This document shows, in pieces, positions 1-64,000 of a DNA stretch of 64,000 nucleotides. The notes under the pieces are model-generated. The model had not been told where the DNA came from and did no database searches. It saw only the letters and a program-made list of their open reading frames with translations. This DNA is from Planotetraspora sp. A-T 1434 (GTDB lineage Bacteria; Actinomycetota; Actinomycetes; Streptosporangiales; Streptosporangiaceae): assembly GCF_025420585.1 (NCBI RefSeq), contig NZ_JAOEGB010000024.1, forward strand, positions 62,001 to 126,000, given 5' to 3'. Positions within the stretch are counted from its first letter, which is position 1, and every line of letters begins with the position of its first letter. The translations under genes were made by a program, and so were the position numbers.

Positions 1-508
1 GGGAACCCCTCCCGGCCGAGGCGGCGTGAGCCGGCGGCTGGAACGGGTCGAACCGCTCGGACGGCTCTTCGCCCTCCGGCTCCCCGGAGGTGGCCGGAGC
101 CGAGGATCCGCCTTTCCGGGGACCACGGCCGGCCGGGGCGGCGGGCGCCGGTGGCTGGAACGGCCGGAACGGGTCGAACGCCTGAGACTGCTGAGACGAC
201 TCGTCGCCGATCACGTTTGAGGCTGAAGACCGCGCCGTCTTGCCCTTGGACGGCTGCTGAGCGGTCCCGGCGGCATTTCCGGCAGTGGCTTCCGCGGCGT
301 TCTCCGCGGTGGACGCGGTGGACGCGGTGGACGCGGTGAACTCGGACGCGGGCTGAGGTGCGGGATCGTCGTCGCGAATGGGACGGAACGCGATCGTCTG
401 CTCCTCCGGCGTCTCCGGGTGCTCGTCGATGGCCGGCTCCTCGGTTGCGGCGTCGCCGGACGGCTTGGCGGGCTTGGGGACGGGAGTCTTCCTGGCAGCC
501 GATTTCAC
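1..508 (-). CDS. Low-complexity Pro/Ala/Ser-rich protein, N-terminal part
   Basis: The reading frame stays open from a GTG at 506-508 to the left edge, so the C-terminus is outside the window. The GTG overlaps the TGA of the siroheme synthase gene (GTGA, 4 bp), so it is probably translationally coupled to it. The visible 169 residues start MKSAARKTPVPKPAK and continue as a disordered Pro/Ala/Ser/Glu-rich stretch with a Ser-Thr-Ala triplet run and a recurring RFDPF..PPA motif (two copies). No domain, membrane segment or signal peptide is visible. I do not recognise the family; the visible part looks like a linker or tail ahead of a domain lying outside the window. Confidence 0.55.
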   Translation of the reverse strand, partial: MKSAARKTPVPKPAKPSGDAATEEPAIDEHPETPEEQTIAFRPIRDDDPAPQPASEFTASTASTASTAENAAEATAGNAAGTAQQPSKGKTARSSASNVIGDESSQQSQAFDPFRPFQPPAPAAPAGRGPRKGGSSAPATSGEPEGEEPSERFDPFQPPAHAASAGRGS

Positions 509-1737
509 GGGACCCGCTCCGCTCGCACCATTTCGATCTCCTGGCCGACTCTGACGACCTCACCGACGATCACGATCGCCGGGGGCCGTACCCCGGCCGC
601 GGTCATCCGTTCGGCCACCGTGGACAGCGTGGCGGCGACAGCCCGCTGGGTCGGAAGAGTACCGTCCTGTACCACCATTACGGGCGTTTCTGGGGAACGT
701 CCGTCGCGAAGCAGGGTTTCGGCGATCTCCGCCACCCGCTCGACGCCCATCAGGAATATCAGGGTCCCCTGTGATCTCGCCAGCCCACGCCAGTCGACCG
801 TGGATCTGGGATCCCCGGGCGCCACGTGTACCGAGATCACATGGAACTCCTGGCTCACTCCACGATGGGTGACCGGAACACCGGCGGCCGCGGGGACGGC
901 GACCGCGCTGGTGATGCCCGGGACCACGGTCACCGGGATGCCCGCCCGCGCGCACGCGATCATCTCCTCGCCACCACGGCCGAAGACGAAGGGGTCGCCC
1001 CCCTTCAGCCGCACCACGAACTTGCCCTGCCGGGCGTGCTCGATGAGCAGCTCGTTGATCTTATCCTGGGCGAGCGCGCGGCCGTAAGGGATCTTCGCGG
1101 CGTCGATCAGCTCGACGTCGGCGGGCAGCTCGTCTAGCAGGGCACGAGGCGCGAGGCGGTCGGCCACGACCACGTCGGCTTGGGCCAGCAGCTGGCGCCC
1201 CCGGACGGTGATGAGGCCGGGATCCCCCGGGCCGCCGCCGACCAGCGCGACACCGACCGGCTTGGTGCGGTGGCGGCGGGCATCCACGGTGCCGTCGCGC
1301 AGCGCGCCGACGACGGCGTCGCGGATCCCGGCGGCCCTGCGGGGGTCGCCCCCGGCGGTGACGGCGACGCTGATCTCGTCGACCCGGCCGCTCGCGGGCG
1401 TCCAGGCCGCCGAGGCGTCCTTGTCATCGGCCCGCACGCACCAGATCCGCTTGGCGTCGGCCTCGGCGGCGATTGCCGTGTTCACCTCGCGGTTGCTGGT
1501 GCAGGCGTGGACCAGCCAGGCGCCGTCGCAGTCACCGACCTGGTAGGGCCGCCGCTCCCATGTCACCCTGCCGTCGGCGATCAGATCGTCGAGCGCCGGG
1601 GTGACGCTGGGAGAGACCAGAGTGACCGACGCTCCGGCGTCGAGCAGCGCGGGGACCCGCCGCTGGGCGACGCGTCCGCCGCCGACGACGAGGACCCGTC
1701 TCCCGTGGAGGCGGAGGCCGAGCAGGTAGGGCGCCAT
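505..1737 (-). CDS. cysG: Siroheme synthase / uroporphyrinogen-III C-methyltransferase
   Basis: A 410-aa fusion. Residues 1-150 form a precorrin-2 dehydrogenase/ferrochelatase-type Rossmann domain (VLVVGGGRVAQRR near the N-terminus). Residues 160-405 form the SUMT tetrapyrrole methylase, with GGGPGDPGLITVRG, the VRLKGGDPFVFGRGGEE motif and VPGITSAVAVPAAAGVPVTHRG-type SAM-site residues. It methylates uroporphyrinogen III to precorrin-2 and oxidises it towards sirohydrochlorin, feeding siroheme and cobalamin. At 410 aa it is shorter than the 457-aa E. coli CysG. It lies 125 bp beyond cobT, after a hairpin, so it probably has its own promoter. The start has good N-terminal agreement with the family. 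Family assignment is firm; whether the chelatase activity is retained cannot be read from sequence, since a separate CbiX is encoded nearby. Confidence 0.93.
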   Translation of the reverse strand: MAPYLLGLRLHGRRVLVVGGGRVAQRRVPALLDAGASVTLVSPSVTPALDDLIADGRVTWERRPYQVGDCDGAWLVHACTSNREVNTAIAAEADAKRIWCVRADDKDASAAWTPASGRVDEISVAVTAGGDPRRAAGIRDAVVGALRDGTVDARRHRTKPVGVALVGGGPGDPGLITVRGRQLLAQADVVVADRLAPRALLDELPADVELIDAAKIPYGRALAQDKINELLIEHARQGKFVVRLKGGDPFVFGRGGEEMIACARAGIPVTVVPGITSAVAVPAAAGVPVTHRGVSQEFHVISVHVAPGDPRSTVDWRGLARSQGTLIFLMGVERVAEIAETLLRDGRSPETPVMVVQDGTLPTQRAVAATLSTVAERMTAAGVRPPAIVIVGEVVRVGQEIEMVRAERVP

Positions 1738-1828
1738 GACCCCAGTCTCCCTAATGCGTCAAGCGTGCTCTGTTAGGAGGCAAACCTACCTGTTGACCTG
1801 TGATGGCACCCACCAGACGAGACTTATC

Positions 1829-1857
1829 GGCCTCGACCTGAGGGTTTCGGCGAGGCC
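1829..1857 (-). terminator. Hairpin terminator after cobT
   Basis: A 7-bp GC-rich stem (GGCCTCG at 1829-1835 pairing with CGAGGCC at 1851-1857) with a 15-nt loop begins a few bases beyond the cobT stop and precedes the cysG promoter region. There is no clear T-tract, as is common in high-GC actinobacteria. Confidence 0.45.
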
Positions 1858-1862
1858 GAGGG

Positions 1863-2948
1863 TCAGGACTCCTTGTCCGCCACGCCCGCGGCGTCGAAGG
1901 TCGCGACCTCGTGCATGACCCGCGCCGCCGCGCTGACCAGGGGGTGGGCGAGCAGGCCGCCGGTGCCCTCGCCGAGGCGGAGCTCCAGGTCGACGAGCGG
2001 GCGCAGGCCAAGGTGGGACAGCGCCAGCGCGTGGCCGGGCTCGGCTGACCGGTGCCCCGCGACGCAGTAGCCGACCGCGTCGGGAGCGAGCGCGGCGGCC
2101 GCCAGAGCCGCCGATCCGGCGATCACGCCGTCGAGGATGACGGGGACCCGCGCCGCCGCCGCGCCGAGGACGAACCCGGCGATCGCGGCGTGCTCGAACC
2201 CGCCGACCGCCGCGAGCGCCCGGAGGGCGGCCTCCGGCCCATCCTGTACGGCTCCCGCCTCCGGAATCGCGTTGGTCCGGAGCGCCTGGCGGACGATCTC
2301 GATCTTGTGCTGGTGCATGTCGTCGTCGATGCCGGTGCCGCGCCCGGTGGCCGCGGCGGGGTCGTGGCCGGTGAAGGCGCAGATCAGGGCCGCTGATGCC
2401 GTGGTGTTGGCGATGCCCATGTCGCCGGTGATCAGACAGCGGTCGCCTCGTCCGATCAGGTCTCGGGCCACCTCGATGCCGGCGCGGAGGGCCTCGACCG
2501 CCTGCTCCGGCGTCATCGCGGGCCCCTGGGACAGGTCGGCCGTGCCGTACGCGACCTTGCGGGAGATCAGGCCGGGGGCGGCGGGCACGTCGGCGGCCAC
2601 GCCGACGTCGACGACGGTCACCGAGGCGCCGACCTGGGTGGCGAACGCGTTGGCGACGGCTCCCCCGGCGGCGAAGTTGGCCACCATCTGCGCGGTGACC
2701 TCCTGCGGCCACGGGGTGACCCCCTGGGCGTGCACTCCATGGTCGGCGGCGAAGATCGCAAGCGCGGCGGGCGCCGGCAGCGGCGGCGGGCAGACGCCCG
2801 CGACCCCGGCCAGCCGTACCGCCACGTCTTCGAGCACGCCGAGCGCGCCGCGCGGCTTGGTGAGCCGGTCCTGGTGGGCCCGTGCCTCGGCCATCGCGAC
2901 CGCGTCCACGGGGCCGATGGCCGCGATGGTCTCGTCAAGCAGCGTCAT
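1863..2948 (-). CDS. cobT: Nicotinate-nucleotide--dimethylbenzimidazole phosphoribosyltransferase
   Basis: 361 aa, the usual CobT length (about 350). It makes alpha-ribazole phosphate for the lower ligand of cobalamin. Recognisable features are the N-terminal LTKPRGALGVLE segment, AADHGVHAQGVTPWPQEVT around residues 90-110, the DVGVA motif near 125, the GDMGIANTTASAAL motif near 170-185, and the C-terminal LDLRLGEGTG-like segment (here DLELRLGEGTGG) with the general-base Glu. It starts 11 bp after cbiX on the same strand, so it is part of the GNAT-(42 aa)-cbiX-cobT transcription unit. The assignment is secure. Confidence 0.95.
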   Translation of the reverse strand: MTLLDETIAAIGPVDAVAMAEARAHQDRLTKPRGALGVLEDVAVRLAGVAGVCPPPLPAPAALAIFAADHGVHAQGVTPWPQEVTAQMVANFAAGGAVANAFATQVGASVTVVDVGVAADVPAAPGLISRKVAYGTADLSQGPAMTPEQAVEALRAGIEVARDLIGRGDRCLITGDMGIANTTASAALICAFTGHDPAAATGRGTGIDDDMHQHKIEIVRQALRTNAIPEAGAVQDGPEAALRALAAVGGFEHAAIAGFVLGAAAARVPVILDGVIAGSAALAAAALAPDAVGYCVAGHRSAEPGHALALSHLGLRPLVDLELRLGEGTGGLLAHPLVSAAARVMHEVATFDAAGVADKES

Positions 2949-2959
2949 GGGCCACTCCT

Positions 2960-4090
2960 TCAGACGGCGCTGGGCACCCCTGGCCCGGCGTCAATTCCGG
3001 CGTCGAAGCCCCCATCCAGCCCGGCATTCAGGCCCGCGTCAAGCTCGGCCTCCAACTCCACGTCGAGTTCGGCGTCCAACTCGGCGTCCAACTCGGCGTC
3101 CAACTTGGCGTCGAGCTCCCCATCCAGCTCCATGTCCAGCTCCATGTCGATGTCCGGGTCGATGTCCGGGTCGAAATCCGTGGGACGGTCCGCGGGGAGG
3201 GCCGGAGCCGGGGACAGCGCGAGGCGGGGCTCGGGCCGGGGAGGGGGCTGGATGGCGAGGACGTTGTGGTAGCCGTGGCGAGCGGGCGGCTCCCCGGCGC
3301 CGGCCAGCGCCTCCTCGTACCGGTCGATGACGACGTCGGCCAGGCCCTCGCAGTCGCCGATGACCTCCGCGCACCGGACGTCCAGGCCCTCGTGGTTGGC
3401 CGCGTAGGCCAGCGCCTGCGCCCAGATCCGCTCCAGGACAGCCCCGGCGAACAGGACATAGGGAAGGACGATCACGCGCTTGGCGCCGAGCCGGCGGCAG
3501 CGCTCCAGCCCGCCGGGGACGCCCGGGCGGCTGTGGGAGACATAGGCCGTCTCCACGGTGAGCAGCTCGCCGGCGTGGGTCTCCCAGAACAGCCTGGAGA
3601 CCCGGTGGACCTCGGCGTTCACGGCGGGATCGGCCGAGCCGTGACCGACCAGGACCACGGCGGTCTCGGCCGGGCCGATGAGCTCTTGGGGCTCGTCCGT
3701 CACGAGCCTCGGCATCTCCGCGCGCGCGTCGGCGAGCCGTTCCGCGAGCAGCCGGAGCACGCGCGGGTCGGGACCGAGGGGCCGGCCGAGGTCGTATTCG
3801 AGCGTGGGGTGGCGCTCCTGCTCCAGCGCCATCGTGCCGGGCACGTCGCCGAGCGCCTGCCGGTCGCCGGTGAGGCTCAGCGGCACGGCGATCAGGTGGT
3901 GGTGCCCGCGGGCGACGAGGGAGGCGATGGAGTCGCCGAGCGCCGGGCGCGCGTTCGTGATGAAGCCCCCGCTGACCTCAGCGGGGAGGCCGTCGAGGCG
4001 GCAGCGGAGACGGTGAACGAACCTGCCGAACTCGGCCACGCCGGTCTCATCGTGGGTGCCATGTCCGATGAGCAGCAGCGGCGGTTTCAT
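2960..4090 (-). CDS. cbiX: CbiX-type sirohydrochlorin chelatase with acidic repeat tail
   Basis: 376 aa. Residues 1-280 contain two CbiX/SirB half-domains. The first begins LLLIGHGTHDETG and the second carries VVLVGHGSADPAVN near residue 165; the conserved His of each is the chelatase metal ligand. Enzymes of this family insert cobalt (or iron) into sirohydrochlorin. From about residue 300 to the C-terminus the protein is an unusual acidic repeat built from D/E-x-x-L/I-D tetrads (DAELDAELDAELD and variants). Bacillus CbiX instead carries a His-rich C-terminal region, so a metal-buffering or interaction role for this tail is a guess. The ATG follows directly after the TAG of the 42-aa ORF, and cobT is 11 bp downstream. 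The metal used cannot be decided from sequence. Confidence 0.9.
   Translation of the reverse strand: MKPPLLLIGHGTHDETGVAEFGRFVHRLRCRLDGLPAEVSGGFITNARPALGDSIASLVARGHHHLIAVPLSLTGDRQALGDVPGTMALEQERHPTLEYDLGRPLGPDPRVLRLLAERLADARAEMPRLVTDEPQELIGPAETAVVLVGHGSADPAVNAEVHRVSRLFWETHAGELLTVETAYVSHSRPGVPGGLERCRRLGAKRVIVLPYVLFAGAVLERIWAQALAYAANHEGLDVRCAEVIGDCEGLADVVIDRYEEALAGAGEPPARHGYHNVLAIQPPPRPEPRLALSPAPALPADRPTDFDPDIDPDIDMELDMELDGELDAKLDAELDAELDAELDVELEAELDAGLNAGLDGGFDAGIDAGPGVPSAV
3040..3175. repeat. Degenerate 12-bp tandem repeat encoding an acidic tail
   Basis: Tandem copies related to GTCGAGTTCGGC / GTCCAACTCGGC encode the repeated Leu-Asp-Ala-Glu tetrads of the CbiX C-terminus. Unit boundaries stay in frame, so copy-number change would lengthen or shorten the tail without breaking the gene. 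Confidence 0.75.
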
Positions 4091-4219
4091 CTAGCTGATC
4101 TCCCATGCCTTGACCTGCGGATACGTGATCCGGTTTCGCCGGACAACCCCCAGGGGCCAATCATGGGCCGCGCTTGACCGATCGCCCAGGCGGTAGGGCA
4201 ATTCTTTACCTTTTGTCAT
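4091..4219 (-). CDS. Small basic protein, 42 aa, in the cobalamin operon
   Basis: A 43-codon ORF starting MTKGKELPYRLGDRSSAAHD fills exactly the space between the acetyltransferase gene and cbiX. Its ATG overlaps the upstream TGA (ATGA, 4216-4219), and its TAG is followed with no gap by the cbiX ATG. That packing is the pattern of translationally coupled operon genes and is the main evidence that it is translated. The product is basic, with two Trp and two Tyr, and no membrane segment or known motif. Codon third positions are less GC-biased than in its neighbours, so a leader or coupling peptide is as likely as a functional protein. Confidence 0.45.
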   Translation of the reverse strand: MTKGKELPYRLGDRSSAAHDWPLGVVRRNRITYPQVKAWEIS

Positions 4220-5295
4220 GAGATTTCCCCGTTGAGCACGCTGAACAGTACGGCGTCGGCCCGTCCGCCGGGCACCGGAAGGGCCTGCCTCAGGATGCCC
4301 TCCTCGATGAACCCGGCCCGCCGCGCCACCGCCTGGCTGGTGTGGTTCCCGGTCGCCACGAGCAGATGGACGCGGTGGAACCCCACCTTGAACAGATGCG
4401 CGGTGACGGTCCGCGTGGCCTCCACGGCGTACCCCTGGCGACGGGCCCACGGCGAGATCCAGTACCCCACCTCGACGTCCCCACGCTCGTGATCCTCGCG
4501 CTGCACGCCTATCGCCCCCGCCAGCCGGCCGCCCTCGCGCGGCTCGATCGCGAAATTGCCCAGGACCGAGCCTCCAGCGTGGGCGATCCGGGTGCACCAG
4601 TCGATCGCGCGCTCCAGCGTGTACCCGTGCGCCCAGGGCATCCAGCGGGCGATCTCCGCGTCGTCCCTGACGGCCGCCAGCAGGTCGAACGCGTCCCGCT
4701 TGACGAACCGCCGCAGGATCAGGCGGTCGCTCTCCAGCCCGTGCTCCATCCCGGTACGGCTGTCGCCGCGCAGCATGCCGAAGACCACCAGGTCGTGCGG
4801 GCCGTCGTCCTCGAACCCGGCGCCCCGGAGCAGGCCCTCCCTGGTGAAGCCGGCCTTCTCCGCGACGCGGACGGACGCCACATTGTCCGCGTTGGCCCGC
4901 AGCTCGATCCGGCGTAACACGCCCTCCCCGAGAAGCCGCCCGGCGAGCCCGCGGACGGCCTCCGTCGCGTAGCCGCGTCTGCGGTGGGCCGGATGCACGC
5001 CGTACCCGACCTCGGACGTGCCGGCGCCCCACTGCGTCTTGAACAGGCTGATCGCGCCCACGACGGCGCCCCCGGCCTCCATGGCGAGGTGGACGCCCTG
5101 GCCGGAGCGCCACAACTCGTGCACACCCTGGGAGAGCCACTGCGCGATCCCCAGCGGGTGGCCGGGAGCTCCCGGTGGCAGGGCGGTCGAGTGAGCGCCT
5201 TCGGCGATGATCGCGCGCACCTGACCCGCGTCCCCCGGGCCGAACGGCCGGAGCACCAGCCGCTCGGTGTTGATCGTCAGCCGCTCGTCGAACAC
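4216..5295 (-). CDS. Tandem-domain GNAT N-acetyltransferase
   Basis: 359 aa made of two RimJ/RimL-type GNAT domains. Domain 1 (about 1-175) has TERLVLRPFGPGDA, a VGYGVHPAHRRRGYATEAV acetyl-CoA loop (R/Q-x-x-G-x-A) and NVASVRVAEKAGF. Domain 2 (about 185-355) repeats these features (SDRLILRRFVKRDA, WARRQGYAVEATR, SQAVARRAGFIEEG). Both acetyl-CoA pyrophosphate loops look intact. The start is placed at the GTG at 5293-5295 (MFDERLTINTERL) because GGAG lies 8 nt upstream; a longer open frame reaches 5403 but is not GNAT-like. The gene leads the operon that continues into cbiX and cobT. The substrate is unknown; family members acetylate protein N-termini, amines or antibiotics. Confidence 0.85.
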   Translation of the reverse strand: MFDERLTINTERLVLRPFGPGDAGQVRAIIAEGAHSTALPPGAPGHPLGIAQWLSQGVHELWRSGQGVHLAMEAGGAVVGAISLFKTQWGAGTSEVGYGVHPAHRRRGYATEAVRGLAGRLLGEGVLRRIELRANADNVASVRVAEKAGFTREGLLRGAGFEDDGPHDLVVFGMLRGDSRTGMEHGLESDRLILRRFVKRDAFDLLAAVRDDAEIARWMPWAHGYTLERAIDWCTRIAHAGGSVLGNFAIEPREGGRLAGAIGVQREDHERGDVEVGYWISPWARRQGYAVEATRTVTAHLFKVGFHRVHLLVATGNHTSQAVARRAGFIEEGILRQALPVPGGRADAVLFSVLNGEIS

Positions 5296-5372
5296 AGCGT
5301 CACTCCAGTAAATATGTGGATCTTTTCGCCCGAGACAGACTCGGGTGCGGCCCGAAACCGGCCCACGCCGAT

Positions 5373-5396
5373 GTTTGGAGCAAGGGGGCCGGGTAC
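5373..5396 (+). promoter_or_regulatory. SigB/SigH-like stress promoter
   Basis: GTTT (5373-5376), a 14-nt spacer, then GGGTAC (5391-5396) matches the actinobacterial SigB-group consensus GTTT-N14-16-GGGTA. It lies about 36 bp upstream of the DUF2795 start and is oriented towards it. Prediction only. Confidence 0.5.
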
Positions 5397-5431
5397 GAGC
5401 CACCTCATGACCCTAATCGGGAGGTGAGGTC

Positions 5432-5848
5432 ATGAGTATCCAACGCGGCAGTGCCAAGCACGGCCCCCGCCTCGACGAGGAGCAGAAGCACGAGACCGCA
5501 GGGCTGGTGCGCGGCGCAGGGACGACCCACGCGCAGGAGTGGAAGGAGCCCGAGCCCGCGCAGCAGCCAGAGGACGACCTGTCGCCGAGGCGGCGGCCGC
5601 CCGGCCGCGAGCCCGGCACCCCCATCGGCATCACGCCGGCCGACGTCGAACGCCGCAGCAACCTCGCGAAATGGCTGAGCGACGCCCGCTATCCGGCCGG
5701 TCCCGACGGTCTTCTGGCCCACGCAGAGAGCAAGAACGCTCCCGACGCCGTCCTCGAGGCGGTGCGGCAACTGCCCGATCTAAAGTTCCACAACGTCGGC
5801 GAGGTCGCCGAGGCCCTCGGTCTTGGGGTGGAACGCCGGCGCTGGTGA
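5432..5848 (+). CDS. DUF2795 domain protein
   Basis: 138 aa. The N-terminal half is disordered and charged (Glu/Arg/Pro rich, residues 1-70). Residues 73-130 form a DUF2795 domain (ERRSNLAKWLSDARYPAG ... LEAVRQLPDLKFHNVGEVAEALG). GGAGGTGAGGTC just before the ATG is a strong ribosome binding site. The next gene, an Rv2629-type factor, starts 14 bp downstream on the same strand. A SigB-like promoter lies upstream, so the pair is probably expressed under stress or stationary phase. DUF2795 proteins have no established biochemical function that I can state. Confidence 0.85.
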   Translation: MSIQRGSAKHGPRLDEEQKHETAGLVRGAGTTHAQEWKEPEPAQQPEDDLSPRRRPPGREPGTPIGITPADVERRSNLAKWLSDARYPAGPDGLLAHAESKNAPDAVLEAVRQLPDLKFHNVGEVAEALGLGVERRRW

Positions 5849-5861
5849 AAGGAGGCGACCG

Positions 5862-6929
5862 GTGAGACTCGACTTCATCCGGCCGATTTACCGGCGCGCA
5901 GGGCCGTTCGCCTCGGTCTACCTCGACACCGACCGCTCCAAGGAAGGGGCGTCCAACGTCATCCAGCGGCGCTGGGCCCGGCTCAGACAGCGGCTCGCCC
6001 AGGCCGGAGCCCCGTCCGGCGTCCTCGACCCCATCGGGGAGCTGGTCCTCGACCCCGCCGAGGCCACGCCCGGCAGGGCGGTGTTCGCCGAAGGCCGGGA
6101 GGTGGTGCTCACCGAGCCCCTGACCTCGTCTCCGCGCCGGGAGACCGCGCGGTGGTCACCGCTCCCCCACGTGGTGCCGCTGCTGGCGCAGCGCGGGGAG
6201 CGGGTGCCGCACATCCAGGTGCTTGCCGACCACGCCGGGGCCGATGTGATCATCGTCGCGGAGGGTCCGAAGCGCGAGCTGGTCGTCGAGGCCGCGGACT
6301 GGCCCATCCAGAAGACCGGCGAGGGCGGCTGGGCCCAGTATCGCTTCGAGCGTGACGTCGAGGAGACCTGGCGGCGCAACGCGGCCGCGACCGCCGAGGT
6401 CGTCGACAAGGAGGCGCACGGCCTGGGCGCCGAGGTCATCGTCCTCGCGGGCGACCCCAAGGCGCGGGGGCTCGTCATGGAGTATCTCAGCAAGGACAGC
6501 GCGAAGCGGGTGACGGTCGCCGAGCACGGCAGCCGCGCTCCGGGGGCCGCGCCCCAGCCGTTCCAGGCGGAGGTGGACCGGGCCCTCCGCGCGTGGGCAG
6601 ACCGGCGCCGGGCCGAGTTGCTCGACGCCTACGCGGCGGGTCCGTCGGCGACGGGCCTCCAGGAGACGGCCAGGGCCCTGCGGGACACGCGGGTCCGCAC
6701 GGTGCTGCTGAAGGACGATCCCTCGTCGACCGCCACGATGTGGGTCGGCCCGGAGGCGGCACAGCTGTCCACCGACAGAGCCGAGCTCCTCGACTGGGGT
6801 GTCGAGCAGCCGGTCGAGGAGCGGGCCGACGCGGCCCTCGCCCGCGCGGTCGCCCGGACGGACGGCGAGATCTGGTTCGTCTCCGAGATCGACTCGCCCG
6901 ACGGCGTCGGAGCCGTCCTCCGGTTCTGA
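5862..6929 (+). CDS. Rv2629/baeRF2-type ribosome hibernation factor
   Basis: 355 aa, full length for the bacterial eRF1-like (baeRF2) family that includes Rv2629 and is related to the hibernation factor Balon. It starts MRLDFIRPIYRRAGPFASVY and shows FASVYLDTDRS, then the central DVIIVAEGPKRELVVE region, and a C-terminal segment with LARAVARTDGEIWFVSEIDS. Family members bind near the ribosomal A site of idle ribosomes, by analogy with Pelota/eRF1. The GTG at 5862 is chosen because AAAGGAGG ends 7 nt before it; an upstream in-frame ATG at 5823 lies inside the DUF2795 gene and lacks such a site. It sits in an operon with DUF2795 behind a SigB-like promoter, which agrees with a stress role. The role is inferred from family membership. 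Confidence 0.8.
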   Translation: MRLDFIRPIYRRAGPFASVYLDTDRSKEGASNVIQRRWARLRQRLAQAGAPSGVLDPIGELVLDPAEATPGRAVFAEGREVVLTEPLTSSPRRETARWSPLPHVVPLLAQRGERVPHIQVLADHAGADVIIVAEGPKRELVVEAADWPIQKTGEGGWAQYRFERDVEETWRRNAAATAEVVDKEAHGLGAEVIVLAGDPKARGLVMEYLSKDSAKRVTVAEHGSRAPGAAPQPFQAEVDRALRAWADRRRAELLDAYAAGPSATGLQETARALRDTRVRTVLLKDDPSSTATMWVGPEAAQLSTDRAELLDWGVEQPVEERADAALARAVARTDGEIWFVSEIDSPDGVGAVLRF

Positions 6930-6947
6930 CCGGGACCGGCGCCCGGC

Positions 6948-7571
6948 TCAGACCACGATCACGACCTCGAGCGTGCGGGGGCCGTGGACGCCCTCGACCC
7001 GGTTGAGCTCGATGTCGCTCGTGGCGGAGGGGCCGCTGATCCAGGTCAGCGGCCTCACCGGGTCGAGCCGGGCGACGGCGTCCGGCACGCCCGCGACGAT
7101 CTGGTCCGCCCGCACGAGGCACAGGTGGTAGTCCGGCACGAGCGTCAGAGCCCGCCGTCCCTGCCCCGGCCCGGCGTCGAGCACGATCGTCCCGGTCTCC
7201 GCGATCGCCAGCGCGCACGTGGTGAGGACGCCGTCCACCGCGTCCAGATCGGCCGCGCCGAGCCTGGGCTCGTCGGTGACCTGGTCGATCTCCGACTGCT
7301 CCAGCCACGAGGCCGGGAAGCCGCCGGGCACGGCCAGCCGCCGGGCGGGTCGCTCGGCCACCGACCGGGCGACGAGCGCCGGGACCTCCGGCTCCGCCAC
7401 GACGTGGACGACGGCCTTGTAGTCCCGGACCCGCTCCGCGAAGAGCTCCACGAGCCCTTCGGCCCCTGCGGCGGCGGAGGCCGTACCGCGATAGGCGCGG
7501 GGCACCTCGACGTCGGGGACGCCCGCGACGGCGGCGCGGACGCGGGCAAGGATCAGGTCGCGTGAGCTCAT
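6948..7571 (-). CDS. lutC: Lactate utilisation protein LutC (LUD domain)
   Basis: 207 aa, one LUD/YkgG domain (VLTTCALAIAETGTIVLDAG ... RALTLVPDYHLCLVRADQIV, then SDIELNRVEGVHGPRTLEVV at the C-terminus). LutABC together oxidise L-lactate to pyruvate; LutC is the small subunit without cysteine clusters. The ATG at 7569-7571 overlaps the lutB stop (ATGA), and lutA, lutB and lutC follow one another with 4-bp overlaps. The promoter and GntR-type operators lie ahead of lutA. The assignment is secure as a complex component. Confidence 0.93.
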   Translation of the reverse strand: MSSRDLILARVRAAVAGVPDVEVPRAYRGTASAAAGAEGLVELFAERVRDYKAVVHVVAEPEVPALVARSVAERPARRLAVPGGFPASWLEQSEIDQVTDEPRLGAADLDAVDGVLTTCALAIAETGTIVLDAGPGQGRRALTLVPDYHLCLVRADQIVAGVPDAVARLDPVRPLTWISGPSATSDIELNRVEGVHGPRTLEVVIVV

Positions 7572-9004
7572 CGGGAGCCTCCGTCCGTGCGGTTCCACCA
7601 GTCCCGGAACGACTCCTTGGGGACTCTCGGGAGGTCGCGGGTGTCCGTCCAGCCCGAGAGGGGACCGGGCAGCCGCTTGGGCACCATCGTGCGCATCTGG
7701 CCGCCGATCCGCTGGAGGCGGGCGAGCCGTCCCGACCGGTTGAAGACCCACCCGGCTGCCGCCATCCCGGCGCGCTCCGTCCACGGGTGACGGGCCCTGG
7801 CGCGCAGCTCCACCAGCACCGACGGGATGTCGATGGCCACCGGGCAGACCTCGTAGCAGGCCCCGCACAGCGAGGAGGCGTACGGGAGGGAGCGGTCGAG
7901 TTCCGTCTCCATGCCGCGCAGCAGCGGCGTCAGAATCGCCCCGATCGGCCCGGGATAGACCGAGCCGTACGCGTGGCCGCCCGCGCGCTCGTACACCGGG
8001 CAGACGTTGAGGCACGCCGAGCAGCGGATGCAGCGCAGCGCCTGCCGTCCCACCTCGTCGGCCAGAACGCCCGTCCGCCCGTTGTCGAGCAGGACGAGGT
8101 GGAAGTCCTGGCCTTCGGTCGCTCCGGTCCACATCGAGGTGTAGGGGTTCATCCGCTCGCCGGTCGAGCTCCTCGGCAGAAGCTGCAGGAACACCTCCAG
8201 ATCGCGCCATGTGGGCAGCAGCTTCTCGATCCCGACGACGCTGATCAGCGTCTCGGGGAGGGTCAGGCACATCCGGCCGTTGCCCTCGGACTCCAGGACG
8301 ACCAGCGTGCCGGTTTCGGCGATCATGAAGTTGGCCCCGGAGATCGCGACCTTGCTGGCGAGGAAGCGTTCCCGCAGGTGGAGCCGGGCGGCCTCGGCCA
8401 GCGCGGCGGGGTCGTCCGTGAGGTCGTCCGGCGCGGGGCGGCCCCAGCCGGACATGTTGTCCGCGAAGATCTCCCGGATCTCCGACCTGTTGCGGTGGAT
8501 CGCGGGGACCAGGATGTGCGAGGGCCAGTCGTCCCCGAGCTGCACGATCAGCTCGGCCAGGTCCGTCTCGTACGCGGTGATGCCCTCCTCGAGGAGGGCC
8601 TCGTTGAGCCCGATCTCCTGGGTGGCCATCGACTTGACCTTGACGACCTCGGTCTCGCCGGTCGCCTTGACGAGCCCGGCGACGATCCGGTTGGCCTCGT
8701 CCGCGTCGGCGGCCCAGTGGACGTGCCCGCCGGCCTTCGTCACGGCCTCTTCAAGCTGGATGAGGTACGTGTCGAGGTTCCGGAGCGTGTGATCCTTGAT
8801 CGCCTTGCCCGCCTGGCGGAGCTCCGCCCAGTCGGGAAGCTCGTTCACGACGCTCGCCCGCCTGGCCCGGATCGTCCGCGTCGCCTTGCGCAGGTTGAAC
8901 CTGAGCTGCGAGTTCTGTACGGCTCTCGCGGCGTTGCCGGGGAAGGTCTGCCCGCTCTTGCCGGGAGAGGCGATCCCGGGCATTCCGAGAAACGTGCGGC
9001 TCAT
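7568..9004 (-). CDS. lutB: Lactate utilisation iron-sulfur protein LutB
   Basis: 478 aa, normal for LutB. It has an N-terminal LUD-type region (about 60-290, with GANFMIAETGTLVVLESEGNGRM) and a ferredoxin-type region holding two cysteine clusters: CIRCSACLNVCPVY near residue 315 and CGACYEVCPVAIDIP near 365, which bind two [4Fe-4S] centres. The open frame extends upstream to 9235, but the ATG at 9002-9004 is chosen since it overlaps the lutA TGA and begins the family N-terminus (MSRTFLGMPGIASPGKS). It is the central electron-transfer subunit of the LutABC complex. Confidence 0.94.
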   Translation of the reverse strand: MSRTFLGMPGIASPGKSGQTFPGNAARAVQNSQLRFNLRKATRTIRARRASVVNELPDWAELRQAGKAIKDHTLRNLDTYLIQLEEAVTKAGGHVHWAADADEANRIVAGLVKATGETEVVKVKSMATQEIGLNEALLEEGITAYETDLAELIVQLGDDWPSHILVPAIHRNRSEIREIFADNMSGWGRPAPDDLTDDPAALAEAARLHLRERFLASKVAISGANFMIAETGTLVVLESEGNGRMCLTLPETLISVVGIEKLLPTWRDLEVFLQLLPRSSTGERMNPYTSMWTGATEGQDFHLVLLDNGRTGVLADEVGRQALRCIRCSACLNVCPVYERAGGHAYGSVYPGPIGAILTPLLRGMETELDRSLPYASSLCGACYEVCPVAIDIPSVLVELRARARHPWTERAGMAAAGWVFNRSGRLARLQRIGGQMRTMVPKRLPGPLSGWTDTRDLPRVPKESFRDWWNRTDGGSR

Positions 9005-9801
9005 CGGGAGCCTCCCTGCCGGTGCTCGGTGGAGGCGAGGATCTCGGCGAGGTGCATGACCCGGATGCCCGTCTTCTGCCGGTGGAGGGTGCCGCCGATG
9101 TGCATCAGGCACGAGTTGTCGGCCGCGCAGAGCACCTCGGCGCCGGTGTCGAGGACGTTGCGGACCTTGTCCGCGCACATCGCCGCCGATATATCCGGAT
9201 TTTTGACGGCAAAGGTGCCACCGAAGCCGCAGCACTCCTCGGCGCCCGGCAGTGGGACGAGCTCAAGCCCCCTGACCTGCTGAAGCAGTCTTGTGGGCCG
9301 GTCTCCCAGGTGAAGGCCGCGAAGCGAGTGACACGTCGGGTGATATGTCACCCGGTGCGGGAAATATGCCCCCACATCGGTCACACCCAGCACGTCGATC
9401 AGGAACTCGGACAGGTCGTAGACCTTGGGCGTCGTCTCGGCCGCCGCCGCCGCGAAGCCGCTCGCGCGCCCAGCCCCGGCACCGCCCCCGCCCGCCTTAC
9501 CCGCCACCACGCCGGCGGCACCGCTCCCGGCCAGCCGGGGGTACTGCTCGCGGACCATCGCGGCGCACGAGCCGGACGGGACCACGACCGCGTCGTAGTC
9601 CCGGAAGACGTCCACGAAGTGCCGTGCCAGCCGTACGCCCTCGTCGCGGTAGCCGGTGTTGACGTGCATCTGCCCGCAGCACGTTTGCGCCTCGGGGAAC
9701 TCGACGTCCACGCCGAGCCGCCGGAGCAGCGTCACGACCGCCCGCCCGGTGCCGGGAAAGAGTGTGTCGTTGACACAGGTGATGAACAGGGCGACCCGCA
9801 C
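9001..9801 (-). CDS. lutA: Lactate utilisation protein LutA (CCG domains)
   Basis: 266 aa with two CCG domains, CCGQMHVNTGY near residue 40 and CCGFGGTFAVKNPDIS near 205, the cysteine-rich motif of heterodisulfide-reductase-like subunits. A Gly/Ala-rich insert (about residues 95-120, AGKAGGGGAGAGRASG) is longer than usual and lies between the two halves. The GTG at 9799-9801 is chosen (MRVALFITCVNDTLFPGTG) with GGGAGG directly upstream; it is 18 bp from the first TGGTCAGACCA operator. First gene of lutABC, divergent from the GntR regulator at 9893. Confidence 0.93.
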   Translation of the reverse strand: MRVALFITCVNDTLFPGTGRAVVTLLRRLGVDVEFPEAQTCCGQMHVNTGYRDEGVRLARHFVDVFRDYDAVVVPSGSCAAMVREQYPRLAGSGAAGVVAGKAGGGGAGAGRASGFAAAAAETTPKVYDLSEFLIDVLGVTDVGAYFPHRVTYHPTCHSLRGLHLGDRPTRLLQQVRGLELVPLPGAEECCGFGGTFAVKNPDISAAMCADKVRNVLDTGAEVLCAADNSCLMHIGGTLHRQKTGIRVMHLAEILASTEHRQGGSR

Positions 9802-9818
9802 GTGCCCTCCCGCGTGTA

Positions 9819-9844
9819 TGGTCAGACCAAATATGGTCAGACCA
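9819..9844. promoter_or_regulatory. Twin GntR/FadR-type operators
   Basis: Two identical perfect 11-bp palindromes TGGTCAGACCA at 9819-9829 and 9834-9844, 15 bp centre to centre, sit between divergent lutA and the FadR-type gntR gene. The TGGT-N3-ACCA shape is the classic site of FCD-domain GntR regulators (PdhR/LldR/FadR group). The obvious reading is lactate-responsive repression of lutABC and autoregulation. Confidence 0.85.
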
Positions 9845-9892
9845 TACATCGAACGTCGCCATCCGCACCACGGGAGCCGAGGAGGCCCAGTC

Positions 9893-10615
9893 ATGACCGT
9901 CGATGACCGGCCCGAGCCCGGCACCGTACGGCGGAGAGCCTCCGGCCGGCCTCGCCCCCGGGCGTTCGAGGAGGTCCTCGCCCGGATCGAGGGATGGATC
10001 GCGGCCGACGGGCTCACCGTCGGCGACCGCCTCCCGGGGGAGCGCCAACTCGCCGAACAACTCCAGGTGAGCCGCTCGTCCGTCCGCGAGGCCCTGCGCG
10101 TGCTGGAGACCCTCGGTGTGGTGTCGTCCCAGGTGGGCCGGGGTCCCGACGCGGGAGCCGTACTGACCTCGCGGCCCGGCGGCGCGCTCACCGGCCTGCT
10201 GCGGCTCAACCTCGGCCTGGCCACGCTGTCCATGCGGGAGGTGATCGACACTCGGCTGATGATCGAGCAGTGGGCGGCCGGGCACGCGGCCCGCTCGCGT
10301 ACCGGGCTCGACGAGATGGCCCGCGCCCTCGCCGCCATGGACGACCCCAGCGGCCCCGAGGAGTTCGTCGAGCACGACATCGCCTTCCACGTCGCCATCG
10401 TGGAGGCGTCCGGCAACCGGCTCACCTCCGCGATCATGCGGGCGCTGCGCGACTCCGTGCAGCGTTTCGCCATCGACGCCGTCGTACGGCTGGGCGACAC
10501 CCGTGACCTGCAAGCCGACCACCGCAGGATCTACGCCGCGATCAGGGACGGCGACGCCGCCACCGCCGTCTCGGCCGTCGCCGTCCACCTCGCCCGCGCC
10601 TATCCCCCGGACTGA
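9893..10615 (+). CDS. FadR-family (FCD) GntR regulator of lactate operon
   Basis: 240 aa. An N-terminal winged HTH (residues 30-95: LPGERQLAEQLQVSRSSVREALRVLETLGVV) is followed by an all-helical FCD ligand domain (100-235) with the conserved Asp/His metal-site residues visible as DTRLMIEQWAAGHAAR, EHDIAFHVAIVEASGN and ADHRRIYAAIRDGD. The ATG at 9893 has GGAGG 8 nt upstream. It is divergent from lutABC across the twin TGGTCAGACCA sites, so it most probably represses lutABC and itself and is released by lactate (the latter by analogy with LldR). Confidence 0.88.
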   Translation: MTVDDRPEPGTVRRRASGRPRPRAFEEVLARIEGWIAADGLTVGDRLPGERQLAEQLQVSRSSVREALRVLETLGVVSSQVGRGPDAGAVLTSRPGGALTGLLRLNLGLATLSMREVIDTRLMIEQWAAGHAARSRTGLDEMARALAAMDDPSGPEEFVEHDIAFHVAIVEASGNRLTSAIMRALRDSVQRFAIDAVVRLGDTRDLQADHRRIYAAIRDGDAATAVSAVAVHLARAYPPD

Positions 10616-10632
10616 GGTCTGGCGAGGTTTGC

Positions 10633-10646
10633 TAGAACCTGTTCTA
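10633..10646. promoter_or_regulatory. KstR-like palindromic operator
   Basis: TAGAACCTGTTCTA is a perfect 14-bp palindrome and matches the mycobacterial/rhodococcal KstR consensus TnnAACnnGTTnnA at every defined base. It lies 9 bp ahead of the GTG of the F420-type oxidoreductase, where repressor binding would block transcription. Confidence 0.6.
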
Positions 10647-10655
10647 CTTGGGGGT

Positions 10656-11669
10656 GTGGCTGATGACTTGAGACTCGGGCTGAACCTCGGCTATTGGCAG
10701 CGGAACCCCGACGACGCCACCGAACTGGTTCAGGCGGCCGAACGGCTCGGCTACGAGTCGGTGTGGACGGCCGAGGCCTACGGCAGCGACGCCTTCACCC
10801 CGCTCGCCTGGTACGGCGCGCGGACGAAGACCATCAAACTCGGCACCAGCGTCGCGCAACTGTCCGCGAGACCCCCGGTCACCACCGCGATGACCGCGAT
10901 GACGCTGGACCACCTCACCGGCGGGCGCCTGCTCCTCGGCGTGGGCGCGTCCGGGCCCCAGGTCGTCGAGGGCTGGTACGGCCAGCCGTTCGCCCGGCCA
11001 CTGGCCAGGACCCGCGAGTACGTCGAGATCATGCGGAAGGTCTGGCGCCGCGAGGAGCCCGTGACCAGCCCCGGCCCGCACTACCCCCTGCCGCTCCCGG
11101 ACAGCCTCGGCAAGCCGCTCAAGCTGATCACCCACCCGCTCAGGACGGACATTCCGCTCTATCTCGGCGCGGAGGGGCCGAAGAACGTCGCGCTCGCCGC
11201 CGAGATCGCCCAGGGCTGGCTCCCGCTGTTCGCCTTTCCCGAGAAGATCGAGACGATGTACGGCGAGGCCCTGTCGGGCGCGGCGCCCGGCTTCGACATC
11301 GCCGCCATGGTCATGGTGCTGGTCACCGACGACGTCCCGGCCGCGCTGAACGTGGCGAAGATGATGCTCACGCTCTACATCGGCGGTATGGGGGCCAAGA
11401 CCCGCAATTTCCACGCGGACATCGTCGGCCGGATGGGCTACGCGGAGGACGCCGAGAAAATCCAGGCGCTCTATCTGGCCGGGCGCAAAGACGAGGCCTT
11501 CGCCGCCATCCCGGACGAACTGGCCGACGGCATCTCCCTGGTCGGCCCCATCGGGCGCATCCGCGAACGGCTCGAGCTCTGGCGCAAGAGCCCCGTCACG
11601 AACCTGCTCGTCATGGGCCCCCGCGACGAGCCGACTCTAAAAGCCATCCGCGACCTCGTCCTCGGTTAG
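10656..11669 (+). CDS. F420-dependent LLM-class oxidoreductase
   Basis: 337 aa luciferase-like TIM barrel (LGLNLGYWQRNPDDATELVQ ... GYESVWTAEAYGSDAF ... IKLGTSVAQLSARPPVTTAM ... GRLLLGVGASGPQVVEGWYG). In actinobacteria this subgroup (LLM class F420-dependent) uses reduced deazaflavin F420 rather than FMN. The GTG at 10656 is used because it starts the family N-terminus and follows GGGGG; upstream frame belongs to the gntR gene overlap. A KstR-type palindrome just upstream suggests a link to sterol/steroid or fatty-acid catabolism rather than lactate. The substrate is not predictable from sequence. Confidence 0.85.
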   Translation: MADDLRLGLNLGYWQRNPDDATELVQAAERLGYESVWTAEAYGSDAFTPLAWYGARTKTIKLGTSVAQLSARPPVTTAMTAMTLDHLTGGRLLLGVGASGPQVVEGWYGQPFARPLARTREYVEIMRKVWRREEPVTSPGPHYPLPLPDSLGKPLKLITHPLRTDIPLYLGAEGPKNVALAAEIAQGWLPLFAFPEKIETMYGEALSGAAPGFDIAAMVMVLVTDDVPAALNVAKMMLTLYIGGMGAKTRNFHADIVGRMGYAEDAEKIQALYLAGRKDEAFAAIPDELADGISLVGPIGRIRERLELWRKSPVTNLLVMGPRDEPTLKAIRDLVLG

Positions 11670-12000
11670 CCACCACCGGCCGCTCGTCGTGGGGTCGCCG
11701 GTCACCGGCTCGCTCGTCGCCGGCCACCGGTCTGTCCTGGCGGGCCACCGGCCACTGGTCACCAATCACCGGCCGGGGTAGTCGCGGGCCGCCGGTCACC
11801 GGCCTGTCCTCGCAGGTCGCCAGTCACCGGTCACCGGCCGTTGGTCACCAATCACCGGTCGGTGGGCGCCGGCCGCCAGTCGGTCGTCGCGGGTCGCCAG
11901 CCGCCGGCATGTCCTCGCAGGTCGCCAGTCACAGGCTGCTCTTGCCCCGCCGGTCATCGCCGACCGCTGGACATCGGCCCGCCAGCGTGGCCCACCCTCG
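11670..12000. repeat. GC-rich degenerate repeat cluster, no gene
   Basis: About 300 bp of repeated GGTCACCGGCC-like words. Two exact copies of TGTCCTCGCAGGTCGCCAG followed by TCAC are at 11805-11827 and 11910-11932; GGTCACCAATCACCGG occurs at 11757-11772 and 11843-11858. The open frames through it are low complexity. From 12000 to 12291 I see no gene, only an AT-richer stretch at 12125-12150 that could hold a promoter for the HNH gene. Confidence 0.6.
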
Positions 12001-12291
12001 CACCCGCCGATCTCAAGTGAACCCCCTGGCAGCCACCCACCCAGTCGTCATGTCGCTGGCCGTTTCGCGTGTCGTTCACATCTCCCCATAAGAGTTGTGG
12101 AAGTGGCAGAAATCGGCGGCCCTCATTCCCTATATACCATGAAATATCCGTGTATCCGGGAGGTTGGCGGTATCACAAACCTCGGACCTCCCCGGAACAA
12201 GTCCGTGAACGCCATCGGTTCGTGCGTTTCTCTTCTTTCCACCGCCTCCCGAACCAGCGTTTTTGTCGGTGGTGGTTGGTAGTTTTACCGT

Positions 12292-15048
12292 GTGATTGTC
12301 GAACGGCAGCAAATCCCCGAAGGGCTCGCGCGGATGACGCCCGGCCCCGGGCTCGCCGCCGTGCTGGACGGGCTGGATATCGCCCGGTTGAGCGGCTACG
12401 ACGCCGTGCTCGTGCTGCAAGCCTACGCCCGCCTCGAAGCCCACGTCCAAGCCCGCAAAGCCGCCGTCATGGCCGAAGTCGGCCTGTATGAACCGTCCCC
12501 GGGCGACATGAAGAAAATGCCCCGCCCGGACAAATACTCCGCCGACGAAATCCGCGCCGCGCTGGTATTGACCCGCCGCGCCGCCGAGCGTGAATACGTC
12601 TTCGCCTATGACCTGTCCACCCGCCTGGCTCCCGTCCGCCACGCCCTGGCGGCCGGGACCATCGACAAAGCCCGCGCCCTGGTCTTCCACGACTGGCTGG
12701 AAGGCGTCCCCGACCCCCTCGCCCACGCGGTGGCCGGCCACCTGCTCCCGAAGGCGGGGGCATGCACGACCAGCCAGCTGAAAGACAAGATCAAGACGCT
12801 GCTGGTGGCCGCCGACCCGCAGTGGGCGCGGCGCAAGTATGAGCGGGCGCTGCAACGCCGCCGCCTCGAAGGGATGCGGCACGCCGACGGCACCGCGACC
12901 ATCACCGGCCACCAACTGCCCGTGGATCAGGCGGCCGCCGCCATCGCCCGGGTGGACGCCATCGCCCAGCAGGCCAAACGCGCCGGCCTGCACGCCCCGA
13001 TCGACCACATCCGCACCGACGTCTTCCTCGGCCTGCTCGACGGCACCCTGACCGGGCTCGACGACGACGCCATCACCGCCATCCTCCTCACCAAAGCCCA
13101 CAACCCGGATCCCACCGACACCGAAGACGACTACGACCCCCACCTCAACGACAACAACCACGACAACAACCAGCCACACGACGACGCCGCCCAGCCCTAC
13201 GACGACCGGCCCAACGACAACGATCACGACGCCGGCCAGCCCCACGACAACGCCCACGACGCCGACCAGCCCCACGACGGCCAGTCCCACGACGGCCAGT
13301 CCCACGACGGCCGGTCCAATGACGACGCCGACCCTCAGGAGCCCGCGGACCCCGACAACCCTGACAGTCCCGATGGCGCCCACACCCTGGCCCGGACCCG
13401 TCACACCGATGACCCCGGCGCCCACAGCTCGCACGGCGTTCACGACCGGGCCGGAACAGGGGGCGTGGACAGCGCCGAAGCCGCCGGTGGCAGGCGAGCC
13501 GGGGATGGCACGACGGCCGCCGACGCCGACGCCGACGCCGACGGCGACGGCTCCGACGGTACGGACGGCCCCGGCGGCGTGCGGAGCGGAGGCGGCCCCG
13601 GCGGCCCGCAGGACGGGGGCGGCCTCGGCGGCGGGGAGCAGCCAGGTGGCGGGGGCGGTGAGGCTGCAGCCTCGAAGGCGGCGCAGGGTGGTGGGGTGGC
13701 CGGCCTGCTGTCGGGTGGGGCGGGGTTCGCGGCCGGGGAGGTACGGGTGCGGGTCTCCACCCTGATGCACCTGGACGACCTTCCCGCCGAGCTCGCCGGG
13801 TGGGGGCCCATCCACGCTCAGCTCGCCCGCCGCCTGGCCAAACGCCAGATCAACGGCGAATGGCGGTTCGCGATCTGCGACGACGACGGGCAACTGCTGT
13901 TCGCCGGGATCACCTCCTACCGGCCCGCCGGATGGCCCCGCCGCCCCACGACCCCAACCCGGACGCCACGACAGCAACCACCACAAAAGCAACCACCACG
14001 ACCGCAACCGCCACCGGCAGCACAACCGGCAACGGAACCGGGAGCTGAATGGGCTCCGGAACCGGCATCGGAACAAGCCGCTGGACGAGTAGCGGAACGG
14101 GCATCGGAGCAAGCGGCGGAACGATCACAGGCGCGAGCGGCGGTGCGGACGGCGCGCGGGTCGGTGCGACGGCGAGGCATCGTCGAGTTGCAGATCCCGC
14201 TCGCCCTGCTGCGCCAGTGGCACTCCGACCTCGCCGCCCTCGGCGCCGGATGGGCCTGCGTCATCACCGACATCACCCGCCAACTCGACGAGGCCATCGC
14301 CGACGGCCACACCACCGGCGCCCACACGGACAGCCACGCCGAAAAGGACACAGGCATCAACACGGGCCCCCGTGCCGGGGCCGAGGACGTCTGTGCTGAG
14401 GCCGTCGAGGCCGCCGGCCCTCCAACCGAGGACGGCCAGGCGCAGGCCGCCGAGGCCGTGAGCGAGAAGGATCAAACTTGGGGCGGGCGTCCGGTACGGG
14501 GCGGGAATGCTCGTCCTGATGGTGTGGATGAGCGGCGGCGGTTCGCGAGGGCCGGGTTGCGGCGGTGGGTACAGATCCGCGACCGCGTCTGCACCCACCC
14601 CGGCTGCCGCGCGCCCGCCACCCGGTCCGAGCTCGACCACACCCACCAGCACGGCCACGGCGGGCCCACCACCGACCGCAACCTCGGCGCCGCCTGCGCA
14701 CACGACCACGACCTCCGCGACCACGGCTGGCGCGTCATCCAACCTCGACCCGGCCACCTGATCTGGATCAGCCGCACCGGCCACCGCTACCCGGTCACAC
14801 CCCCGCCGATCATCGAACGCCTGCCCGAACCGATCATCCCGGCCACCTCGGAGACCGTCGCCACGGCTTTGGAGGACGACCTCCCGCTGCCATCAACCTG
14901 GGAATACGGCCCACCGTGGCTCGAAGAAACGCAGCCTCAACAACCGCCCGGCAGCCAGCCCAGGCCCGGCGACCAGCAAGCGCCCGATGGACAGCACCCA
15001 CCCACGACCTGTTCATCAGACCTGGAGGCGGACATCCCGCCCTTCTGA
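12292..15048 (+). CDS. Giant DUF222/HNH nuclease-like protein
   Basis: 918 aa, about twice the usual length of the DUF222-HNH (13E12 repeat) family. Residues 1-265 are the helical DUF222 domain. Residues 270-440 are an Asn/Asp/His-rich low-complexity insert with repeated HDGQS units, followed by Gly/Asp-rich and Gly-rich stretches to about 490. A second conserved block (500-560) precedes a Pro/Gln- and Glu/Ala-rich region. The HNH domain lies near 755-830 (CTHPGC, ELDHTHQHGHGG, NLGAACAHDHDLRDHGWR), with the D-H...N...H catalytic pattern and Cys pair present. The start is a GTG at 12292 without an obvious ribosome binding site. The function of this family is not established; a nuclease role is inferred from the HNH motif. 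Confidence 0.8.
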   Translation: MIVERQQIPEGLARMTPGPGLAAVLDGLDIARLSGYDAVLVLQAYARLEAHVQARKAAVMAEVGLYEPSPGDMKKMPRPDKYSADEIRAALVLTRRAAEREYVFAYDLSTRLAPVRHALAAGTIDKARALVFHDWLEGVPDPLAHAVAGHLLPKAGACTTSQLKDKIKTLLVAADPQWARRKYERALQRRRLEGMRHADGTATITGHQLPVDQAAAAIARVDAIAQQAKRAGLHAPIDHIRTDVFLGLLDGTLTGLDDDAITAILLTKAHNPDPTDTEDDYDPHLNDNNHDNNQPHDDAAQPYDDRPNDNDHDAGQPHDNAHDADQPHDGQSHDGQSHDGRSNDDADPQEPADPDNPDSPDGAHTLARTRHTDDPGAHSSHGVHDRAGTGGVDSAEAAGGRRAGDGTTAADADADADGDGSDGTDGPGGVRSGGGPGGPQDGGGLGGGEQPGGGGGEAAASKAAQGGGVAGLLSGGAGFAAGEVRVRVSTLMHLDDLPAELAGWGPIHAQLARRLAKRQINGEWRFAICDDDGQLLFAGITSYRPAGWPRRPTTPTRTPRQQPPQKQPPRPQPPPAAQPATEPGAEWAPEPASEQAAGRVAERASEQAAERSQARAAVRTARGSVRRRGIVELQIPLALLRQWHSDLAALGAGWACVITDITRQLDEAIADGHTTGAHTDSHAEKDTGINTGPRAGAEDVCAEAVEAAGPPTEDGQAQAAEAVSEKDQTWGGRPVRGGNARPDGVDERRRFARAGLRRWVQIRDRVCTHPGCRAPATRSELDHTHQHGHGGPTTDRNLGAACAHDHDLRDHGWRVIQPRPGHLIWISRTGHRYPVTPPPIIERLPEPIIPATSETVATALEDDLPLPSTWEYGPPWLEETQPQQPPGSQPRPGDQQAPDGQHPPTTCSSDLEADIPPF

Positions 15049-15286
15049 GATCAAGGGCGGACACCGCTGCATCCCTGGGGCTGGGTCGTGCCAGCAGCGG
15101 AGGATGGCTGTCTCCTCGGCGGGCGAGTCGACGGCGAATGACGGCGCAGCTTGTTGCTGGGCTATAGGAACCCGCGTGCCGTCAGCCTTCTTGCCGGTCG
15201 CTGCCTCTCGCCGATGTGACGCTCTCGATGGCCTCGGACGGTGCGACGGCCTTGGAGAGCGCAGCGGCTCACACCAAGCGGCGGGC

Positions 15287-16270
15287 TCAGACAGCGGGGT
15301 GGCCCGGCACTGTGACGGATTGGGAAGCGGCTGGAGAAAGCGAGGCGGTCACGAAGGGGGCGAGGGAGCGTCCGGCCGCCTGGGACGGTGTGGTGGCTTC
15401 GACCAGGACGGCAGTCACGAAAGGAGCGAGGGAGGGTGCGGCTGCCTCGGACACGTTCACAGGATCGATGAGGCACCCGCTCGCGAAGAGGACGTCGGCT
15501 GCCTCCTGCTGTTCGGCGAGGAACTCGTCCGAGACCGGCTCCAGCCGCCAGGGCAGCCGCTTCAGCGCTTCCTCCCAGGCGTCGACCGAGCCGCCGACTG
15601 CCTCGACTGTGAGGTGGGCGGCCTCGCGGGGGTTGGCCTGGGCCCAGGCGTCGGCCTGGCGCAGCGCCCGCACGGCGGCGGCGACGGTCTCGGGCCGGGT
15701 CTCGGCGTAGTCGCGTCGGGTGTAGAAGACCGAGCGGTTGGAGATGACGCCCGCCGTGCCGGCGAGAGTACGCGTCCGGGGCTCGGCCCGGACGAGATCG
15801 GCGCCCTCGGCGACCCAGGCGGCGATCTCGCCGGAGCGCAGCCACTCCCCCGCCTCGGGACCGGCCGGCCGGGGCGAGACGTCCCGGTACGAGAGCCCGT
15901 TCTGGGCCAGGAGCTTGGCCAGGAAGTGCGTCTGCCAGGAGCCTGCTCTGAACGCGACGGACTGTCCGCGGAGCTGGGAGACAGACCTCACCGGGCCGTC
16001 CTTCGCGACCACCAGGGCGCCATGGCCGGGGCGAGGGGCCGAGGCCGCGGCGTAGACGATCGGCAGTCCGGCCGCCTGCGCATTCAGGGGTGGGACGGAG
16101 CCGGTGCCGCCGAAGTCGATGGAGCCCTCGGCCAGCAGGCGGCCCGTCCGGGTGGGGTCGGAGTAGAAGTACAGCTCCACCGCCTCGCCCAGCTCATCGA
16201 GGACATGGTCGAGCCGCGAGACGAAGAACAGCGACGGGTTGTGGTTGTGCACGCCTATGCGGATGGTCAT
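15287..16270 (-). CDS. SsuA/NMT1-like substrate-binding protein without signal peptide
   Basis: 327 aa. It starts MTIRIGVHNHNPSLFFV and shows the periplasmic-binding-protein-2 pattern of aliphatic-sulfonate/thiamine-precursor binders (LLAEGSIDFGGTGSVPPLNAQAAGLPIVYAAAS, then KDGPVRSVSQLRGQSVAFRAGS). The ATG at 16270 has GGAG 7 nt upstream. There is no signal peptide or lipobox, so it is either a cytoplasmic family member or lacks its usual leader. The C-terminal 45 residues contain a duplicated SLAPFVTA motif from a tandem DNA duplication. No permease or ATPase gene is adjacent. The ligand is unknown. Confidence 0.7.
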   Translation of the reverse strand: MTIRIGVHNHNPSLFFVSRLDHVLDELGEAVELYFYSDPTRTGRLLAEGSIDFGGTGSVPPLNAQAAGLPIVYAAASAPRPGHGALVVAKDGPVRSVSQLRGQSVAFRAGSWQTHFLAKLLAQNGLSYRDVSPRPAGPEAGEWLRSGEIAAWVAEGADLVRAEPRTRTLAGTAGVISNRSVFYTRRDYAETRPETVAAAVRALRQADAWAQANPREAAHLTVEAVGGSVDAWEEALKRLPWRLEPVSDEFLAEQQEAADVLFASGCLIDPVNVSEAAAPSLAPFVTAVLVEATTPSQAAGRSLAPFVTASLSPAASQSVTVPGHPAV

Positions 16271-16891
16271 GGGCCAACTCCAGGATTCGGGGGAGCCGGT
16301 GGCGGAGCCGTACGAACTCGGGGAGGGCCGATCCATCTCCACCGGCAGGTCGATGACGGAAGGCCCGTTCGCGGAGCACGATCACCCGGTCGCCGCGGCG
16401 GGGGGCGCCTGCGGGCCCTTGTCAACGGCGACGCCCGCGGGGCCAGGCACCGGGCAAAGCCAAGAAAGCGGGCGAAGCCGGTAAAACATGTGAAGCCGCC
16501 TAGCGCGGCGGCATCGCCGTGCCGGCCAGCACCGGCGCCGCCGGTCAAGCGGCCGAAGCGGGCCAAGCGGCCGAAGCGGGTCAAGCGGGTGAGCCTGCGC
16601 TCCCGCATGGCGTGCTCCTGTCGTGGTCGATCAGCCGGCGGACTTCAGAGACGACTCCAAAGACGACATCAAGGACGACTTCAAGGACGACAGAGCGCGC
16701 TGGACATCCGGCACAGGTCGATGTGATCACGGGAGGTGAGGAGCGCGCTACGGACCACGAGGACGACCGTAGCCGACCGCCGCACTGCTTTCAAGTTTCC
16801 CTACAGGTAAACCATAGAATGCGCCTGATTAGGGGGAACGCGGATGGGATAGGACTGAGGAGGACGACGCGCATGCCGGGGGGAGATACAC
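16271..16891. other. Low-complexity intergenic stretch
   Basis: No convincing gene. It contains repeated GGCCGAAGCGGGCCAAGC-type words (16540-16590) and a run of GACGAC-rich repeats (16640-16695). ORFs on both strands are repetitive Arg/Pro or Thr/Ser runs. Confidence 0.5.
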
Positions 16892-17782
16892 ATGCGGTCC
16901 ACCTCGTCATCGGTGAGGCCAGTGGGTGAGACGGCGGTCAAGGCCGCGGGTAAGCCTGTGGGTAAGCCGGCCGCCAGACCCGCACCGGAGCCGGCACTCC
17001 AGTCGGCATTCCGGTCAGCCGTGCGATCAACTGAACGATCAAGGGGGCGATCAACCGGGACACCCGCGGTGAGGTCCGCCGTCAGCAGAGCGGCCGTCGC
17101 CGTGTACGTGTGCCTCACGGCCCAGGCCGTCTCGATGGGCGCGCTGGCGGTGTTCGAGGAGGTCCGAGGCCGGCGGCTGGCTCACCAGATCGCGGCGTTC
17201 GGCGGGGATCCGCACGCGCCGGGCGCGCGCCAGGTGGTCGGCGCGGTGACGGTGTTCGCGATCGTGATGATGGCGGTGGCCGCGACGACCGCCGCCGCCG
17301 CGGTGGCCTACGTGGTCTGGTCCCGGCGCCTTCGGCAGGCTCCCCATGGCCAATACAGCGGGTCGGGGCTCGGGCTGGCCGCGGCGTGGCTCGTGCCGGG
17401 GGTCAACCTGGTGGTGCCGCCACTTCTGGTGGACCGGGCGTGGCGGGAGCTGGCCGGCGAACGCCCGGCGCGGGACGCCCGGAGCCGGGCGCGCTGGCTG
17501 GTGCTCCTCACGTGCTGGTGGTTGAGCTGGCTGGTGGCGCTGTTCCTGGTGTTCGTACGGCCGGCGCACTCGGGGAGGGACCTGACGGGCGTCGGCCTGA
17601 CCGACCTGGCGGCCACGGTCGTCGCCGCGATCCTTTGCGCGGCCACGGTCCGGGAGCTGACCGCCCTGAGCGAGGCCCCTCACCGGCAGGCCCCTCACCG
17701 GCCGGTCGTCGGGCCGGAGCTGCCCGAGCTGGCGTGCCAGAGTCGCCGGTGGTCGTCGCGCGGAGGGCCGATGTCGGAGTAG
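16892..17782 (+). CDS. DUF4328 membrane protein
   Basis: 296 aa. The N-terminal 65 residues are an Ala/Pro/Arg-rich cytoplasmic-type extension with short repeats. The rest is a DUF4328-type membrane domain with about four hydrophobic helices (near 68-85, 110-135, 205-225, 235-250), and carries the family's LVPGVNLVVPPLLVDRAWRELAG segment between helices. The 3' end overlaps the convergent dnaE2 gene by 88 bp. The function of DUF4328 proteins is unknown. Confidence 0.7.
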   Translation: MRSTSSSVRPVGETAVKAAGKPVGKPAARPAPEPALQSAFRSAVRSTERSRGRSTGTPAVRSAVSRAAVAVYVCLTAQAVSMGALAVFEEVRGRRLAHQIAAFGGDPHAPGARQVVGAVTVFAIVMMAVAATTAAAAVAYVVWSRRLRQAPHGQYSGSGLGLAAAWLVPGVNLVVPPLLVDRAWRELAGERPARDARSRARWLVLLTCWWLSWLVALFLVFVRPAHSGRDLTGVGLTDLAATVVAAILCAATVRELTALSEAPHRQAPHRPVVGPELPELACQSRRWSSRGGPMSE

Positions 17783-20700
17783 GGCGACAGCTGGAAGCCG
17801 TTGCCGTACTGGATGGGACGCCCGCCCACGCCCGCCCCGGGGACGGGCACTTCGTCAAGGATGGCGCGGACGGCGTCGATGCCCCCGCCGGGGGCGCGCC
17901 ACACCCGGTCGAGATCGACCAGGTTCCAGCAGTGGACGGCGCGTAGTGAGATGGCCCTCCCGCCGGTCCGCCTGACCACTCCCCTGGCGACCAGCAGCCA
18001 TGATCCGAAGACGGTCGCCGCGGTGTGCGCCTGGACCGACTCGAAGAACGTGAGGTCGATCGGGCCGGTGGAGTCGTCGAGGGTGGCGAAGATGACCCGC
18101 TGGCCCGAGCGTACGGCGGGCGTCTGGGTGGCGACCTTGACCCCGGCGACCAGGATCTCCGCGCCGTTCCGCTGCTTGAGCAGGTCCTTCGAGCGGATCA
18201 CGCCGATCGCGTCGAGCAGGTCGTCGTGGAAGTGGACCACGTGGCGGCTGACGTCCATGCCGAGGATCGAGAGCTCGGCCTCGACCGCCTCGGCCTCGGT
18301 CATCTCGGGCAGCTCCCCCGGCGTGACGCTCTCGGTGAATCCCATGGGGAGCTGCACGGCCGCCTCCGAGCTCCCGACCACACCAGAGGCGCGGTCGAGC
18401 GCGCCGACCTGAGCGATCAGGTCGCGCCTCGTCAGCTTCCCCGGCCGCCACCGCGGCTCGCCGGGGCGCAGGCCGTACACCGCGTCGAGCCCGCCGACCT
18501 CCACGATGCGCTCGGCGACCGGGCGCGACGGGCGGGCCCGGTCCCAGAAGTCGGCCATCGAGGTGTACGGCTGGCCGGCGACCATCCGGCTCACCTCGGC
18601 CTGGCTCACCCCCCTGACGGCCGAGAACGGCACGCGCAGGCCGTACCCGCGCCCCATCTCCTCGATCCTGAGCCCGCCGGGCGGGCTCTGCCCGGCGGCG
18701 GGGGCGGCGGCAGCGGCCGGGCCCGTCCTCTCGACGAGCCAGTCCGTCCCGGACCGGTTGACGTCGAGCGGGAGGATGTCGACGCCGCACTGGCGGGCCT
18801 CGTCGAGGATCACGCGGTTGGGGTACATGCCGGGCTCGTGGGTGAGCACGCCGGCGAAGAACGCGGCGGCGTGGTGCCGCTTGAGCCAGGCCGACTGGTA
18901 GGTGGGCAGCGCGAACGCCGCCGCGTGGGCCTTGCAGAACCCGAACCCGCCGAACGCGTCGAGCACCTTCCACGCGTTCTCGACCGTGGCCCCGGCGAAG
19001 CCGTTCCGCCTGGCGAGCGGCACGAACCAGGACCTGACGATCTCCCTGCCCTCGGGGGTGCCGAGGGTGCGGCGGGCCTTCTCGGCGTCCGAGAGCCCGC
19101 ATTCGGTCATGACATCGATGATCTTCAGGACCTGCTCGTGGAAGACGACCACGCCGTAGGTCTCCCTGAGCGCGTCCCGCAGCTTCTCGTGCGGGTAGCG
19201 CGGCTCGCGGAAGCCGTGCCTGGCCTCCAGGTACGGCGTGACCATGTCGGAGTTGACCGGGCCCGGCCGGAAGAGCGAGATGTCCACGATCAGGTCGTGC
19301 ATCGTGCGGGGTTCGAGCTTGGCGACCAGCTCCCGCTGGCCGGGCGACTCGATCTGGAAGCACCCGAGCGTACGGCTGGCGCGGATCAGGTCGTAGGTGG
19401 CCTCGTCGTCGTGGGGGACGGCGTCCAGGTCGATCTTCTCGTGGTCGACGCGCTCGATCTCCTTGATGGAGTAGGCCAGCGCCGACTGCATGCGCACGCC
19501 GAGCACGTCGAGCTTGAGCAGGCCCGCCTCCTCGACGTCGTCCTTGTCGAACTGCGACATCGGGAAGTCCAGCAGGCTGCGCTCCACCGGCGTGCGGTCG
19601 CGGAGCGTGGAGTTGCCGATCAGGACGCCGCACGGGTGGAGGGCGATGTGCCGGGGCAGCCCGTCGAGCCGCTCCGCGAGCCGGAACACCGTCTGCAGCG
19701 ACCGGTCGTTCAGCCCGCTGTCGCGCAGCTCGGGCAGGTCGGACAGCGCGGCCCTGATCTGCTTGGCCCGGACGTGCGGGAACGCCTTGGCGATGACGTC
19801 GATCTCATGCGGCGGCAGGCCCATGGCCGCCCCCACGTCGCGGAGCGCGCTGCGGGCCCGGTAGGTCTCCATCATGGAGACGCAGGCGACCCGGGCCTCG
19901 CCGTACCGGCCGAGGATGGCGCGGTAGCAGTCGAGGCGGCGGGCCGACTCCACGTCGACGTCGATGTCGGGCAGGCCCCGGCGGCCCTCGGACAGGAAGC
20001 GCTCCATCAGCAGGCCGTGTTCGAGCGGGTTCACCTCGCCGACGCCGATGAGGTAGTTGACCAGGCTGCCCGCTCCGGACCCGCGGATGGCGCAGCGGAC
20101 GCCCATCGAGCGGATCATGTCGGTGATGCCGGCGACGGCGATGAAATACCCGGACAGCCGCTTGTTCTCGATGACGCGCAGCTCGTCGGCGAGGCGCCGC
20201 CTGGCGTCGTCTGACCGGGCCATGCCGCGATCGATCAGCCCGTCCTCGCACCGGTGCCGCAGCAGCGGGACCGGGTCCTCGCCTATCTCGGGGAGGTGGA
20301 GTTTCGGCCGCTCGGGGTCCAGGAGCGGGACGATCTCGACGGGGTCGAGCACGCAGTCGTCCGCGACGCGGCGCGTCTCCGCGAGCAGCCGCCCGGCCCG
20401 GTCGGGGTCGCCGCCGCAGATGCGGGCGGCCACCAGCGCCATCTCGCGGCCGTCCTTGAGGTAGGCGTGGGCGGTGGGCTGCTCGATGTGCCGGGCGTGG
20501 AGGGGCACGAGCTTGCGCGCCGCGTCGAGCACGTTGCCGATCTGGTGGTCGGCGGCGTCGAGGTAGCGGACCGCGTTGGTCAGCACGGCGGGCACGCCCA
20601 GGGAGTCGGCCAGGGCAAGCATGCGGGTGGCGTTGTTCGTGTCGCGGTAGCCGTAGTGGTCGACGAGCTCGACGACCAGGTCGGGCACCACGGAGCGCCA

Positions 20701-21174
20701 GGCGGTCAGCAGGGCGCGCGCCTGGTCGTCCCGCCGCTCGGCGATCGCCCGGCCGACGCCCGAGCGCGGCCCGAGCATGACCACCAGCCCGCCGGGCCCG
20801 GAGGCGTGCTCGGCGACCATCCCGGGAGTCACGTACGGCTCGCCGCGCTCGCCGGCGTGGTGGGCGGCGGTGACGAGGCGGCACAGGGCGGCCCAGCCGT
20901 CGGAGCGGGCGAGCACGACGATCCGCGTTTCGTCCCCCTGGAGCGCGAGGTCCACGCCGACGATGGGGGCGATGCCCTCGTCGTGGCAGGCCTGGACGTG
21001 CTTGATCGCTCCGTAGAGGCCGTCGCGGTCGGTCAGCGCGAGCCGGTCCATGCCGTGCTCGGCCGCCCGCCGGACGAGCACGCCGGGAAACGCCGTCCCG
21101 TACCGGAGCGAGTACGCGGAGGCCGTGTGGAGGTGGGCGAACGCGGCCATGGACTCGGCCATGAACGGGGTCAT
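17695..21174 (-). CDS. dnaE2: Error-prone DNA polymerase III alpha (DnaE2-like)
   Basis: 1159 aa, C-family polymerase. It has an N-terminal PHP domain (HLHTASAYSLRYGTAFPGVL, LALTDRDGLYGAIKHVQ), the palm with RGSGAGSLVNYLIGVGEVNP and the catalytic LPDIDVDVES, the finger segment with FQIESPGQRELV and FRPGPVNSDM, and the C-terminal HhH and OB-fold regions ending FQLSPYSDIGPP, typical of actinobacterial DnaE2-type mutasome polymerases. The ATG at 21174 is preferred to the longer frame to 21423, which overlaps DUF6504. It follows DUF6504 by 14 bp, and two LexA boxes precede that pair, so it should be SOS-induced for translesion synthesis. No imuA or imuB lies beside it. Confidence 0.88.
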   Translation of the reverse strand: MTPFMAESMAAFAHLHTASAYSLRYGTAFPGVLVRRAAEHGMDRLALTDRDGLYGAIKHVQACHDEGIAPIVGVDLALQGDETRIVVLARSDGWAALCRLVTAAHHAGERGEPYVTPGMVAEHASGPGGLVVMLGPRSGVGRAIAERRDDQARALLTAWRSVVPDLVVELVDHYGYRDTNNATRMLALADSLGVPAVLTNAVRYLDAADHQIGNVLDAARKLVPLHARHIEQPTAHAYLKDGREMALVAARICGGDPDRAGRLLAETRRVADDCVLDPVEIVPLLDPERPKLHLPEIGEDPVPLLRHRCEDGLIDRGMARSDDARRRLADELRVIENKRLSGYFIAVAGITDMIRSMGVRCAIRGSGAGSLVNYLIGVGEVNPLEHGLLMERFLSEGRRGLPDIDVDVESARRLDCYRAILGRYGEARVACVSMMETYRARSALRDVGAAMGLPPHEIDVIAKAFPHVRAKQIRAALSDLPELRDSGLNDRSLQTVFRLAERLDGLPRHIALHPCGVLIGNSTLRDRTPVERSLLDFPMSQFDKDDVEEAGLLKLDVLGVRMQSALAYSIKEIERVDHEKIDLDAVPHDDEATYDLIRASRTLGCFQIESPGQRELVAKLEPRTMHDLIVDISLFRPGPVNSDMVTPYLEARHGFREPRYPHEKLRDALRETYGVVVFHEQVLKIIDVMTECGLSDAEKARRTLGTPEGREIVRSWFVPLARRNGFAGATVENAWKVLDAFGGFGFCKAHAAAFALPTYQSAWLKRHHAAAFFAGVLTHEPGMYPNRVILDEARQCGVDILPLDVNRSGTDWLVERTGPAAAAAPAAGQSPPGGLRIEEMGRGYGLRVPFSAVRGVSQAEVSRMVAGQPYTSMADFWDRARPSRPVAERIVEVGGLDAVYGLRPGEPRWRPGKLTRRDLIAQVGALDRASGVVGSSEAAVQLPMGFTESVTPGELPEMTEAEAVEAELSILGMDVSRHVVHFHDDLLDAIGVIRSKDLLKQRNGAEILVAGVKVATQTPAVRSGQRVIFATLDDSTGPIDLTFFESVQAHTAATVFGSWLLVARGVVRRTGGRAISLRAVHCWNLVDLDRVWRAPGGGIDAVRAILDEVPVPGAGVGGRPIQYGNGFQLSPYSDIGPPRDDHRRLWHASSGSSGPTTGR

Positions 21175-21188
21175 CGGCCCAGTGCCCC

Positions 21189-21455
21189 TCAATCCCAGGC
21201 CCTCAGCAGGAGCCAGCCATCGCCGGCGGTGTCGAAGCGCACCTCGTAGGTGCCGATCTCCTTGCCCGTGGCGGCCTCGACCCGCCAGAAGCGCCGCTCT
21301 CCCGGGTCGGCGTCGGTGGTCTTCCACCACTCGCGGGCGACCACCCAGTGGTCCTGGATCTCGCGAACGGTGTAGAGCCGGTCCCGCCAGACGAACTGAG
21401 CAGGCTGACCGTCCCGGACCCACACCTCGATCGGATCACCGTAAAGTCTGCTCAA
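21189..21455 (-). CDS. DUF6504 family protein
   Basis: 88 aa, Trp-rich beta protein (MSRLYGDPIEVWVRDGQPAQ ... DHWVVAREWW ... RFWRVEA ... GWLLLRAWD). DUF6504 proteins are commonly found between a Y-family polymerase (ImuB-like) and a DnaE2-type polymerase in actinobacteria; here only the polymerase partner is present. The start is a TTG at 21453-21455 with GGGAG about 8 nt upstream. It forms a two-gene unit with dnaE2. A mutasome accessory role is inferred from context only. Confidence 0.75.
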   Translation of the reverse strand: MSRLYGDPIEVWVRDGQPAQFVWRDRLYTVREIQDHWVVAREWWKTTDADPGERRFWRVEAATGKEIGTYEVRFDTAGDGWLLLRAWD

Positions 21456-21528
21456 GACGTCTTCTCCCTGTGGCTGCGTGGCACCCGGGGGAAGACGGGC
21501 GAATCAATCGGGCAGAATTGCCGCTACT

Positions 21529-21566
21529 TCGAACATACGTTCCCAGAAGATCGAACGCAAGTTCAC
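21529..21566. promoter_or_regulatory. Two LexA (SOS) boxes
   Basis: GAACATACGTTC (21531-21542, preceded by TC) and GAACGCAAGTTC (21553-21564, preceded by TC) both fit the actinobacterial/Bacillus-type LexA consensus tcGAAC-N4-GTTCga. They are 22 bp centre to centre and 75-110 bp upstream of DUF6504-dnaE2. The second runs into the 3' end of the neighbouring gntR gene. Confidence 0.75.
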
Positions 21567-22300
21567 TCGGCCGCGCGGCGGACGAGGGAGTTGGCCGAGG
21601 TGGAGTTCCGGATGCTGAAGGTGACGCTGCCGGCGCGGTAGCGGTCGTCGGAGCACTCGACCGGGCGGCCCTCCTGGGTGGTCGTGGTGCGCCGCTGGCG
21701 GAGCAGAGGGCTGCCACGGCGGACTCCGAGCAGGCGCGCCTCCTCGGCGCCCGCCGCGACGGCGTCGATCAGGTGCTCGCCGTACGCGAAGACCAGGCCG
21801 ACCGACTCGTAGAGCTCCTGCGTGACGGACTCGCACGACGGGTCGAGCTTCTCCACGGCCGGCGCGATCCAGCCGGCGTAGACGGTCCGCTCGATCAGCA
21901 CGGGCTCGCCGTCGAGCCGCCGGAGCCGCAGCACGGACAGGACCTCGTCGCCGGGGGCGACGGCCAGCCGTACGGCCTCGGAGGAGGTGGCGGGACGGCG
22001 CTGGGAGGCGAGCACGACGCCGCTCGCCCGGTAGCCCATGGAGCGCGCCCACTGGGCGAAGCTGTGCAGCTCGGCGAAGCTCTGGCTACGCTCGCTGCCG
22101 AGCACGATGCGCCGGGCGCCCTGCCGGGACCCGACGAGCCCCTCGGCGACGAGCACGGCCACGGCCTGGCGGACCGTGCCCCTGGCGGCCGAGAACCGCG
22201 CGGCCAGCTCAGCCTCCGACGGGAGTTGGGCGCCGATCGGATAGTCCCCGCGGATGATGGCGTCCCGCAGGTCTCCCGCGATCTGTTCATAACGCGCCAT
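21563..22300 (-). CDS. HutC-family GntR regulator (UTRA domain)
   Basis: 245 aa. Winged HTH at 1-70 (MARYEQIAGDLRDAIIRGDY ... LPSEAELAARFSAARGTVRQAV) and a UTRA ligand domain from 80 to 240 (RRLDGEPVLIERTVY; ECSDDRYRAGSVTFSI). It is divergent from the ABC importer-HAD operon starting at 22413, with a CTTGT-N4-ACAAG inverted repeat between them, so it most likely controls that operon in response to the imported compound. HutC-type regulators sense amino acids, sugars, phosphonates or their phosphates; which one is not visible here. Confidence 0.85.
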   Translation of the reverse strand: MARYEQIAGDLRDAIIRGDYPIGAQLPSEAELAARFSAARGTVRQAVAVLVAEGLVGSRQGARRIVLGSERSQSFAELHSFAQWARSMGYRASGVVLASQRRPATSSEAVRLAVAPGDEVLSVLRLRRLDGEPVLIERTVYAGWIAPAVEKLDPSCESVTQELYESVGLVFAYGEHLIDAVAAGAEEARLLGVRRGSPLLRQRRTTTTQEGRPVECSDDRYRAGSVTFSIRNSTSANSLVRRAAE

Positions 22301-22357
22301 CGCCGCGGTCCCTTCTGTTCACTTGACCGACATCGATATGGGACTTACTTGGTCTGG

Positions 22358-22371
22358 CTTGTTTGTACAAG
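22358..22371. promoter_or_regulatory. Candidate HutC-type operator
   Basis: CTTGTTTGTACAAG: inverted repeat CTTGT-N4-ACAAG, containing the 8-bp palindrome TTGTACAA at 22363-22370. It is in the divergent promoter region between the HutC regulator and the ABC importer. Confidence 0.5.
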
Positions 22372-22412
22372 TTCGCTTAGGTTCGATCCACATATCTCAG
22401 TGGGAGGCACCG

Positions 22413-23567
22413 TTGTCCACACGTACCGCCGGCCTGTTGGCCGCCCTCACCATAACGACCTCCATGATCGCCGCGTGCGGCGCCGCCCCCAAGCCCGGAA
22501 CCGGCGCCTCCGGCTCCGACGGCGGCTCCAAGGCGGCGACGGCGACCTCCGCGCAGGACCTCGGCGGGCTGGACAAGCTGGTCGAGGCGGCCAAGAAGGA
22601 GGGCGCGCTCAACGTCATCGCCCTCCCGCCGGACTGGGCCAACTACGGCGAGATCATCAAGGCGTTCACCGCCAAGTACGGGATCAAGGTCAACAGCGAC
22701 AACCCCGACGGCTCCAGCTCGGACGAGATCAACGCGGTCAAGACCCTGAAGGGCCAGGGCCGCGCCCCCGACGTGCTCGACCTCGGCAGCGCCTTCGCGC
22801 TGAGCGGCGCCCAGGAGGGCCTGTTCGCCCCCTACAAGGTGCAGAGCTGGGACAAGATCCCCGACGGCCAGAAGGATGCCGGCGGGGCGTGGTTCTACGA
22901 CTACGGCGGCTACATCTCGATCGGCTGTGACGCCAAGCGGGTCAAGGTCTGCCCGGAGACGTTTGCCGACCTGCTGAAGCCCGACTACAAGGGCAAGGTC
23001 GCCCTGAACGGCGACCCGACCAAGGCCGGAGCCGCCTTCGCGGGCGTCTACGCGGCGTCGCTGGCCAACCAGGGCTCGTTCGACGACATCCAGCCCGGCA
23101 TCGAGTTCTTCAAGAAGATGAAGCAGGCCGGCAACTTCAGCCCCGTCGAGGCCACCCCGGCCACGGTCGAGAAGGGCGAGACGCCGATCACCATCGACTG
23201 GGACTACCTTCAGGCCAGCTACGCCAAGGAGTTCTCCGGCAAGGGCATCGACTGGAAGGTCGCCATCCCGACCGACGCCAAGTACGCCAACTTCTACTCT
23301 CAGGCGATCAACAAGTCGGCTCCCCACCCGGCCGCCGCGCGCCTGTGGGAGGAGTTCCTCTACAGCCCCGAGGGCCAGAACCTGTGGCTGAAGGGCTACG
23401 CCCGCCCGGTCCTCCTGCCCGCCATGCAGACCGACGGCAGCGCCGACGCCGCGCTGGTGGCCCAGCTTCCCAAGGTGGACGGCACCCCGGCGTTCCCCAC
23501 CCCCGCCCAGGTCGACAAGGCCAAGGAGACCCTGGCCGGCGGCTGGGGCGCGGCGGTCTCGGGCTGA
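22413..23567 (+). CDS. ABC importer substrate-binding lipoprotein
   Basis: 384 aa, with signal peptide and lipobox (LLAALTITTSMIAACGAA; Cys near residue 22), so it is a membrane-anchored lipoprotein. The mature part is a type-2 binding protein of the PotD/AfuA/2-aminoethylphosphonate-binding group (VEAAKKEGALNVIALPPDWANYG ... GKVALNGDPTKAGAAFAG ... FYSQAINKSAPHPAAARLWEEFL). The TTG at 22413 is used because GGGAGG stands 6 nt upstream and it directly precedes the signal peptide. It leads an operon with two permeases, an ATPase and a HAD phosphatase. The ligand is not decidable from sequence. Confidence 0.88.
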   Translation: MSTRTAGLLAALTITTSMIAACGAAPKPGTGASGSDGGSKAATATSAQDLGGLDKLVEAAKKEGALNVIALPPDWANYGEIIKAFTAKYGIKVNSDNPDGSSSDEINAVKTLKGQGRAPDVLDLGSAFALSGAQEGLFAPYKVQSWDKIPDGQKDAGGAWFYDYGGYISIGCDAKRVKVCPETFADLLKPDYKGKVALNGDPTKAGAAFAGVYAASLANQGSFDDIQPGIEFFKKMKQAGNFSPVEATPATVEKGETPITIDWDYLQASYAKEFSGKGIDWKVAIPTDAKYANFYSQAINKSAPHPAAARLWEEFLYSPEGQNLWLKGYARPVLLPAMQTDGSADAALVAQLPKVDGTPAFPTPAQVDKAKETLAGGWGAAVSG

Positions 23568-23572
23568 CGTCC

Positions 23573-24418
23573 GTGGCCAACGCACCCCTGTCGAAGAACA
23601 GGTCGAAGAGCTGGCTCGCGGCCGTCCCGCTGCTGGCCTTCGTCGCTCTCGTGTTCGGCGTCCCGCTCGTGGTCATCCTCGGCGGGACGTTCACCCGGGG
23701 CGGCGCGGTCAGCACGGCCAACGTCACCGAGTCGGTGCAGGGCGCCTACCTCACCGCGCTGCTCGGGAGCGTGAAGCTCTCGGCGCTGGTCGCGGTGGTC
23801 GGCGCGGTGCTCGGCACGTTCCTCGCGCAGGCCGTGGTGACCTCCCGGTTCCGGGCGCTGCGCGAGGCGGTCCTGACGGCCTCGGGCGTGCTGTCCAACT
23901 TCGGCGGCGTGCCCCTGGCCTTCGCCTGGATCGCCACGCTGGGCAACTCCGGTGTGATCACCACGTCCCTCGGGTTCGACGCCCGGGGGTGGAGCCTGTA
24001 CAACTTCTGGGGCCTCGCCCTCGTCTACCTGTACTTCTCCATCCCGCTGATGGTCCTCGTGGTCGTGCCGGCGCTAGACGGCCTGCGCCCGCAGTGGCGG
24101 GAGGCCGCCCAGAACAACGGCGCTAGCGCCTGGCAGTTCTGGCGGTACGTCGGGATCCCGGTCCTCACGCCGACACTGCTCGGCGGGGTCGTGCTGCTGT
24201 TCGGCGGCTCCTTCGCGGCCTACGCGACGGCGCAGGCGATGGTCGGCTCGGCCGTCCCGCTGGTCACCCTGCAGATCGCCAACGCGCTGTCCGGCAACGT
24301 CCTCATCGGCCACGAGAACGTCGCGCTGGCCCTCAGCCTCGACATGATCGTGGTCGCGGGCCTGGTCATGGCGGTCTACCTCCCGCTGCAGCGAAGGAGC
24401 GCCCGATGGCTGCGCTGA
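23573..24418 (+). CDS. ABC importer permease 1
   Basis: 281 aa, six predicted membrane helices, with the BPD_transp_1 coupling loop EAAQNNGASAWQFWRYVGIPVL (the EAA motif). It starts at a GTG 5 bp after the binding-protein stop and overlaps the next permease by 13 bp. It forms the inner-membrane channel together with permease 2. The closest recognisable type is the PotB/2-aminoethylphosphonate permease group. Confidence 0.88.
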   Translation: MANAPLSKNRSKSWLAAVPLLAFVALVFGVPLVVILGGTFTRGGAVSTANVTESVQGAYLTALLGSVKLSALVAVVGAVLGTFLAQAVVTSRFRALREAVLTASGVLSNFGGVPLAFAWIATLGNSGVITTSLGFDARGWSLYNFWGLALVYLYFSIPLMVLVVVPALDGLRPQWREAAQNNGASAWQFWRYVGIPVLTPTLLGGVVLLFGGSFAAYATAQAMVGSAVPLVTLQIANALSGNVLIGHENVALALSLDMIVVAGLVMAVYLPLQRRSARWLR

Positions 24419-25275
24419 GTCCGCAGACCCTCCCGGCGGCCACGAAGGCGACACCCGCGCCCGGCCGTCCGCACCGGATCAGGGTCTGGCGCGGCGCGAT
24501 CCTGCTGGTCGCCGCGGTCTACTTCCTCGTCCCGCTCATCGCCTCGTTCGCGTTCACGGTCAAGACGCCCGGCAAGGGCGTCACACTGGACGCCTACGGG
24601 CAGATCTTCTCGGCGGAGGGCTTCGGGCGCGCGCTCCTGCTCTCGCTCGGCCTCGGAGTCGCCACGATCGCGGTGGTCCTGCTCCTCACGCTGCCCGCGA
24701 TGCTGGCCGTACGGCTCAGCGTGCCGAGGCTGCGGCCGATCCTGGAGGTCGTGTGCACGCTCCCCCTGGTCGTGCCCCCGATCACGTTCGTCGCCGGGAT
24801 CAGCAAGGTCCTCCAGTGGGGCCCCGACTACCTGGCTAGCACGCCGTTCTACCAGACGATCATCTCCATCCAGAACCCCGACTTCCCGGTCGTGCTGGTG
24901 CTCACGTATGTGGTCCTGGCGCTGCCGTTCGTCTACCGGGCGCTGGACGCCGGGCTGAGCGCCATCGACGCGCGCACACTCGTCGAGGCCGCCAGGAACC
25001 TCGGGGCCTCGTGGCCGCACCTGCTGCTCCGGGTGATCGTGCCCAACCTGAGGGCGGCGCTGGCCAACGCGTCGTTCCTCACGCTGGCGCTCGTGCTCGG
25101 AGAGTTCACGATCGCCCGGCTGCTCAGCTTCCAGACCTTCCCCGTCTGGATCTACACGATCTCCGGCTCGCAGGCCCAGGTGTCGGTGGCCGTCTCGGTG
25201 TTCAGCCTGCTGATCACCTGGCTGCTGCTGCTCGCCCTGTCCTCCGCCGGAGCAAGGCAAAGGAGTGGTAAATGA
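24406..25275 (+). CDS. ABC importer permease 2
   Basis: 289 aa with six predicted helices and an EAA coupling loop (VEAARNLGASWPHLLLRVIVP near residue 190). It overlaps permease 1 by 13 bp and the ATPase by 4 bp (ATGA), indicating coupled translation. It is the second half of the heterodimeric channel. Confidence 0.88.
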   Translation: MAALSPQTLPAATKATPAPGRPHRIRVWRGAILLVAAVYFLVPLIASFAFTVKTPGKGVTLDAYGQIFSAEGFGRALLLSLGLGVATIAVVLLLTLPAMLAVRLSVPRLRPILEVVCTLPLVVPPITFVAGISKVLQWGPDYLASTPFYQTIISIQNPDFPVVLVLTYVVLALPFVYRALDAGLSAIDARTLVEAARNLGASWPHLLLRVIVPNLRAALANASFLTLALVLGEFTIARLLSFQTFPVWIYTISGSQAQVSVAVSVFSLLITWLLLLALSSAGARQRSGK

Positions 25276-26330
25276 ACGGGGCCCGGGTCGAGTTCCGCGG
25301 GCTGCGCAGGCGGTTCGGGAACACCGTCGCGCTGGACGGGCTGGACCTGACCGCCGAGCCCGGCGAGCTGCTCGCCCTGCTCGGCCCGTCGGGGTGCGGC
25401 AAGACGACCGCCCTGCGTTGCCTGGCCGGATTCGAGCACCCGGACGAGGGCGAGATCCTGGTCGACGGGTCGGACATCACGCGGGTTCCCGCCAACCGCC
25501 GCGACGCGGGCATGGTCTTCCAGTCCTACAGCCTCTTCCCCAACCTGAACGTCAAGGACAACGTGGCCTTCGGCCTCCGCGTCCGCAAGGCGCCCACGGC
25601 CAGGCGGCACGCCCGCGCCCAGGAGCTGCTGGAGCTGGTCGGCCTGCCCTCGATCGGCGAGCGGTATCCGCACCAGCTCTCCGGTGGCCAGCAGCAGCGC
25701 GTCGCGCTCGCCCGCGCGCTCGCGCTGGAGCCACGGGTGCTCCTGCTGGACGAGCCGCTGTCGGCCCTCGACGCCAAGGTCCGGGTGAATCTCCGGGAGG
25801 AGATCCGCCGGCTCCAGCTCTCCCTCGGCATCACGACGATCTTCGTGACGCATGATCAGGAGGAGGCCCTGTCGGTCGCCGACCGGGTGGCCGTGCTGCG
25901 CGCGGGCCGCCTGGAGCAGGTCGCCGACCCGGCCACGCTGTACGACCGGCCCGCGACGCCGTTCGTGGCCGAGTTCGTCGGCACGATGAACCACCTGCCC
26001 GGCCGTGTCTCGGGAGACAAGGTGACGGTCCTCGGGCAGGAGCTGCCCGTGGAGGGCCCGGTCCCGGACTCGGCGGACGTGAACGTGCTGATCCGGCCGG
26101 AGGCGGTGCTGCTCACGCCCGACGAGGACGGCGACGGGAAGGTCCTGGTCTCCTCGTTCCGCGGTTCGACGGCCCGCCTGCGGGTTCAGCTCCCCGACGG
26201 TAGCGAGGCCCTCGCCGACGTGCCCGGCCACCATTCCGTACGGCTGGCGCCCGGCACCGCCGTACGGGTCGCCCTGGTCGAGCGGCCGGTGCTGGTCTCG
26301 GTTGCATCGTCCGGCGAGCACGGACGATGA
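25272..26330 (+). CDS. ABC importer ATPase (spermidine/phosphonate type)
   Basis: 352 aa. All nucleotide-binding motifs are intact: Walker A GPSGCGKTT, Q-loop VFQSYSLFP, signature LSGGQQQR, Walker B VLLLDEPLSALD and H-loop FVTHDQEE. The C-terminal 110 residues form a TOBE regulatory domain (VNVLIRPEAV). ATGA overlaps join it to permease 2 before it and the HAD gene after it. Confidence 0.92.
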   Translation: MNGARVEFRGLRRRFGNTVALDGLDLTAEPGELLALLGPSGCGKTTALRCLAGFEHPDEGEILVDGSDITRVPANRRDAGMVFQSYSLFPNLNVKDNVAFGLRVRKAPTARRHARAQELLELVGLPSIGERYPHQLSGGQQQRVALARALALEPRVLLLDEPLSALDAKVRVNLREEIRRLQLSLGITTIFVTHDQEEALSVADRVAVLRAGRLEQVADPATLYDRPATPFVAEFVGTMNHLPGRVSGDKVTVLGQELPVEGPVPDSADVNVLIRPEAVLLTPDEDGDGKVLVSSFRGSTARLRVQLPDGSEALADVPGHHSVRLAPGTAVRVALVERPVLVSVASSGEHGR

Positions 26331-27007
26331 CGTGTGACGGTCTCGGCGCCGTCCTGCTCGACATGGACGGCACCGTCGTGGACACCGAGGGCCTGTGGTG
26401 GGATGCCTGCGCCGAAGTGGCGCAGGGCCTCGGGTTCGCGCTGACGCCGTCGGACCGGGAGGCGCTGTTCGGCCTCCCGGTCGAGGACGCCGCCGCGTAT
26501 CTCGTCGGAGCCGGAGGTCTGGAGGATGCGGGGCCGCGTGAGGTGGAGGGCATGCTCACGCGGGCGTTCACCGTCAGGGTCGAGGCGGGGGTGACGACCC
26601 TGCCGGGAGCCGTCGCGCTGCTGGACTCGCTGGGCGCGGCGGGCGTCCCGGCGGCCCTGGTGAGCGCGTCGCCCCGGTCGGTCGTCGACATGGTGCTGGA
26701 GACGGTCGGCGGGTTCCGGCTCTCGGTCGCGGCCGGGGACAGCCCCAGGAACAAGCCCGCGCCCGACCCCTACCTGACCGCCGCCGGGAGGCTCGGCGTC
26801 GACCCGGCGTGCTGCGTGGCGATCGAGGACAGCCCCGCCGGGGTGGCCTCCGCCCGCGCCGCCGGGTGCGCGGTCATCGTGGCGGGCGGGGCGGGAGCCG
26901 TACCGGGGGACGGGGTGGTCCCCGTGCCCGATGGGATAGTCCGCGTCCCGTCCCTGGAGAGCGTCGATCTGGCCCTGCTGCGCCTGCTGGTGTCGGGGCG
27001 CGGCTGA
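26327..27007 (+). CDS. HAD-superfamily phosphatase in the importer operon
   Basis: 226 aa HAD-IA hydrolase (beta-phosphoglucomutase-like clade): motif I DMDGTVVDTEGLWWDA, motif II VSASPR, motif III Lys in RNKPAPDPYL, motif IV IEDSPAGVASA. The catalytic Asp pair is present. Its ATG overlaps the ATPase stop (ATGA), so import and dephosphorylation are probably linked: the transported solute may be a phosphate ester or a compound whose phosphorylated product is processed here. A phosphonoacetaldehyde hydrolase role is possible but not supported by specific residues. Confidence 0.82.
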   Translation: MTCDGLGAVLLDMDGTVVDTEGLWWDACAEVAQGLGFALTPSDREALFGLPVEDAAAYLVGAGGLEDAGPREVEGMLTRAFTVRVEAGVTTLPGAVALLDSLGAAGVPAALVSASPRSVVDMVLETVGGFRLSVAAGDSPRNKPAPDPYLTAAGRLGVDPACCVAIEDSPAGVASARAAGCAVIVAGGAGAVPGDGVVPVPDGIVRVPSLESVDLALLRLLVSGRG

Positions 27008-27086
27008 TCCCCCGGGCAACGGGAACAACGAGTGCGGGCCGCCGGTTGGACGACAGACAGCGAGCCTTCAGACAGGGAGTTGCGCA

Positions 27087-28046
27087 ATGCGTGCGGTCGT
27101 CGTCCCCTCCTACGGTGATTCCTCGGTGCTGCAATACGTCGAGCGCCCGGATCCCGTCCCCGGACCGGGCGAGGTCCTGATCGACGTGGCGGCGAGCGGG
27201 GTCAACTTCGCCGACGTCTACCACCGGGAGGGCCGTTACCCGCTGCCGCTGCCGTTCACCCCGGGCTGGGAAGGCGCGGGCACGGTGGTGGCCGTGGGCC
27301 CCGAGGTGACCGACGTCGTCGCGGGTGATCGGGTCGGATGGGTCAACGTGGTCGGCTCCTACGCCGAGAAGGCCGTCGTCCCGGCGGACAAGGTGATCCT
27401 CCTCCCCGAGGGGCTGTCGCCCGAGCTGGCCGCCGCCGTCCTGCTCCAGGGGCTCACCGCCCACTACCTCTCGCACTCGACGTATCCGATACGGCCGGGG
27501 GACGACGTGCTCGTCCACGCCGCCGCGGGCGGAGTGGGGCTGCTGCTGACGCAGATGGCCAAGCTGCGCGGCGCCCGGGTGATCGGCACGGTCTCCACGC
27601 CCGAGAAGGAGAAGCTGGCCCGCCAGGCCGGGGCCGACGAGGTGCTCGGCTACGACGACTTCGCCGAGGGCGTCAAGGAGCTGACCGGCTCCGGCGCGCA
27701 CGTGGTGTACGACGGCGTCGGAGCCACCACCTTCGACGCTTCGCTGGCGTCGCTGCGCCCGCTCGGCATGATGGTCCTGTACGGCGCGGCCAGCGGGCCG
27801 GTCCCGCCCGTCGACCCCCAGCGGCTCAACTCGGGTGGCTCGCTGTTCCTGACGAGGCCCTCGCTCGGCCACTACGCCGCGACGCGCGAGGAGCTTCTCT
27901 CCCGGGCGGGCGACCTGCTCGGCTGGGTGGCGTCGGGCGCGCTGAAGGTGCACATCTCCCAGCGCTACCCCCTGGCCGACGTACGGCAGGCCCACGACGA
28001 CCTGGAGTCCCGCCGGACGACCGGCAAGCTCCTGCTGATCCCGTAG
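27087..28046 (+). CDS. Zinc-independent NADPH:quinone oxidoreductase
   Basis: 319 aa, medium-chain dehydrogenase/reductase, QOR subgroup. It has VNFADVYHREGRYPLPLPF and GWEGAGTVVAVG at the catalytic domain, and HAAAGGVGLLLTQMAK (NADPH Rossmann motif AxxGGVG). The cysteine zinc ligands of alcohol dehydrogenases are absent, as expected. GGAGTT lies ahead of the ATG at 27087. It is a single gene between the importer operon and a convergent gene set. One-electron quinone reduction or enone reduction is the family reaction. Confidence 0.9.
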   Translation: MRAVVVPSYGDSSVLQYVERPDPVPGPGEVLIDVAASGVNFADVYHREGRYPLPLPFTPGWEGAGTVVAVGPEVTDVVAGDRVGWVNVVGSYAEKAVVPADKVILLPEGLSPELAAAVLLQGLTAHYLSHSTYPIRPGDDVLVHAAAGGVGLLLTQMAKLRGARVIGTVSTPEKEKLARQAGADEVLGYDDFAEGVKELTGSGAHVVYDGVGATTFDASLASLRPLGMMVLYGAASGPVPPVDPQRLNSGGSLFLTRPSLGHYAATREELLSRAGDLLGWVASGALKVHISQRYPLADVRQAHDDLESRRTTGKLLLIP

Positions 28047-28080
28047 GGCTACGTGGGCGGCCTACGTGGCCTGATGTCGC

Positions 28081-28182
28081 CTACGTGGCGGCGTGGAAGA
28101 TCAGCACGCCGAGATAGATGCCGCCGGCGATGGCGATCACGTGAAGGGCGATCGACAGCGCCCGGACCGCGGTGACGTTCAT
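28081..28182 (-). CDS. 33-aa single-span membrane peptide
   Basis: ATG at 28180-28182, TAG at 28081-28083. The product begins MNVTAVRALSIALHVIAIAG and continues through a hydrophobic helix (about residues 9-29) to a short HAAT end. It starts 13 bp after the SHOCT membrane protein gene on the same strand, so it may be its partner. The ribosome binding site is weak (GGGG about 9 nt upstream). Being so short, it could be a chance ORF, though uninterrupted hydrophobicity and position favour a real small membrane protein. Confidence 0.45.
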   Translation of the reverse strand: MNVTAVRALSIALHVIAIAGGIYLGVLIFHAAT

Positions 28183-28195
28183 CGGCGTGACCCCA

Positions 28196-28900
28196 TCAGT
28201 GAGAGCCGTTCAGTAGTCGTTTCTTGGCGGCGGAATACTCGGCGTCGTCGAGCTGTCCGGCCCGGTGCAGTGCGGCCAGCCGTTCGAGCTCGCCCACGAG
28301 GCCGGACCCGCCCGCGGGCTCCGGCGTGACCGGGGCGAGCGGGCGGTTCCTGACCCGGTCTCGGTTTCGGTCCCGGTCGCCGGGGAGCTCCACCGTGGTG
28401 GTCCAGCGGACGTTCCCCGGCCCCGGGCCGCTCACAGCCGGCGGCGGCGGGGCCGTACCCCAGAAGACCTGCCGGAACGTGCCCCGGTTCGCCAGGAAGA
28501 GCAGCGGAACGCCGCCCATGAGGATGAACAGCACGGCGCAGACCATGAAGCTCCAGTCGACGCCCGTCTCGGGGTCGAGGCTGGAGTCGAGGAAGGCGTA
28601 GCCGAGGCTGAGGAACAGCGCCGGCCAGGCCAGCGAGGTGAGCCGGGGACCGACCGGAAGCAGGCTCGCCGCGTAGACGCCCAGCGCGACCAGACCACCC
28701 AAGATCGAGACCGGGACGATCCAGGCGATCCCCGTGGGGCAGGGCGTCGCGATGACGTACGGCCCGCCCGACCCGCAGCTCCCGCCGATCCCCATGACGG
28801 AGCTCGACGCGAGATAGAGCAGGGTCAGGGCGCAGGAGAACGCGCCGAGCCCGACGAGCAGCCCGATGGAACGCCGGACGAGCTGGAGAGGGGTGAGCAC
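28196..28900 (-). CDS. Membrane protein with C-terminal SHOCT domain
   Basis: 234 aa. Four hydrophobic helices (about residues 10-33, 57-80, 85-105, 115-137), a Pro-rich linker with an Arg/Asp-rich repeat (DRDRNRDRVRNR) and a C-terminal SHOCT motif (LVGELERLAALHRAGQLDDAEYSAAKKRLL), a short helical oligomerisation module common at the ends of bacterial membrane proteins. GTG start. Function unknown. Confidence 0.72.
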   Translation of the reverse strand: MLTPLQLVRRSIGLLVGLGAFSCALTLLYLASSSVMGIGGSCGSGGPYVIATPCPTGIAWIVPVSILGGLVALGVYAASLLPVGPRLTSLAWPALFLSLGYAFLDSSLDPETGVDWSFMVCAVLFILMGGVPLLFLANRGTFRQVFWGTAPPPPAVSGPGPGNVRWTTTVELPGDRDRNRDRVRNRPLAPVTPEPAGGSGLVGELERLAALHRAGQLDDAEYSAAKKRLLNGSH

Positions 28901-28971
28901 GGCTCGAATAGTAGGACAGAGGCCACGCCGATGCCCTAACTACGCGATCACCCACCCTTGCCAGGAGACAG

Positions 28972-30042
28972 TCAGATCAGCGGCTGGGCCGGCCAGTCGA
29001 GCAGCCGCGCCCCCAGCACCGCCGTCTCCAGGGTGAACCGCTGGGTCGGGTCGGCCGGCGAGAACCCGGTCAGCCTGCGGATCCGCTCCAGCCGGTAGGT
29101 GATCGCACGGGTGCTGACCCCGAGCCTGCGGGCTGCCGCGGTGTGGTTGCCCTGCGACGCGAAGACGGCCTCCAGCGTCTCCAGCAGCGGCTCGGGCCCG
29201 CCGCGGGCCTCGGTGAGGGGGCCGAGCACCGTGGAGACGAGGTCCACGATCGCGCCCCTGTCCCTGAGCAGCACGGGGAAGACCAGGAGGTCGGCCGCCT
29301 TGAGCACCTGGGCCCGGAGGCCCAGCCGCTCGCCGAGGTCGATGGCGTTCGACGCCTCCCGATAGGACGTGACGATGCCGCCGGGCCCGTGGTGCGGCCT
29401 CCCGACGCCGATCCGCCAGGAGGGACGCGATGCCTGGGACGACAGCGCCGACCGGACGTGGTGGGTGAACTCTCCGGTGGCGGCGGTCAGCGACGCCGGG
29501 GAGGCGCAGACAAGCAGGCCGTCCCTGGCAGCCACCAGGACGTTGTGCGAGCCGAACCGGGCGACCAGAGCCTGCTCGATCGTCCTGATCAGCGGGTCTC
29601 CCATGGGCAGCGGTGTGGTCATCCTGGCCACGGTCACCACGTAGGCCTCGGCGAGCCGCAGGCCGAAGTGCTCGGCCCGCCGGGCGTCGGCCCGGCCCTG
29701 CAGCAGGTCGTCGACGAACTCGCGGCGGGCGTCGTCCTCCTTCCGGATGGCCGTGAGCTGGGCCTCCTCGTATCCCTCCGCGAAGGCCGCCATGCTCCGC
29801 CGTACAGCCGCGAAGGCTCCTCCCGCGGTGAGCTCCGCCGCGTGGAGGCAGGCGTCGGCGAGCACGCGGAGGGGGATGCCGCGCTCGGCCGCGAGGGCGC
29901 CGCACTCCTTCAGATCGTCCATGTCGGAACGGCCGGGCAGCCTGCCGGTCGCGGCCGAGGCCGCCAGCACGGAAAGGTACCCGCCGAGAAGGTCGGCGGG
30001 CACCCCGGTCGCCTCGCTCACGCGAGCGAGAACGCTGTCCAT
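28972..30042 (-). CDS. PucR/CdaR-type transcriptional regulator
   Basis: 356 aa. A helical N-terminal region, a degenerate GGDEF-like/central domain, and a C-terminal PucR HTH_30 domain (LETLEAVFASQGNHTAAARRLGVSTRAITYRLERIRRLTG). The start codon touches the upstream ABC-permease TGA: ATG at 30042, or a GTG one codon earlier that would give a 4-bp overlap. It is therefore cotranscribed with the ABC exporter, which it may regulate. The inducer is unknown. Confidence 0.82.
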   Translation of the reverse strand: MDSVLARVSEATGVPADLLGGYLSVLAASAATGRLPGRSDMDDLKECGALAAERGIPLRVLADACLHAAELTAGGAFAAVRRSMAAFAEGYEEAQLTAIRKEDDARREFVDDLLQGRADARRAEHFGLRLAEAYVVTVARMTTPLPMGDPLIRTIEQALVARFGSHNVLVAARDGLLVCASPASLTAATGEFTHHVRSALSSQASRPSWRIGVGRPHHGPGGIVTSYREASNAIDLGERLGLRAQVLKAADLLVFPVLLRDRGAIVDLVSTVLGPLTEARGGPEPLLETLEAVFASQGNHTAAARRLGVSTRAITYRLERIRRLTGFSPADPTQRFTLETAVLGARLLDWPAQPLI

Positions 30043-30842
30043 CACACCCCTACGTCACGCCGCTCGAAGGCGAGCACGGCCGTCAGGAGCAGCACGGCCG
30101 TCGCGCCCAGCAGGACAAGGTAGTCCCCCACCGGCCAGCCCAAGAAGACCGGCCTGCCGTCCAGGTAGTAGTGGAACGGCGAAAGCCAGCGGAGCCACGC
30201 GATCGCGTCCACGCTCTTGCCGAGGGTCTCGATCACATATCCGGCCACCGCGTAGCCCCCGGCGACGGCCAGCGCGAGACCCTTGCCGCCAGTGGCCGCG
30301 CCGACCGTCAGCGCGACCGTGCCGAAGAACAGCGCCACAAGAAACAGCCCCGTGTGGGCGGCGACGATGTGGCCCGCCGGCACGCGCATGTCGCTCTTGG
30401 CGGCCATTGCGAGGATCACGGCCAGCGTGACGACCGCGATGACCAGCAGGCCGAGGAACAGCGCCTGCCAGCGCTCCAGCACGAGCCGCTTGCGGTCGAT
30501 GGGAAGCGTCAGCGTGAGCTCCAGCGTCCCGTTCTCCTCCGGACCGGCGATCGCCCGGTTGCCGAGGATCGCCGCGGACATGATCAGCAGCAGCGGCACG
30601 AGAAGCTGGTAGGCCACCGCCTGGAGGTAGCCCTCTCCCGACGCGATGTCGGCCAGACCGCCCATGAGGTCCCTCAGCGCGCCCGGATACTTCGACAGGG
30701 CCGCCTGCTGGGAGAACTCCGGATTCGCCCGGATGCTCGGGTAGATCGAGAGGTAGAGCAGGAGGAACGCCGAGATCCCGGCGGACCAGCCGATGACGGC
30801 GCGGCGATACTCGCGCAGGGTCTTACGCACCAGCGTGGGCAT
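30042..30842 (-). CDS. ABC-2 type exporter permease
   Basis: 266 aa with about six membrane helices; NatB/ABC-2 architecture (an N-terminal helix, then a large extracytoplasmic segment, a GNRAIAGPEENGTLELTLTLPIDR motif near 95-115 that matches the EENGTLELLLSLPI-type motif of this family, and a helical bundle). It overlaps the ATPase gene by 20 bp. Typical substrates of such pairs are antibiotics or peptides, but no substrate is visible here. Confidence 0.85.
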   Translation of the reverse strand: MPTLVRKTLREYRRAVIGWSAGISAFLLLYLSIYPSIRANPEFSQQAALSKYPGALRDLMGGLADIASGEGYLQAVAYQLLVPLLLIMSAAILGNRAIAGPEENGTLELTLTLPIDRKRLVLERWQALFLGLLVIAVVTLAVILAMAAKSDMRVPAGHIVAAHTGLFLVALFFGTVALTVGAATGGKGLALAVAGGYAVAGYVIETLGKSVDAIAWLRWLSPFHYYLDGRPVFLGWPVGDYLVLLGATAVLLLTAVLAFERRDVGV

Positions 30843-31740
30843 GGTGGGCGTCCTCCTCGCTGTAGTAGGTCAGGAATATCTCTTCGAGGTCGGGCTCGGC
30901 GCTGACCATGTGGACCACGGTGAACTTCGCCGCCGCCTTGATGAGCGCGTCCGGGCGGCCGTCGATCGTGCAGCGGAGGCTCGCGCCGTCCACGACCAGG
31001 TCGCGGACGCCGGGAAGCCCCTCGAACGCCTCCTTGGGGACGGGCGCGTCGAAGTGAAACTCCACATGGCGTACGGCCCGCTCGCGCAGGGCGGCGACGT
31101 CCTCCACCGCGACCAGCCGGCCCGCCCGCACGATGCCCACCCGGTCGGCGACGTGCTCCACCTCGGCGAGGACGTGCGACGACATGAGCACGGTCCGGCC
31201 GGAGGTGCGCACCTCCCGGAGCATCGCGAGGAACTCCTGCTGGACGAGAGGGTCGAGGCCGCTCGTCGGCTCGTCGAGGATGAGCAGCTCCGGCTCGTGC
31301 ATGAACGCCTGGATCAGGCCGACCTTCTGCTTGTTGCCCTTGGAGAGCTCGCCCATCCTGATCGACAGGTCGGCGTCGAGCCGCTCGGCCAGTTCGTCGA
31401 TCCGCGCCCGGCTCACGCCGCCCCGGACGTCGGCCATGAAGGTGAGGTAGTCGCGGGCTCGCTCCCGGCCTTCGAGGGCGAGCTCGCCAGGGAGGTACCC
31501 GATCCGGGCCCGGACCGAGGAGTCCCGCGTGTCCGCGCCGAGGACGGTGGCCCGGCCCGACGTGGGGCGGATGACGTCCAGGAGCAGCCTGATCGTCGTT
31601 GTCTTCCCCGCGCCGTTCGGACCGAGGTATCCGAAGACCTCCCCCGGCTGGATGTCCAGCGTGAGGTCCTCAAGGCCCTTCCGCGTGCCGTAGAACTTGG
31701 TGAGTCCCTCGGTCTCCACTACTGCTGTCATGCCCGCCAT
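30823..31740 (-). CDS. ABC exporter ATPase
   Basis: 305 aa. Walker A GPNGAGKTTT, Q-loop region YLPGELALEG, signature LSKGNKQKVGLIQAF (drug-resistance type LSKGN), Walker B LLILDEPTSGLD, switch His in LMSSHVLAEVEH. A C-terminal 75-residue domain follows, as in DrrA/NatA-like exporters. The start is uncertain between the ATG at 31740 and an in-frame ATG 9 bp downstream. It leads the ATPase-permease-PucR unit. Confidence 0.9.
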   Translation of the reverse strand: MAGMTAVVETEGLTKFYGTRKGLEDLTLDIQPGEVFGYLGPNGAGKTTTIRLLLDVIRPTSGRATVLGADTRDSSVRARIGYLPGELALEGRERARDYLTFMADVRGGVSRARIDELAERLDADLSIRMGELSKGNKQKVGLIQAFMHEPELLILDEPTSGLDPLVQQEFLAMLREVRTSGRTVLMSSHVLAEVEHVADRVGIVRAGRLVAVEDVAALRERAVRHVEFHFDAPVPKEAFEGLPGVRDLVVDGASLRCTIDGRPDALIKAAAKFTVVHMVSAEPDLEEIFLTYYSEEDAHHAHAGA

Positions 31741-31826
31741 GGTCCTGCGGCGGGCCGTCCCGGCATATACCGATCATCGGACAGTTGGGCGCCCGTTCCC
31801 TTCCCACATCCGGCAATCGGTGGGCG

Positions 31827-32201
31827 TCACACGGCCGTGGTGCCGGGGGCTCCCGGGAGGCGGTGCCGATAGCGGGAGACAAGGCGGTAGCCCGTCTCGG
31901 CCACCCAGCTCACCGGGGGCACGAGCATGATCCGGCCGGCCGTACGCCATCCGGGGTTGGGCTGGAGGGAGAGCATGACCGCGATGGCGCGAGCGCCCGA
32001 GGCGTGCAGGCCATTCGGCCCGACGAGCTGGACCGACGCCGCCGCCTCGCCTCGGGTCAGTCCGAGCGCCCCGAGATCGGCGAACTGCCAGGCGCGCACG
32101 CCGGGCATGTACGCCAGGGACTTCCGCCCCACATTGACGCACATCTGACAGAAGGCACAGTCTCCGTCGAAGAGAAGCACGATCTGGTTGTCCCGGCCCA
32201 C
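31827..32201 (-). CDS. DCC-family thiol-disulfide oxidoreductase-like protein
   Basis: 124 aa DUF393 (DCC) protein. It begins MGRDNQIVLLFDGDCAFCQM with the family's FDGDCxFC motif, two cysteines placed like a thioredoxin CxxC. The C-terminal hydrophobic stretch (RIMLVPPVSWVAETGYRLV) fits the family fold. GTG start at 32199-32201. Redox activity is inferred, not proven, for this family. Confidence 0.85.
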   Translation of the reverse strand: MGRDNQIVLLFDGDCAFCQMCVNVGRKSLAYMPGVRAWQFADLGALGLTRGEAAASVQLVGPNGLHASGARAIAVMLSLQPNPGWRTAGRIMLVPPVSWVAETGYRLVSRYRHRLPGAPGTTAV

Positions 32202-32227
32202 ACCCCCAAGCTACCAACCCCCCTCAG

Positions 32228-32344
32228 GCGTGATCATGCACAGGTTCCCAGAGCTCACCCGTGACCTGCCCCTCCTCTGGGCGTGATCATGCGGAGGTTC
32301 CCCGAAGGGCATCGGACCAGCGCCGATACCGGTCGTGATCATGC
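32228..32344. repeat. Three CGTGATCATGC repeats at 52-53 bp spacing
   Basis: CGTGATCATGC occurs at 32229-32239, 32282-32292 and 32334-32344 (GCGTGATCATGC for the first two). Each contains the palindrome TGATCA. The first two are also followed by an AGGTTCCC word. The spacing is about five helical turns. The array lies between cobD and the DCC gene; the last copy covers the cobD stop codon. Confidence 0.6.
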
Positions 32345-33295
32345 GCAAGGCCATGCCCGGCGAATCCGGGCGGTGACCGTCAGGGCCACGGCCGACAGCG
32401 ACACCGCGCGTGCCAGCCGTACGGACCGGCGGATGTCCGCGACGGCGGGGCGCGGGCCGTCGCCCAGTTCGGGACGGTGCTCCACCCGGCCGCCGTAGTC
32501 GTTGGCGCCGCCGAGCCGTACGCCGAGGGCCCCCGCGAAGGCGGCCTCGCACCGCCCGGAGTTGGGGCTGGGGTGACGGTGGCCATCGCGGCGGAGCATG
32601 GCCAACGCGCGGCGCGGGGATCCGCCCACGGCGGGCGCGAGGGCGACGGTCAGCAGGCCGGTGAGCCGGGCAGGCACGAAGTTGGCCACGTCGTCGAGCC
32701 GGGCCGACGCCCACCCGAACCGTTCGTAGCGCGGCGACCGGTGGCCGACCATGGCGTCCAGCGTGTTGATCGCCCGATAGGCCAGCAGGCCGGGCACCCC
32801 GGCGACCGCGCCCCAGAAGAGCGGGGCGACGACGGCGTCGGAGGTGTTCTCGCCGATGGACTCGACGGTCGCCCTGGCGAGATCACCGGCGTCAAGATTG
32901 GCGGGATTACGGCCACACAGGTGCGGCAGCCGCTCGCGGGCGACCGGGAGATCGCCGGCCTCAAGGGCGCGCGCCATGTACGCGCCCTCCCGGGCCAAGG
33001 TAGTCCCGCCGAGGACGGCCCAGGTGGCGGCGGCGGTGATAACCGTCCGGGCGACAGGGCGCGAGCGGGTCAGCCGGTCGGCGATGACGCCGATGCCGGC
33101 GGCGGTGCCGACGCATAACGCGGTAAAGGCCACCCCGCGGCGACGCGAGTCACGATATATCCGCTTTTCTAGGGTGGCCGCCCGACTGCCGAACACGGCC
33201 ACGGGATGACCTCGCCTCGGGTCCCCCGCCACGGCGTCGATCGCCGCCCCTAGCAGCATCCCCGCCGCGGTCGCGCTCCTCATGCCCTTGATCAC
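32339..33295 (-). CDS. cobD: Adenosylcobinamide-phosphate synthase CobD/CbiB
   Basis: 318 aa integral-membrane enzyme that joins (R)-1-amino-2-propanol phosphate to adenosylcobyric acid. It carries GAAIDAVAGDPRRGHPVAVFG at the N-terminus, the family's VESIGENTSDAVVAPLFW motif near residue 145, and FVPARLTGLL plus SPNSGRCEAAFAGALGVRLGG towards the C-terminus. It is alone here, 28 kb from the cbiX-cobT-cysG genes, and followed by the TGATCA repeats. An internal ATG four codons in (MRSATAAG) could be the true start. Confidence 0.93.
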   Translation of the reverse strand: MIKGMRSATAAGMLLGAAIDAVAGDPRRGHPVAVFGSRAATLEKRIYRDSRRRGVAFTALCVGTAAGIGVIADRLTRSRPVARTVITAAATWAVLGGTTLAREGAYMARALEAGDLPVARERLPHLCGRNPANLDAGDLARATVESIGENTSDAVVAPLFWGAVAGVPGLLAYRAINTLDAMVGHRSPRYERFGWASARLDDVANFVPARLTGLLTVALAPAVGGSPRRALAMLRRDGHRHPSPNSGRCEAAFAGALGVRLGGANDYGGRVEHRPELGDGPRPAVADIRRSVRLARAVSLSAVALTVTARIRRAWPCA

Positions 33296-33311
33296 GCGGG
33301 CATTCTTCCAC

Positions 33312-34127
33312 TCAGATCAGGTGGGAGTGGAGGGAGTCTTCGTGGGCGTCGAGCCACGCGGCCGCCCTTCTCATCCGCTGTCCGGCCCCTTCGGCCCACA
33401 GGACGGCCCAGCCTCCCCCGTGGGTCTGAGCCCTGTTCCGCATGGCCGTATAGGACCGGCCGAACCTGATCCGGGCCGTCTCCAGCAGCCGCAGCCGGTC
33501 CCTACGGCCCAAGCCGTACGCGTCGGCGAAGAGCCGCAGGCGTGCCCCGACGTCGAGGTGGCGCTGGAGCGGGTCACGGTCGATCGGGTCGGCTATCGGC
33601 GCCCAGTGCCGCAGCGTCGTGACCACGTCGAAGAGCCGCGTCGTCGGCCGGGCCATGTCGAAGTCGATCAAGGCGTACGGCACCAGCCGCGACGCTCGTG
33701 GGTCCTCGCGGAAGACGACGTTCTCGGGAGTGATGTCGCAGTGGCCGATCAACTCGGGCTCGTCGTCCGGGGAGGACCCGACCTCCCAGATCGCGCCCGG
33801 CGGTGGTGTGAAGGACGCCGCCGCGTCATGGAACCGCCGCAGCAGACGGGCGAGCTCGACGAGCGACTCGTCGCTGACGGCGTGGTGCGGCAGGGGACGC
33901 GTCGGCACCTCGCCCTCGACGTACGTCAGGATCTCCCGGCCGAGCCCGTCGATGCCTACGACGCGTGGAGCGCCCTCGAAACCGGCCACCTCCAGGTGCC
34001 TGAGCAGCGCGTGCACTGAGGGTGAAGAAGCCCGCATGGGGCGCCTGACCGTGCCGCCTACTCGCACGACTCCCTCAGTGACATCACCGGTGAGGGGGAT
34101 CTCAGAGGGGGCCGTGCGCGCGAACAT
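33312..34127 (-). CDS. Aminoglycoside-phosphotransferase-family kinase
   Basis: 271 aa, APH/choline-kinase fold. It has a glycine-poor N-lobe, then LIGHCDITPENVVFRED (the catalytic HxDxxxxN loop, here HCDITPENVV) and ALIDFDMARPTTRLFDV (the DFD metal motif). The ATG at 34127 is chosen because AAGGTGG lies 6 nt upstream; the open frame runs further upstream to 34178. The gene lies 16 bp upstream of cobD on the same strand and may share a transcript with it. Members phosphorylate small molecules; the substrate is unknown. Confidence 0.82.
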   Translation of the reverse strand: MFARTAPSEIPLTGDVTEGVVRVGGTVRRPMRASSPSVHALLRHLEVAGFEGAPRVVGIDGLGREILTYVEGEVPTRPLPHHAVSDESLVELARLLRRFHDAAASFTPPPGAIWEVGSSPDDEPELIGHCDITPENVVFREDPRASRLVPYALIDFDMARPTTRLFDVVTTLRHWAPIADPIDRDPLQRHLDVGARLRLFADAYGLGRRDRLRLLETARIRFGRSYTAMRNRAQTHGGGWAVLWAEGAGQRMRRAAAWLDAHEDSLHSHLI

Positions 34128-34294
34128 AGCCATCCACCTTAGCGGTCGCAGCCTCGCCCGGAGCCTGACCTGCGCCAAGACGGCATGTCGGGAGAAGGAG
34201 CCACAAGCACGGGTTGATGCGAGCCATAGGCGTCGACTGCGAGCGCCGTAGATCGATGAGTGCCGGGTTCATGGCGACCCCTAGGATGATCGGC

Positions 34295-35266
34295 GTGCGA
34301 ATCGGTACGCTCGGCGCCGCCCGGATCACCCCCGCCGCCCTGGTGAGGCCCGCCCGGCTCGTTCCCGGTGTCGAGGTGGCGGCGGTCGCGGCCAGAGACC
34401 GGTCACGGGCCGCCGCCTTCGCGGCGAAGCACGGCATCCCGGTCGTGCACGACTCCTACGAGGCGCTTGTCGCCGACCCGTCGATCGACGCCGTCTACAA
34501 CCCGCTGCCGAACGCGCTGCACGCCGAGTGGACCATCCGGGCGCTTGAAGCCGGCAAGCACGTCCTGTGCGAGAAACCGTTCGCGTCCAACGAGGCGGAG
34601 GCCCGTACGGTCGCCGAGGCCACGGACAAGTCCGGCCTGGTCGTGATGGAGGCCTTTCACTACCGGTACCACCCGCTGGCCGAACGGATGCTCTCGATCG
34701 TCGGCGACCTGGGCGAGATCCGGGAGATCGAAACGTGGCTGTGCTTCCCACTCCCCCGCTTCTCCGACATCCGATACTCGCTGCCACTCGCCGGCGGAGC
34801 GCTCATGGACGCCGGGTGCTACGCCGTACATTGCGCGCGCCTGCTCGGCGGAGGTGAGCCCACCGTCGTGTCGGCGCGGGCTCTGCTCCGATCGCCGGGG
34901 GTGGACCGCGCGATGACGGCCGCGCTGGAGTTCCCCTCGGGGGCGTCCGGCCGCGTGCACGCCTCGATGTGGTCGTCGCAGGTACTCAAGATCGCGGCCC
35001 GGGTCATCGGTTCGCGCGGTGAGATGCGGGTCCTGAACTTCATCGCCCCGCAGTTCTTCCACCGCCTGTCGTACACGGTCGACGGCGTCACGCGGCGGGA
35101 ACGGGTCGCGGGAGACGCCACGTACACCTACCAGTTGCGGGCGTTCGCGAAAGCCGTTCAGACCGGGGAGGGCAACCTCACGCCGCCGTCGACTTCGATC
35201 GCCAACATGGCCGTCATCGACGAGATCTACCGCAAGGCCGGCCTGGCCCCACGAGGCACCATCTGA
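34295..35266 (+). CDS. Gfo/Idh/MocA-family oxidoreductase
   Basis: 323 aa. N-terminal NAD(P)-binding Rossmann domain (RIGTLGAARITPAALVRPARLVPG) with the EKP motif in VLCEKPFASN near residue 95, then a C-terminal alpha/beta domain with GGALMDAGCYAVHCARLL. The GTG at 34295 gives the family N-terminus and has AGGAT ahead of it; in-frame ATGs at 34271 and 34286 are alternatives. Sugar or cyclitol dehydrogenation is typical of the family. It is the last chromosomal gene before the tRNA-linked island. Confidence 0.85.
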   Translation: MRIGTLGAARITPAALVRPARLVPGVEVAAVAARDRSRAAAFAAKHGIPVVHDSYEALVADPSIDAVYNPLPNALHAEWTIRALEAGKHVLCEKPFASNEAEARTVAEATDKSGLVVMEAFHYRYHPLAERMLSIVGDLGEIREIETWLCFPLPRFSDIRYSLPLAGGALMDAGCYAVHCARLLGGGEPTVVSARALLRSPGVDRAMTAALEFPSGASGRVHASMWSSQVLKIAARVIGSRGEMRVLNFIAPQFFHRLSYTVDGVTRRERVAGDATYTYQLRAFAKAVQTGEGNLTPPSTSIANMAVIDEIYRKAGLAPRGTI

Positions 35267-35325
35267 GGCCCCTGCCGGAAACCGGGTGTGTACTCACTCG
35301 TAGGATCATGCAGAATTAGGCACGA

Positions 35326-35365
35326 GCGCCCTTAGCTCAGCCGGATAGAGCATGGAACTTCTAAT
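35326..35365 (+). pseudogene. 5' fragment of tRNA-Arg(UCU); left island boundary
   Basis: Identical to the first 28 nt of the intact tRNA-Arg at 42190 (acceptor 5' strand, D arm), then an altered anticodon arm that keeps ACTTCTAA at 35357-35364. After that the sequence diverges completely, so the T arm and 3' acceptor strand are missing. This is the signature of an attachment-site junction or a remnant tRNA, and it marks the left end of the island. Confidence 0.75.
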
Positions 35366-35492
35366 TCTTCAGACCTTCAGATGGTGTGCGGCAACCCCAT
35401 CGTCGCAGCTAGACCGCACGTTCCCCGTGTCGGTGTAGGTAATCCGATGCTCTTTCGTCGCAGCAGCTCAGCGGCGCCGAGGACGGAACATT

Positions 35493-35941
35493 ATGTCCAT
35501 TCGTCCCGTTTCGCGCCCCGCCGAATCCGACCCCCCCCGCCACGCCTTCAACGCCGCCGCGCACGCGCCGGGACCGCGTCACCGACGTCTGCCGAGCTCG
35601 CCGCGAACCTCGCCCGGTTCTTCAACCGCCTCGAAGACCACATGGCCGACGACCCGGCCAACCTCGTACTCGCCGACGAGCTCACCGCCTACCTCCGCGA
35701 CTGCAAGCTCCGCGCGATCGCCCGCGCCGCCCGGGCGGCCGACGAAGGCGGCGACTACACCCTGGGCGACATCATCCGGATCCTCGGCATCACCAAGCAG
35801 TCCGTGCACGAGCTGATGCGCAAGGGCCAGGCGCTGCTCGCCGCCAAGCGGGCCAGGCCCGGGGTGGCCGACCTCCGCGAGCGCCGCCGCCGACGGCTCG
35901 ACGAAGCGGGCATCGGCGAGCGGCGTGAGGCCGCCCGGTGA
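35493..35941 (+). CDS. Small HTH protein, probably frameshifted
   Basis: The well-placed start (ATG at 35493, GAGGA 9 nt upstream) opens a frame beginning MSIRPVSRPAESDPP. That frame ends in unlike sequence, while a different frame from about 35540 encodes a convincing product (TSAELAANLARFFNRLEDH ... TLGDIIRILGITKQSVHELM ... RERRRRRLDEAGIGERR) to the TGA at 35941. The two join if one C is added in the run of eight C at 35531-35538. It could be a sequencing error, a real mutation or slippage. Predicted 148-150 aa with a helix-turn-helix near residues 90-115; function unknown. Confidence 0.5.
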
Positions 35942-35953
35942 CGCTGCTGGGCA

Positions 35954-36433
35954 TCAGCCCTCGCGGCTTGCCCCCTCTGGCCACACTACGGTGACGGGCA
36001 AGCCTCGGCGTCGCGCCTCGGCCACCACATCGGCGGTCCCCGACCGGCCCCCTGGCTGCCCATCCCACACCGCGACCAGCTTGTCGACGCTGCCCAGCAC
36101 GGCTTCGTTGGCCGACTCGTACGCGTCGCGATTGGCGTGAGGGTGGTCCATCACCCGCACCTGTGAGGCCCGGGAGACGAGCGCGTCGAACTGGTCAGCA
36201 TGATCTGACTTGACCTTCGCCTCTCGGTAGTCCTGCGACGGAATAACGACCTCCAGGGCGCCGCCGACCGAGAGAACCGCCTCGGCGAACACCGAATCCG
36301 CGCCCCGAGCAATGCAGGACACACCCACGAGTCGCTCGTCCACCTGCTCACGCAGGAGATCGCACAGGGCGTCGAACACAAGCCGCTGCGTGCCGTTGGT
36401 GATGTTGGTGTGGCCGGTGACGCCGATACGCAT
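35954..36433 (-). CDS. SLOG-superfamily (Rossmann-like) protein
   Basis: 159 aa. It starts MRIGVTGHTNITNGTQRLV, followed by GVSCIARGADSVFAEAVL, EVVIPSQDYREAKVKSD and LVAVWDGQPGGRSGTADVV. The GVTGH, ARGAD and WDG-x-x-GG-x-GT-x-D set is that of SLOG/DprA-LOG-like proteins, which bind nucleotides or nucleotide-derived ligands. GAGAGGGA precedes the ATG. It follows a TPR gene by 21 bp on the same strand. In many bacteria SLOG genes belong to conflict or signalling systems; that role is inference here. Confidence 0.72.
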   Translation of the reverse strand: MRIGVTGHTNITNGTQRLVFDALCDLLREQVDERLVGVSCIARGADSVFAEAVLSVGGALEVVIPSQDYREAKVKSDHADQFDALVSRASQVRVMDHPHANRDAYESANEAVLGSVDKLVAVWDGQPGGRSGTADVVAEARRRGLPVTVVWPEGASREG

Positions 36434-36454
36434 AATGTCCCTCTCGAATCGGGG

Positions 36455-37036
36455 TCAGTTTGCCGTAGCTGCCTGCAGCCGCGCCCGGAGGTCAGCGACT
36501 CCCGCCGTCGGCCGTTCGGCCAGAGCCTGGTCCAGGTGACGCAGCTGAGCTCGCACACGGTCGGATGTAACCCGCCCGGCCGCGGCCGCCGCAGCGCCCC
36601 CCGCGATCACGGCGGCGTCGACGTTACCCCGGATCATGTGAGCATGTACCAGCCCGGTGTAGTCCAGAGCGAGACTTCGACCGGCAGAGCGGCCCCGCAG
36701 GTCGATGGCACGCTGGATGTAGGTCACGGCCTCGTCGGCGAACCGGGCGTCGTTCCGGGCCAGGTCGAGGTACCGGCCGCCGGTGACTCCCGCCAGTTCG
36801 GCCTCGTCGAAAGAACCGCCCTCGTCGTCACTGGCCCCGGCGAGCGCCTCTTCGGCGGTTCCGGTAGCGCGGCGAAACGCTTCGACGCGGCCAAGCCCTG
36901 CGTAGGCCCAGGCTTCACGGGTGTGGAGCATGGCGCACAGGCGCCCAGCCCCGCTGGCGCGGGTGCCGTCGAGGGCCAGCCGCACCAGTTCGAGAGCATC
37001 CCGAGGCTGGTCGAGGTACAGCAGTTGCCGCGCCAT
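36455..37036 (-). CDS. TPR-type protein, probably N-terminally truncated regulator
   Basis: 193 aa, all helical, composed of TPR-like pairs (LDQPRDALELVRLALDGT, MLHTREAWAYAGLGRVEAFRRA, IQRAIDLRGRSAGRSLALDYTGLVHAHMIRGN). It resembles the C-terminal TPR half of actinomycete XRE-TPR regulators, but no HTH domain is present and an in-frame TGA stands directly before the ATG at 37036. Either the gene has lost its N-terminus or this is a stand-alone TPR subunit. It is followed by the SLOG gene. Confidence 0.6.
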   Translation of the reverse strand: MARQLLYLDQPRDALELVRLALDGTRASGAGRLCAMLHTREAWAYAGLGRVEAFRRATGTAEEALAGASDDEGGSFDEAELAGVTGGRYLDLARNDARFADEAVTYIQRAIDLRGRSAGRSLALDYTGLVHAHMIRGNVDAAVIAGGAAAAAAGRVTSDRVRAQLRHLDQALAERPTAGVADLRARLQAATAN

Positions 37037-37201
37037 TCATGACCATGAACGGGCGCGACGGTATGGCAGGCTCCCAGGCCCCACGCTGTCGCGCCTCCAA
37101 GTCGCGCGTCCCGGACCTGGGGGGACCTGGGAAGTGCGCGCGGCGGCGGCAGGATCGCGCGTCGTTCCTGCCGCCGCCCACGGAGAAAACTGAGGCGGAC
37201 C

Positions 37202-37405
37202 GTGGCCACGTGGGATGACCTCGTGCACGAGGCTGGCCGCGCTCTGGCCGCAGGAAAGCCGCACGAGTTCCAGATCACGGGCCAGGTCGCAGAGCTGGCC
37301 AACAAGTTCAACATCCCGGTCGACACGCTGCGGGTCATCCTCCTTACCGAGGCGTTCGCCTTGTACATCGCTGAGGTGCGCCGAAGCATGGTGATCCGCC
37401 CCTGA
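37202..37405 (+). CDS. Small protein of unknown function, 67 aa
   Basis: Starts at GTG 37202 with GAGGCGG just upstream. The product (MATWDDLVHEAGRALAAGKP ... ELANKFNIPVDTLRVILLTE) is soluble, helical and well composed, resembling small helical island proteins. No motif recognised. It is divergent from the TPR/SLOG pair, with 165 bp between them. Confidence 0.5.
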   Translation: MATWDDLVHEAGRALAAGKPHEFQITGQVAELANKFNIPVDTLRVILLTEAFALYIAEVRRSMVIRP

Positions 37406-37619
37406 GCTGCCCGGCCGGTTGTCCTCGTTGGCCAACATGCGACCGGCCGGGCTGGGCCGCCTCCTGTACGCCGTGGGGGCTGGTGGGAGGCGGCCCCCTG
37501 AAGCTGCTCGCCTGCCGCGGATGGTCCCCCGTCCCCGCGGCAGGCGGGCCACCAGACCGGCCCCGAGGTAGCGCGCCCAGCTAGGGGCCACGAGTGCCCC
37601 TGGAGGTGGCACGTGCAAG

Positions 37620-38808
37620 AAGATGCTCGCCGCCGCGCTGCAGGCGGAGGTCGACGCCTATATCGCCGCTTTCGCCGGAGAGCGTGACGAGGCCGGCCGC
37701 CGCCTGGTCGTCCGCAATGGCTACCACCAGCCCCGCGAGATCCTCACTGCGGCCGGTGCGATCGAGGTCAAGGCCCCTCGGGTCAACGACAAGCGCATCG
37801 ACGAGGCCACCGGTGAGCGCAAGCGGTTCTCCTCGGCGATCCTGCCCGCAAGACGCCCCAGCTCACCGAGGTGCTGCCGCTGCTGTACCTGCACGGCCTG
37901 TCCTCCGGCGACTTCGTTCCCGCGGTGGGGCAGTTCCTCGGCTCGAGCTCGGGCCTGTCCGCCTCGGTGATCACCCGTCTCACCGAGCAGTGGAAGGGCG
38001 AGCAGCGCACCTTCGCCGCCCGTGACCTGTCGACCGTGGACTACGTCTACCTGTGGGTCGACGGCATCCACGTCAACATCCGGCTGGAGGAGCACAAGGT
38101 GTGCCTGCTGGTGATGATCGGCGTACGCGCCGACGGCCGCAAGGAACTGCTCGCGCTGACGGACGGCTACCGCGAGTCCACGGAGTCGTGGGCCGGCCTG
38201 CGCGACTGCAAACGACGTGGGATGAGGGCGCCGGTGCTGGCCATCGGGGACGGCGCGCTCGGCTTCTGGGCCGCGCTGGGAGAGGTGTTTCCGCAGACCA
38301 GGGCCCAAAAGTGCTGGTTTCACAAGATTTCTAACGTCCTGGGGTCGATGCCGAAGTCGGCGCACCCGGGCGCCAAGAAGGCGCTGGCGGAGATCTGGAA
38401 CGCTGAGGACAAGGACCATGCCCTGGCCGCGGTGCAGGACTTTCAGGCCGCCTACGGCGCCAAGTACGTCAAGGCCGTCGCCAAGGTGGTCGACGACCTG
38501 GACGAACTGCTGGCCTTCTACGACTATCCGGCCGAGCACTGGGTGCATCTGCGTACGACCAACCCCCATCGAGTCCACCTTCGCCACCGTCCGGCACCGG
38601 ACCAAGGTCCCCAAGGGGCCCGGCTCACGCGCGGCCGGGCTCGCGATGGCCTTCAAGCTGATCGAGTCGGCCCAGGCCCGCTGGCGCGCGGTAAACGCGC
38701 CCCATTCTCGTCGCCTTGGTCCGCGCCGGAGCGACGTTCGTCAAGGGCAGGCTCGTCGATCGGCCCGAGGAATCACCCGCCGTCGAGGACCGCTCCATAG
38801 CCGCCTAA
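37620..38808 (+). pseudogene. Decayed IS256-family transposase
   Basis: Three frames read in order reconstruct a mutator/IS256-type transposase: KMLAAALQAEVDAYI... to about 37855, then LPLLYLHGLSSGDFVPAVGQ, LSTVDYVYLWVDGIHVNIRL (catalytic DDE Asp region), VLAIGDGALGFWAAL (second Asp), QKCWFHKISNVL, to about 38565, then IESTFATVRHRTKV with the catalytic Glu, and LVALVRAGATFVKGRLVDRP after a further frameshift near 38705. At least three indels and a missing N-terminus make it inactive. No terminal inverted repeats were identified. Confidence 0.85.
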
Positions 38809-38953
38809 AGATATTGATCCACAGGTCTTGACGATTGATCGGCATACCACTTTCATTCATCAACGATTCATGTGATGGTGATCACGCGACTATCAAAAGG
38901 CTTCATCTCATAGTCGGTAATTTCCCGTTCCCAATCGGAGAAAAGGAGAGTGC

Positions 38954-39550
38954 ATGCGCTACCCTGTCCGCATCGGTATCGTGGCTGTGATGCTGGTGAC
39001 CGCGATCACAACCGCCTTAGCGCCGCCCACTTGGGCCGATCCCGGATTTGTCGATGGGCCGCCTGATGGCGGTCAGCACAACTGGTGCCTCAGTGCCAGC
39101 GTCAGTCAAGCCCTCATCGCCCCCATACAAGCGTCCATGAGCTACTTGGACTCAGCATCGGACGTCAACGGCGTACCCCAGCACGTACCATGCCGACTCT
39201 CAGGCGGAAGCCAGACAGACGTCGTCTGGAAGGGATCATTGTTGGACCCAGGGGACATCGGATGGACGGGTTGCGAGTCCTGGTGGTCTGACCTCGCATC
39301 GTGCGACCGATACGGGGTTTACCTCGACAAGAACCAGATCGATTACTACGCCCTTTATCCCGCCAACGAATACAGGCATACCGCTTGCCATGAACTCGGG
39401 CACTCCGCAGGACTGTCCCACTACGTGAATGGGGACGAGCCTGGCGGGGTCAAGGACTGCATGATGAGCGGAGTGTGGGACGGCGGGCAGAGCTGGACGC
39501 GGACCTACGATCCCCACCACATCACATCCCACCTCAACGCCTACTTCTAA
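38954..39550 (+). CDS. Secreted metzincin-like zinc metalloprotease
   Basis: 198 aa. Signal peptide MRYPVRIGIVAVMLVTAITT with cleavage likely after WA near residue 28. The zinc-site motif HELGHSAGLSH (HExxHxxGxxH) is at about residues 145-155, and CMMSG some 20 residues later could be the Met-turn. Several cysteines suggest disulfides. GGAGAAAAGGAG lies directly upstream of the ATG. GC content is lower than in the surrounding genes. It is followed at 17 bp by a lipoprotein gene, probably in the same operon. Subfamily (snapalysin-like versus other metzincins) is unclear. Confidence 0.78.
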   Translation: MRYPVRIGIVAVMLVTAITTALAPPTWADPGFVDGPPDGGQHNWCLSASVSQALIAPIQASMSYLDSASDVNGVPQHVPCRLSGGSQTDVVWKGSLLDPGDIGWTGCESWWSDLASCDRYGVYLDKNQIDYYALYPANEYRHTACHELGHSAGLSHYVNGDEPGGVKDCMMSGVWDGGQSWTRTYDPHHITSHLNAYF

Positions 39551-39567
39551 AGGAGGTGCGAAGCGCA

Positions 39568-40290
39568 ATGAGGAAGATCCGCGTTTTTCTTGTTCTCGCC
39601 ACAGCAACCGCTAGCTTCACGCTGGCAGGATGCGGCACCGACGGGGCTGTGACTCAGAGCCAGAGCTCTCTTCAAAGGGAGATTGATATCTCTGTCTTGC
39701 GAGTCGGCCACTACAACTACATCCCTTTCGACACCCCAGAGAAGCTGGCGACCAGTAAGGTTACGCAAGTGGTTGCCCAGGGCGAGGTGGCCGGATTCGC
39801 CGCCGGCCGAACGATCGTAGGTGCGGACCCAAACGACAAGCGTTACTACGTCGTCATGGATGTCAAAGTGACGAGGAAGCTCAAGGGAGTGGTCGGCACT
39901 CCTGCCGATCAAACCGGGCACGTCTACGTCGAGCTTTTCCGTGGGCCGGTCTGTAATGACACAATGCAACCCTGCCGATCGATCGACGACTTCAACCGCG
40001 CTATCCCTAGCGGGACCAAGATTCTTCTATTCGGCAACGACGGATCAACTCCCTTCGCAGTTGACGCGAACGGACACAGCGAGGGCGACGACGCCGGTCG
40101 CCCGAAGGGATCTCCCCTTCTGCGTCCCTATCCTCAGGGGCTACTGTTGGAGCAGACCACTGCCAGCGGCAAGGAAGTGCTAGGCGGACTAGAGGAAGAC
40201 ATCCCGAAGGGATGGCTCACTCCCTCCATCACAAAGACGGGTCTCGACGCCATCGCCGATCGCGTAGCTGCTGCTGGATTTAACGGTTAG
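39568..40290 (+). CDS. Lipoprotein of unknown function
   Basis: 240 aa. Signal peptide with lipobox (FTLAGCGTDG; Cys near residue 22), so it is membrane-anchored and extracytoplasmic. The mature part is beta-rich (VAQGEVAGFAAGR, YYVVMDVKVTRKLKG, VYVELFRGPVCNDTM), resembling a small secreted OB- or Ig-like domain; not recognised. AGGAGGTG is 9 nt before the ATG. It follows the metalloprotease gene by 17 bp and is followed by a strong hairpin, so the two form one transcription unit. Confidence 0.65.
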   Translation: MRKIRVFLVLATATASFTLAGCGTDGAVTQSQSSLQREIDISVLRVGHYNYIPFDTPEKLATSKVTQVVAQGEVAGFAAGRTIVGADPNDKRYYVVMDVKVTRKLKGVVGTPADQTGHVYVELFRGPVCNDTMQPCRSIDDFNRAIPSGTKILLFGNDGSTPFAVDANGHSEGDDAGRPKGSPLLRPYPQGLLLEQTTASGKEVLGGLEEDIPKGWLTPSITKTGLDAIADRVAAAGFNG

Positions 40291-40320
40291 CAATCAGCTG
40301 TACCAACGTATCCCTTAATA

Positions 40321-40352
40321 GGATGCCCCCGGGTTTCGGTGCGGGGGCATCC
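40321..40352 (+). terminator. Strong hairpin terminator after lipoprotein gene
   Basis: GGATGCCCCCG pairs with CGGGGGCATCC (11 bp) across a 10-nt loop, 30 bp after the lipoprotein stop codon. Confidence 0.75.
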
Positions 40353-40565
40353 TGGGGACGCATGTCAAGCCTGGCCCACCTCTTGCCAGGTGTTTCACGG
40401 AGCATCGATGCCTTCTCGGTCCTGCTTGCGTCCCAGCCCAAGCCCTCCTGATATGCGCCCTGAGCTGATGCCGATACTCGGCGACCTTTTCATCGGCCTT
40501 ACTGCGGGCGTCCTCATTGAGGGCGACCGCCGCACGCCGCTTGTAAGCATTCAGCAGTTTTGTGA

Positions 40566-41087
40566 CGCCTCGTCGACTGGGTCCGCCGGTACCTCGGCCA
40601 GCATCAGCTCGCAGCGGCGGCCACCGCGTCTCTCGCCGCAGCCACCACCATCTATGGCGCGACCCTCGCCGTCAGGGAAATCCCACTGAGCCAGCCGCCC
40701 GCAACCACGACCGTTACCGCCGCCTCGGCGGCGCCCCCGTCATCACCGCACGTTGGCCGCAACCAGATCAACCCGACTCAGCGACCGGCGCCGAAACCGT
40801 CAGAAGCGCAGCCGGACGCAACCACCGCGGACACAACCACCGCAGATGGCCACGACGAGGACCGCCGCGACGCTCCCAACCCGATGGCCAACCCCAGCCC
40901 GACACCGTCACGCATCGAACTCAAGGACGACCCGCCACGTCCCGTACGGCCGACGCCAACCCTGCCGCCTGCCGTCCCGTCCGACGCTCCGGCGCACCTG
41001 CCCACGGCTCTGCCTTCCCCGCTGGAGTCCGCGTGCCAGATCGAGATCGATCCGCTTACGAAGGTCAAGACGTGTCTCGGGGGGTGA
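40566..41087 (+). pseudogene. Fragment of a membrane/Pro-rich island protein
   Basis: A frame open from 40566 (after a TGA at 40563) to 41087 encodes a hydrophobic helix (ASLAAATTIYGATLA) and then a long Pro/Thr-rich extracellular-type tail ending LESACQIEIDPLTKVKTCLGG with two Cys. No start codon with a ribosome binding site is present in frame before the helix, so it looks like the 3' part of a broken gene; an ATG at 40884 would give only the tail. It converges on the integrase gene with a 5-bp gap. Confidence 0.35.
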
Positions 41088-41092
41088 TGTGG

Positions 41093-42094
41093 CTAGAGCC
41101 GGTCGCTGGGCGAGAGCCGAGCGTGGGCGTCCCTCGCCCGGCGCTGAGCCGTGGCCTGCGTGTAGCGGCGGACCATCTCCAGCGAGGTCCAGCCGCCCAC
41201 ATGCATCAGGTCGATGGGGTCGCCCCCGGCGTCCAGGAACGAGGTCGCCATGGTGGTGCGGAAGCGGTGGGTGTAGACCCCGGGGATACCGGCCTCCTTG
41301 GCGCGCCGCTTCAGCATCTGCAGGATGCCGGTCGTTGTCAGACGGCGGTCGCCCCCCGCCGCGGTGATGCCCCGCTCGGGCAACCACAGCCAGGGGGACT
41401 CGGCGTGCTTGTGCCGGGCCCGGGCGCGGATGTAGCGGTCGATGGCGGCCGCGGTCTTGCGTCCGATCGGTGCCATGTGCATCCGGCCGCCCTTGAGCCG
41501 AATCCGCAGGACGTGCTGAGATAGGAACACGTCGGTGAGCTCGTCGTCCTCGGGGTGGTAGCGCAAGCCGGCCAGGCCCGAGCCGCGCATGCCGTTGTCC
41601 AGGAGGACCCGCATGATGGCGGTGTCACGGCGGTCGATAAAGCTGGTGCCCTCGCAGGCCTTGAGCATGAGCTTGAGTTCGGTCTCGGTGAGGGGCTCGA
41701 CCGGCTGAGCGACGACGTTGGGCGGCGCGACGTTGGCCATCGGAGAGCGGCCGTCCAGTTCGCCGTCGGCGACCAGCCAGTTGAACATGACCCGCAGGTT
41801 GCGGAAGTGCTTGTGGCCGTCGCCCGCGCTGCGAGCCCGGGTGTCGCCACAGGGGCAGGGCTTGATGCGCTTGTCGTCGAGCCAGCAGCCGTACAGGCGG
41901 GCAGCCAGGAAGGCGCGGACGTGCTTGGCCTGGATCTTTTCGAGCTGCTCGGGCATGTCATGCTTGTCGAGGTAGGCGATCAGAAGTCGCGCGGAGTGGA
42001 GGTAGCTCGTGATCGTGCCAGCGGCGAGCTTCTCGCCTTCGAGGGCCAGCTTCCACGAGGGGATGAGCTCTCGCAGGAGTGGGGATCTACCCAT
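41093..42094 (-). CDS. Tyrosine site-specific integrase (left island)
   Basis: 333 aa. An N-terminal SAM-like core-binding domain (1-115) with a CPCGDTRARS zinc-ribbon-like insert near residue 80, then the catalytic domain: Arg in GMRGSGLAGLRYHPED, HRFRTTMATS (H-x-x-R), HVGGWTS (H/W), and the Tyr nucleophile in MVRRYTQAT. It lies 95 bp from the intact tRNA-Arg at the right edge of the left island segment and points away from it, a usual place for an integrase. It is likely responsible for, or a remnant of, insertion at the tRNA. Confidence 0.85.
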   Translation of the reverse strand: MGRSPLLRELIPSWKLALEGEKLAAGTITSYLHSARLLIAYLDKHDMPEQLEKIQAKHVRAFLAARLYGCWLDDKRIKPCPCGDTRARSAGDGHKHFRNLRVMFNWLVADGELDGRSPMANVAPPNVVAQPVEPLTETELKLMLKACEGTSFIDRRDTAIMRVLLDNGMRGSGLAGLRYHPEDDELTDVFLSQHVLRIRLKGGRMHMAPIGRKTAAAIDRYIRARARHKHAESPWLWLPERGITAAGGDRRLTTTGILQMLKRRAKEAGIPGVYTHRFRTTMATSFLDAGGDPIDLMHVGGWTSLEMVRRYTQATAQRRARDAHARLSPSDRL

Positions 42095-42189
42095 GAGGGA
42101 AACTCCAAATCCGATGCTGTTTCATCGGTGTGCGGCTATGCTACCTTAGGCCAAGGTCAGCAAACCTGCTGGTCATCCCCCAATTTCTA

Positions 42190-42263
42190 GCGCCCTTAGC
42201 TCAGCCGGATAGAGCATCGGACTTCTAATCCGACGGTCGGGGGTTCGAATCCCTCAGGGCGCG
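42190..42263 (+). tRNA. tRNA-Arg (anticodon UCU)
   Basis: 74 nt. Acceptor GCGCCCT (42190-42196) pairs with AGGGCGC (42256-42262), D arm GCTC...GAGC, anticodon stem CGGAC/GTCCG-type with loop CTTCTAA giving anticodon TCT, T arm GGGGGTTCGAATCCCTC. 3' CCA is not encoded. All arms are intact, so it is the functional copy; two partial copies flank it at 35326 and 56423. Confidence 0.9.
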
Positions 42264-42296
42264 CTCACAATCATGCGATGACCTGCGATTTCTCGA
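42221..42296 (+). repeat. Central attachment-site-like direct repeat
   Basis: The 3' half of tRNA-Arg plus 33 bp beyond it (starting GCGCTCACAATCATGCGATG) recurs, with a few indels and substitutions, at 56423-56497, 14.2 kb away and in the same orientation. The repeat extends past the tRNA end, as for att sites of integrative elements. Confidence 0.75.
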
Positions 42297-42874
42297 TCGA
42301 GACGGACTCGCAGCGAGAAGTTGATCTCGTATGGTCGCTCGTTGTTTGCTCGCGTGTTCCGTCGAGCACCCAACCATCGGACTTCGGCATCGGATTCTTT
42401 CATGATCGGGCACGGGTTGGGCAGCCGGTAGATCGCTTAGAGCCGGTGCGTCAAACCGGACCCCGAAGACGGTCAACGGAAGATGAAAACCGAACACCTC
42501 CCAGGCTTCGCCCCCCTTCCACGGCACGCTGACCGTCAAGAACCCCCAAGGGGCACCCAGGCGAACAAGTAGGGCGAAAGGTGACAATCCGCGCCAGAAC
42601 TCGACAACCAGCGGACGAATAATCCGTAGGGCTGGTTCGACTACTCGACCCCCGTCAGGACATGTCTTTCCCACCGCTGGAGCACGCGGCCACCGCCATG
42701 TGGTTAAGCAACCGATCAGCTACCCTGCTGGGCGGGCCGGCGTTCGGGCATGACCCCAATGTAGGAACCAGTCAGGATCAGGAGGAGTCCAAGGACTGCC
42801 CACTCCGCTGGGTTCCTGAAACGAGGGTCAGGCAGTGACCACCGCAGCTCTGATAGCTGACAGCTCCCCGCCTC
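42264..42874. other. Region without a convincing gene
   Basis: Follows the tRNA. The first 33 bp repeat near 56.46 kb. The rest shows no ORF with family features; the open minus-strand frame across the tRNA encodes the typical antisense-tRNA artefact (ERALRDSNPRPS). Confidence 0.5.
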
Positions 42875-43870
42875 TCACAGTACGCGAATGGAGGAGATCA
42901 GCCGGTTCACGTCCGGAAGATAGTCGTGTGACGGGTCCGGCATGCTGACGAAGAGAAAGGCGGGACGTTCCCGCCCGATGTCGATCAGCACGAGAGTGTG
43001 CAGCTCGCTCCGGATGTTGGCGGTGCTCGCCTTCGGCCCGAACCCGATCCACCGGGTGATGACCCAGGCCTTCCGGCCGTCGATGGTCAGCGGTTGGGAG
43101 ACCATGTCCCGATAGGTGGTGTCGGACGAGGGGATCGCCGTGAGGGCGTCCTGCTGGGCCAGCGCAGCCTGGAAGAGCCCGCCGTCGCCTTCGTAACGGT
43201 AGAGCAGCTCCGGATCCATCAGGCCGGAGCCGTACATGGCGAGCCAGCCTCGCTCGGGGCGAGAGTCGCGCAGGAGTGTGAACTTGCTCGCGTATGTTGG
43301 GCCCCTGTCCGGGCTCTGCGGGCCCCACCCGCCGCTCAGGCGGGCGTAGGAGATACCCGCCGCACGGTCGGTGAGCCGCCCGTTCACCGGGGAGGACCGG
43401 CCCGAATACCGCGGAAGCTTCATGACCCCGCCCAGCTGCGCCGGTACGTTGAAGACTTCCCCGGACGTCGAGGGCACATAGGTCGCCGGTTCGCCGATCG
43501 TGGCGCCGCATCCCGTGCTCTGACCGGTGTTGGCGGCGACGAGCCGGCCGTCGATCCGCAGATGGCAGCTGACCAGGACACCGCCCACCCCAGTGGCGAT
43601 CACGGACACACGATCGCCGCCGTGAACGATGAAGTCCCGGCGCAGGGGAGCGGCGATCCTCGTCCGCTGCGGGTGCTCGGCACCGGGCAAGGTCAGCTCG
43701 ACGTCGGCGCGGCCGGTCACGCCGATCTCGTAAGTCACCTCGCTCGACTGGAGGCCGTTCGAGTGCTGAGCCGGCACCGCGGCGTAGCCGAGCAGGATGA
43801 ACGCCCCGAGGCCGCCTACCCAGCGGGGAACGGGACCGCTCAGGCGCCGTCCCTGACGCGACAGCCCCAT
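42875..43870 (-). CDS. MmpS-like membrane-anchored protein with extra domain
   Basis: 331 aa. A short basic N-terminus and a single hydrophobic helix (about residues 15-35), then an MmpS-type immunoglobulin-like domain (VTYEIGVTGRADVELTL ... RDFIVHGGDRVSVIATGVGG ... VSCHLRIDGRLVAANTGQST) to about 145, then a C-terminal domain of about 180 residues (TYRDMVSQPLTIDGRKAWVITRW) that I do not recognise. Its ATG overlaps the upstream TGA by 1 bp, so it is coupled to the coiled-coil membrane protein. Function unknown; MmpS proteins assist membrane transporters, but no MmpL is nearby. Confidence 0.6.
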   Translation of the reverse strand: MGLSRQGRRLSGPVPRWVGGLGAFILLGYAAVPAQHSNGLQSSEVTYEIGVTGRADVELTLPGAEHPQRTRIAAPLRRDFIVHGGDRVSVIATGVGGVLVSCHLRIDGRLVAANTGQSTGCGATIGEPATYVPSTSGEVFNVPAQLGGVMKLPRYSGRSSPVNGRLTDRAAGISYARLSGGWGPQSPDRGPTYASKFTLLRDSRPERGWLAMYGSGLMDPELLYRYEGDGGLFQAALAQQDALTAIPSSDTTYRDMVSQPLTIDGRKAWVITRWIGFGPKASTANIRSELHTLVLIDIGRERPAFLFVSMPDPSHDYLPDVNRLISSIRVL

Positions 43871-44847
43871 CAGCTCGCCACCGCCAGACCCGGAGCCAGG
43901 GCGAGCCCGGCCTTGCGTGCCCGGCTGACGCTGGCCCGCAGCGTCTCCTCGATCCTGCGGGCCTCTTCGGTCAGTCCCGCGATCTGGGCGATCGCGAGCT
44001 CGTCCCGCACGGTGCTGGCGAGTAGTTCCTGATAGGCGGCACTTCGTCCGGACAGGTGCTGCACCGTCTTCCACTGTCGCAGCGCGTCGTCCGCCGCGCG
44101 AACCTGTGCCGCGTAGTCCTCGATCGCGCCGATACGCCGGGTGACCGCCTCGGTCGCCAGTGTCAGCGCCTCAGCCTGCGCGTCCAACATCTCGGCGATG
44201 CGCGGGTTGTCCCTATCTGGCACGGCCTCATGCTCCGCCCGCAGCCGGTCCACCCGCATGAGCGTGAGCGCGATCTCCCAGACCTGGGCGGGCAAGGTCA
44301 CCGCGTTGCGGACGTCGTCGAGCATGCCCGCGGCGTTGACGTCCGATTCCAGCACGGCCGCCACCGCCATCTGCGCCCGTCCGAGCAGGCGGACTCCCGC
44401 CGCGTCGAGGTCCTGTGGCCGGACGTACCGCCCATGCAGGCTCCGCGCCAGCCGCGCGGCTGGCCCTTCCCCGCACCGGCCCACCAGGACGCCGAACAGG
44501 ACCGGCATCGCACACCCGCACAGGACGAAGAACGCTCCCAGTCCGAGACCCCCAACTGCAGCGGCCACCGCCAGCCCCACCACGATGCCCTGAGCGACCA
44601 GGCCCACCGCTTTCACACGCCTGCCGTAGAACCAGCCCATCAACCCCGGCAGCAGAACCCACACCGGCGTGTGCACCAGGCACACGCCGACGTCCTGCCA
44701 GGTCCGCCCGCCGAACCAGGGCCTGCGTGGCAGCACTCCCGGCCCATGCAGCACCACGGCGTCATCGATCAGCAGGTTCCGCGCCCGCTCGGGAACCTCA
44801 GGATCGATCACCGGTTCCGGCACGCGTCCCACACTCGGCTCGCCCAC
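43870..44847 (-). CDS. Membrane protein with long C-terminal coiled coil
   Basis: 325 aa, GTG start (MGEPSVGRVPEPVIDPEVP). Three hydrophobic helices at about 55-75, 83-105 and 105-122, followed by about 190 helical residues rich in Ala/Leu/Arg/Glu that read as an extended coiled coil. No known domain. It is cotranscribed with the MmpS-like gene (1-bp overlap), and the pair probably forms a membrane complex. They lie next to the integrase, so are cargo of the right-hand island. Confidence 0.6.
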   Translation of the reverse strand: MGEPSVGRVPEPVIDPEVPERARNLLIDDAVVLHGPGVLPRRPWFGGRTWQDVGVCLVHTPVWVLLPGLMGWFYGRRVKAVGLVAQGIVVGLAVAAAVGGLGLGAFFVLCGCAMPVLFGVLVGRCGEGPAARLARSLHGRYVRPQDLDAAGVRLLGRAQMAVAAVLESDVNAAGMLDDVRNAVTLPAQVWEIALTLMRVDRLRAEHEAVPDRDNPRIAEMLDAQAEALTLATEAVTRRIGAIEDYAAQVRAADDALRQWKTVQHLSGRSAAYQELLASTVRDELAIAQIAGLTEEARRIEETLRASVSRARKAGLALAPGLAVAS

Positions 44848-45049
44848 ATTAGTTCAGACGCCAGCACACGGCCGAAAGTTCTCCAGAGCTTGGCAGCCAG
44901 TCACTTGGAACGCTGGGGATCTTGAGGAAGTAGGCTGGAAACACCGATCGCGACGGCGTGCGAGTGAGCGGAGGCACCATGGCCCCCGTCATGGTCGATT
45001 AACCTGGCTTATTGCCGACTCTGCCCGGCAGAGCAACCATCCGCCCTCC

Positions 45050-46606
45050 TCATGACATTTTGGACCGCATGGCGCTCCGTGGGGTGGTGATGAGCGCGGC
45101 GGTCGACTCCGCTGCCGCCTTCGCGACCTCCGGGAAGACGCTGGTGTAGGTATCCCGGGTAAATGTGGACGAGACGTGGCCGAGGGTTTCCTGGACCACC
45201 TTCAGTTCCACTCCGGCGGCCAACATAAGCGACGCGGCGCCGTGGCGCAGGTCGTGCAACCGGATCGGCGGCAACTCGGCCTCGTAGCACAGCCAGGAGA
45301 ACTGGTCGGAGACGTGCTGCGGGTGCAGCGGCCTGCCGTGCTCGTCGGTGAAGACGAACCCGCTGTCGATCCAGTCCTCTCCCGCCTTGAGGCGTTCCTT
45401 CCCCTGTCGTGTGCGGTGCTGTTTGAGGATCTGGAGGGTCTCGGCATCCGCGGCGATGACTCGGTCGCTGGCTTCGGTCTTCGGCTTGCCTTGCACGGGG
45501 GTCCAGCAGAGTTGCGTGATCTGCCAGTTGACTCCGATCGTGCCCGCGGTGAAGCTCACCTCGGGCCAGCGCAGCCCGACCGCCTCACCCCGGCGCAGCC
45601 CCCGAAGGGCGATCAACCGGTACAGCGCGTACAGCCGGTGGCGGCGCGCGTAGGCCAGGAATGCCGAGGTCTGTTCCGGGGTCCACACCATGACCCGTGA
45701 GGGCCGGGCGGTGCTCAGGTAGACGTTGACCACGTCGACCGCGCGTCCGGCCCGCCGCTGGTTCTCGGCGGCGCGGTTGACGGCGTGATCGGCCCGCCAG
45801 CGGGTAACCCGTTCCTCGGTCCACACGAGCCCTTTGGGTCGGGTGACCGGTGGGAGTTCGACCACGGCGGCGGGGTTGAAGTCGATCAGCCGGTCCTGCT
45901 TGATCGCCACGTTCAAGGCGTGGCGGAGGGTGGCGCGGATGCGGTGGATGGTGGCTGGGCCGACCGGCTTGCGGTATTTCACCTTCGCCCGCTCCTGCGG
46001 GTCGTCGCTGGCGCGGGCGGCGGCGATGACGTCGTTGAACTCTTCGATCGCGTCGAACATGCCGCTGATGTCGGACACTCGTAGCCGGTCCAGCCGGATG
46101 TTGCCGAGATAGGGGACGAAGTACAGCCGGACGTGCGTCTCATAGGAGCGGCGGGTGGTGGGGTCGATCCTCTTCTTCCGTTTGAGGAACTCGGCCATCC
46201 ATTCCGCGACCGTAACGGTCCGGTCGAGGTCCTGATGGGTACGGACCTTCCGCCGCACCTCATCGACGGTCGGTAGCGCCCGGGTGTCCTTGAGGACCGA
46301 CAGCATCAGCTCGCAGACCTTCCGCCGGGTGTGCGGGTCCTCATCCAACGCAAGTAGGCCGCGGGCATGGTCGAGTTCGGCCTCGGCGTCCTCCAGCGTC
46401 GCGAACCCGTGACGCCGCAGGGGGGTACGGCGGCGCCCGTCCGCGTGCGGGGGGAGTTCGAGCTGGTAGGCCCATTTGCCGTGCGTGGAACTCCACCGCT
46501 CCCCTCCCCCACCGGCGCGGCGGAGTTTCGGGCATTTCTTCCCGAGCTGCTTGCCGGTGGCCGCGTCGCGGCAGCCGCAGGTCTTGTAGGTGGTCCCGTT
46601 CGCCAA
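45050..46606 (-). CDS. int: Tyrosine integrase of right island
   Basis: 518 aa, typical of actinomycete integrative-element integrases. N-terminal arm-binding region (TYKTCGCRDAATGKQLGKKCP, SSTHGKWAYQLELPP), core-binding domain (170-270), and catalytic domain with Arg in ALRGLRRGEAVGLRW, HDLRHGAASLML (H-x-x-R), LGHVSSTFT and the Tyr in TRDTYTSVFP. All catalytic residues are present. An xis gene precedes it by 6 bp. The tRNA-linked repeats flank the region it belongs to. Confidence 0.92.
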   Translation of the reverse strand: MANGTTYKTCGCRDAATGKQLGKKCPKLRRAGGGGERWSSTHGKWAYQLELPPHADGRRRTPLRRHGFATLEDAEAELDHARGLLALDEDPHTRRKVCELMLSVLKDTRALPTVDEVRRKVRTHQDLDRTVTVAEWMAEFLKRKKRIDPTTRRSYETHVRLYFVPYLGNIRLDRLRVSDISGMFDAIEEFNDVIAAARASDDPQERAKVKYRKPVGPATIHRIRATLRHALNVAIKQDRLIDFNPAAVVELPPVTRPKGLVWTEERVTRWRADHAVNRAAENQRRAGRAVDVVNVYLSTARPSRVMVWTPEQTSAFLAYARRHRLYALYRLIALRGLRRGEAVGLRWPEVSFTAGTIGVNWQITQLCWTPVQGKPKTEASDRVIAADAETLQILKQHRTRQGKERLKAGEDWIDSGFVFTDEHGRPLHPQHVSDQFSWLCYEAELPPIRLHDLRHGAASLMLAAGVELKVVQETLGHVSSTFTRDTYTSVFPEVAKAAAESTAALITTPRSAMRSKMS

Positions 46607-46612
46607 CCTGTC

Positions 46613-46852
46613 TCACCCTTCCTCAGGTTCTGGACGGCGTGTGCCGTCGTCGTGGTAGCCGAGCAACGCCCACACCTCCCGCGTCGGCACCAGGTAGCTG
46701 CGTCCGATCCGCAGCACCCGGCAGGGGAACCGGCCGTCTTTGGCCAGCTGGTAGGCCTTGGTCCGGCCGATTCCCAAAAGCCGCCCTGCGGTGACCACAT
46801 CGATCACCGCAGGCAGATCCCCCAGATCAGCCGCCCGCACCGTCGCTGTCAT
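46613..46852 (-). CDS. xis: Excisionase (MerR-like winged HTH)
   Basis: 79 aa, helix-turn-helix DNA-binding protein of the excisionase family (VVTAGRLLGIGRTKAYQLAK ... FPCRVLRIGRSYLVPTREV). ATG at 46850-46852 gives the family N-terminus. It directly precedes int on the same strand and controls directionality of integration/excision. Confidence 0.85.
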   Translation of the reverse strand: MTATVRAADLGDLPAVIDVVTAGRLLGIGRTKAYQLAKDGRFPCRVLRIGRSYLVPTREVWALLGYHDDGTRRPEPEEG

Positions 46853-47094
46853 CGCCCACCCCCGCACGGGAGCGGGGCCGTCGCGACGGCGCGCAGGCGT
46901 GGCGTCGTTGCCGTGGCCCAGGCGGTCCAGCGGCCCCCACGTCGCCGCGCACGGGCGTGGCGGGGCGCGGGGACGCCGGTCGACCATGGCCGCCGGTATC
47001 GACGCCCATCTCTATGGTTCGCGTCAAGCAATATCCGCTGGTCAGGCATGCCGTGTCGCCGCCGGGCCCGTGCCGTCCTCACCGCGACCCCCGA

Positions 47095-47466
47095 TCACCG
47101 GGGTGTGGTTTCGTCGGCGGGCGGCTTGCGGAAGATCAGCAGATCCTCGTGGGCGAGCGCGTGGATCGGCACGCCGCGTTCCCATGCCTTGCGTGCCTCG
47201 TGGAGCTGGAAGAACGACGCCCGGTTGACCACGATGCCGGCCGCATGCCGCCCTTGATGGATCGCCTCGACCAGGGTGGTGCCGATCCCGCACATCGGGT
47301 CGATCACCAGCTCACCGGGCTGCGTGTAGGTGGCGATGACCTTGGCGGCGATGGCGGGAAGCATCTTGCCCGGGTGCTTCATCGACTCCGGCAGATAGCG
47401 GCCTCGCCGCTGAGTACGCGAGGGATGTTGCCCCGTCGCCCATACAGATCCGTTCGGCTCGCTCAT
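47095..47466 (-). CDS. Internally deleted TRM11-like SAM methyltransferase
   Basis: 123 aa. It begins MSEPNGSVWATGQHPSRTQR, continues with the family segment KHPGKMLPAIAAKVIATYTQ and motif I (LVIDPMCGIGTTLVEAI), then jumps directly to the usual C-terminus (ASFFQLHEARKAWERGVPIH, HEDLLIFRK). The central half with the catalytic motif (SPPY type) is absent, although the reading frame is preserved. Homologues of this kind are about twice as long. It is either a degenerate gene or a stand-alone binding remnant. It starts 2 bp after the stop of the next upstream gene. Confidence 0.7.
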   Translation of the reverse strand: MSEPNGSVWATGQHPSRTQRRGRYLPESMKHPGKMLPAIAAKVIATYTQPGELVIDPMCGIGTTLVEAIHQGRHAAGIVVNRASFFQLHEARKAWERGVPIHALAHEDLLIFRKPPADETTPR

Positions 47467-47468
47467 GG

Positions 47469-48293
47469 CTACTCCTCCTCTGCGCGCAGGTACATCCTGG
47501 CGGCGACGGGCAGGCTGGAAGGCTTGGTAAAGATCAACACGTCGGCATGCGCTCGCACGGCCATGAAGACATGTGGCGGGGCAACGGTCGCGCGTGCGAC
47601 GGTGGCGGGAAGCAAGGACAGGACGATCCCGCGCCGCCTGACCGGGCCGTGGACCGCCACGATGTGCTGGAGATAGACCAGCCCCGCCCGCTGTGCCTCG
47701 CGGATGGTGCCGGGTACCGGGTCGTGCGGGCGACCATGGACCAGGTGCACGCCGGTCACGACCGCGAGATGGCCGCCGCGGGCAAGCAGAGCGGCGCACC
47801 CTGACAAGAAGCTCTCTTCCGGAGGGCCGCCGGCCGAGCATGCGCGCGTTCTGGTTTCGCACGTTCGGCGCAGGACGGCGAGGGCTGCTTCACCCCGTGG
47901 GAGAGCCATGGCGGCATTCGGGGCCTCGGCCCGTGCGACACGCTCCTCCACCGTGCGTCCATCGCCTTTGTCGCGGCTGTTGGGTGCCCACGTCCAAATG
48001 ACGCCCGCCCTGTTGGTGTCCGTGACAACAGCCGAGGCGCGGCGGCCGAGGATTACCGCGTTGGCTACCAGCGTGTGGTCGGCGGGGTGGATGTCGACGA
48101 CGAGCCCACCCGTCCGGGTGAAGGTCGTGATGAGCTGGCGGGCGAGCCGTCCGGTAACTGGCATGCAGCAGCCGTTCGGGCACGCTGTGGGTGACTGCCC
48201 CTCCGGGCTGGTCAGCCACACGCTGAGCGGCAAATGCCTCGGTTGGGAGGAATGAGTGGAGAAGTCCTGGAAGGAGTGGGGCGAGGTCGTCAC
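47469..48293 (-). CDS. Methyltransferase-like companion protein
   Basis: 274 aa. It has a weak SAM-like core (LVVDIHPADHTLVANAVILGRRASAVVTDTNRAG) and the C-terminal block VFMAVRAHADVLIFTKP that echoes the C-terminal block of the neighbour (ALAHEDLLIFRKP). No catalytic motif stands out. It lies 2 bp upstream of the deleted methyltransferase gene, so the two are coexpressed. Several in-frame ATGs near the N-terminus make the start uncertain. Similar methylase pairs are known from actinomycete elements, but the function is unknown. Confidence 0.55.
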   Translation of the reverse strand: MTTSPHSFQDFSTHSSQPRHLPLSVWLTSPEGQSPTACPNGCCMPVTGRLARQLITTFTRTGGLVVDIHPADHTLVANAVILGRRASAVVTDTNRAGVIWTWAPNSRDKGDGRTVEERVARAEAPNAAMALPRGEAALAVLRRTCETRTRACSAGGPPEESFLSGCAALLARGGHLAVVTGVHLVHGRPHDPVPGTIREAQRAGLVYLQHIVAVHGPVRRRGIVLSLLPATVARATVAPPHVFMAVRAHADVLIFTKPSSLPVAARMYLRAEEE

Positions 48294-48870
48294 GATGGTG
48301 TGGCCCGGTCACCCCGGCCACCTGATCCCTGTCACTCATTCAAATACCTGCGTAGGGATGCCTGTTGGGACAACGTCGCTCGAAGACGCGTGCACATCAG
48401 TACTGTTGCGGTGTCCCCAGGAGGCCGTCAGAAGGGCGTCGGCGGCAGTATGCGCGTCAGGTACGGTGTCCGCAATTGAGCGGACGGTGTGCGTCAGGTG
48501 TCAGGCGGTCGTCTTACACCGGCCGGGCGCGCGTTCGGGAAGGGGCGCGACGGTACGGGGCAGTCGGCGAAGTCCTGCGCGGACTTAGGGAGCTGGAGAC
48601 CTCGCCACCAGGGCCCGTGGGCAATGGTCCGGCGCCGTCGGCTGAGAGCGTCGTCCGGCCCGCGTTGAGGCGCAACCGTACGGCCGGAGAGCCTGCTCAA
48701 GGGCATGGTGAAAGGGGCAGGCTGTCAACCGCGCTGGAGCTGGTGCCCGGGCCACTCGTGGGGCGTTCGGAGGGCAGGTGCGCTGGATGCTCGCACGCCG
48801 ACTCGACAGGCCCACCCGTATCCCTGCCTGTCGGCACATCACCTGTGAAAGGTGCCGGCCCGCAGAATGG
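48294..48870. other. Region without a convincing gene
   Basis: About 580 bp between the methylase pair and the tetR gene. ORFs on both strands are short and of biased composition. No terminator or repeat of note. Confidence 0.5.
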
Positions 48871-49458
48871 TCAATGCCGGGACAACTGCTTGAGGGCGGC
48901 CTGGCTTATCTGCAGCAGAGCTGAGCCGTCCATGTCGGTCTTCGCGAGAAACTCGATGCCCTGCATGACGCCAAGGAGCAGTCGCCCGAGCTCCTGGGCG
49001 TCCGCGCTCGGTTCGACCGTCCCCTCGTCCTGGGCTTCCTTCACGCAGGCGATCAGAAGATCTTCGACCGCTTGATAGCTGGTCCGCGCCCGGGAGACGA
49101 CATCCGGATCATTGCTGTGCAGCTCGGACGTGCTGTTGACTAGAAGACAGCCGCGCCGCTGCGGGTCCTCCATGAATCCCTTGGCCACTCCCTCAACCAG
49201 CAGGGTCAGGCGTTCGAAGGCCGTACCGGGGCCGGTGAGGACCGCCCGGACTCCGTTCAGCTGTTCGTCGCGGTAGCCGTCCAGCACGTGCAAGAACAGC
49301 TGCCGCTTGTCGCCGAAGGCCCCGTATAGGCTCCCCTTGCCCAGTCCCGTGGCGTCCGTCAGGTCCTGCAGTGACGTAGCCGCGTAGCCCTGATTCCAGA
49401 ACTGCTCGCGCGCAGATTTCAGTACCTGGTTCTCGTCGAAATTCCGCGGTCGTCCCAT
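48871..49458 (-). CDS. TetR-family repressor
   Basis: 195 aa: HTH at residues 1-50 (MGRPRNFDENQVLKSAREQF ... ATSLQDLTDATGLGKGSLYGAFGDK) and a C-terminal ligand domain with the TetR_C_6-type RRGCLLVNSTSEL block. ATG at 49456-49458 fits the family start. It is divergent from an SDR gene; a GACC-N4-GGTC site lies in its own promoter and a near-identical one ahead of the SDR gene, so it most likely represses both. Confidence 0.88.
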   Translation of the reverse strand: MGRPRNFDENQVLKSAREQFWNQGYAATSLQDLTDATGLGKGSLYGAFGDKRQLFLHVLDGYRDEQLNGVRAVLTGPGTAFERLTLLVEGVAKGFMEDPQRRGCLLVNSTSELHSNDPDVVSRARTSYQAVEDLLIACVKEAQDEGTVEPSADAQELGRLLLGVMQGIEFLAKTDMDGSALLQISQAALKQLSRH

Positions 49459-49481
49459 GTTCAACAGCATACGTTGTTCTT

Positions 49482-49493
49482 GACCTATCGGTC
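49482..49493. promoter_or_regulatory. TetR operator, tetR side
   Basis: GACCTATCGGTC, a perfect GACC-N4-GGTC inverted repeat, 24 bp upstream of the tetR start codon. Operators of this TetR group often have this shape. Confidence 0.55.
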
Positions 49494-49754
49494 CAGATTA
49501 TGAGGTCCCATCCCGGCCGTAGGGAGCGCAGGGAGGGCCGGGCGGCCTCTCCGTCATCGCCACACAGGGCGGCAGACCGCGCGATGGCGGGGGTGCGTGA
49601 TGCATGGCTCCCGGTCGGAGCCTTTCGCGGCGCCCCTCGCGGACGGGCCGGCGTCGGCCAGCCTGTCGCTGCTCGGAGGTGTGGATGCAGTCACGTTTTT
49701 GTCCGTGCGGTCCACAACGTGGTTCTTTACCGTATAGTCCATAACCGGGCCTGG

Positions 49755-49766
49755 GACCGTCCGGTT
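49755..49766. promoter_or_regulatory. TetR operator, SDR side
   Basis: GACCGTCCGGTT fits GACC-N4-GGTC with one mismatch, 70 bp upstream of the SDR start. It pairs with the site at 49482. Confidence 0.4.
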
Positions 49767-49836
49767 CGGACTGTAATGCGGTAGTGACACTTGGTGCACG
49801 TCTTCTGGCGTTCGCACCAGACAGGAGTAAACGATC

Positions 49837-50586
49837 ATGGGACAGCTTGACGGGAAGACGGCAGTCGTCACCGGAGGCAACAGCGGAATCGGACTGGCCA
49901 CCGCCAAGCGATTCGCACGTGAGGGCGCGCACGTGTTCATCACGGGCCGCCGGCAGAAGGCTCTCGACGCCGCGCTGGTCGAGATCGGTGGGGAAGCCAC
50001 CGCTGTCCGGGGCGACGTCGCAAACCTCGCGGACATCGACCGCCTCTACGCGGCTGTCGCCGAGCAAGGCCGGTCCATCGACGTACTGTTCGCCAACGCG
50101 GGCGGCGGTGAGTTCGCCCCTCTTCAGCAGGTCACCGAGGAGCACTTCGACGCCACCTTCAACATCAACGTGCGAGGCATGCTCTTCACAGTTCAGAAGG
50201 CCATTCCGCTGCTCAATGACGGCGCCTCGGTGATCCTGACCGGATCGACTGCCGCCACCTCAGGCGGCGCCGCCTTCGGCGTGTACGCCGCGTCCAAGGC
50301 CGCGGTCCGTTCCTTCTCCCGCACCTGGGCCAACGAACTCAGCGGCCGCGCGATCCGAGTGAATACCCTGGTGCCCGGCCCGATCGTCACCCCGGGCATC
50401 ACCGGCCTGGCTGCGGACGCCGACCAGGCCGCGAAGATGAGGGACGTCTTTGCCAGCCAGATTCCGCTGGGCCGGATGGGGCACCCGGACGAGGCCGCAG
50501 CTGCCGCACTGTTCCTCGCCAGCAATGAGAGCAGCTTCGTCACCGGATCCGAGCTGTTCGTAGATGGCGGACTCAACCAGATCTGA
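49837..50586 (+). CDS. Short-chain dehydrogenase/reductase
   Basis: 249 aa classical SDR: cofactor motif TGGNSGIG at 13-20, NAGGGE, Ser in LTGSTAA (near 137), and catalytic YAASK near 153. PGPIVTPG and GSELFVDGGLNQI complete the family pattern. Good AGGAG ahead of the ATG. It faces the tetR gene and is probably de-repressed by the TetR ligand. Substrate unknown; such TetR/SDR pairs detoxify carbonyl compounds or quinones in several bacteria. Confidence 0.9.
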   Translation: MGQLDGKTAVVTGGNSGIGLATAKRFAREGAHVFITGRRQKALDAALVEIGGEATAVRGDVANLADIDRLYAAVAEQGRSIDVLFANAGGGEFAPLQQVTEEHFDATFNINVRGMLFTVQKAIPLLNDGASVILTGSTAATSGGAAFGVYAASKAAVRSFSRTWANELSGRAIRVNTLVPGPIVTPGITGLAADADQAAKMRDVFASQIPLGRMGHPDEAAAAALFLASNESSFVTGSELFVDGGLNQI

Positions 50587-51212
50587 TTGAAGCCATACAG
50601 CCGGCGGAAGCGGCAGAAGACACGAGGCCTTCCCCCGGCAGGGCCCCACAAGGCACGAATCACCCCGAGCCCCTCCGCCGCTGCGGGAAGGACCCGTCAC
50701 CGACGCTCTTGCCCATGGTGACGGCTAGCAGTCCGCCGCTGCGCCCATGGCAAAGACGCCTGCTTCTGAGCACCGGCACCGGCGTAAGCAACATGAGTGG
50801 GGCCCGGTCGTTAGCGGCCGGACCCCACTCCTATGGTGCCGTGCGCGTCAGATCACCACCGCTACCCTCCTCCGCGGCCGTCGCCCACGCCCGTGCAGAG
50901 CGTGACGAACCCGAGCAGCCACAGCACCAGGATGGCGGGCGCCACCCGCCAAAGGGACTTGACGGCGAACCCGCACCGAACGGGACGCGTGAGAAAGCAG
51001 AACGAGCAGCAGGGAAGCCATGGTTGTCGACGTCGTGTGCCGTGGCCTGCCCTGCTGCAGCTCCTTCAGCCCGTAGCCCGCTGAACCGAACCAGAGGATG
51101 TCGAGCTGCTCAGCCGGATCTGCACGGCGGCCGGCGACGCCGGGTTCGGGTCCGACGCCGGCCTGCCCTCCACGACCGGCGGCCAGCGCGCAGCACGGCA
51201 TCCGACGGGAGG
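50587..51212. other. Region without a convincing gene
   Basis: About 600 bp. Apart from the hairpin at 50797-50828 I find no supported gene; ORFs on both strands have poor composition. Confidence 0.45.
50797..50828. terminator. Large stem-loop terminator
   Basis: GTGGGGCCCGGTCG and CGGCCGGACCCCAC form a 14-bp stem with one mismatch and one GU pair around a TTAG loop, 210 bp past the SDR gene. Suited to terminate transcription from either side. Confidence 0.6.
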
Positions 51213-51865
51213 GCCTTGCTACTACAGCGCAAGGTCAGTGAGGACCAGCACGCGCTCGTAGGTGTAATCCATCATGGCGTCGACGCCCTGGACGCCGGCG
51301 CGCTGCGGCGGGTCCAGGACGCCGACCGCGCCCGGGACGAGGCGCTGGCCGAACGCGACGCCGCCCTCGCCGGCCAGGAGACGGCCGAGACCGCCCGCCG
51401 CCGAGCCCTGGGCAACGAGCGCGAGGCCGCCGAGGCCCGCCGGCGCGCCGAGCGCGTCGCGGCCGCGGCCGCCGATAACGAACGGCGGGCGCTGGCCGAG
51501 GCCGGAGCCTTCCGGGCGCGGGCCGCAGCCGCCGAGACAGCCGCCGACCAGGCCCGCGAACGGCTCACCGAAAAAACCGAGGAGTTCGAGCGGGAGCTCG
51601 CCCACGCCCGCGCCGAACTGGAGACCGAACGGGCCCGGACCGAAACGCTGCGCGCCGAGCTCGCCCAGCAGCAACGCGCCCTCGCTGAGGCGCGCGAAGA
51701 GCGCGCAGCGGAGCGGACCGCGCCGAGGGCCTGGGCCAGGAGCTGGCGGCCGCCCGCACCGCACAGCTGGCCGAGACCGCCGCCGCCCTCGAGCGCGCCG
51801 AACAGGCGCTGGCCGAGGAGCGGCGCGCGGCCGCCGACCGGATTGCCGTGGCGGCCAGCCCATGA
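51213..51865 (+). pseudogene. Frameshifted coiled-coil (KfrA-like) protein fragment
   Basis: A long Ala/Glu/Arg heptad coiled coil (ALRRVQDADRARDEALAERD, FERELAHARAELETERARTE) in one frame from about 51213 to 51715, continuing in another (GLGQELAAARTAQLAETAAA) to the TGA at 51863-51865. The N-terminal DNA-binding part expected of KfrA-type plasmid proteins is missing. Neither a start codon with a ribosome binding site nor an intact frame is seen. Confidence 0.55.
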
Positions 51866-52308
51866 CAACCGACACCGTCGAAAAGCTTCGCCTACACAGC
51901 CTTCACAACGTGACGATTACCGTCAGTGACCTCGACGCGTCGATCCAGTGGTGGAACCGGGTGTTCGGCCTCACCCTGCTGGCGAAGTCCCGCTTCGACG
52001 CCATCGGAGCCGACGTCGCATTCCTGGAGGGCCCCGGATTCCGGCTCGAACTCCTTCAGTCTGCAGACGGCGTGCGGATCCCCGAACTGACGGCAGAGCC
52101 CCCCGCCCACATCCGCCCGATCGGCAACAAGGCCCTGGTCTTCCACGTCGAGGACCTCGCCAGCGTGACCCGCACCTTCCGTGACCTGGGCGTGCCGACC
52201 GTCTGGGAGCAGATGGACCTCGGCGACGGCAGCATCTCGACCGCGATCCGTGACAACGACGGAAATCTCATCAACGTCTTCCAGCAGGTCGCAAGCCCGA
52301 TCGGCTGA
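51862..52308 (+). CDS. VOC-superfamily glyoxalase-like protein
   Basis: 148 aa, single vicinal-oxygen-chelate module repeated twice in the fold (LHSLHNVTITVSDLDASIQW, DVAFLEGPGFRLELLQ, KALVFHVEDLASVTRTFRDL, IRDNDGNLINVFQQV). Metal ligands His near 16 and Glu near 64 or 137 are plausible. The ATG overlaps the TGA of the coiled-coil fragment (ATGA). Possible roles are isomerase, dioxygenase or resistance protein; the substrate is unknown. Confidence 0.85.
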   Translation: MTTDTVEKLRLHSLHNVTITVSDLDASIQWWNRVFGLTLLAKSRFDAIGADVAFLEGPGFRLELLQSADGVRIPELTAEPPAHIRPIGNKALVFHVEDLASVTRTFRDLGVPTVWEQMDLGDGSISTAIRDNDGNLINVFQQVASPIG

Positions 52309-52670
52309 CACGGCGAACCGATCGCGCTCCGTCCATCCAGCCGGCACAGGACCGGACACTCACTGTGGAGACGGCGCGCGATCGCCCTGGCCGCCGAGCC
52401 AGGTTCAGCCGCTCCGAACGCGGCTGTCCGGGACGCGGTTCGGGAGCGCCGCCGGACCGATGCCTGACAGGCGGGGAAGTGGCCCGTCTCGTAAGGTGGT
52501 CCAAGACGACGCCGCGGTCGCTTGCACGGTCAGGAGAAGCCAGGGTTACGCCACCCCAGGAACTCCCGGGCACGGTCACCCACCCGCCCTGAACATCACC
52601 GCTGGCGGCGGGCGGTAGTCTGACAATCACCCGTCGTACTGCTCGTTCTGTGGCACGGGGAGGACAGAGT

Positions 52671-54143
52671 ATGGGATCCGACATTGACGTGCTGGTCGTC
52701 GGTGCTGGTCCAGCGGGGTTGCTGCTCGCAGGTGATCTGGCCGAGGCCGGAGTGCGCTGCACCGTCGTGGAACGGCGGGAAGGGGAATCCGAGCTGACAC
52801 GTGCATTCGCCGTCCACGCCCGAACGATGGAGCAACTGGACGCCCGCGGCCTGGCCGACGACCTGCTGCTGACCGGCCTGCGCAACCCGATCCTGCAATT
52901 CCTGCGGATCGATCTCTCGCACCTGCCGACCCGATACCCCCACGTACTCGTGACGCCCCAGTACAACACCGAGCGACTGCTCCTGGCTCGCGCCCTGACA
53001 CACGGCGTGAACATCATGCGGGCCCACGAAGTCACCGGCGTCCAGCAAGACCCCGCCGGTGTCGACGTCACCGTGAAGACACCAGCCGGCACTGAACACA
53101 ACCTGCGCGCGGACTACGTCGTCGGCGCAGACGGACGGAACAGCTGCGTGCGCCAGTCCCTCGGCCTCCCGTTCCCCGGCCGCTCCGCCGTTCGCTCCAT
53201 GATGCTCGCAGACGTCCGCATGGCCGAACCGCCAAAGAAGCCGCCCACCGTGGCAGCAATCGGAGACGCCTTCGCCATCGTCGTCCCGTTCGGCGACGGC
53301 TGGTTCAGGGTCATGGCCTGGAATCGCCACCACCCCATGCCCGACACCGCATCGGTCGACCTGGAAGAAATCAAAGACGTCGCCCGCCAGGCGCTCGGCA
53401 GCGACTTCGGCATGCACGACCCCCGCTGGCTCTCCCGATTCCACAGCGACGAACGCCAGTCACCCCACTACCGAGTCGGCCGAGTGTTCCTCGTCGGCGA
53501 CGCCGCCCACGTCCACTCCCCCGCCGGCGGCATGGGCCTCAACACCAGCATCCAGGACTCCGCAAACCTGAGCTGGAAACTCGCAGCCGTTCATCGCGGC
53601 CGCGCACCAGACACTCTGCTCGACAGCTACCAGAACGAACGGCACCCGGTAGGTCACCGGGTTCTGCGGATGAGCGGCGCACTGCTCCGCGGCGTCCTCA
53701 CCACACCACGGGCACTGTGCGGCCTCCGTGACCTCTCAGCACGTACAGTGCTGCAAACCCCACCAGTGGCCCGCCGACTGGCCACAGCAATCTCGGGAAT
53801 CGACATCTCCTACGCCGCACCGGCCGGTGCACACCCTCTCGCCGGCAAGCGAGCACCTGACATCCCCCTCACCGACGGACGCAGACTCTACGAAGCCCTC
53901 CGCAAGCGACGGTTCATCCTTGTCACCCCGGCCGACACCGAACGCCTCCCCTCACTCATCACAGAGTGGGCCGGCGAGGTCGAAATCGTGTCACCCAAGG
54001 GGGCCACCAAGAAAAGCGTTCTGGTCAGACCAGACGCCTATATCGCGTGGGCCATCTCGGACGAGTCGCCTGAACGTCGCATCGACGCCGCCCGTCAAGC
54101 ACTGACCGAATGGTGCGGGGTAGCCGGGTCTGGCGGGCAGTGA
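52671..54143 (+). CDS. FAD-dependent aromatic monooxygenase
   Basis: 490 aa, group A flavoprotein hydroxylase (PHBH fold): GAGPAGLLLAGDLAEAG (FAD dinucleotide motif), ADYVVGADGRNS (DG motif), GDAAHVHSPAGGMGLNTSIQ (GD motif binding the FAD ribityl). The C-terminal 110 residues resemble the thioredoxin-like domain of polyketide hydroxylases and rifampicin monooxygenases. The ATG at 52671 follows GGGGAGGA; an upstream GTG at 52650 is less likely. It may add hydroxyl groups to an aromatic or polyketide-type substrate. The 3' end overlaps antisense with the Tn3-associated ORF. Confidence 0.88.
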   Translation: MGSDIDVLVVGAGPAGLLLAGDLAEAGVRCTVVERREGESELTRAFAVHARTMEQLDARGLADDLLLTGLRNPILQFLRIDLSHLPTRYPHVLVTPQYNTERLLLARALTHGVNIMRAHEVTGVQQDPAGVDVTVKTPAGTEHNLRADYVVGADGRNSCVRQSLGLPFPGRSAVRSMMLADVRMAEPPKKPPTVAAIGDAFAIVVPFGDGWFRVMAWNRHHPMPDTASVDLEEIKDVARQALGSDFGMHDPRWLSRFHSDERQSPHYRVGRVFLVGDAAHVHSPAGGMGLNTSIQDSANLSWKLAAVHRGRAPDTLLDSYQNERHPVGHRVLRMSGALLRGVLTTPRALCGLRDLSARTVLQTPPVARRLATAISGIDISYAAPAGAHPLAGKRAPDIPLTDGRRLYEALRKRRFILVTPADTERLPSLITEWAGEVEIVSPKGATKKSVLVRPDAYIAWAISDESPERRIDAARQALTEWCGVAGSGGQ

Positions 54144-54331
54144 CGGGTCTTGGCTGCGGCGAACTCGGCCGCGATCGCCTGCTGCTCGGCTGCGGCGACC
54201 AGCACCCGGGTCAGGTGCACGGCCGTCAGCTCGGGCGGGGCGCCGGCGGCGCCGGTCACCGACCGGCCCAGCTGCGCCAGGATCGTGGTCAGCTCGGTGA
54301 CGCCGAGCGGTGGGGTCGCCTGTGCGGTCAT
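54095..54331 (-). CDS. Small ORF downstream of Tn3 transposase remnant
   Basis: 78 aa (MTAQATPPLGVTELTTILAQ..., Ala-rich, helical). The ATG follows the transposase stop by 7 bp, so it may be part of the transposon. The 3' end overlaps the flavin monooxygenase gene on the other strand by 49 bp, and its last residues (CPPDPATPHHS) look like read-through sequence. Function unknown. Confidence 0.4.
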   Translation of the reverse strand: MTAQATPPLGVTELTTILAQLGRSVTGAAGAPPELTAVHLTRVLVAAAEQQAIAAEFAAAKTRHCPPDPATPHHSVSA

Positions 54332-54338
54332 TGCCGTG

Positions 54339-55180
54339 TCAGTCTTCCTCGTCGTCGGGAGCATCAGGGTCGCGGAGCTCGCGGATGGCACCGGGTTCGA
54401 TGTCGGGCAGGGAACGAGTACGTCCCATGCACCCCCAGATGCTTGCGCACGAACGGGGACAGCCGTGCGGCGTCCTCCTCCCGTACCGGATAGTCCTGGG
54501 CCTTCAACTGCTCGATGGCGGCGTTCAGGTACACCGTGGTCCACAGCACGACGCAGTTGAGAACCAGGCCCAGGACACCGAGCTGGTTCTCAAGTCCGCG
54601 TTCGTAGTGGTGGAACAGCTCACCCTTCTTGCCGTGGCAGATGGCGCGGGCCAGGTCGTGGCGGCCTTCTTGGAGGTTGCGGATGTGCTTGATGTCGCGG
54701 CGGTAGGTCTCATCGACGTCGACGTAGGCCAGAATGTGGAGGGATTTGAAGATCCTGCCGTAGGCGGCCAGAGCCTCACCGAGGGCGGTGGGGTGTCCGT
54801 CGCGTTGCAGCATCGTCACCACGTCGTAGGCGCGGACGGTGCCGGTGTAGATCGAGGCGATCACCCGCAGGATGTCGCCCCAGTGCTTGCGGATGCGGGC
54901 CGGGTCGATCTTGCCGCGGGCGAAGGTGTTCAGCGGCCCGTAGTCAGCCTCAGCGTTGATCCGCCAGCCCTTCTGGTCGGGCAGGTCGGCCAGCGCGGGC
55001 CGGTAGGAGATCCCCAGCAATTCGAGGACCCCGAACACCAGGTCGCTGTACGAGCCGGTGTCGGACACCACGATCTGCGGAAGCTCCCCGCCGTCCAGCC
55101 CGAAGATCACATCGACCATGTGCAGGGAGTCGCGGACCGTGCCCGACACCACCTTGGCACCACCCGCACCGTCGCGCCCG
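54339..55180 (-). pseudogene. Tn3-family transposase, C-terminal remnant
   Basis: About 280 residues of the DDE_Tnp_Tn3 domain (VSGTVRDSLHMVDVIFGLDG, IVVSDTGSYSDLVFGVLELL, ADLPDQKGWRI, ASIYTGTVRAYDVVTMLQRD, LHILAYVDVDETYRRDIKHI). A 1-nt frameshift near 54430 separates the last part (PDIEPGAIRELRDPDAPDDE, stop at 54339). Full Tn3 transposases are about 1000 aa; the N-terminal two thirds are missing, so it is inactive. No terminal inverted repeat could be assigned. Confidence 0.85.
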
Positions 55181-55313
55181 GCCTGTCCGCGTGCGGAGCG
55201 TCACACACGCCATCAGGCCCACATAGCGGTCCTGCGCACCTGGGAGAAGGGCAGGCACCGCCCCCGTGCCCGCTGTCAGGGGAAGGCAGCGAACGGCACG
55301 GAGCCTCACAAGC

Positions 55314-55600
55314 TCATCGGTAGTAGTCAGCGGGAATGCCGGCTGGTTGGATCGGCGGGCCGGTCCTCTTGTCGGGCCATTCCGCATCGAAGACAGACAG
55401 GATCCCCATGAGTGCGGTTAGCCCGGCCCGAGGGACGCGGCCACCGCTCATCAATCCCTGGGGGTCGCGCTGCTCGCGCGTGACGATCTCCATCGTCACC
55501 CCCATCGTCCGGGCGGCCGTCAGTCTCGCGAACCGCGCGGGACTTACCGTCGGAAAGCTTTCGATGCCTCCGGCGGGGCTCAGGTTCCACGATGATCGCC
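55314..55600 (-). pseudogene. Unidentified gene 3' fragment
   Basis: A frame without start codon encodes ... WNLSPAGGIESFPTVSPARF ... GVTMEIVTREQRDPQGLMSG ... PPIQPAGIPADYYR and a stop at 55314. The composition is protein-like, but I do not recognise the family. It could be the tail of a gene cut by the Tn3 element. Confidence 0.25.
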
Positions 55601-55737
55601 CGCGCTCACGCCGAGACCGTAGGTGGTTGCGAAGCTGATCGTCCCGTCGCCATCGCCCCAGGACAAGCCGAGCAGACCAGGGCCCGCTTCCCCTTCGGGT
55701 GGGACGACGGCGACGGAAAGATCAGCATTCACCGCGC

Positions 55738-55791
55738 GTCATGCGCGCTTACCAGAGGCCGCGTGTCATGCGCGCTTACCAGAGGCCGCGT
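55738..55791. repeat. 27-bp tandem duplication
   Basis: Two exact adjacent copies (55738-55764 and 55765-55791) beginning GTCATGCGCGCTTACCAGAG. Apparently a recent slippage event in a non-coding stretch. Confidence 0.85.
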
Positions 55792-55807
55792 GTCACATCG
55801 CAGATAA

Positions 55808-56422
55808 GCCCCCAGAGCCCCCGAAGCGCCAAGATCCAGAGGATCACTTCCGGAAGCACTTCGTCCCTCATCTTGCGGTTCGCCGCAAGGACGGCCTCCC
55901 ACCTGGACGGTTCCTGACCCACGGCAATCACCCTTTCGTGATCGCCTCTTCAGGGAAGGTGGAGCTCCTCCCGCCAGTCGCTCTTTGGCGAGAAGGTGGC
56001 ACCCATCCGAGACAATCAGATCGGTGATCCCGAAGGATCGCATCCTTTCAAGGTGGTGTAACGTTCATGGGTTCTCCTGATCGGAGCCCAACCTTTGAAG
56101 CCAACCTCAGGTTAGCTCACTGGATGGCGGTCCGCGCAAAACAGAACCATTTCGTGCCCTTCCTCGTCGTTGCCGGCTCATAGTCCCCGAGCTTCGTCCC
56201 CGCCGCAGCGATCCGGAGAACGACGCGGGCTGACACCTCCGCCCGGGTTTGTACAGACAGGATCCGAGCTGCTGATGCGTTTAGGTTGTCGTTCAGTCAT
56301 CCACCGGGCAATACGCGTGTGACAAGATCCAAAATATGCCCGGAAGGATCTTGCTCCACCGAGCAAGCTGTCAGAAATCACCTGCAGGTCAGGATCACGC
56401 GCGAAGCAAGAGCGCAAAATCC
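55808..56422. other. Non-coding stretch before right island edge
   Basis: No supported gene in about 600 bp. ORFs here are short shadow frames. Sequence is somewhat less GC-rich than the surroundings. Confidence 0.5.
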
Positions 56423-56497
56423 ACTTCTAAAATCCGACGGTCGTTCGAATCCCTCAGGGCGCGCTCACGATCATGCCGATGACCTGTGGTTTCTCGA
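56423..56497 (+). pseudogene. 3' half tRNA-Arg remnant plus flank; right island boundary
   Basis: Matches positions 42221-42296: ACTTCTAA, then TCCGACGGTCG, GTTCGAATCCCTCAGGGCGC and the following GCGCTCAC-ATCATG-CGATGACCTG flank, with a 2-nt insertion (AA), a 3-nt deletion (GGG in the T arm) and a few substitutions. The D arm and 5' acceptor strand are absent. It marks the right end of the island. Confidence 0.75.
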
Positions 56498-56687
56498 TTA
56501 GGAGTGACCGGCGATAAGGTGATGACCGGGCGGCTTCCGATTGGCAGAGATACGAACAGGCACGGCCCTGAGTGATCAGGGAGTTCTCTACGCTCAGTGA
56601 TCACCGAGGTCATGACCGGGGTGTCCGGATCGCCTCGATCTGCAGCGGAGCGTTCATCCTGGCGGATGATCGCAGACGCGGCGGCGT

Positions 56688-57623
56688 TCAGTGCGGAATC
56701 ACCCAGCCCGGCGCCCAGGTCCCGCCGGCGTCGTGGCCGGCCGCTGTGGCGGCGAGGTGGGCGCGGAGGGTGGCCAGCGCTGGGTGGGGGTTGTCGCGGT
56801 GCCACAGGAGCGAGTGCGGGTAGACGGGCATGGGGCCGGTCACCGGGATGCGGCGCAGGCCGTGGCCGGCGGGCCAGACCAGGCGGGTCTGCTCCCCCAT
56901 GAAGGTGGCCAGGGCCGGGGTGTCGGCGATGGTGTCCAGCAGCGCGTCGGAGCCGAAGTTGGGGCCGGTCGCCTCGATGGTGAGGCCGAACTCGGCGACG
57001 AGGTCGTCGTAGTAGGTGGCCCACTCGGTGCCGGGGACAAGGCCGGGCATCCAGATCCGGTGCCCGGCGAGCTGAGCGATGGTCACCGACCGGGCGCCGG
57101 CCAGTGCGTGGGCGGGGCCGGTGAGGAGCTGGAGCGGCTCGTCGAGCACCCGGACTGACTCGATGTCCTCGGAAAGGGGCCGGCCGGGCGCGGCGACGGC
57201 GCGGAAGGACGCGTCGATCGCACCGGACCGAATGGCGGCGACGGCCGTCTCTATGTCGAACAGCATCACCACGTCGAGGTCGATCTCGGGGTGTGTGCGG
57301 TGGAAGCCGCGCATCAGGCCCGACGCCGCGCTGCGCGAGGCGATCACGTCGACGCGCAGCGGACGGCTGCCGGCGCGCACGGACGCGACCGCGCGGTCGG
57401 CGACGCGCAGCAGCTCCCAGGCGTGGGGCAGGAACGCCTGGCCGTCGATGGTGAGCTGGGCGCCGCGCGGAGTGCGGGTGAACAGCCGCACGCCGAGGTT
57501 GCGCTCCAGCGCGGCGATGCGCTTGGAGACGGCCTGCTGGGTGACCGCCAGCTCGGCGGCGGCCTCCTGAAACTGCCCCGCGTCGGCGGCGGCGACGAAG
57601 GTCCGGACGGTGTCGAGGTCCAT
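56688..57623 (-). CDS. LysR-family transcriptional regulator
   Basis: 311 aa: HTH_1 at the N-terminus (MDLDTVRTFVAAADAGQFQE ... AVTQQAVSKRIAALERNLGV) and a LysR substrate-binding domain from about 95 onward. Divergent from an MFS transporter gene with 133 bp between them; an ACAAC-N5-GTTGT repeat in that space is a good binding-site candidate, so it probably controls the transporter. Confidence 0.9.
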   Translation of the reverse strand: MDLDTVRTFVAAADAGQFQEAAAELAVTQQAVSKRIAALERNLGVRLFTRTPRGAQLTIDGQAFLPHAWELLRVADRAVASVRAGSRPLRVDVIASRSAASGLMRGFHRTHPEIDLDVVMLFDIETAVAAIRSGAIDASFRAVAAPGRPLSEDIESVRVLDEPLQLLTGPAHALAGARSVTIAQLAGHRIWMPGLVPGTEWATYYDDLVAEFGLTIEATGPNFGSDALLDTIADTPALATFMGEQTRLVWPAGHGLRRIPVTGPMPVYPHSLLWHRDNPHPALATLRAHLAATAAGHDAGGTWAPGWVIPH

Positions 57624-57640
57624 GCGGACACCCTATGGAT

Positions 57641-57655
57641 ACAACCGTTCGTTGT
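57641..57655. promoter_or_regulatory. Candidate LysR binding site
   Basis: ACAAC-CGTTC-GTTGT, perfect 5-bp arms with a 5-nt spacer, in the intergenic region between divergent lysR and MFS genes. LysR proteins bind T-N11-A-type dyads; this fits in position and shape. Confidence 0.5.
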
Positions 57656-57756
57656 GGCCGGGCGGCCTTGCGTTGTTTGATCTCCTAATATGGCGCGCGC
57701 TTTGATGCTTGCGATCGCGGATCGGTTGTGCGAGTGAGTAGCGAGGAGCGTCGGGC

Positions 57757-59013
57757 ATGAGGAACGGGCACCGGCGGGGACATCGGTTGGGGCGGCGGTT
57801 CGGGTGGCTCTGGGGAGCGTACGGGACCAGCGCGCTCGGTACGTGGCTCGCCTTCGGCGCGTTCCCGCTGATCGCGATCCAGGTGTTGCACGCCGGGCCG
57901 GCGGAGGTCGCGGCGTTGTCCTGCGTGGGGGCTGTGGTGGGCGCGGCCGTGGCGTTGCCACTGGGCCCCTGGGTGGAGTTCAGCCGCAAGCGGCCGGTGC
58001 TGATCGGGATGGACCTGGTGCGGTTCTCGGCGCTGTTGACGATCCCCGCCGCGTTCGCGCTCGGCGTGCTCACCTTCCTTCAGCTCCTGCTGGTCTCGGT
58101 CGTCATGGCGGCGGCCGAAATCACCTTCCGCGCCGCCTCAGGGGCGTACCTGAAGGCGCTGTTGCCGGGCGGGGACCTGCTCATCGCCAACGCCCGATTC
58201 GAGTCCACGGCCTGGACGGCCACGATCATCGGACCGCCGCTGGGCGGCGCGGCGATCGGGCTCCTCGGTCCGGTGGCGACGGTGGTGGCCGACGCGGTCA
58301 GTTACCTGCTCTCGGCCTTGGGTATCCGCGCGATGGGCGGCCAGGAGTCGCGGCCCGAGCGCCGGGAGGTCGCGCGCATGCGGGCCGGGGACCTGCTCGA
58401 CGGTTGGCGGTACATCCTTGCCGACGCGACGCTGCGTCCGCTGTTCTTCAACACCGCTTTGTTCAACGGCCTGGTGATGGCCACCGACGCGCTGCTGGCC
58501 GTCCTGATGCTCGGCCGACTCGGGTTCGCACCGTGGCAGTACGGCCTCGCCTTCGCCGCGCCCTCGATCGGCGGGCTGCTCGGTTCACGGCTGGCCCGGC
58601 CGCTCGTCATCCGGTTCGGGCAGCACCAGGTCCTGGTCGTGGCCGGGACGCTGCGCGCGATCTGGCCCGTCGGCCTGGCCTTCCTGGGGCCGGGCACCGG
58701 AGGGCTGCTGCTGGTGATGGGCGTCGAACTTGGGCTCATCTTCTGCTGCGGGGTCTTCAACCCCGTCTACGCCACCTACCGCCTCGAGCGCACCGCGACC
58801 GACCGGGTCGCCCGCACGCTGTCCGCCTGGGCGGTGACGACCAAGGCCTCGACCGCGCTCCTGACGGCCGTCTGGGGCGTGCTGGGCGGCCTGCTCGGCC
58901 CACGTACGGCCATCGGCCTGGCCGGCGTGCTCCTGCTGGCGACCCCGCTGCTGCTCCCCCGCCGCCCGGCCGCCCTTCTCTCCGAGCCGGAGCCGGCACC
59001 GAGCCGCGCCTGA
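57757..59013 (+). CDS. MFS transporter
   Basis: 418 aa, about 11-12 membrane helices. Loop 2-3 motif EFSRKRPVLIGMDLVRF (variant of the family's G-x-x-x-D-R-x-G-R-R), and the DUF894-like pattern (ISLANARFESTAWTATIIGPP near here IANARFESTAWTATIIGPPL) of macrolide/drug exporters. ATG at 57757 with GAGGAG-type RBS region. It is divergent from the LysR gene. Likely a drug or metabolite exporter; the substrate is unknown. Confidence 0.85.
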   Translation: MRNGHRRGHRLGRRFGWLWGAYGTSALGTWLAFGAFPLIAIQVLHAGPAEVAALSCVGAVVGAAVALPLGPWVEFSRKRPVLIGMDLVRFSALLTIPAAFALGVLTFLQLLLVSVVMAAAEITFRAASGAYLKALLPGGDLLIANARFESTAWTATIIGPPLGGAAIGLLGPVATVVADAVSYLLSALGIRAMGGQESRPERREVARMRAGDLLDGWRYILADATLRPLFFNTALFNGLVMATDALLAVLMLGRLGFAPWQYGLAFAAPSIGGLLGSRLARPLVIRFGQHQVLVVAGTLRAIWPVGLAFLGPGTGGLLLVMGVELGLIFCCGVFNPVYATYRLERTATDRVARTLSAWAVTTKASTALLTAVWGVLGGLLGPRTAIGLAGVLLLATPLLLPRRPAALLSEPEPAPSRA

Positions 59014-59396
59014 CGGGCACCAAGGCCGTCACCGCGATCGGGGTGCGCCGCCCCTATCGGAGCGGTTCACCGCCCGCGTGCAGTTCGCAGATGAGCGCGC
59101 CAGCCTACGCTGTAGCCAGTGGGGGTCGCGGCGTGAGAAGTCGTGGCTCACGTGCCCATGCGCGTCAACAGCCCTCAGATACTTGTGAGGCACATAGGGC
59201 GCAAGGCCACCTACCTCGCATACCTGCAGCCTTCTGGCGACCCCAGACAACGATAGCTGTCGCGATTCGCCACTCAGTTGAGCAGGAGGTCAGCGGGGGG
59301 TTGCGTCCATAGAGGTGGTGTAAGAGTTTCCGCTGGTAGAGGCGTGGCGTCGTGAAATGAGGACGGCCATCGCATGATCCTTCATGATTGCCAAAT
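59014..59396. other. Intergenic stretch
   Basis: Nothing supported beyond short frames near 59160-59350 whose C-terminal text ([11 protein letters not shown]) may be transposase debris. Confidence 0.4.
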
Positions 59397-59709
59397 TCAC
59401 CGCGCGAGCAGCGGGAGCGCCGGGAAGGTGTGGTCCCTGCCACAGCAGCCGCGAGGTCTCTTCCGGGTAGGCGGTGACCATCGACGGCGTGTCGAAGAGC
59501 TGTCCGAGGCGGTGGTCGGCGTTGTACGGAGGCCAGCCCGAGTCGCCGTGAGCGGCGAACGCCGTCCACGCTCTGCGGATCTGCGCGGACAGCTCCTCCG
59601 CCATCGGGGAGGGCGGGTCGCCGATCAGCATGGCGGGCTGTCCGCTGCTCAGGTTGCCGAAGACGAGCGGCACGTCCAGGCCGTGGCAGGCGCCGAGGCC
59701 ACCGCCCAA
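59397..59709 (-). pseudogene. Carboxylesterase (type B) C-terminal fragment
   Basis: [20 protein letters not shown] ... [20 protein letters not shown] ... WPPYN is the C-terminal part of type-B carboxylesterases, including the catalytic-His loop ([12 protein letters not shown]). A frameshift near the end restores [12 protein letters not shown] to the stop at 59397. The N-terminal 400 residues are missing; the fragment is joined directly to transposase sequence. Confidence 0.75.
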
Positions 59710-59715
59710 TCCCGG

Positions 59716-60375
59716 AGCCCTCGGCGTAACAGCCGGCCCGGTCGCGGCAGACGATCTGCCCGCCGGGATGGTCCTTTAGCCAGGCGGCCAGAGCGTCGGC
59801 GGCCCGTTCGCCCAGCACATCGATCGGTCGGCTGGTGGCGATGTCGATGAGGACGGTGCCGTAGCGGTGACCCCGGCGTAAGGCGAAGTCGTCCACCCCA
59901 AGGACCTTCGGCCCTTCGGTGATGGCCGGGTCGGGCAGGGAGCGGATCATCCGGATGAGGGTCATCCGGTTGATCGCCGCTGCCAGGCGCTGGGTGAGTC
60001 TGGCGCCCGGCCGCCCAGCGCCAGAGCGATGCCTCGCAGGCTCTCGCGCAGCGCCAGTCTGTAACGGCCATAGCGCGTGGTCAGCCCGGGCACCTGTTCG
60101 GCGAAGGTCTTGTTGCCACAGTCCTCATTGCGGCACAGGAAGCGGAGCACCTGCAGGCGGATCACGGTCTCCTGGCCGCCGACCGGGGCGTCGAATATCT
60201 GGCAGTCATACCTGCTGCGCACCCGATCGGACACCACGCCGCAGGATGTGCATGCGGCCTGTGCCGTGCGCGGTCTCGCATGAATCCGGGCTGTCCTGCC
60301 GGAGCGAGAGTTCCGATCAATAACCAGGCAGGTGAGATGGGGGAAGCAGATGCCGATCAAGTCCGAGACGATCAC
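59716..60375 (-). pseudogene. ISL3-family transposase remnant
   Basis: ATG at 60375 opens the zinc-finger N-terminus ([60 protein letters not shown]). A frameshift near 60008 leads to [20 protein letters not shown] and the catalytic [20 protein letters not shown], then [11 protein letters not shown], after which the transposase stops abruptly. The C-terminal half, with the remaining DDE residues, is absent. Inactive. Confidence 0.85.
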
Positions 60376-60486
60376 GCGACATGATCGTCAAGCGCGTGTC
60401 TTCTCCGCTGGCGATCACGGAAACTGTGCCAGAGCCAATTTCACGTGTCGCCGACAGATGTCGATCAGCCGCTGATACCGGGAGCT

Positions 60487-61246
60487 TCAGGTGAGTTCCA
60501 GGCCGCCGTCGATAGTGAGGACCTGGCCGGTGATCCAGGTGGCGGCAGGGTGGGCGAGATGCACGATCCAGGCGGCCACTTCCTCGGGAGTGCCTCGGCG
60601 GCCGAGCGGGATACGGGCGGTCTCGTCTCGCTTGATCTGCTCGACGTTGACGTTGGGCAGACCGGCGGCGGTCAGGGCCTCGCTTTCGGTGGGGCCGGGG
60701 GCCAGGGCGTTGACGCAAATGCCGTCGGTGGCCAGTTCCAGTGCCCAACTGCGAGTCAGCTGTTCCAGGGCGGCCTTGGTGGCGGCGTAGTGGGCGGCGC
60801 CGGGCAGGGGGCGGTGGCCGTAGGTGCTGGAGACGTTGATGATCGTGCCGCGGCTGCCGCGCAGGTGTGGTAGCGCGGCGCGGACGAGCAGGCTGGGCGC
60901 GGTGACGTTGAGGGCCAGCAGGTCGGCGATGCGTTTGGCGTCGGTGTCGGCCAGCGGCATGACGGTGGTGGCGCCGGCGTTGTTCACCAGGACGTCCAGG
61001 CGGCCCCAGTGGTCCGTCGCCGCGTCGATTACGTGGTGCGCCGTCGGCGGTGATGTCGGCGGGCAGGGTGGCGATGCCGGGATGCTGGGCGGCGGTCTGG
61101 TGCAGGGCTTCAGCGCGGCGTCCCACGCCGAGCACGTGCGCTCCGGCGCGGGCGAGGGCGAGAGCGGTGGCGCGGCCGATCCCGGATCCGGCTCCGGTCA
61201 CGATCGCGACATGGTCCTGCAGGGGGCTGCTGGGGTGGATGGTCAT
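60487..61246 (-). pseudogene. SDR gene interrupted by a frameshift
   Basis: N-terminal frame from the ATG at 61246: cofactor motif TGAGSGIGRATALALARAGA, then PADITADGA. Near 61040 the frame shifts by one base; the other frame continues with the expected NNAGATTVMPL, INVSST, the catalytic YAATKAALEQL, and ends GQVLTIDGGLELT at 60487. Reading both frames gives a full-length SDR of about 250 aa. It is either a recent inactivation or a sequencing/assembly error. Confidence 0.75.
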
Positions 61247-61642
61247 GCCACACTCCTTTGTTCGATGTTCGTGAACTCAATGTATGGACTGTTGTTAGGG
61301 ATGCCTCAGGTAGTCCAGGGGGCATCGGAGCCGCTCTACATCGGAAATCCGGGCATCGCCGACTACGCCGAATAAGGCACGTCGCCGCGCGCAGCCGCGG
61401 CTGGGCCCAGACCTCGGCCCCAGGAAGGTGACCGCGAACACCCCTGGCCCGACCGACGTCGGTTAGGACCCATCCGATGAGGTGATTTCCCGTATCGTTC
61501 GGGCTGTATGGTGCGACCGGAGGAGGTGGCTGGCCTGGTGGCTTCCTGGCGGGCCCGAAGGTCTCCTGCATCACCTGGGCTGACATCGTCATAGACGACG
61601 GATACAGCAGGCGGCCTGGCCGCCGACCCCGGGAGTACTGGA
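61247..61642. other. Intergenic region
   Basis: About 400 bp between the SDR and a kinase gene; no gene seen. It should hold the SDR promoter. Confidence 0.45.
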
Positions 61643-62845
61643 TCAGTGGACGAGCGGAATGCGGAGCACAAAACACGCGCCACCGTCGGCCGAGTCCTCG
61701 ACGTGCAGGGTGCCGTGGTGGGCTGAGGCGATGTCGCGGGCGATGGCCAAGCCCAGGCCGGCGCCTCCGCAGTCGCGGCTGCGGGCGGTATCCAAGCGGA
61801 CGAATCGCTGGAATATGCGTTCGCGGTCGGTCGGGGGGACTCCTTCCCCGTCGTCGGCCACGGCCAGTTCGGCGTGGTCACCTGCGCGGCGCAGGTCTAC
61901 CTCGACACTGTGTGTGGCGTGACGTCGGGCGTTTTCCAGCAGGTTGGCGAGTAATCGGGCGATCTGGGTGGAGGCGGCCTCCACCGTCACCGCGGGGTCG
62001 AGGTTGAGTCGTACGCCATAGCTCTCAACCCACCGAGCCGCCTCTGTCCTGACCAGTTCCGTCAGATCCACTTCCTCCAGCTTCCTGTCGATGTCAGCCT
62101 CCAGCCGGGCCAGGAGGAGCAGGTCGTTGATGATGTTCTCCAGCCGGTCGAGGTCATCCATAACGTGGTTCAGCAGATCGGGCAGGTCGATGTCGTCCGG
62201 GTGCAGCTGCGCCGCCTCGACTTCCACGCGTAGCGCGGCGAGCGGCGTGCGCAGCTCGTGTGAGGCGTCGGCGGCGAATTGACGTTGCCGATCCAATAGC
62301 TGCTCCGCGTGCGTTTTCGCCTCCCTCACCTGCTCGTTCAGCTCCTGTAGCTCCTTGGCGCGCGCATAGAGCTCGGCCTCCATCGCCTCCTCGCCCGCGC
62401 CCGGCCCGCTCACTCGCGAGCTGGTCCGCTGTCGCTGCTGGATGAACCCGGTCACGTCCTCCGTGCGGTGGACGAACAGCACCACCGCTCCGTTAGGGCC
62501 CAGGACGGGAGAGTTGATCGTGCTCCAGTCCCGTTCCTCGCACAGTTGCGCGCTACCAGAGACCGGCATGGCGTACTTCTGTGGTGCCATCGCGTCGGGT
62601 TTACCGGTCGCCGGGACCTGGCACAGTGAGGCTTCGCGGTTCCGCAGGGCGCGCAGCTCACCAGGATGGACGCGGTCATGGGTAAATGAGTCGAACACAT
62701 GCCTGCCCAGCAACTCCTCTCGCCGACGTCCGCAGACGTCGAGATATGCCTGGTTGACGGCCACGACTGTCGAATCCAGCGTCATGACCAGGCAAGGACT
62801 GGGAACTGCCGCGAGCAGGGCAGCGTAGTCGACGTTCTGTCCCAT
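61643..62845 (-). CDS. PAS-domain soluble sensor histidine kinase
   Basis: 400 aa. PAS domain at 1-125 (SPCLVMTLDSTVVAVNQAYL, VDVCGRRREEL here DVCGRRREELLGRHVFD), coiled-coil linker 155-185, HisKA with phospho-acceptor His in FAADASHELRTPLAALRVEV, and HATPase_c with N-box LLANLLENARRHAT, G1 VADDGEGVPPTDRERIFQRF and G2 GAGLGLAIARD. No membrane segments, so it is cytosolic, perhaps sensing redox, ligand or energy state. No response regulator gene is adjacent in the window. Confidence 0.88.
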   Translation of the reverse strand: MGQNVDYAALLAAVPSPCLVMTLDSTVVAVNQAYLDVCGRRREELLGRHVFDSFTHDRVHPGELRALRNREASLCQVPATGKPDAMAPQKYAMPVSGSAQLCEERDWSTINSPVLGPNGAVVLFVHRTEDVTGFIQQRQRTSSRVSGPGAGEEAMEAELYARAKELQELNEQVREAKTHAEQLLDRQRQFAADASHELRTPLAALRVEVEAAQLHPDDIDLPDLLNHVMDDLDRLENIINDLLLLARLEADIDRKLEEVDLTELVRTEAARWVESYGVRLNLDPAVTVEAASTQIARLLANLLENARRHATHSVEVDLRRAGDHAELAVADDGEGVPPTDRERIFQRFVRLDTARSRDCGGAGLGLAIARDIASAHHGTLHVEDSADGGACFVLRIPLVH

Positions 62846-62876
62846 CAGGTTTCCCCTTCTACGCGCTCAGTACGGC

Positions 62877-63708
62877 TCATGGATCCATCGCTTCGCAAGG
62901 GCGCCGGACCGCACCGGCCGGATCAACTGAACCTGCGAGGGGAAGCCGCAGTACGAAGCACGCGCCACCGGTCGCGGACTCCCCGACGTGCAGGCTGCCG
63001 ATGTGTGCCTGGGCGATGTCCCGGGCTATCGCCAGGCCCAGGCCGGTACCGGTGTGGTCGAGGCGGCGTGCGGCCTCCAGGCGGGTGAAGCGCTGGAAGA
63101 TCCGTTCCCGTTCGGATTCCGCGACTCCTTCTCCGTCGTCGGTTACCGTCAGCTCGGCGCTGTCGCCGTCGCGGCTCACCCCGACCTCGATCATGTGCTG
63201 GGCGTGCCGTTGGGCGTTGTCCAGCAGGTTGGTGAGCACCCGGCCGATCCGGATCGGGACGGCCTCGACGGTCACCCCGGTTTGCAGCCGGAGCCGAACC
63301 GCGATGCGGTCGGCCCTGCGCGCGATCTCGTCACGGACCAGTTCGGCGAGGTCGACCCGCTGTGGCTGCACGGAGGGGCCGGCCTCCATCTCGGCCAGGA
63401 CACGCAGGTCGGTGATGATGGCGTCCAGCCGGCCGACGTTCCTCAATGCCCTGGCGAGCAAGTCGCCGAGGTCGGTCTCATCGGGATGCAGGCAGGCCTC
63501 CTCCAACTCCGCGCGCAGCCCCGCGACCGCCGTGCGCAGCTCATGCGAGGCGTCGGAAGCAGAAACGCCGCTTCTTCTGCAACTCGCGCTCCAGCGCATG
63601 CACCATGTCGGAGGGCATCTGGATCGTCGGCGGGGTCCGGCCCTCACAAACCGGGTTGGGAACCTCGCGGTCGTACAAGGACGTCAGGCGTGCTATCACA
63701 GCACACAC
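62877..63708 (-). pseudogene. Second sensor kinase, frameshifted and truncated
   Basis: From the HisKA box onwards it is intact: DASHELRTAVAGLRAELEEA, N-box VLTNLLDNAQRHAQH, G1 TDDGEGVAESERERIFQRF, G2 GTGLGLAIARD, ending at 62877. The linker in the other frame (MPSDMVHALERELQKKRRF) joins only after a frameshift near 63565, and no sensor domain is found upstream. It is a close paralogue of the kinase at 61643 (32 bp away), so it may come from a tandem duplication. Confidence 0.7.
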
Positions 63709-64000
63709 TCCATTCCATTCAATTTCTTCATTCGGTGCGGCATGTAACCTCAGGGATGCCGTGGAGCAGATGCCACATACCGTTGACGCCGATGTTCGGT
63801 GCCGCCCACACCGCCTTGTGGCCATGCTCACCGAGCGTCGTCACGGTTCCGACCCGATCAGGCCAGTCCCGCCCGACCACCACGATCTCCGTGACAGACC
63901 TTCGTGGCCGGATATACGTCGCCATCCGGTCGCCAGCTAAGACAGGACAGCCTCTCGGCCTGTGACAGCTTTACGGAAACGCCTCTGATCGCGTGTCCCC

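Follow-up and report, generated by a model that had tools for sequence, protein, structure and literature searches.

Three copies of tRNA-Arg(UCU) and two segments

In the window (the whole stretch of 64,000 nucleotides that was analysed), an intact tRNA-Arg(TCT) gene was identified at 42190-42264 (+ strand) by ARAGORN and Rfam (tRNA, 72.1 bits), with a partial copy on either side at 35326-35364 (+) and 56423-56464 (+). All three share one orientation and meet at the anticodon loop; their positions had been proposed in an earlier sequence-only reading and were recovered by ARAGORN, Rfam and a genome search. With 42190-42300 as the query against the host genome (7.8 Mb, 136 contigs), the right copy was retrieved at an E-value of 7.1e-20 and the left copy at 3.5e-11, and the copies are therefore not due to chance. 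No second full-length TCT gene was found among the matches listed in this genome, which is 98% complete.

The left copy is a 5′ half that runs up to and includes the anticodon loop, with two bases changed in the anticodon stem relative to the intact gene (CGGA to GGAA). The right copy is a 3′ half with two additional A directly past the loop and four of the five G before the T loop missing, and its similarity to the middle copy extends about 34 bases beyond the tRNA end, to 56498. The sequence common to both outer copies is limited to ACTTCTAA. The copies had been held to differ exactly as junctions should; this stood for the halves and their sides, and did not stand for the stem substitutions on the left and the indels on the right. 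Both displaced halves are decayed, and clean excision would therefore leave a damaged tRNA.

As had been noted, each segment carries one tyrosine integrase. Segment 1 (35365-42189, +) contains small ORFs, a fragment of a Mutator-family transposase (37871-38800) and Int1 (333 aa; 41093-42094, - strand; PF00589, E 1.6e-21), whose frame is uninterrupted and which has the tRNA 96 bp upstream. Its distal attachment arm (35365-35500, +) has an 18/20 match and GGTGTGCGGC in common with the near-end arm that lies between Int1 and the tRNA (42095-42189, +) and includes a TATGCTA box 53 bases upstream of the tRNA. Segment 2 (42265-56422, +) contains TetR, SDR, glyoxalase-fold and FAD-hydroxylase genes, a Tn3 transposase fragment and Int2 (518 aa; 45050-46606, -; PF00589, E 7.7e-22). 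It begins with a post-tRNA arm of the Int2 type (42265-42360, +), and similar arms adjoin tRNA-Met and tRNA-Lys sequences elsewhere in the host genome. Among the ORFs of segment 1 that were searched, no phage structural or transfer gene was recognisable, and the segment is small and degenerate; structural genes are present in a relative of the same integrase clade (G212), and segment 1 was probably derived from a temperate phage, now decayed. In the window it is likely immobile at present.

The left flank was colinear with that of relative G022 at 83% over 34282-35365, where the Gfo/Idh gene is followed by one intact tRNA-Arg(TCT). The leader stranded with the displaced 5′ half (35303-35325, +) also precedes an intact gene in G022 and in five of six further relatives (G004, G005, G009, G012 and G015; G016 was the sixth), and in this comparison the ancestral leader precedes the left 5′ half and not the middle gene. 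The sequence-only reading had expected the uninterrupted locus to pass from the Gfo/Idh gene through one tRNA-Arg into the sequence at 56.5 kb; the left side of this expectation was borne out in G022 and the five others, and on the right no run into the 56.5-kb sequence was obtained. An attP-arm-like stretch (56465-56498, +) follows the right 3′ half, and the earliest match to the right flank of a relative (G005) begins at about 63996; because of these two observations, an older 3′-type element at the same tRNA was probably already present on the right and had replaced the host 3′ flank. The right flank as direct ancestral DNA was unsupported, about 31 kb of the G022 right flank being without a colinear match in contig C55; this comparison covered C55 from the window to the contig end, and G022 could have its own islands.

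tRNA sides used by the two integrase families

The Int1 clade occurs mainly in Streptosporangiaceae. Counts of Int1 and Int2 relatives in genomes are lower bounds, with 10 or 7 candidates scored per genome. A tRNA was located near the integrase in 26 of 30 Int1-type loci, and in 26/26 its 5′ end pointed toward the integrase N-terminus at a distance of 96-311 bp, as for Int1 itself. For relatives of Int2, a tRNA was present in 11 of 30 loci, with its 3′ end toward the integrase C-terminus in 11/11. In the middle copy of the window, the 3′ side matches Int2-type arms and the 5′ side matches Int1-type near ends.

Displaced 5′ halves were found in 9/28 Int1-type loci (1/17 at Arg-TCT, 2/4 at Met-CAT and 6/7 at Arg-ACG), 16.9-106.5 kb away on the same contig and strand, on the expected side, and stopping at or just past the anticodon loop. 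In one relative (G124), the Int1-tRNA near end is the same and a displaced 5′ half is present, and the contig has no displaced 3′ half. On other contigs of G124, weaker partial matches were observed (81-84% over 37-44 bases).

Near and far arms resembled each other more within one element than between elements (9 elements, G187 omitted as a near-copy of G212; permutation p 0.0099). Among the 30 of 40 viral loci inspected for attP forms, viral contig L255 contains an attP in which a tRNA-Met 5′ half stands alone, and 7/10 of its ORFs searched match phage families, flanking the half on both sides. The 43-kb relative in G212 is a prophage with terminase, minor capsid, tail and lysin genes. In phage and plasmid collections, the matches to Int1 were all remote, the best being Streptomyces phage Kromp at 30% identity.

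In an integrase tree of 62 sequences (L246, 212 aa, omitted), the side label switches once (96/94; 100% of 200 bootstrap trees), the label being assigned only where the tRNA lay ≤350 bp from the N-terminus, by which 14/62 rows were unlabelled, including L201 (5′ end, 667 bp) and L243, a distant relative beyond the clade (5′ end, 546 bp). The TATGCTA box is conserved at 17/18 Arg-TCT near ends versus 0/7 others and, on this sequence pattern, is a candidate replacement promoter of the middle tRNA gene.

Two probable mirror-image integrations and alternative explanations

The locus is best explained by two elements that rebuilt tRNA-Arg(UCU), the only one found in the genome, from both sides at the anticodon loop (probability about 0.9). 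The attP of segment 1 would have had the order integrase, arm, tRNA 5′ half, anticodon loop and distal arm. Recombination of this loop with the host gene by Int1 would have displaced the host leader and 5′ half leftward to the far end (35303-35364), and the start of the gene at 42190-42264 would now be element DNA from segment 1. The rebuilt gene would have lost its ancestral leader because segment 1 supplies the new 5′ half together with upstream DNA, and it would be transcribed from an element promoter. The attP of segment 2 would have carried the 3′ half of the present gene, and Int2, acting at the same loop, would have shifted the earlier 3′ half rightward (56423); the older 3′-type element would already have replaced the host 3′ flank. 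A 7-base overlap, the catalytic event itself and the order of the two insertions are presumed in this scheme. At the level of sequence comparison, it is supported by the junctions and the leader moved away with the 5′ half, by where the relatives of Int1 are placed, and by the lone-5′-half attP in relatives. The earlier proposal, in which two integrations met at the anticodon loop and the intact tRNA is the middle junction, thus fits best, given the colinear left flank and the integrase placement; it had described the same kind of event twice, and instead segment 1 would exchange the 5′ half with its upstream region and segment 2 the 3′ half.

Several observations count against the two-element explanation. 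The displaced 5′ half is kept at just one of the 17 Arg-TCT loci, and a clean crossover in the loop leaves the two stem changes of the left fragment unexplained. Segment 1 has its small size, degeneration and lack of recognisable phage or transfer genes among the ORFs searched, the TATGCTA box is read as a promoter from its conservation, and L243 has a tRNA 5′ end 546 bp away even though it lies outside the clade. Moreover, chromosomal flank begins just 1.5-5.8 kb from the tRNA in 9/15 loci compared, with no convincing remnant. When a 64-base leader-plus-half query was searched against 15 kb near solo integrases, the score did not exceed shuffled controls in 13/15 loci; L103 (a match of 13 bases) and L110 slightly exceeded them, and the L110 stretch, also found in L109, L114 and L115, was rejected as a decayed 5′ half because it resembled a piece of a coding gene. 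When the query was only the 42-base 5′ half, 4/30 named loci (L185, L186, L189 and L190) were slightly above controls, none convincingly. At the loci with short flanks and no convincing remnant, therefore, either the element has been cut down or the two-element explanation does not apply.

The absence of element-end remnants in many relatives with an intact integrase beside the tRNA would also be expected if Int1 were a resident host gene and segment 1 its neighbourhood, without present movement, and dN/dS values of 0.07-0.40 in 7 pairs indicate constraint. However, clade members occur at five tRNA types (Arg-TCT, Arg-ACG, Met, Ala and Lys), so that the family has moved, and prophage and attP forms exist; a resident gene is accordingly considered unlikely. 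A single 21-kb tRNA-dependent element across both segments would account for an intact tRNA of the same isotype between an outer 5′ half and an outer 3′ half with so short a common sequence, and such elements are documented in actinobacteriophages, with cores of 8-17 bp for the non-rebuilding phages in Table 2 of that source (PMC10865867). This explanation was rejected as very improbable on the two unrelated-looking integrases, whose families are fixed at one tRNA side in all tRNA-bearing loci, on the G124 contig, and on the resemblance of the two flanks of the middle copy to different arm types. That the outer fragments are independent degenerate tRNA copies, produced by duplication or homologous recombination without attachment junctions, agrees with their substitutions and indels and with the existence of tRNA fragments in genomes, but was dismissed as having next to no likelihood, given that both fragments stop, each on its proper side, at the anticodon loop, that the left one retains the ancestral leader, and that the architecture recurs in relatives at other tRNAs (Met, Arg-ACG, Lys and Ala).

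A broader and more tentative proposal, given slightly below even odds, is that a bacterial phage-integrase clade underwent a single change in the half of tRNA genes that it uses, from 3′ to 5′, each insertion seizing the promoter of an essential tRNA. In this proposal, the near end of the element would become indispensable, and not be cleanly lost, because the displaced host halves decay; together with 3′-type elements, this would form a two-sided ratchet able to replace a whole tRNA gene piecewise with mobile DNA. With uninterrupted sites and displaced halves available, together with attP forms and a prophage, it can be tested how an integrase changes the tRNA half it captures, which partner controls an essential tRNA after capture, and whether capture locks elements in place.

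Comparison with known systems

The 5′-half situation is described as seldom encountered in bacteria, and rebuilt bacterial tRNA genes as keeping their original promoter with very few exceptions (PMC8371274, citing Williams 2002); this exception seems to be the rule for the whole Int1 clade. The literature search turned up no bacterial integrase clade described as dedicated to the 5′ halves of tRNAs, an absence that is weak evidence. One of the closest systems is that of the archaeal pTN3-like integrases of Thermococcales, which reportedly have the 5′ half as attB and leave the rebuilt tRNA cut off from its original promoter (PMC8371274, PMC5495485). According to these sources, however, the pTN3 integrase gene is disrupted upon integration, whereas Int1 genes are whole (333-aa frame in the window), with attP upstream, and are found in bacterial hosts.

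Actinobacteriophage tRNA-dependent lysogeny, as described in PMC10865867, likewise relies on a short core within a tRNA gene and makes the host depend on element DNA for the tRNA. In that system the tRNA is left unrebuilt, with complementation by a complete tRNA gene from the phage, whereas here half a gene is spliced in: the middle gene stands where the arms of both elements join, and a 5′ half stands alone in the L255 attP. In the AICE survey, the vast majority of tyrosine-integrase AICEs are placed at the 3′ end, and Sav3708 and Sav3728 of Streptomyces avermitilis are similarly tandem, with two integrase subfamilies at one tRNA-Arg gene (PMC3218068). Use of opposite sides is not stated for this pair in the relevant part of the survey, and segment 1 differs in that, among its ORFs searched, no Rep or Tra family match accompanied Int as in an AICE (Int, Rep and Tra in one element), genes that decay could have removed.

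In Islander, 2083/3919 islands are reported as anticodon-centred and 159/3919 (about 4%) as having a 5′ tDNA fragment (PMC4383910). Of the earlier claim that the anticodon loop with a 5′ remnant is uncommon, these counts uphold the 5′ fragment and not the loop; the 5′ fragment, and not an anticodon-loop crossover, is the unusual feature of segment 1. Segment 2 conforms to the classical 3′-fragment configuration, with the displaced 3′ fragment downstream in the same orientation, the integrase between, and an integrase family at the 3′ side. Segment 1 conforms to the 5′-fragment islands as outlined in Islander, with an intact tDNA, a same-orientation 5′ fragment displaced upstream, and the integrase between (PMC4383910). 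For such islands that source gives a count only, whereas here the side used goes with one integrase clade, and a second, 3′-type element occupies the same loop.

Three tRNA-Arg(UCU) pieces and their flanks

The sequence-only reading had claimed three same-orientation pieces of tRNA-Arg(UCU), and these were borne out by the window sequence and by searches: a displaced 5′ half on the left (35326-35364), an intact, rebuilt gene in the middle (42190-42264) and a displaced 3′ half on the right (56423-56464). In a search of the whole host genome (7.8 Mb, 136 contigs) with the middle copy, the left piece was matched at E 3.5e-11 and the right piece at E 7.1e-20, with no further full-length TCT tRNA gene among the matches. 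The left junction core (GAA-CTTCTAA-TTC, 35355-35367) is a perfect inverted repeat centred on the loop because of two bases unlike the present gene.

The uninterrupted locus in relatives had been expected to run from the Gfo/Idh gene through one tRNA-Arg into the sequence at 56.5 kb. The first part held: window positions 34282-35365 are colinear (83%) with the G022 chromosome, which continues past the Gfo/Idh gene to one intact tRNA-Arg(TCT). The second could not be shown: what follows the G022 tRNA was found after neither the middle nor the right copy, and on the right flank a relative (G005) first matches at about 63996. Of seven relatives examined, six (G022, G004, G005, G009, G012 and G015, but not G016) have a conserved leader close to GATCATGCACAATTAGGC before the intact tRNA-Arg(TCT). 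In the window this ancestral leader lies at 35303, before the left fragment and not before the rebuilt gene, which indicates, on sequence comparison, that the left fragment is the host's own tRNA front half and that the native upstream region no longer stands before the rebuilt one. Of 18 Arg-TCT near ends (the DNA between integrase and tRNA), 17 have a TATG[CA]TA box, a candidate replacement promoter, 52-54 bases upstream of the tRNA; the seven Met or Arg-ACG near ends all lack it.

On the right side, about 34 bases after the displaced 3′ half (56423) resemble the arm after the middle tRNA, and arms like these also occur at other places in the host genome, after a tRNA-Met gene and after lone 3′ halves of tRNA-Met and tRNA-Lys. 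Together with the missing G022 sequence, this suggests that an older element of the type replacing the tRNA back half probably preceded segment 2. The further traces are the tRNA-Met gene and three displaced 3′ halves, one of tRNA-Met and two of tRNA-Lys (L003 and L006 on contig C72, L007 and L008 on contig C57); a similar GACCTGCGATTTCTCGA arm comes next at L003, L007 and L008, and a GAGGTT variant at L006. Segment 2 carries genes for a TetR regulator, an SDR, a glyoxalase-fold protein and an FAD-dependent aromatic hydroxylase, and a Tn3 transposase fragment (48871-55152). Two adjoining histidine-kinase genes (61643-63647) lie close to the putative right-hand end of the accreted region.

tRNA sides used by the Int1 and Int2 families

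Int1, the tyrosine integrase of segment 1 (41093-42094, minus strand), had matches at E 1e-20 or better in at least 47 genomes of the family, out of 200 that included the host's. A tRNA (Arg-TCT, Arg-ACG or Met-CAT) was detectable at 26 of the 30 returned loci, invariably with its 5′ end towards the integrase start at a distance of 96-311 bp; a lone tRNA 5′ half was present instead at L096 and L097 (Ala and Lys, by eye), and neither was seen at L094 and L101. A pattern scan of named genomes (Microbispora, Microtetraspora, Planobispora, Sphaerisporangium, Acrocarpospora, Nonomuraea, Herbidospora, Actinomadura and others) gave 33 Int1-type loci, many in the same genomes as the 200-genome search; the tRNA 5′ end faced the match at 30, the 3′ end at one (L211), and no tRNA was found at two. 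The 30 include L215 of Microbispora amethystogenes (9603-10102), where a mere Int1 C-terminal scrap (about 32 residues) lies some 320 bp from a tRNA-Arg(TCT) with the ancestral leader; at the same locus Microbispora corallina keeps a whole Int1-type gene and an element-type upstream region. The L211 integrase (36% identical), from Streptomyces flavidovirens, lies at the tRNA-Arg(TCT) 3′ end, opposite to the side of the clade. In the host genome, the region upstream of tRNA-Arg(ACG) at L012 (contig C13, 4398-4472, minus strand) resembles Int1-type near ends by eye and is perhaps a relic of a further 5′-side insertion; tblastn of the fetched stretch found no integrase.

As a control, relatives of Int2, the integrase of segment 2 (45050-46606, minus strand), were found at E 1e-60 in at least 60 of 200 genomes. 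A tRNA lay within the fetched stretch at 11 of 30 loci, its 3′ end facing the integrase C-terminus in all 11 (261-1182 bp), and at none of the other 19, including the window's own (tRNA 2.8 kb away). The two families therefore work on opposite sides of the tRNA gene. On an unrooted tree of 62 integrases (37 labelled 5′, 11 labelled 3′, 14 unlabelled), the side label changes once (branch support 96/94), as in 100% of 200 bootstrap trees. Twenty weaker Int1 matches were fetched: ten lay at tRNA 3′ ends, eight had no visible tRNA, L234 (within the clade) faces a tRNA 5′ end, and for L243 the distance to a tRNA 5′ end is 546 bp. Because 3′ use is generally prevalent, we infer for this unrooted tree that the 3′ side is ancestral and the 5′ side derived.

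Displaced halves, attachment sites and excision

Displaced 5′ halves were sought by whole-genome searches with the target tRNA and counted if contig and strand were the same and the side was as expected. They were found at six of seven Arg-ACG loci (G013, G076, G121, G145, G187 and G212; 17-81 kb away), two of four Met loci (G096 and G197; 106 and 104 kb) and one of 17 Arg-TCT loci (G124; 55 kb), three genomes occurring in two of these lists through different loci; in G120 the half was on a separate short contig. The 16 Arg-TCT loci lacking a remnant count against the displaced-half reading, as does chromosomal flank only 1.5-5.8 kb from the tRNA at 9 of 15 loci. Remnant junctions lie 38-43 bases into the tRNA, at or just past the anticodon loop. 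The ancestral leader precedes the G124 remnant, and another Int1-type arm, by eye, precedes those of G013 and G121, a sign of tandem 5′-side insertions. G021 has two Int1-type integrases about 36 kb apart, one adjoining a lone tRNA-Lys 5′ half and the other the intact gene.

Within nine elements, the near arm, adjoining the integrase, and the far arm matched better than arms of different elements (permutation p 0.0099), agreeing at 18 of 20 bases in segment 1; this segment is a decayed remnant in which a fragment of a Mutator-family transposase is left. On the 71.6-kb viral contig L255, which has a clade-like integrase (51%) and phage-family matches for 7 of 10 searched ORFs, on both sides, the lone tRNA-Met 5′ half upstream is attP seen directly. 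Among 30 viral loci examined, many starting at the integrase and so showing little flank, a lone tRNA 5′ half was seen again at L264, and an intact tRNA presents its 5′ end to the integrase at L263 and L265 and its 3′ end at L266. Searches with 20 of the 38 ORFs called in the 43-kb G212 element found genes for terminase, minor capsid and minor tail proteins, CHAP lysin and Prim-Pol; at least some clade members are therefore temperate phages.

Clean excision was simulated by a script joining displaced to present halves, and the products were scored with ARAGORN. Loss of segment 1 left a gene with two of the five anticodon-stem pairs mismatched, still called tRNA-Arg(tct), and loss of segment 2 gave a damaged gene no longer called tRNA-Arg; judged from these products, both segments may be trapped. 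For other clade elements, the product was in 8/8 an intact tRNA of the expected identity (G187 and G120 outside the set). Displaced 3′ halves also lie downstream of tRNAs with Int1-type near ends in G054, G047, G187, G121 and Microbispora corallina, and two-sided replacement is thus not limited to the host genome.

Comparison with known systems

No published description of the Int1 clade was found in a literature search, an absence that is weak evidence. Islander gives a 5′ fragment in 159 of 3919 islands and anticodon-centred islands as 2083 of 3919 (PMC4383910), and an AICE survey places the vast majority of tyrosine-integrase AICEs at tRNA 3′ ends (PMC3218068). Archaeal pTN3-like integrases capture the 5′ half and part the tRNA from its promoter (PMC8371274, PMC5495485), a situation that is rare in bacteria according to a review (PMC8371274). 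The Int1 clade appears to resemble them in both 5′-half use and promoter separation.
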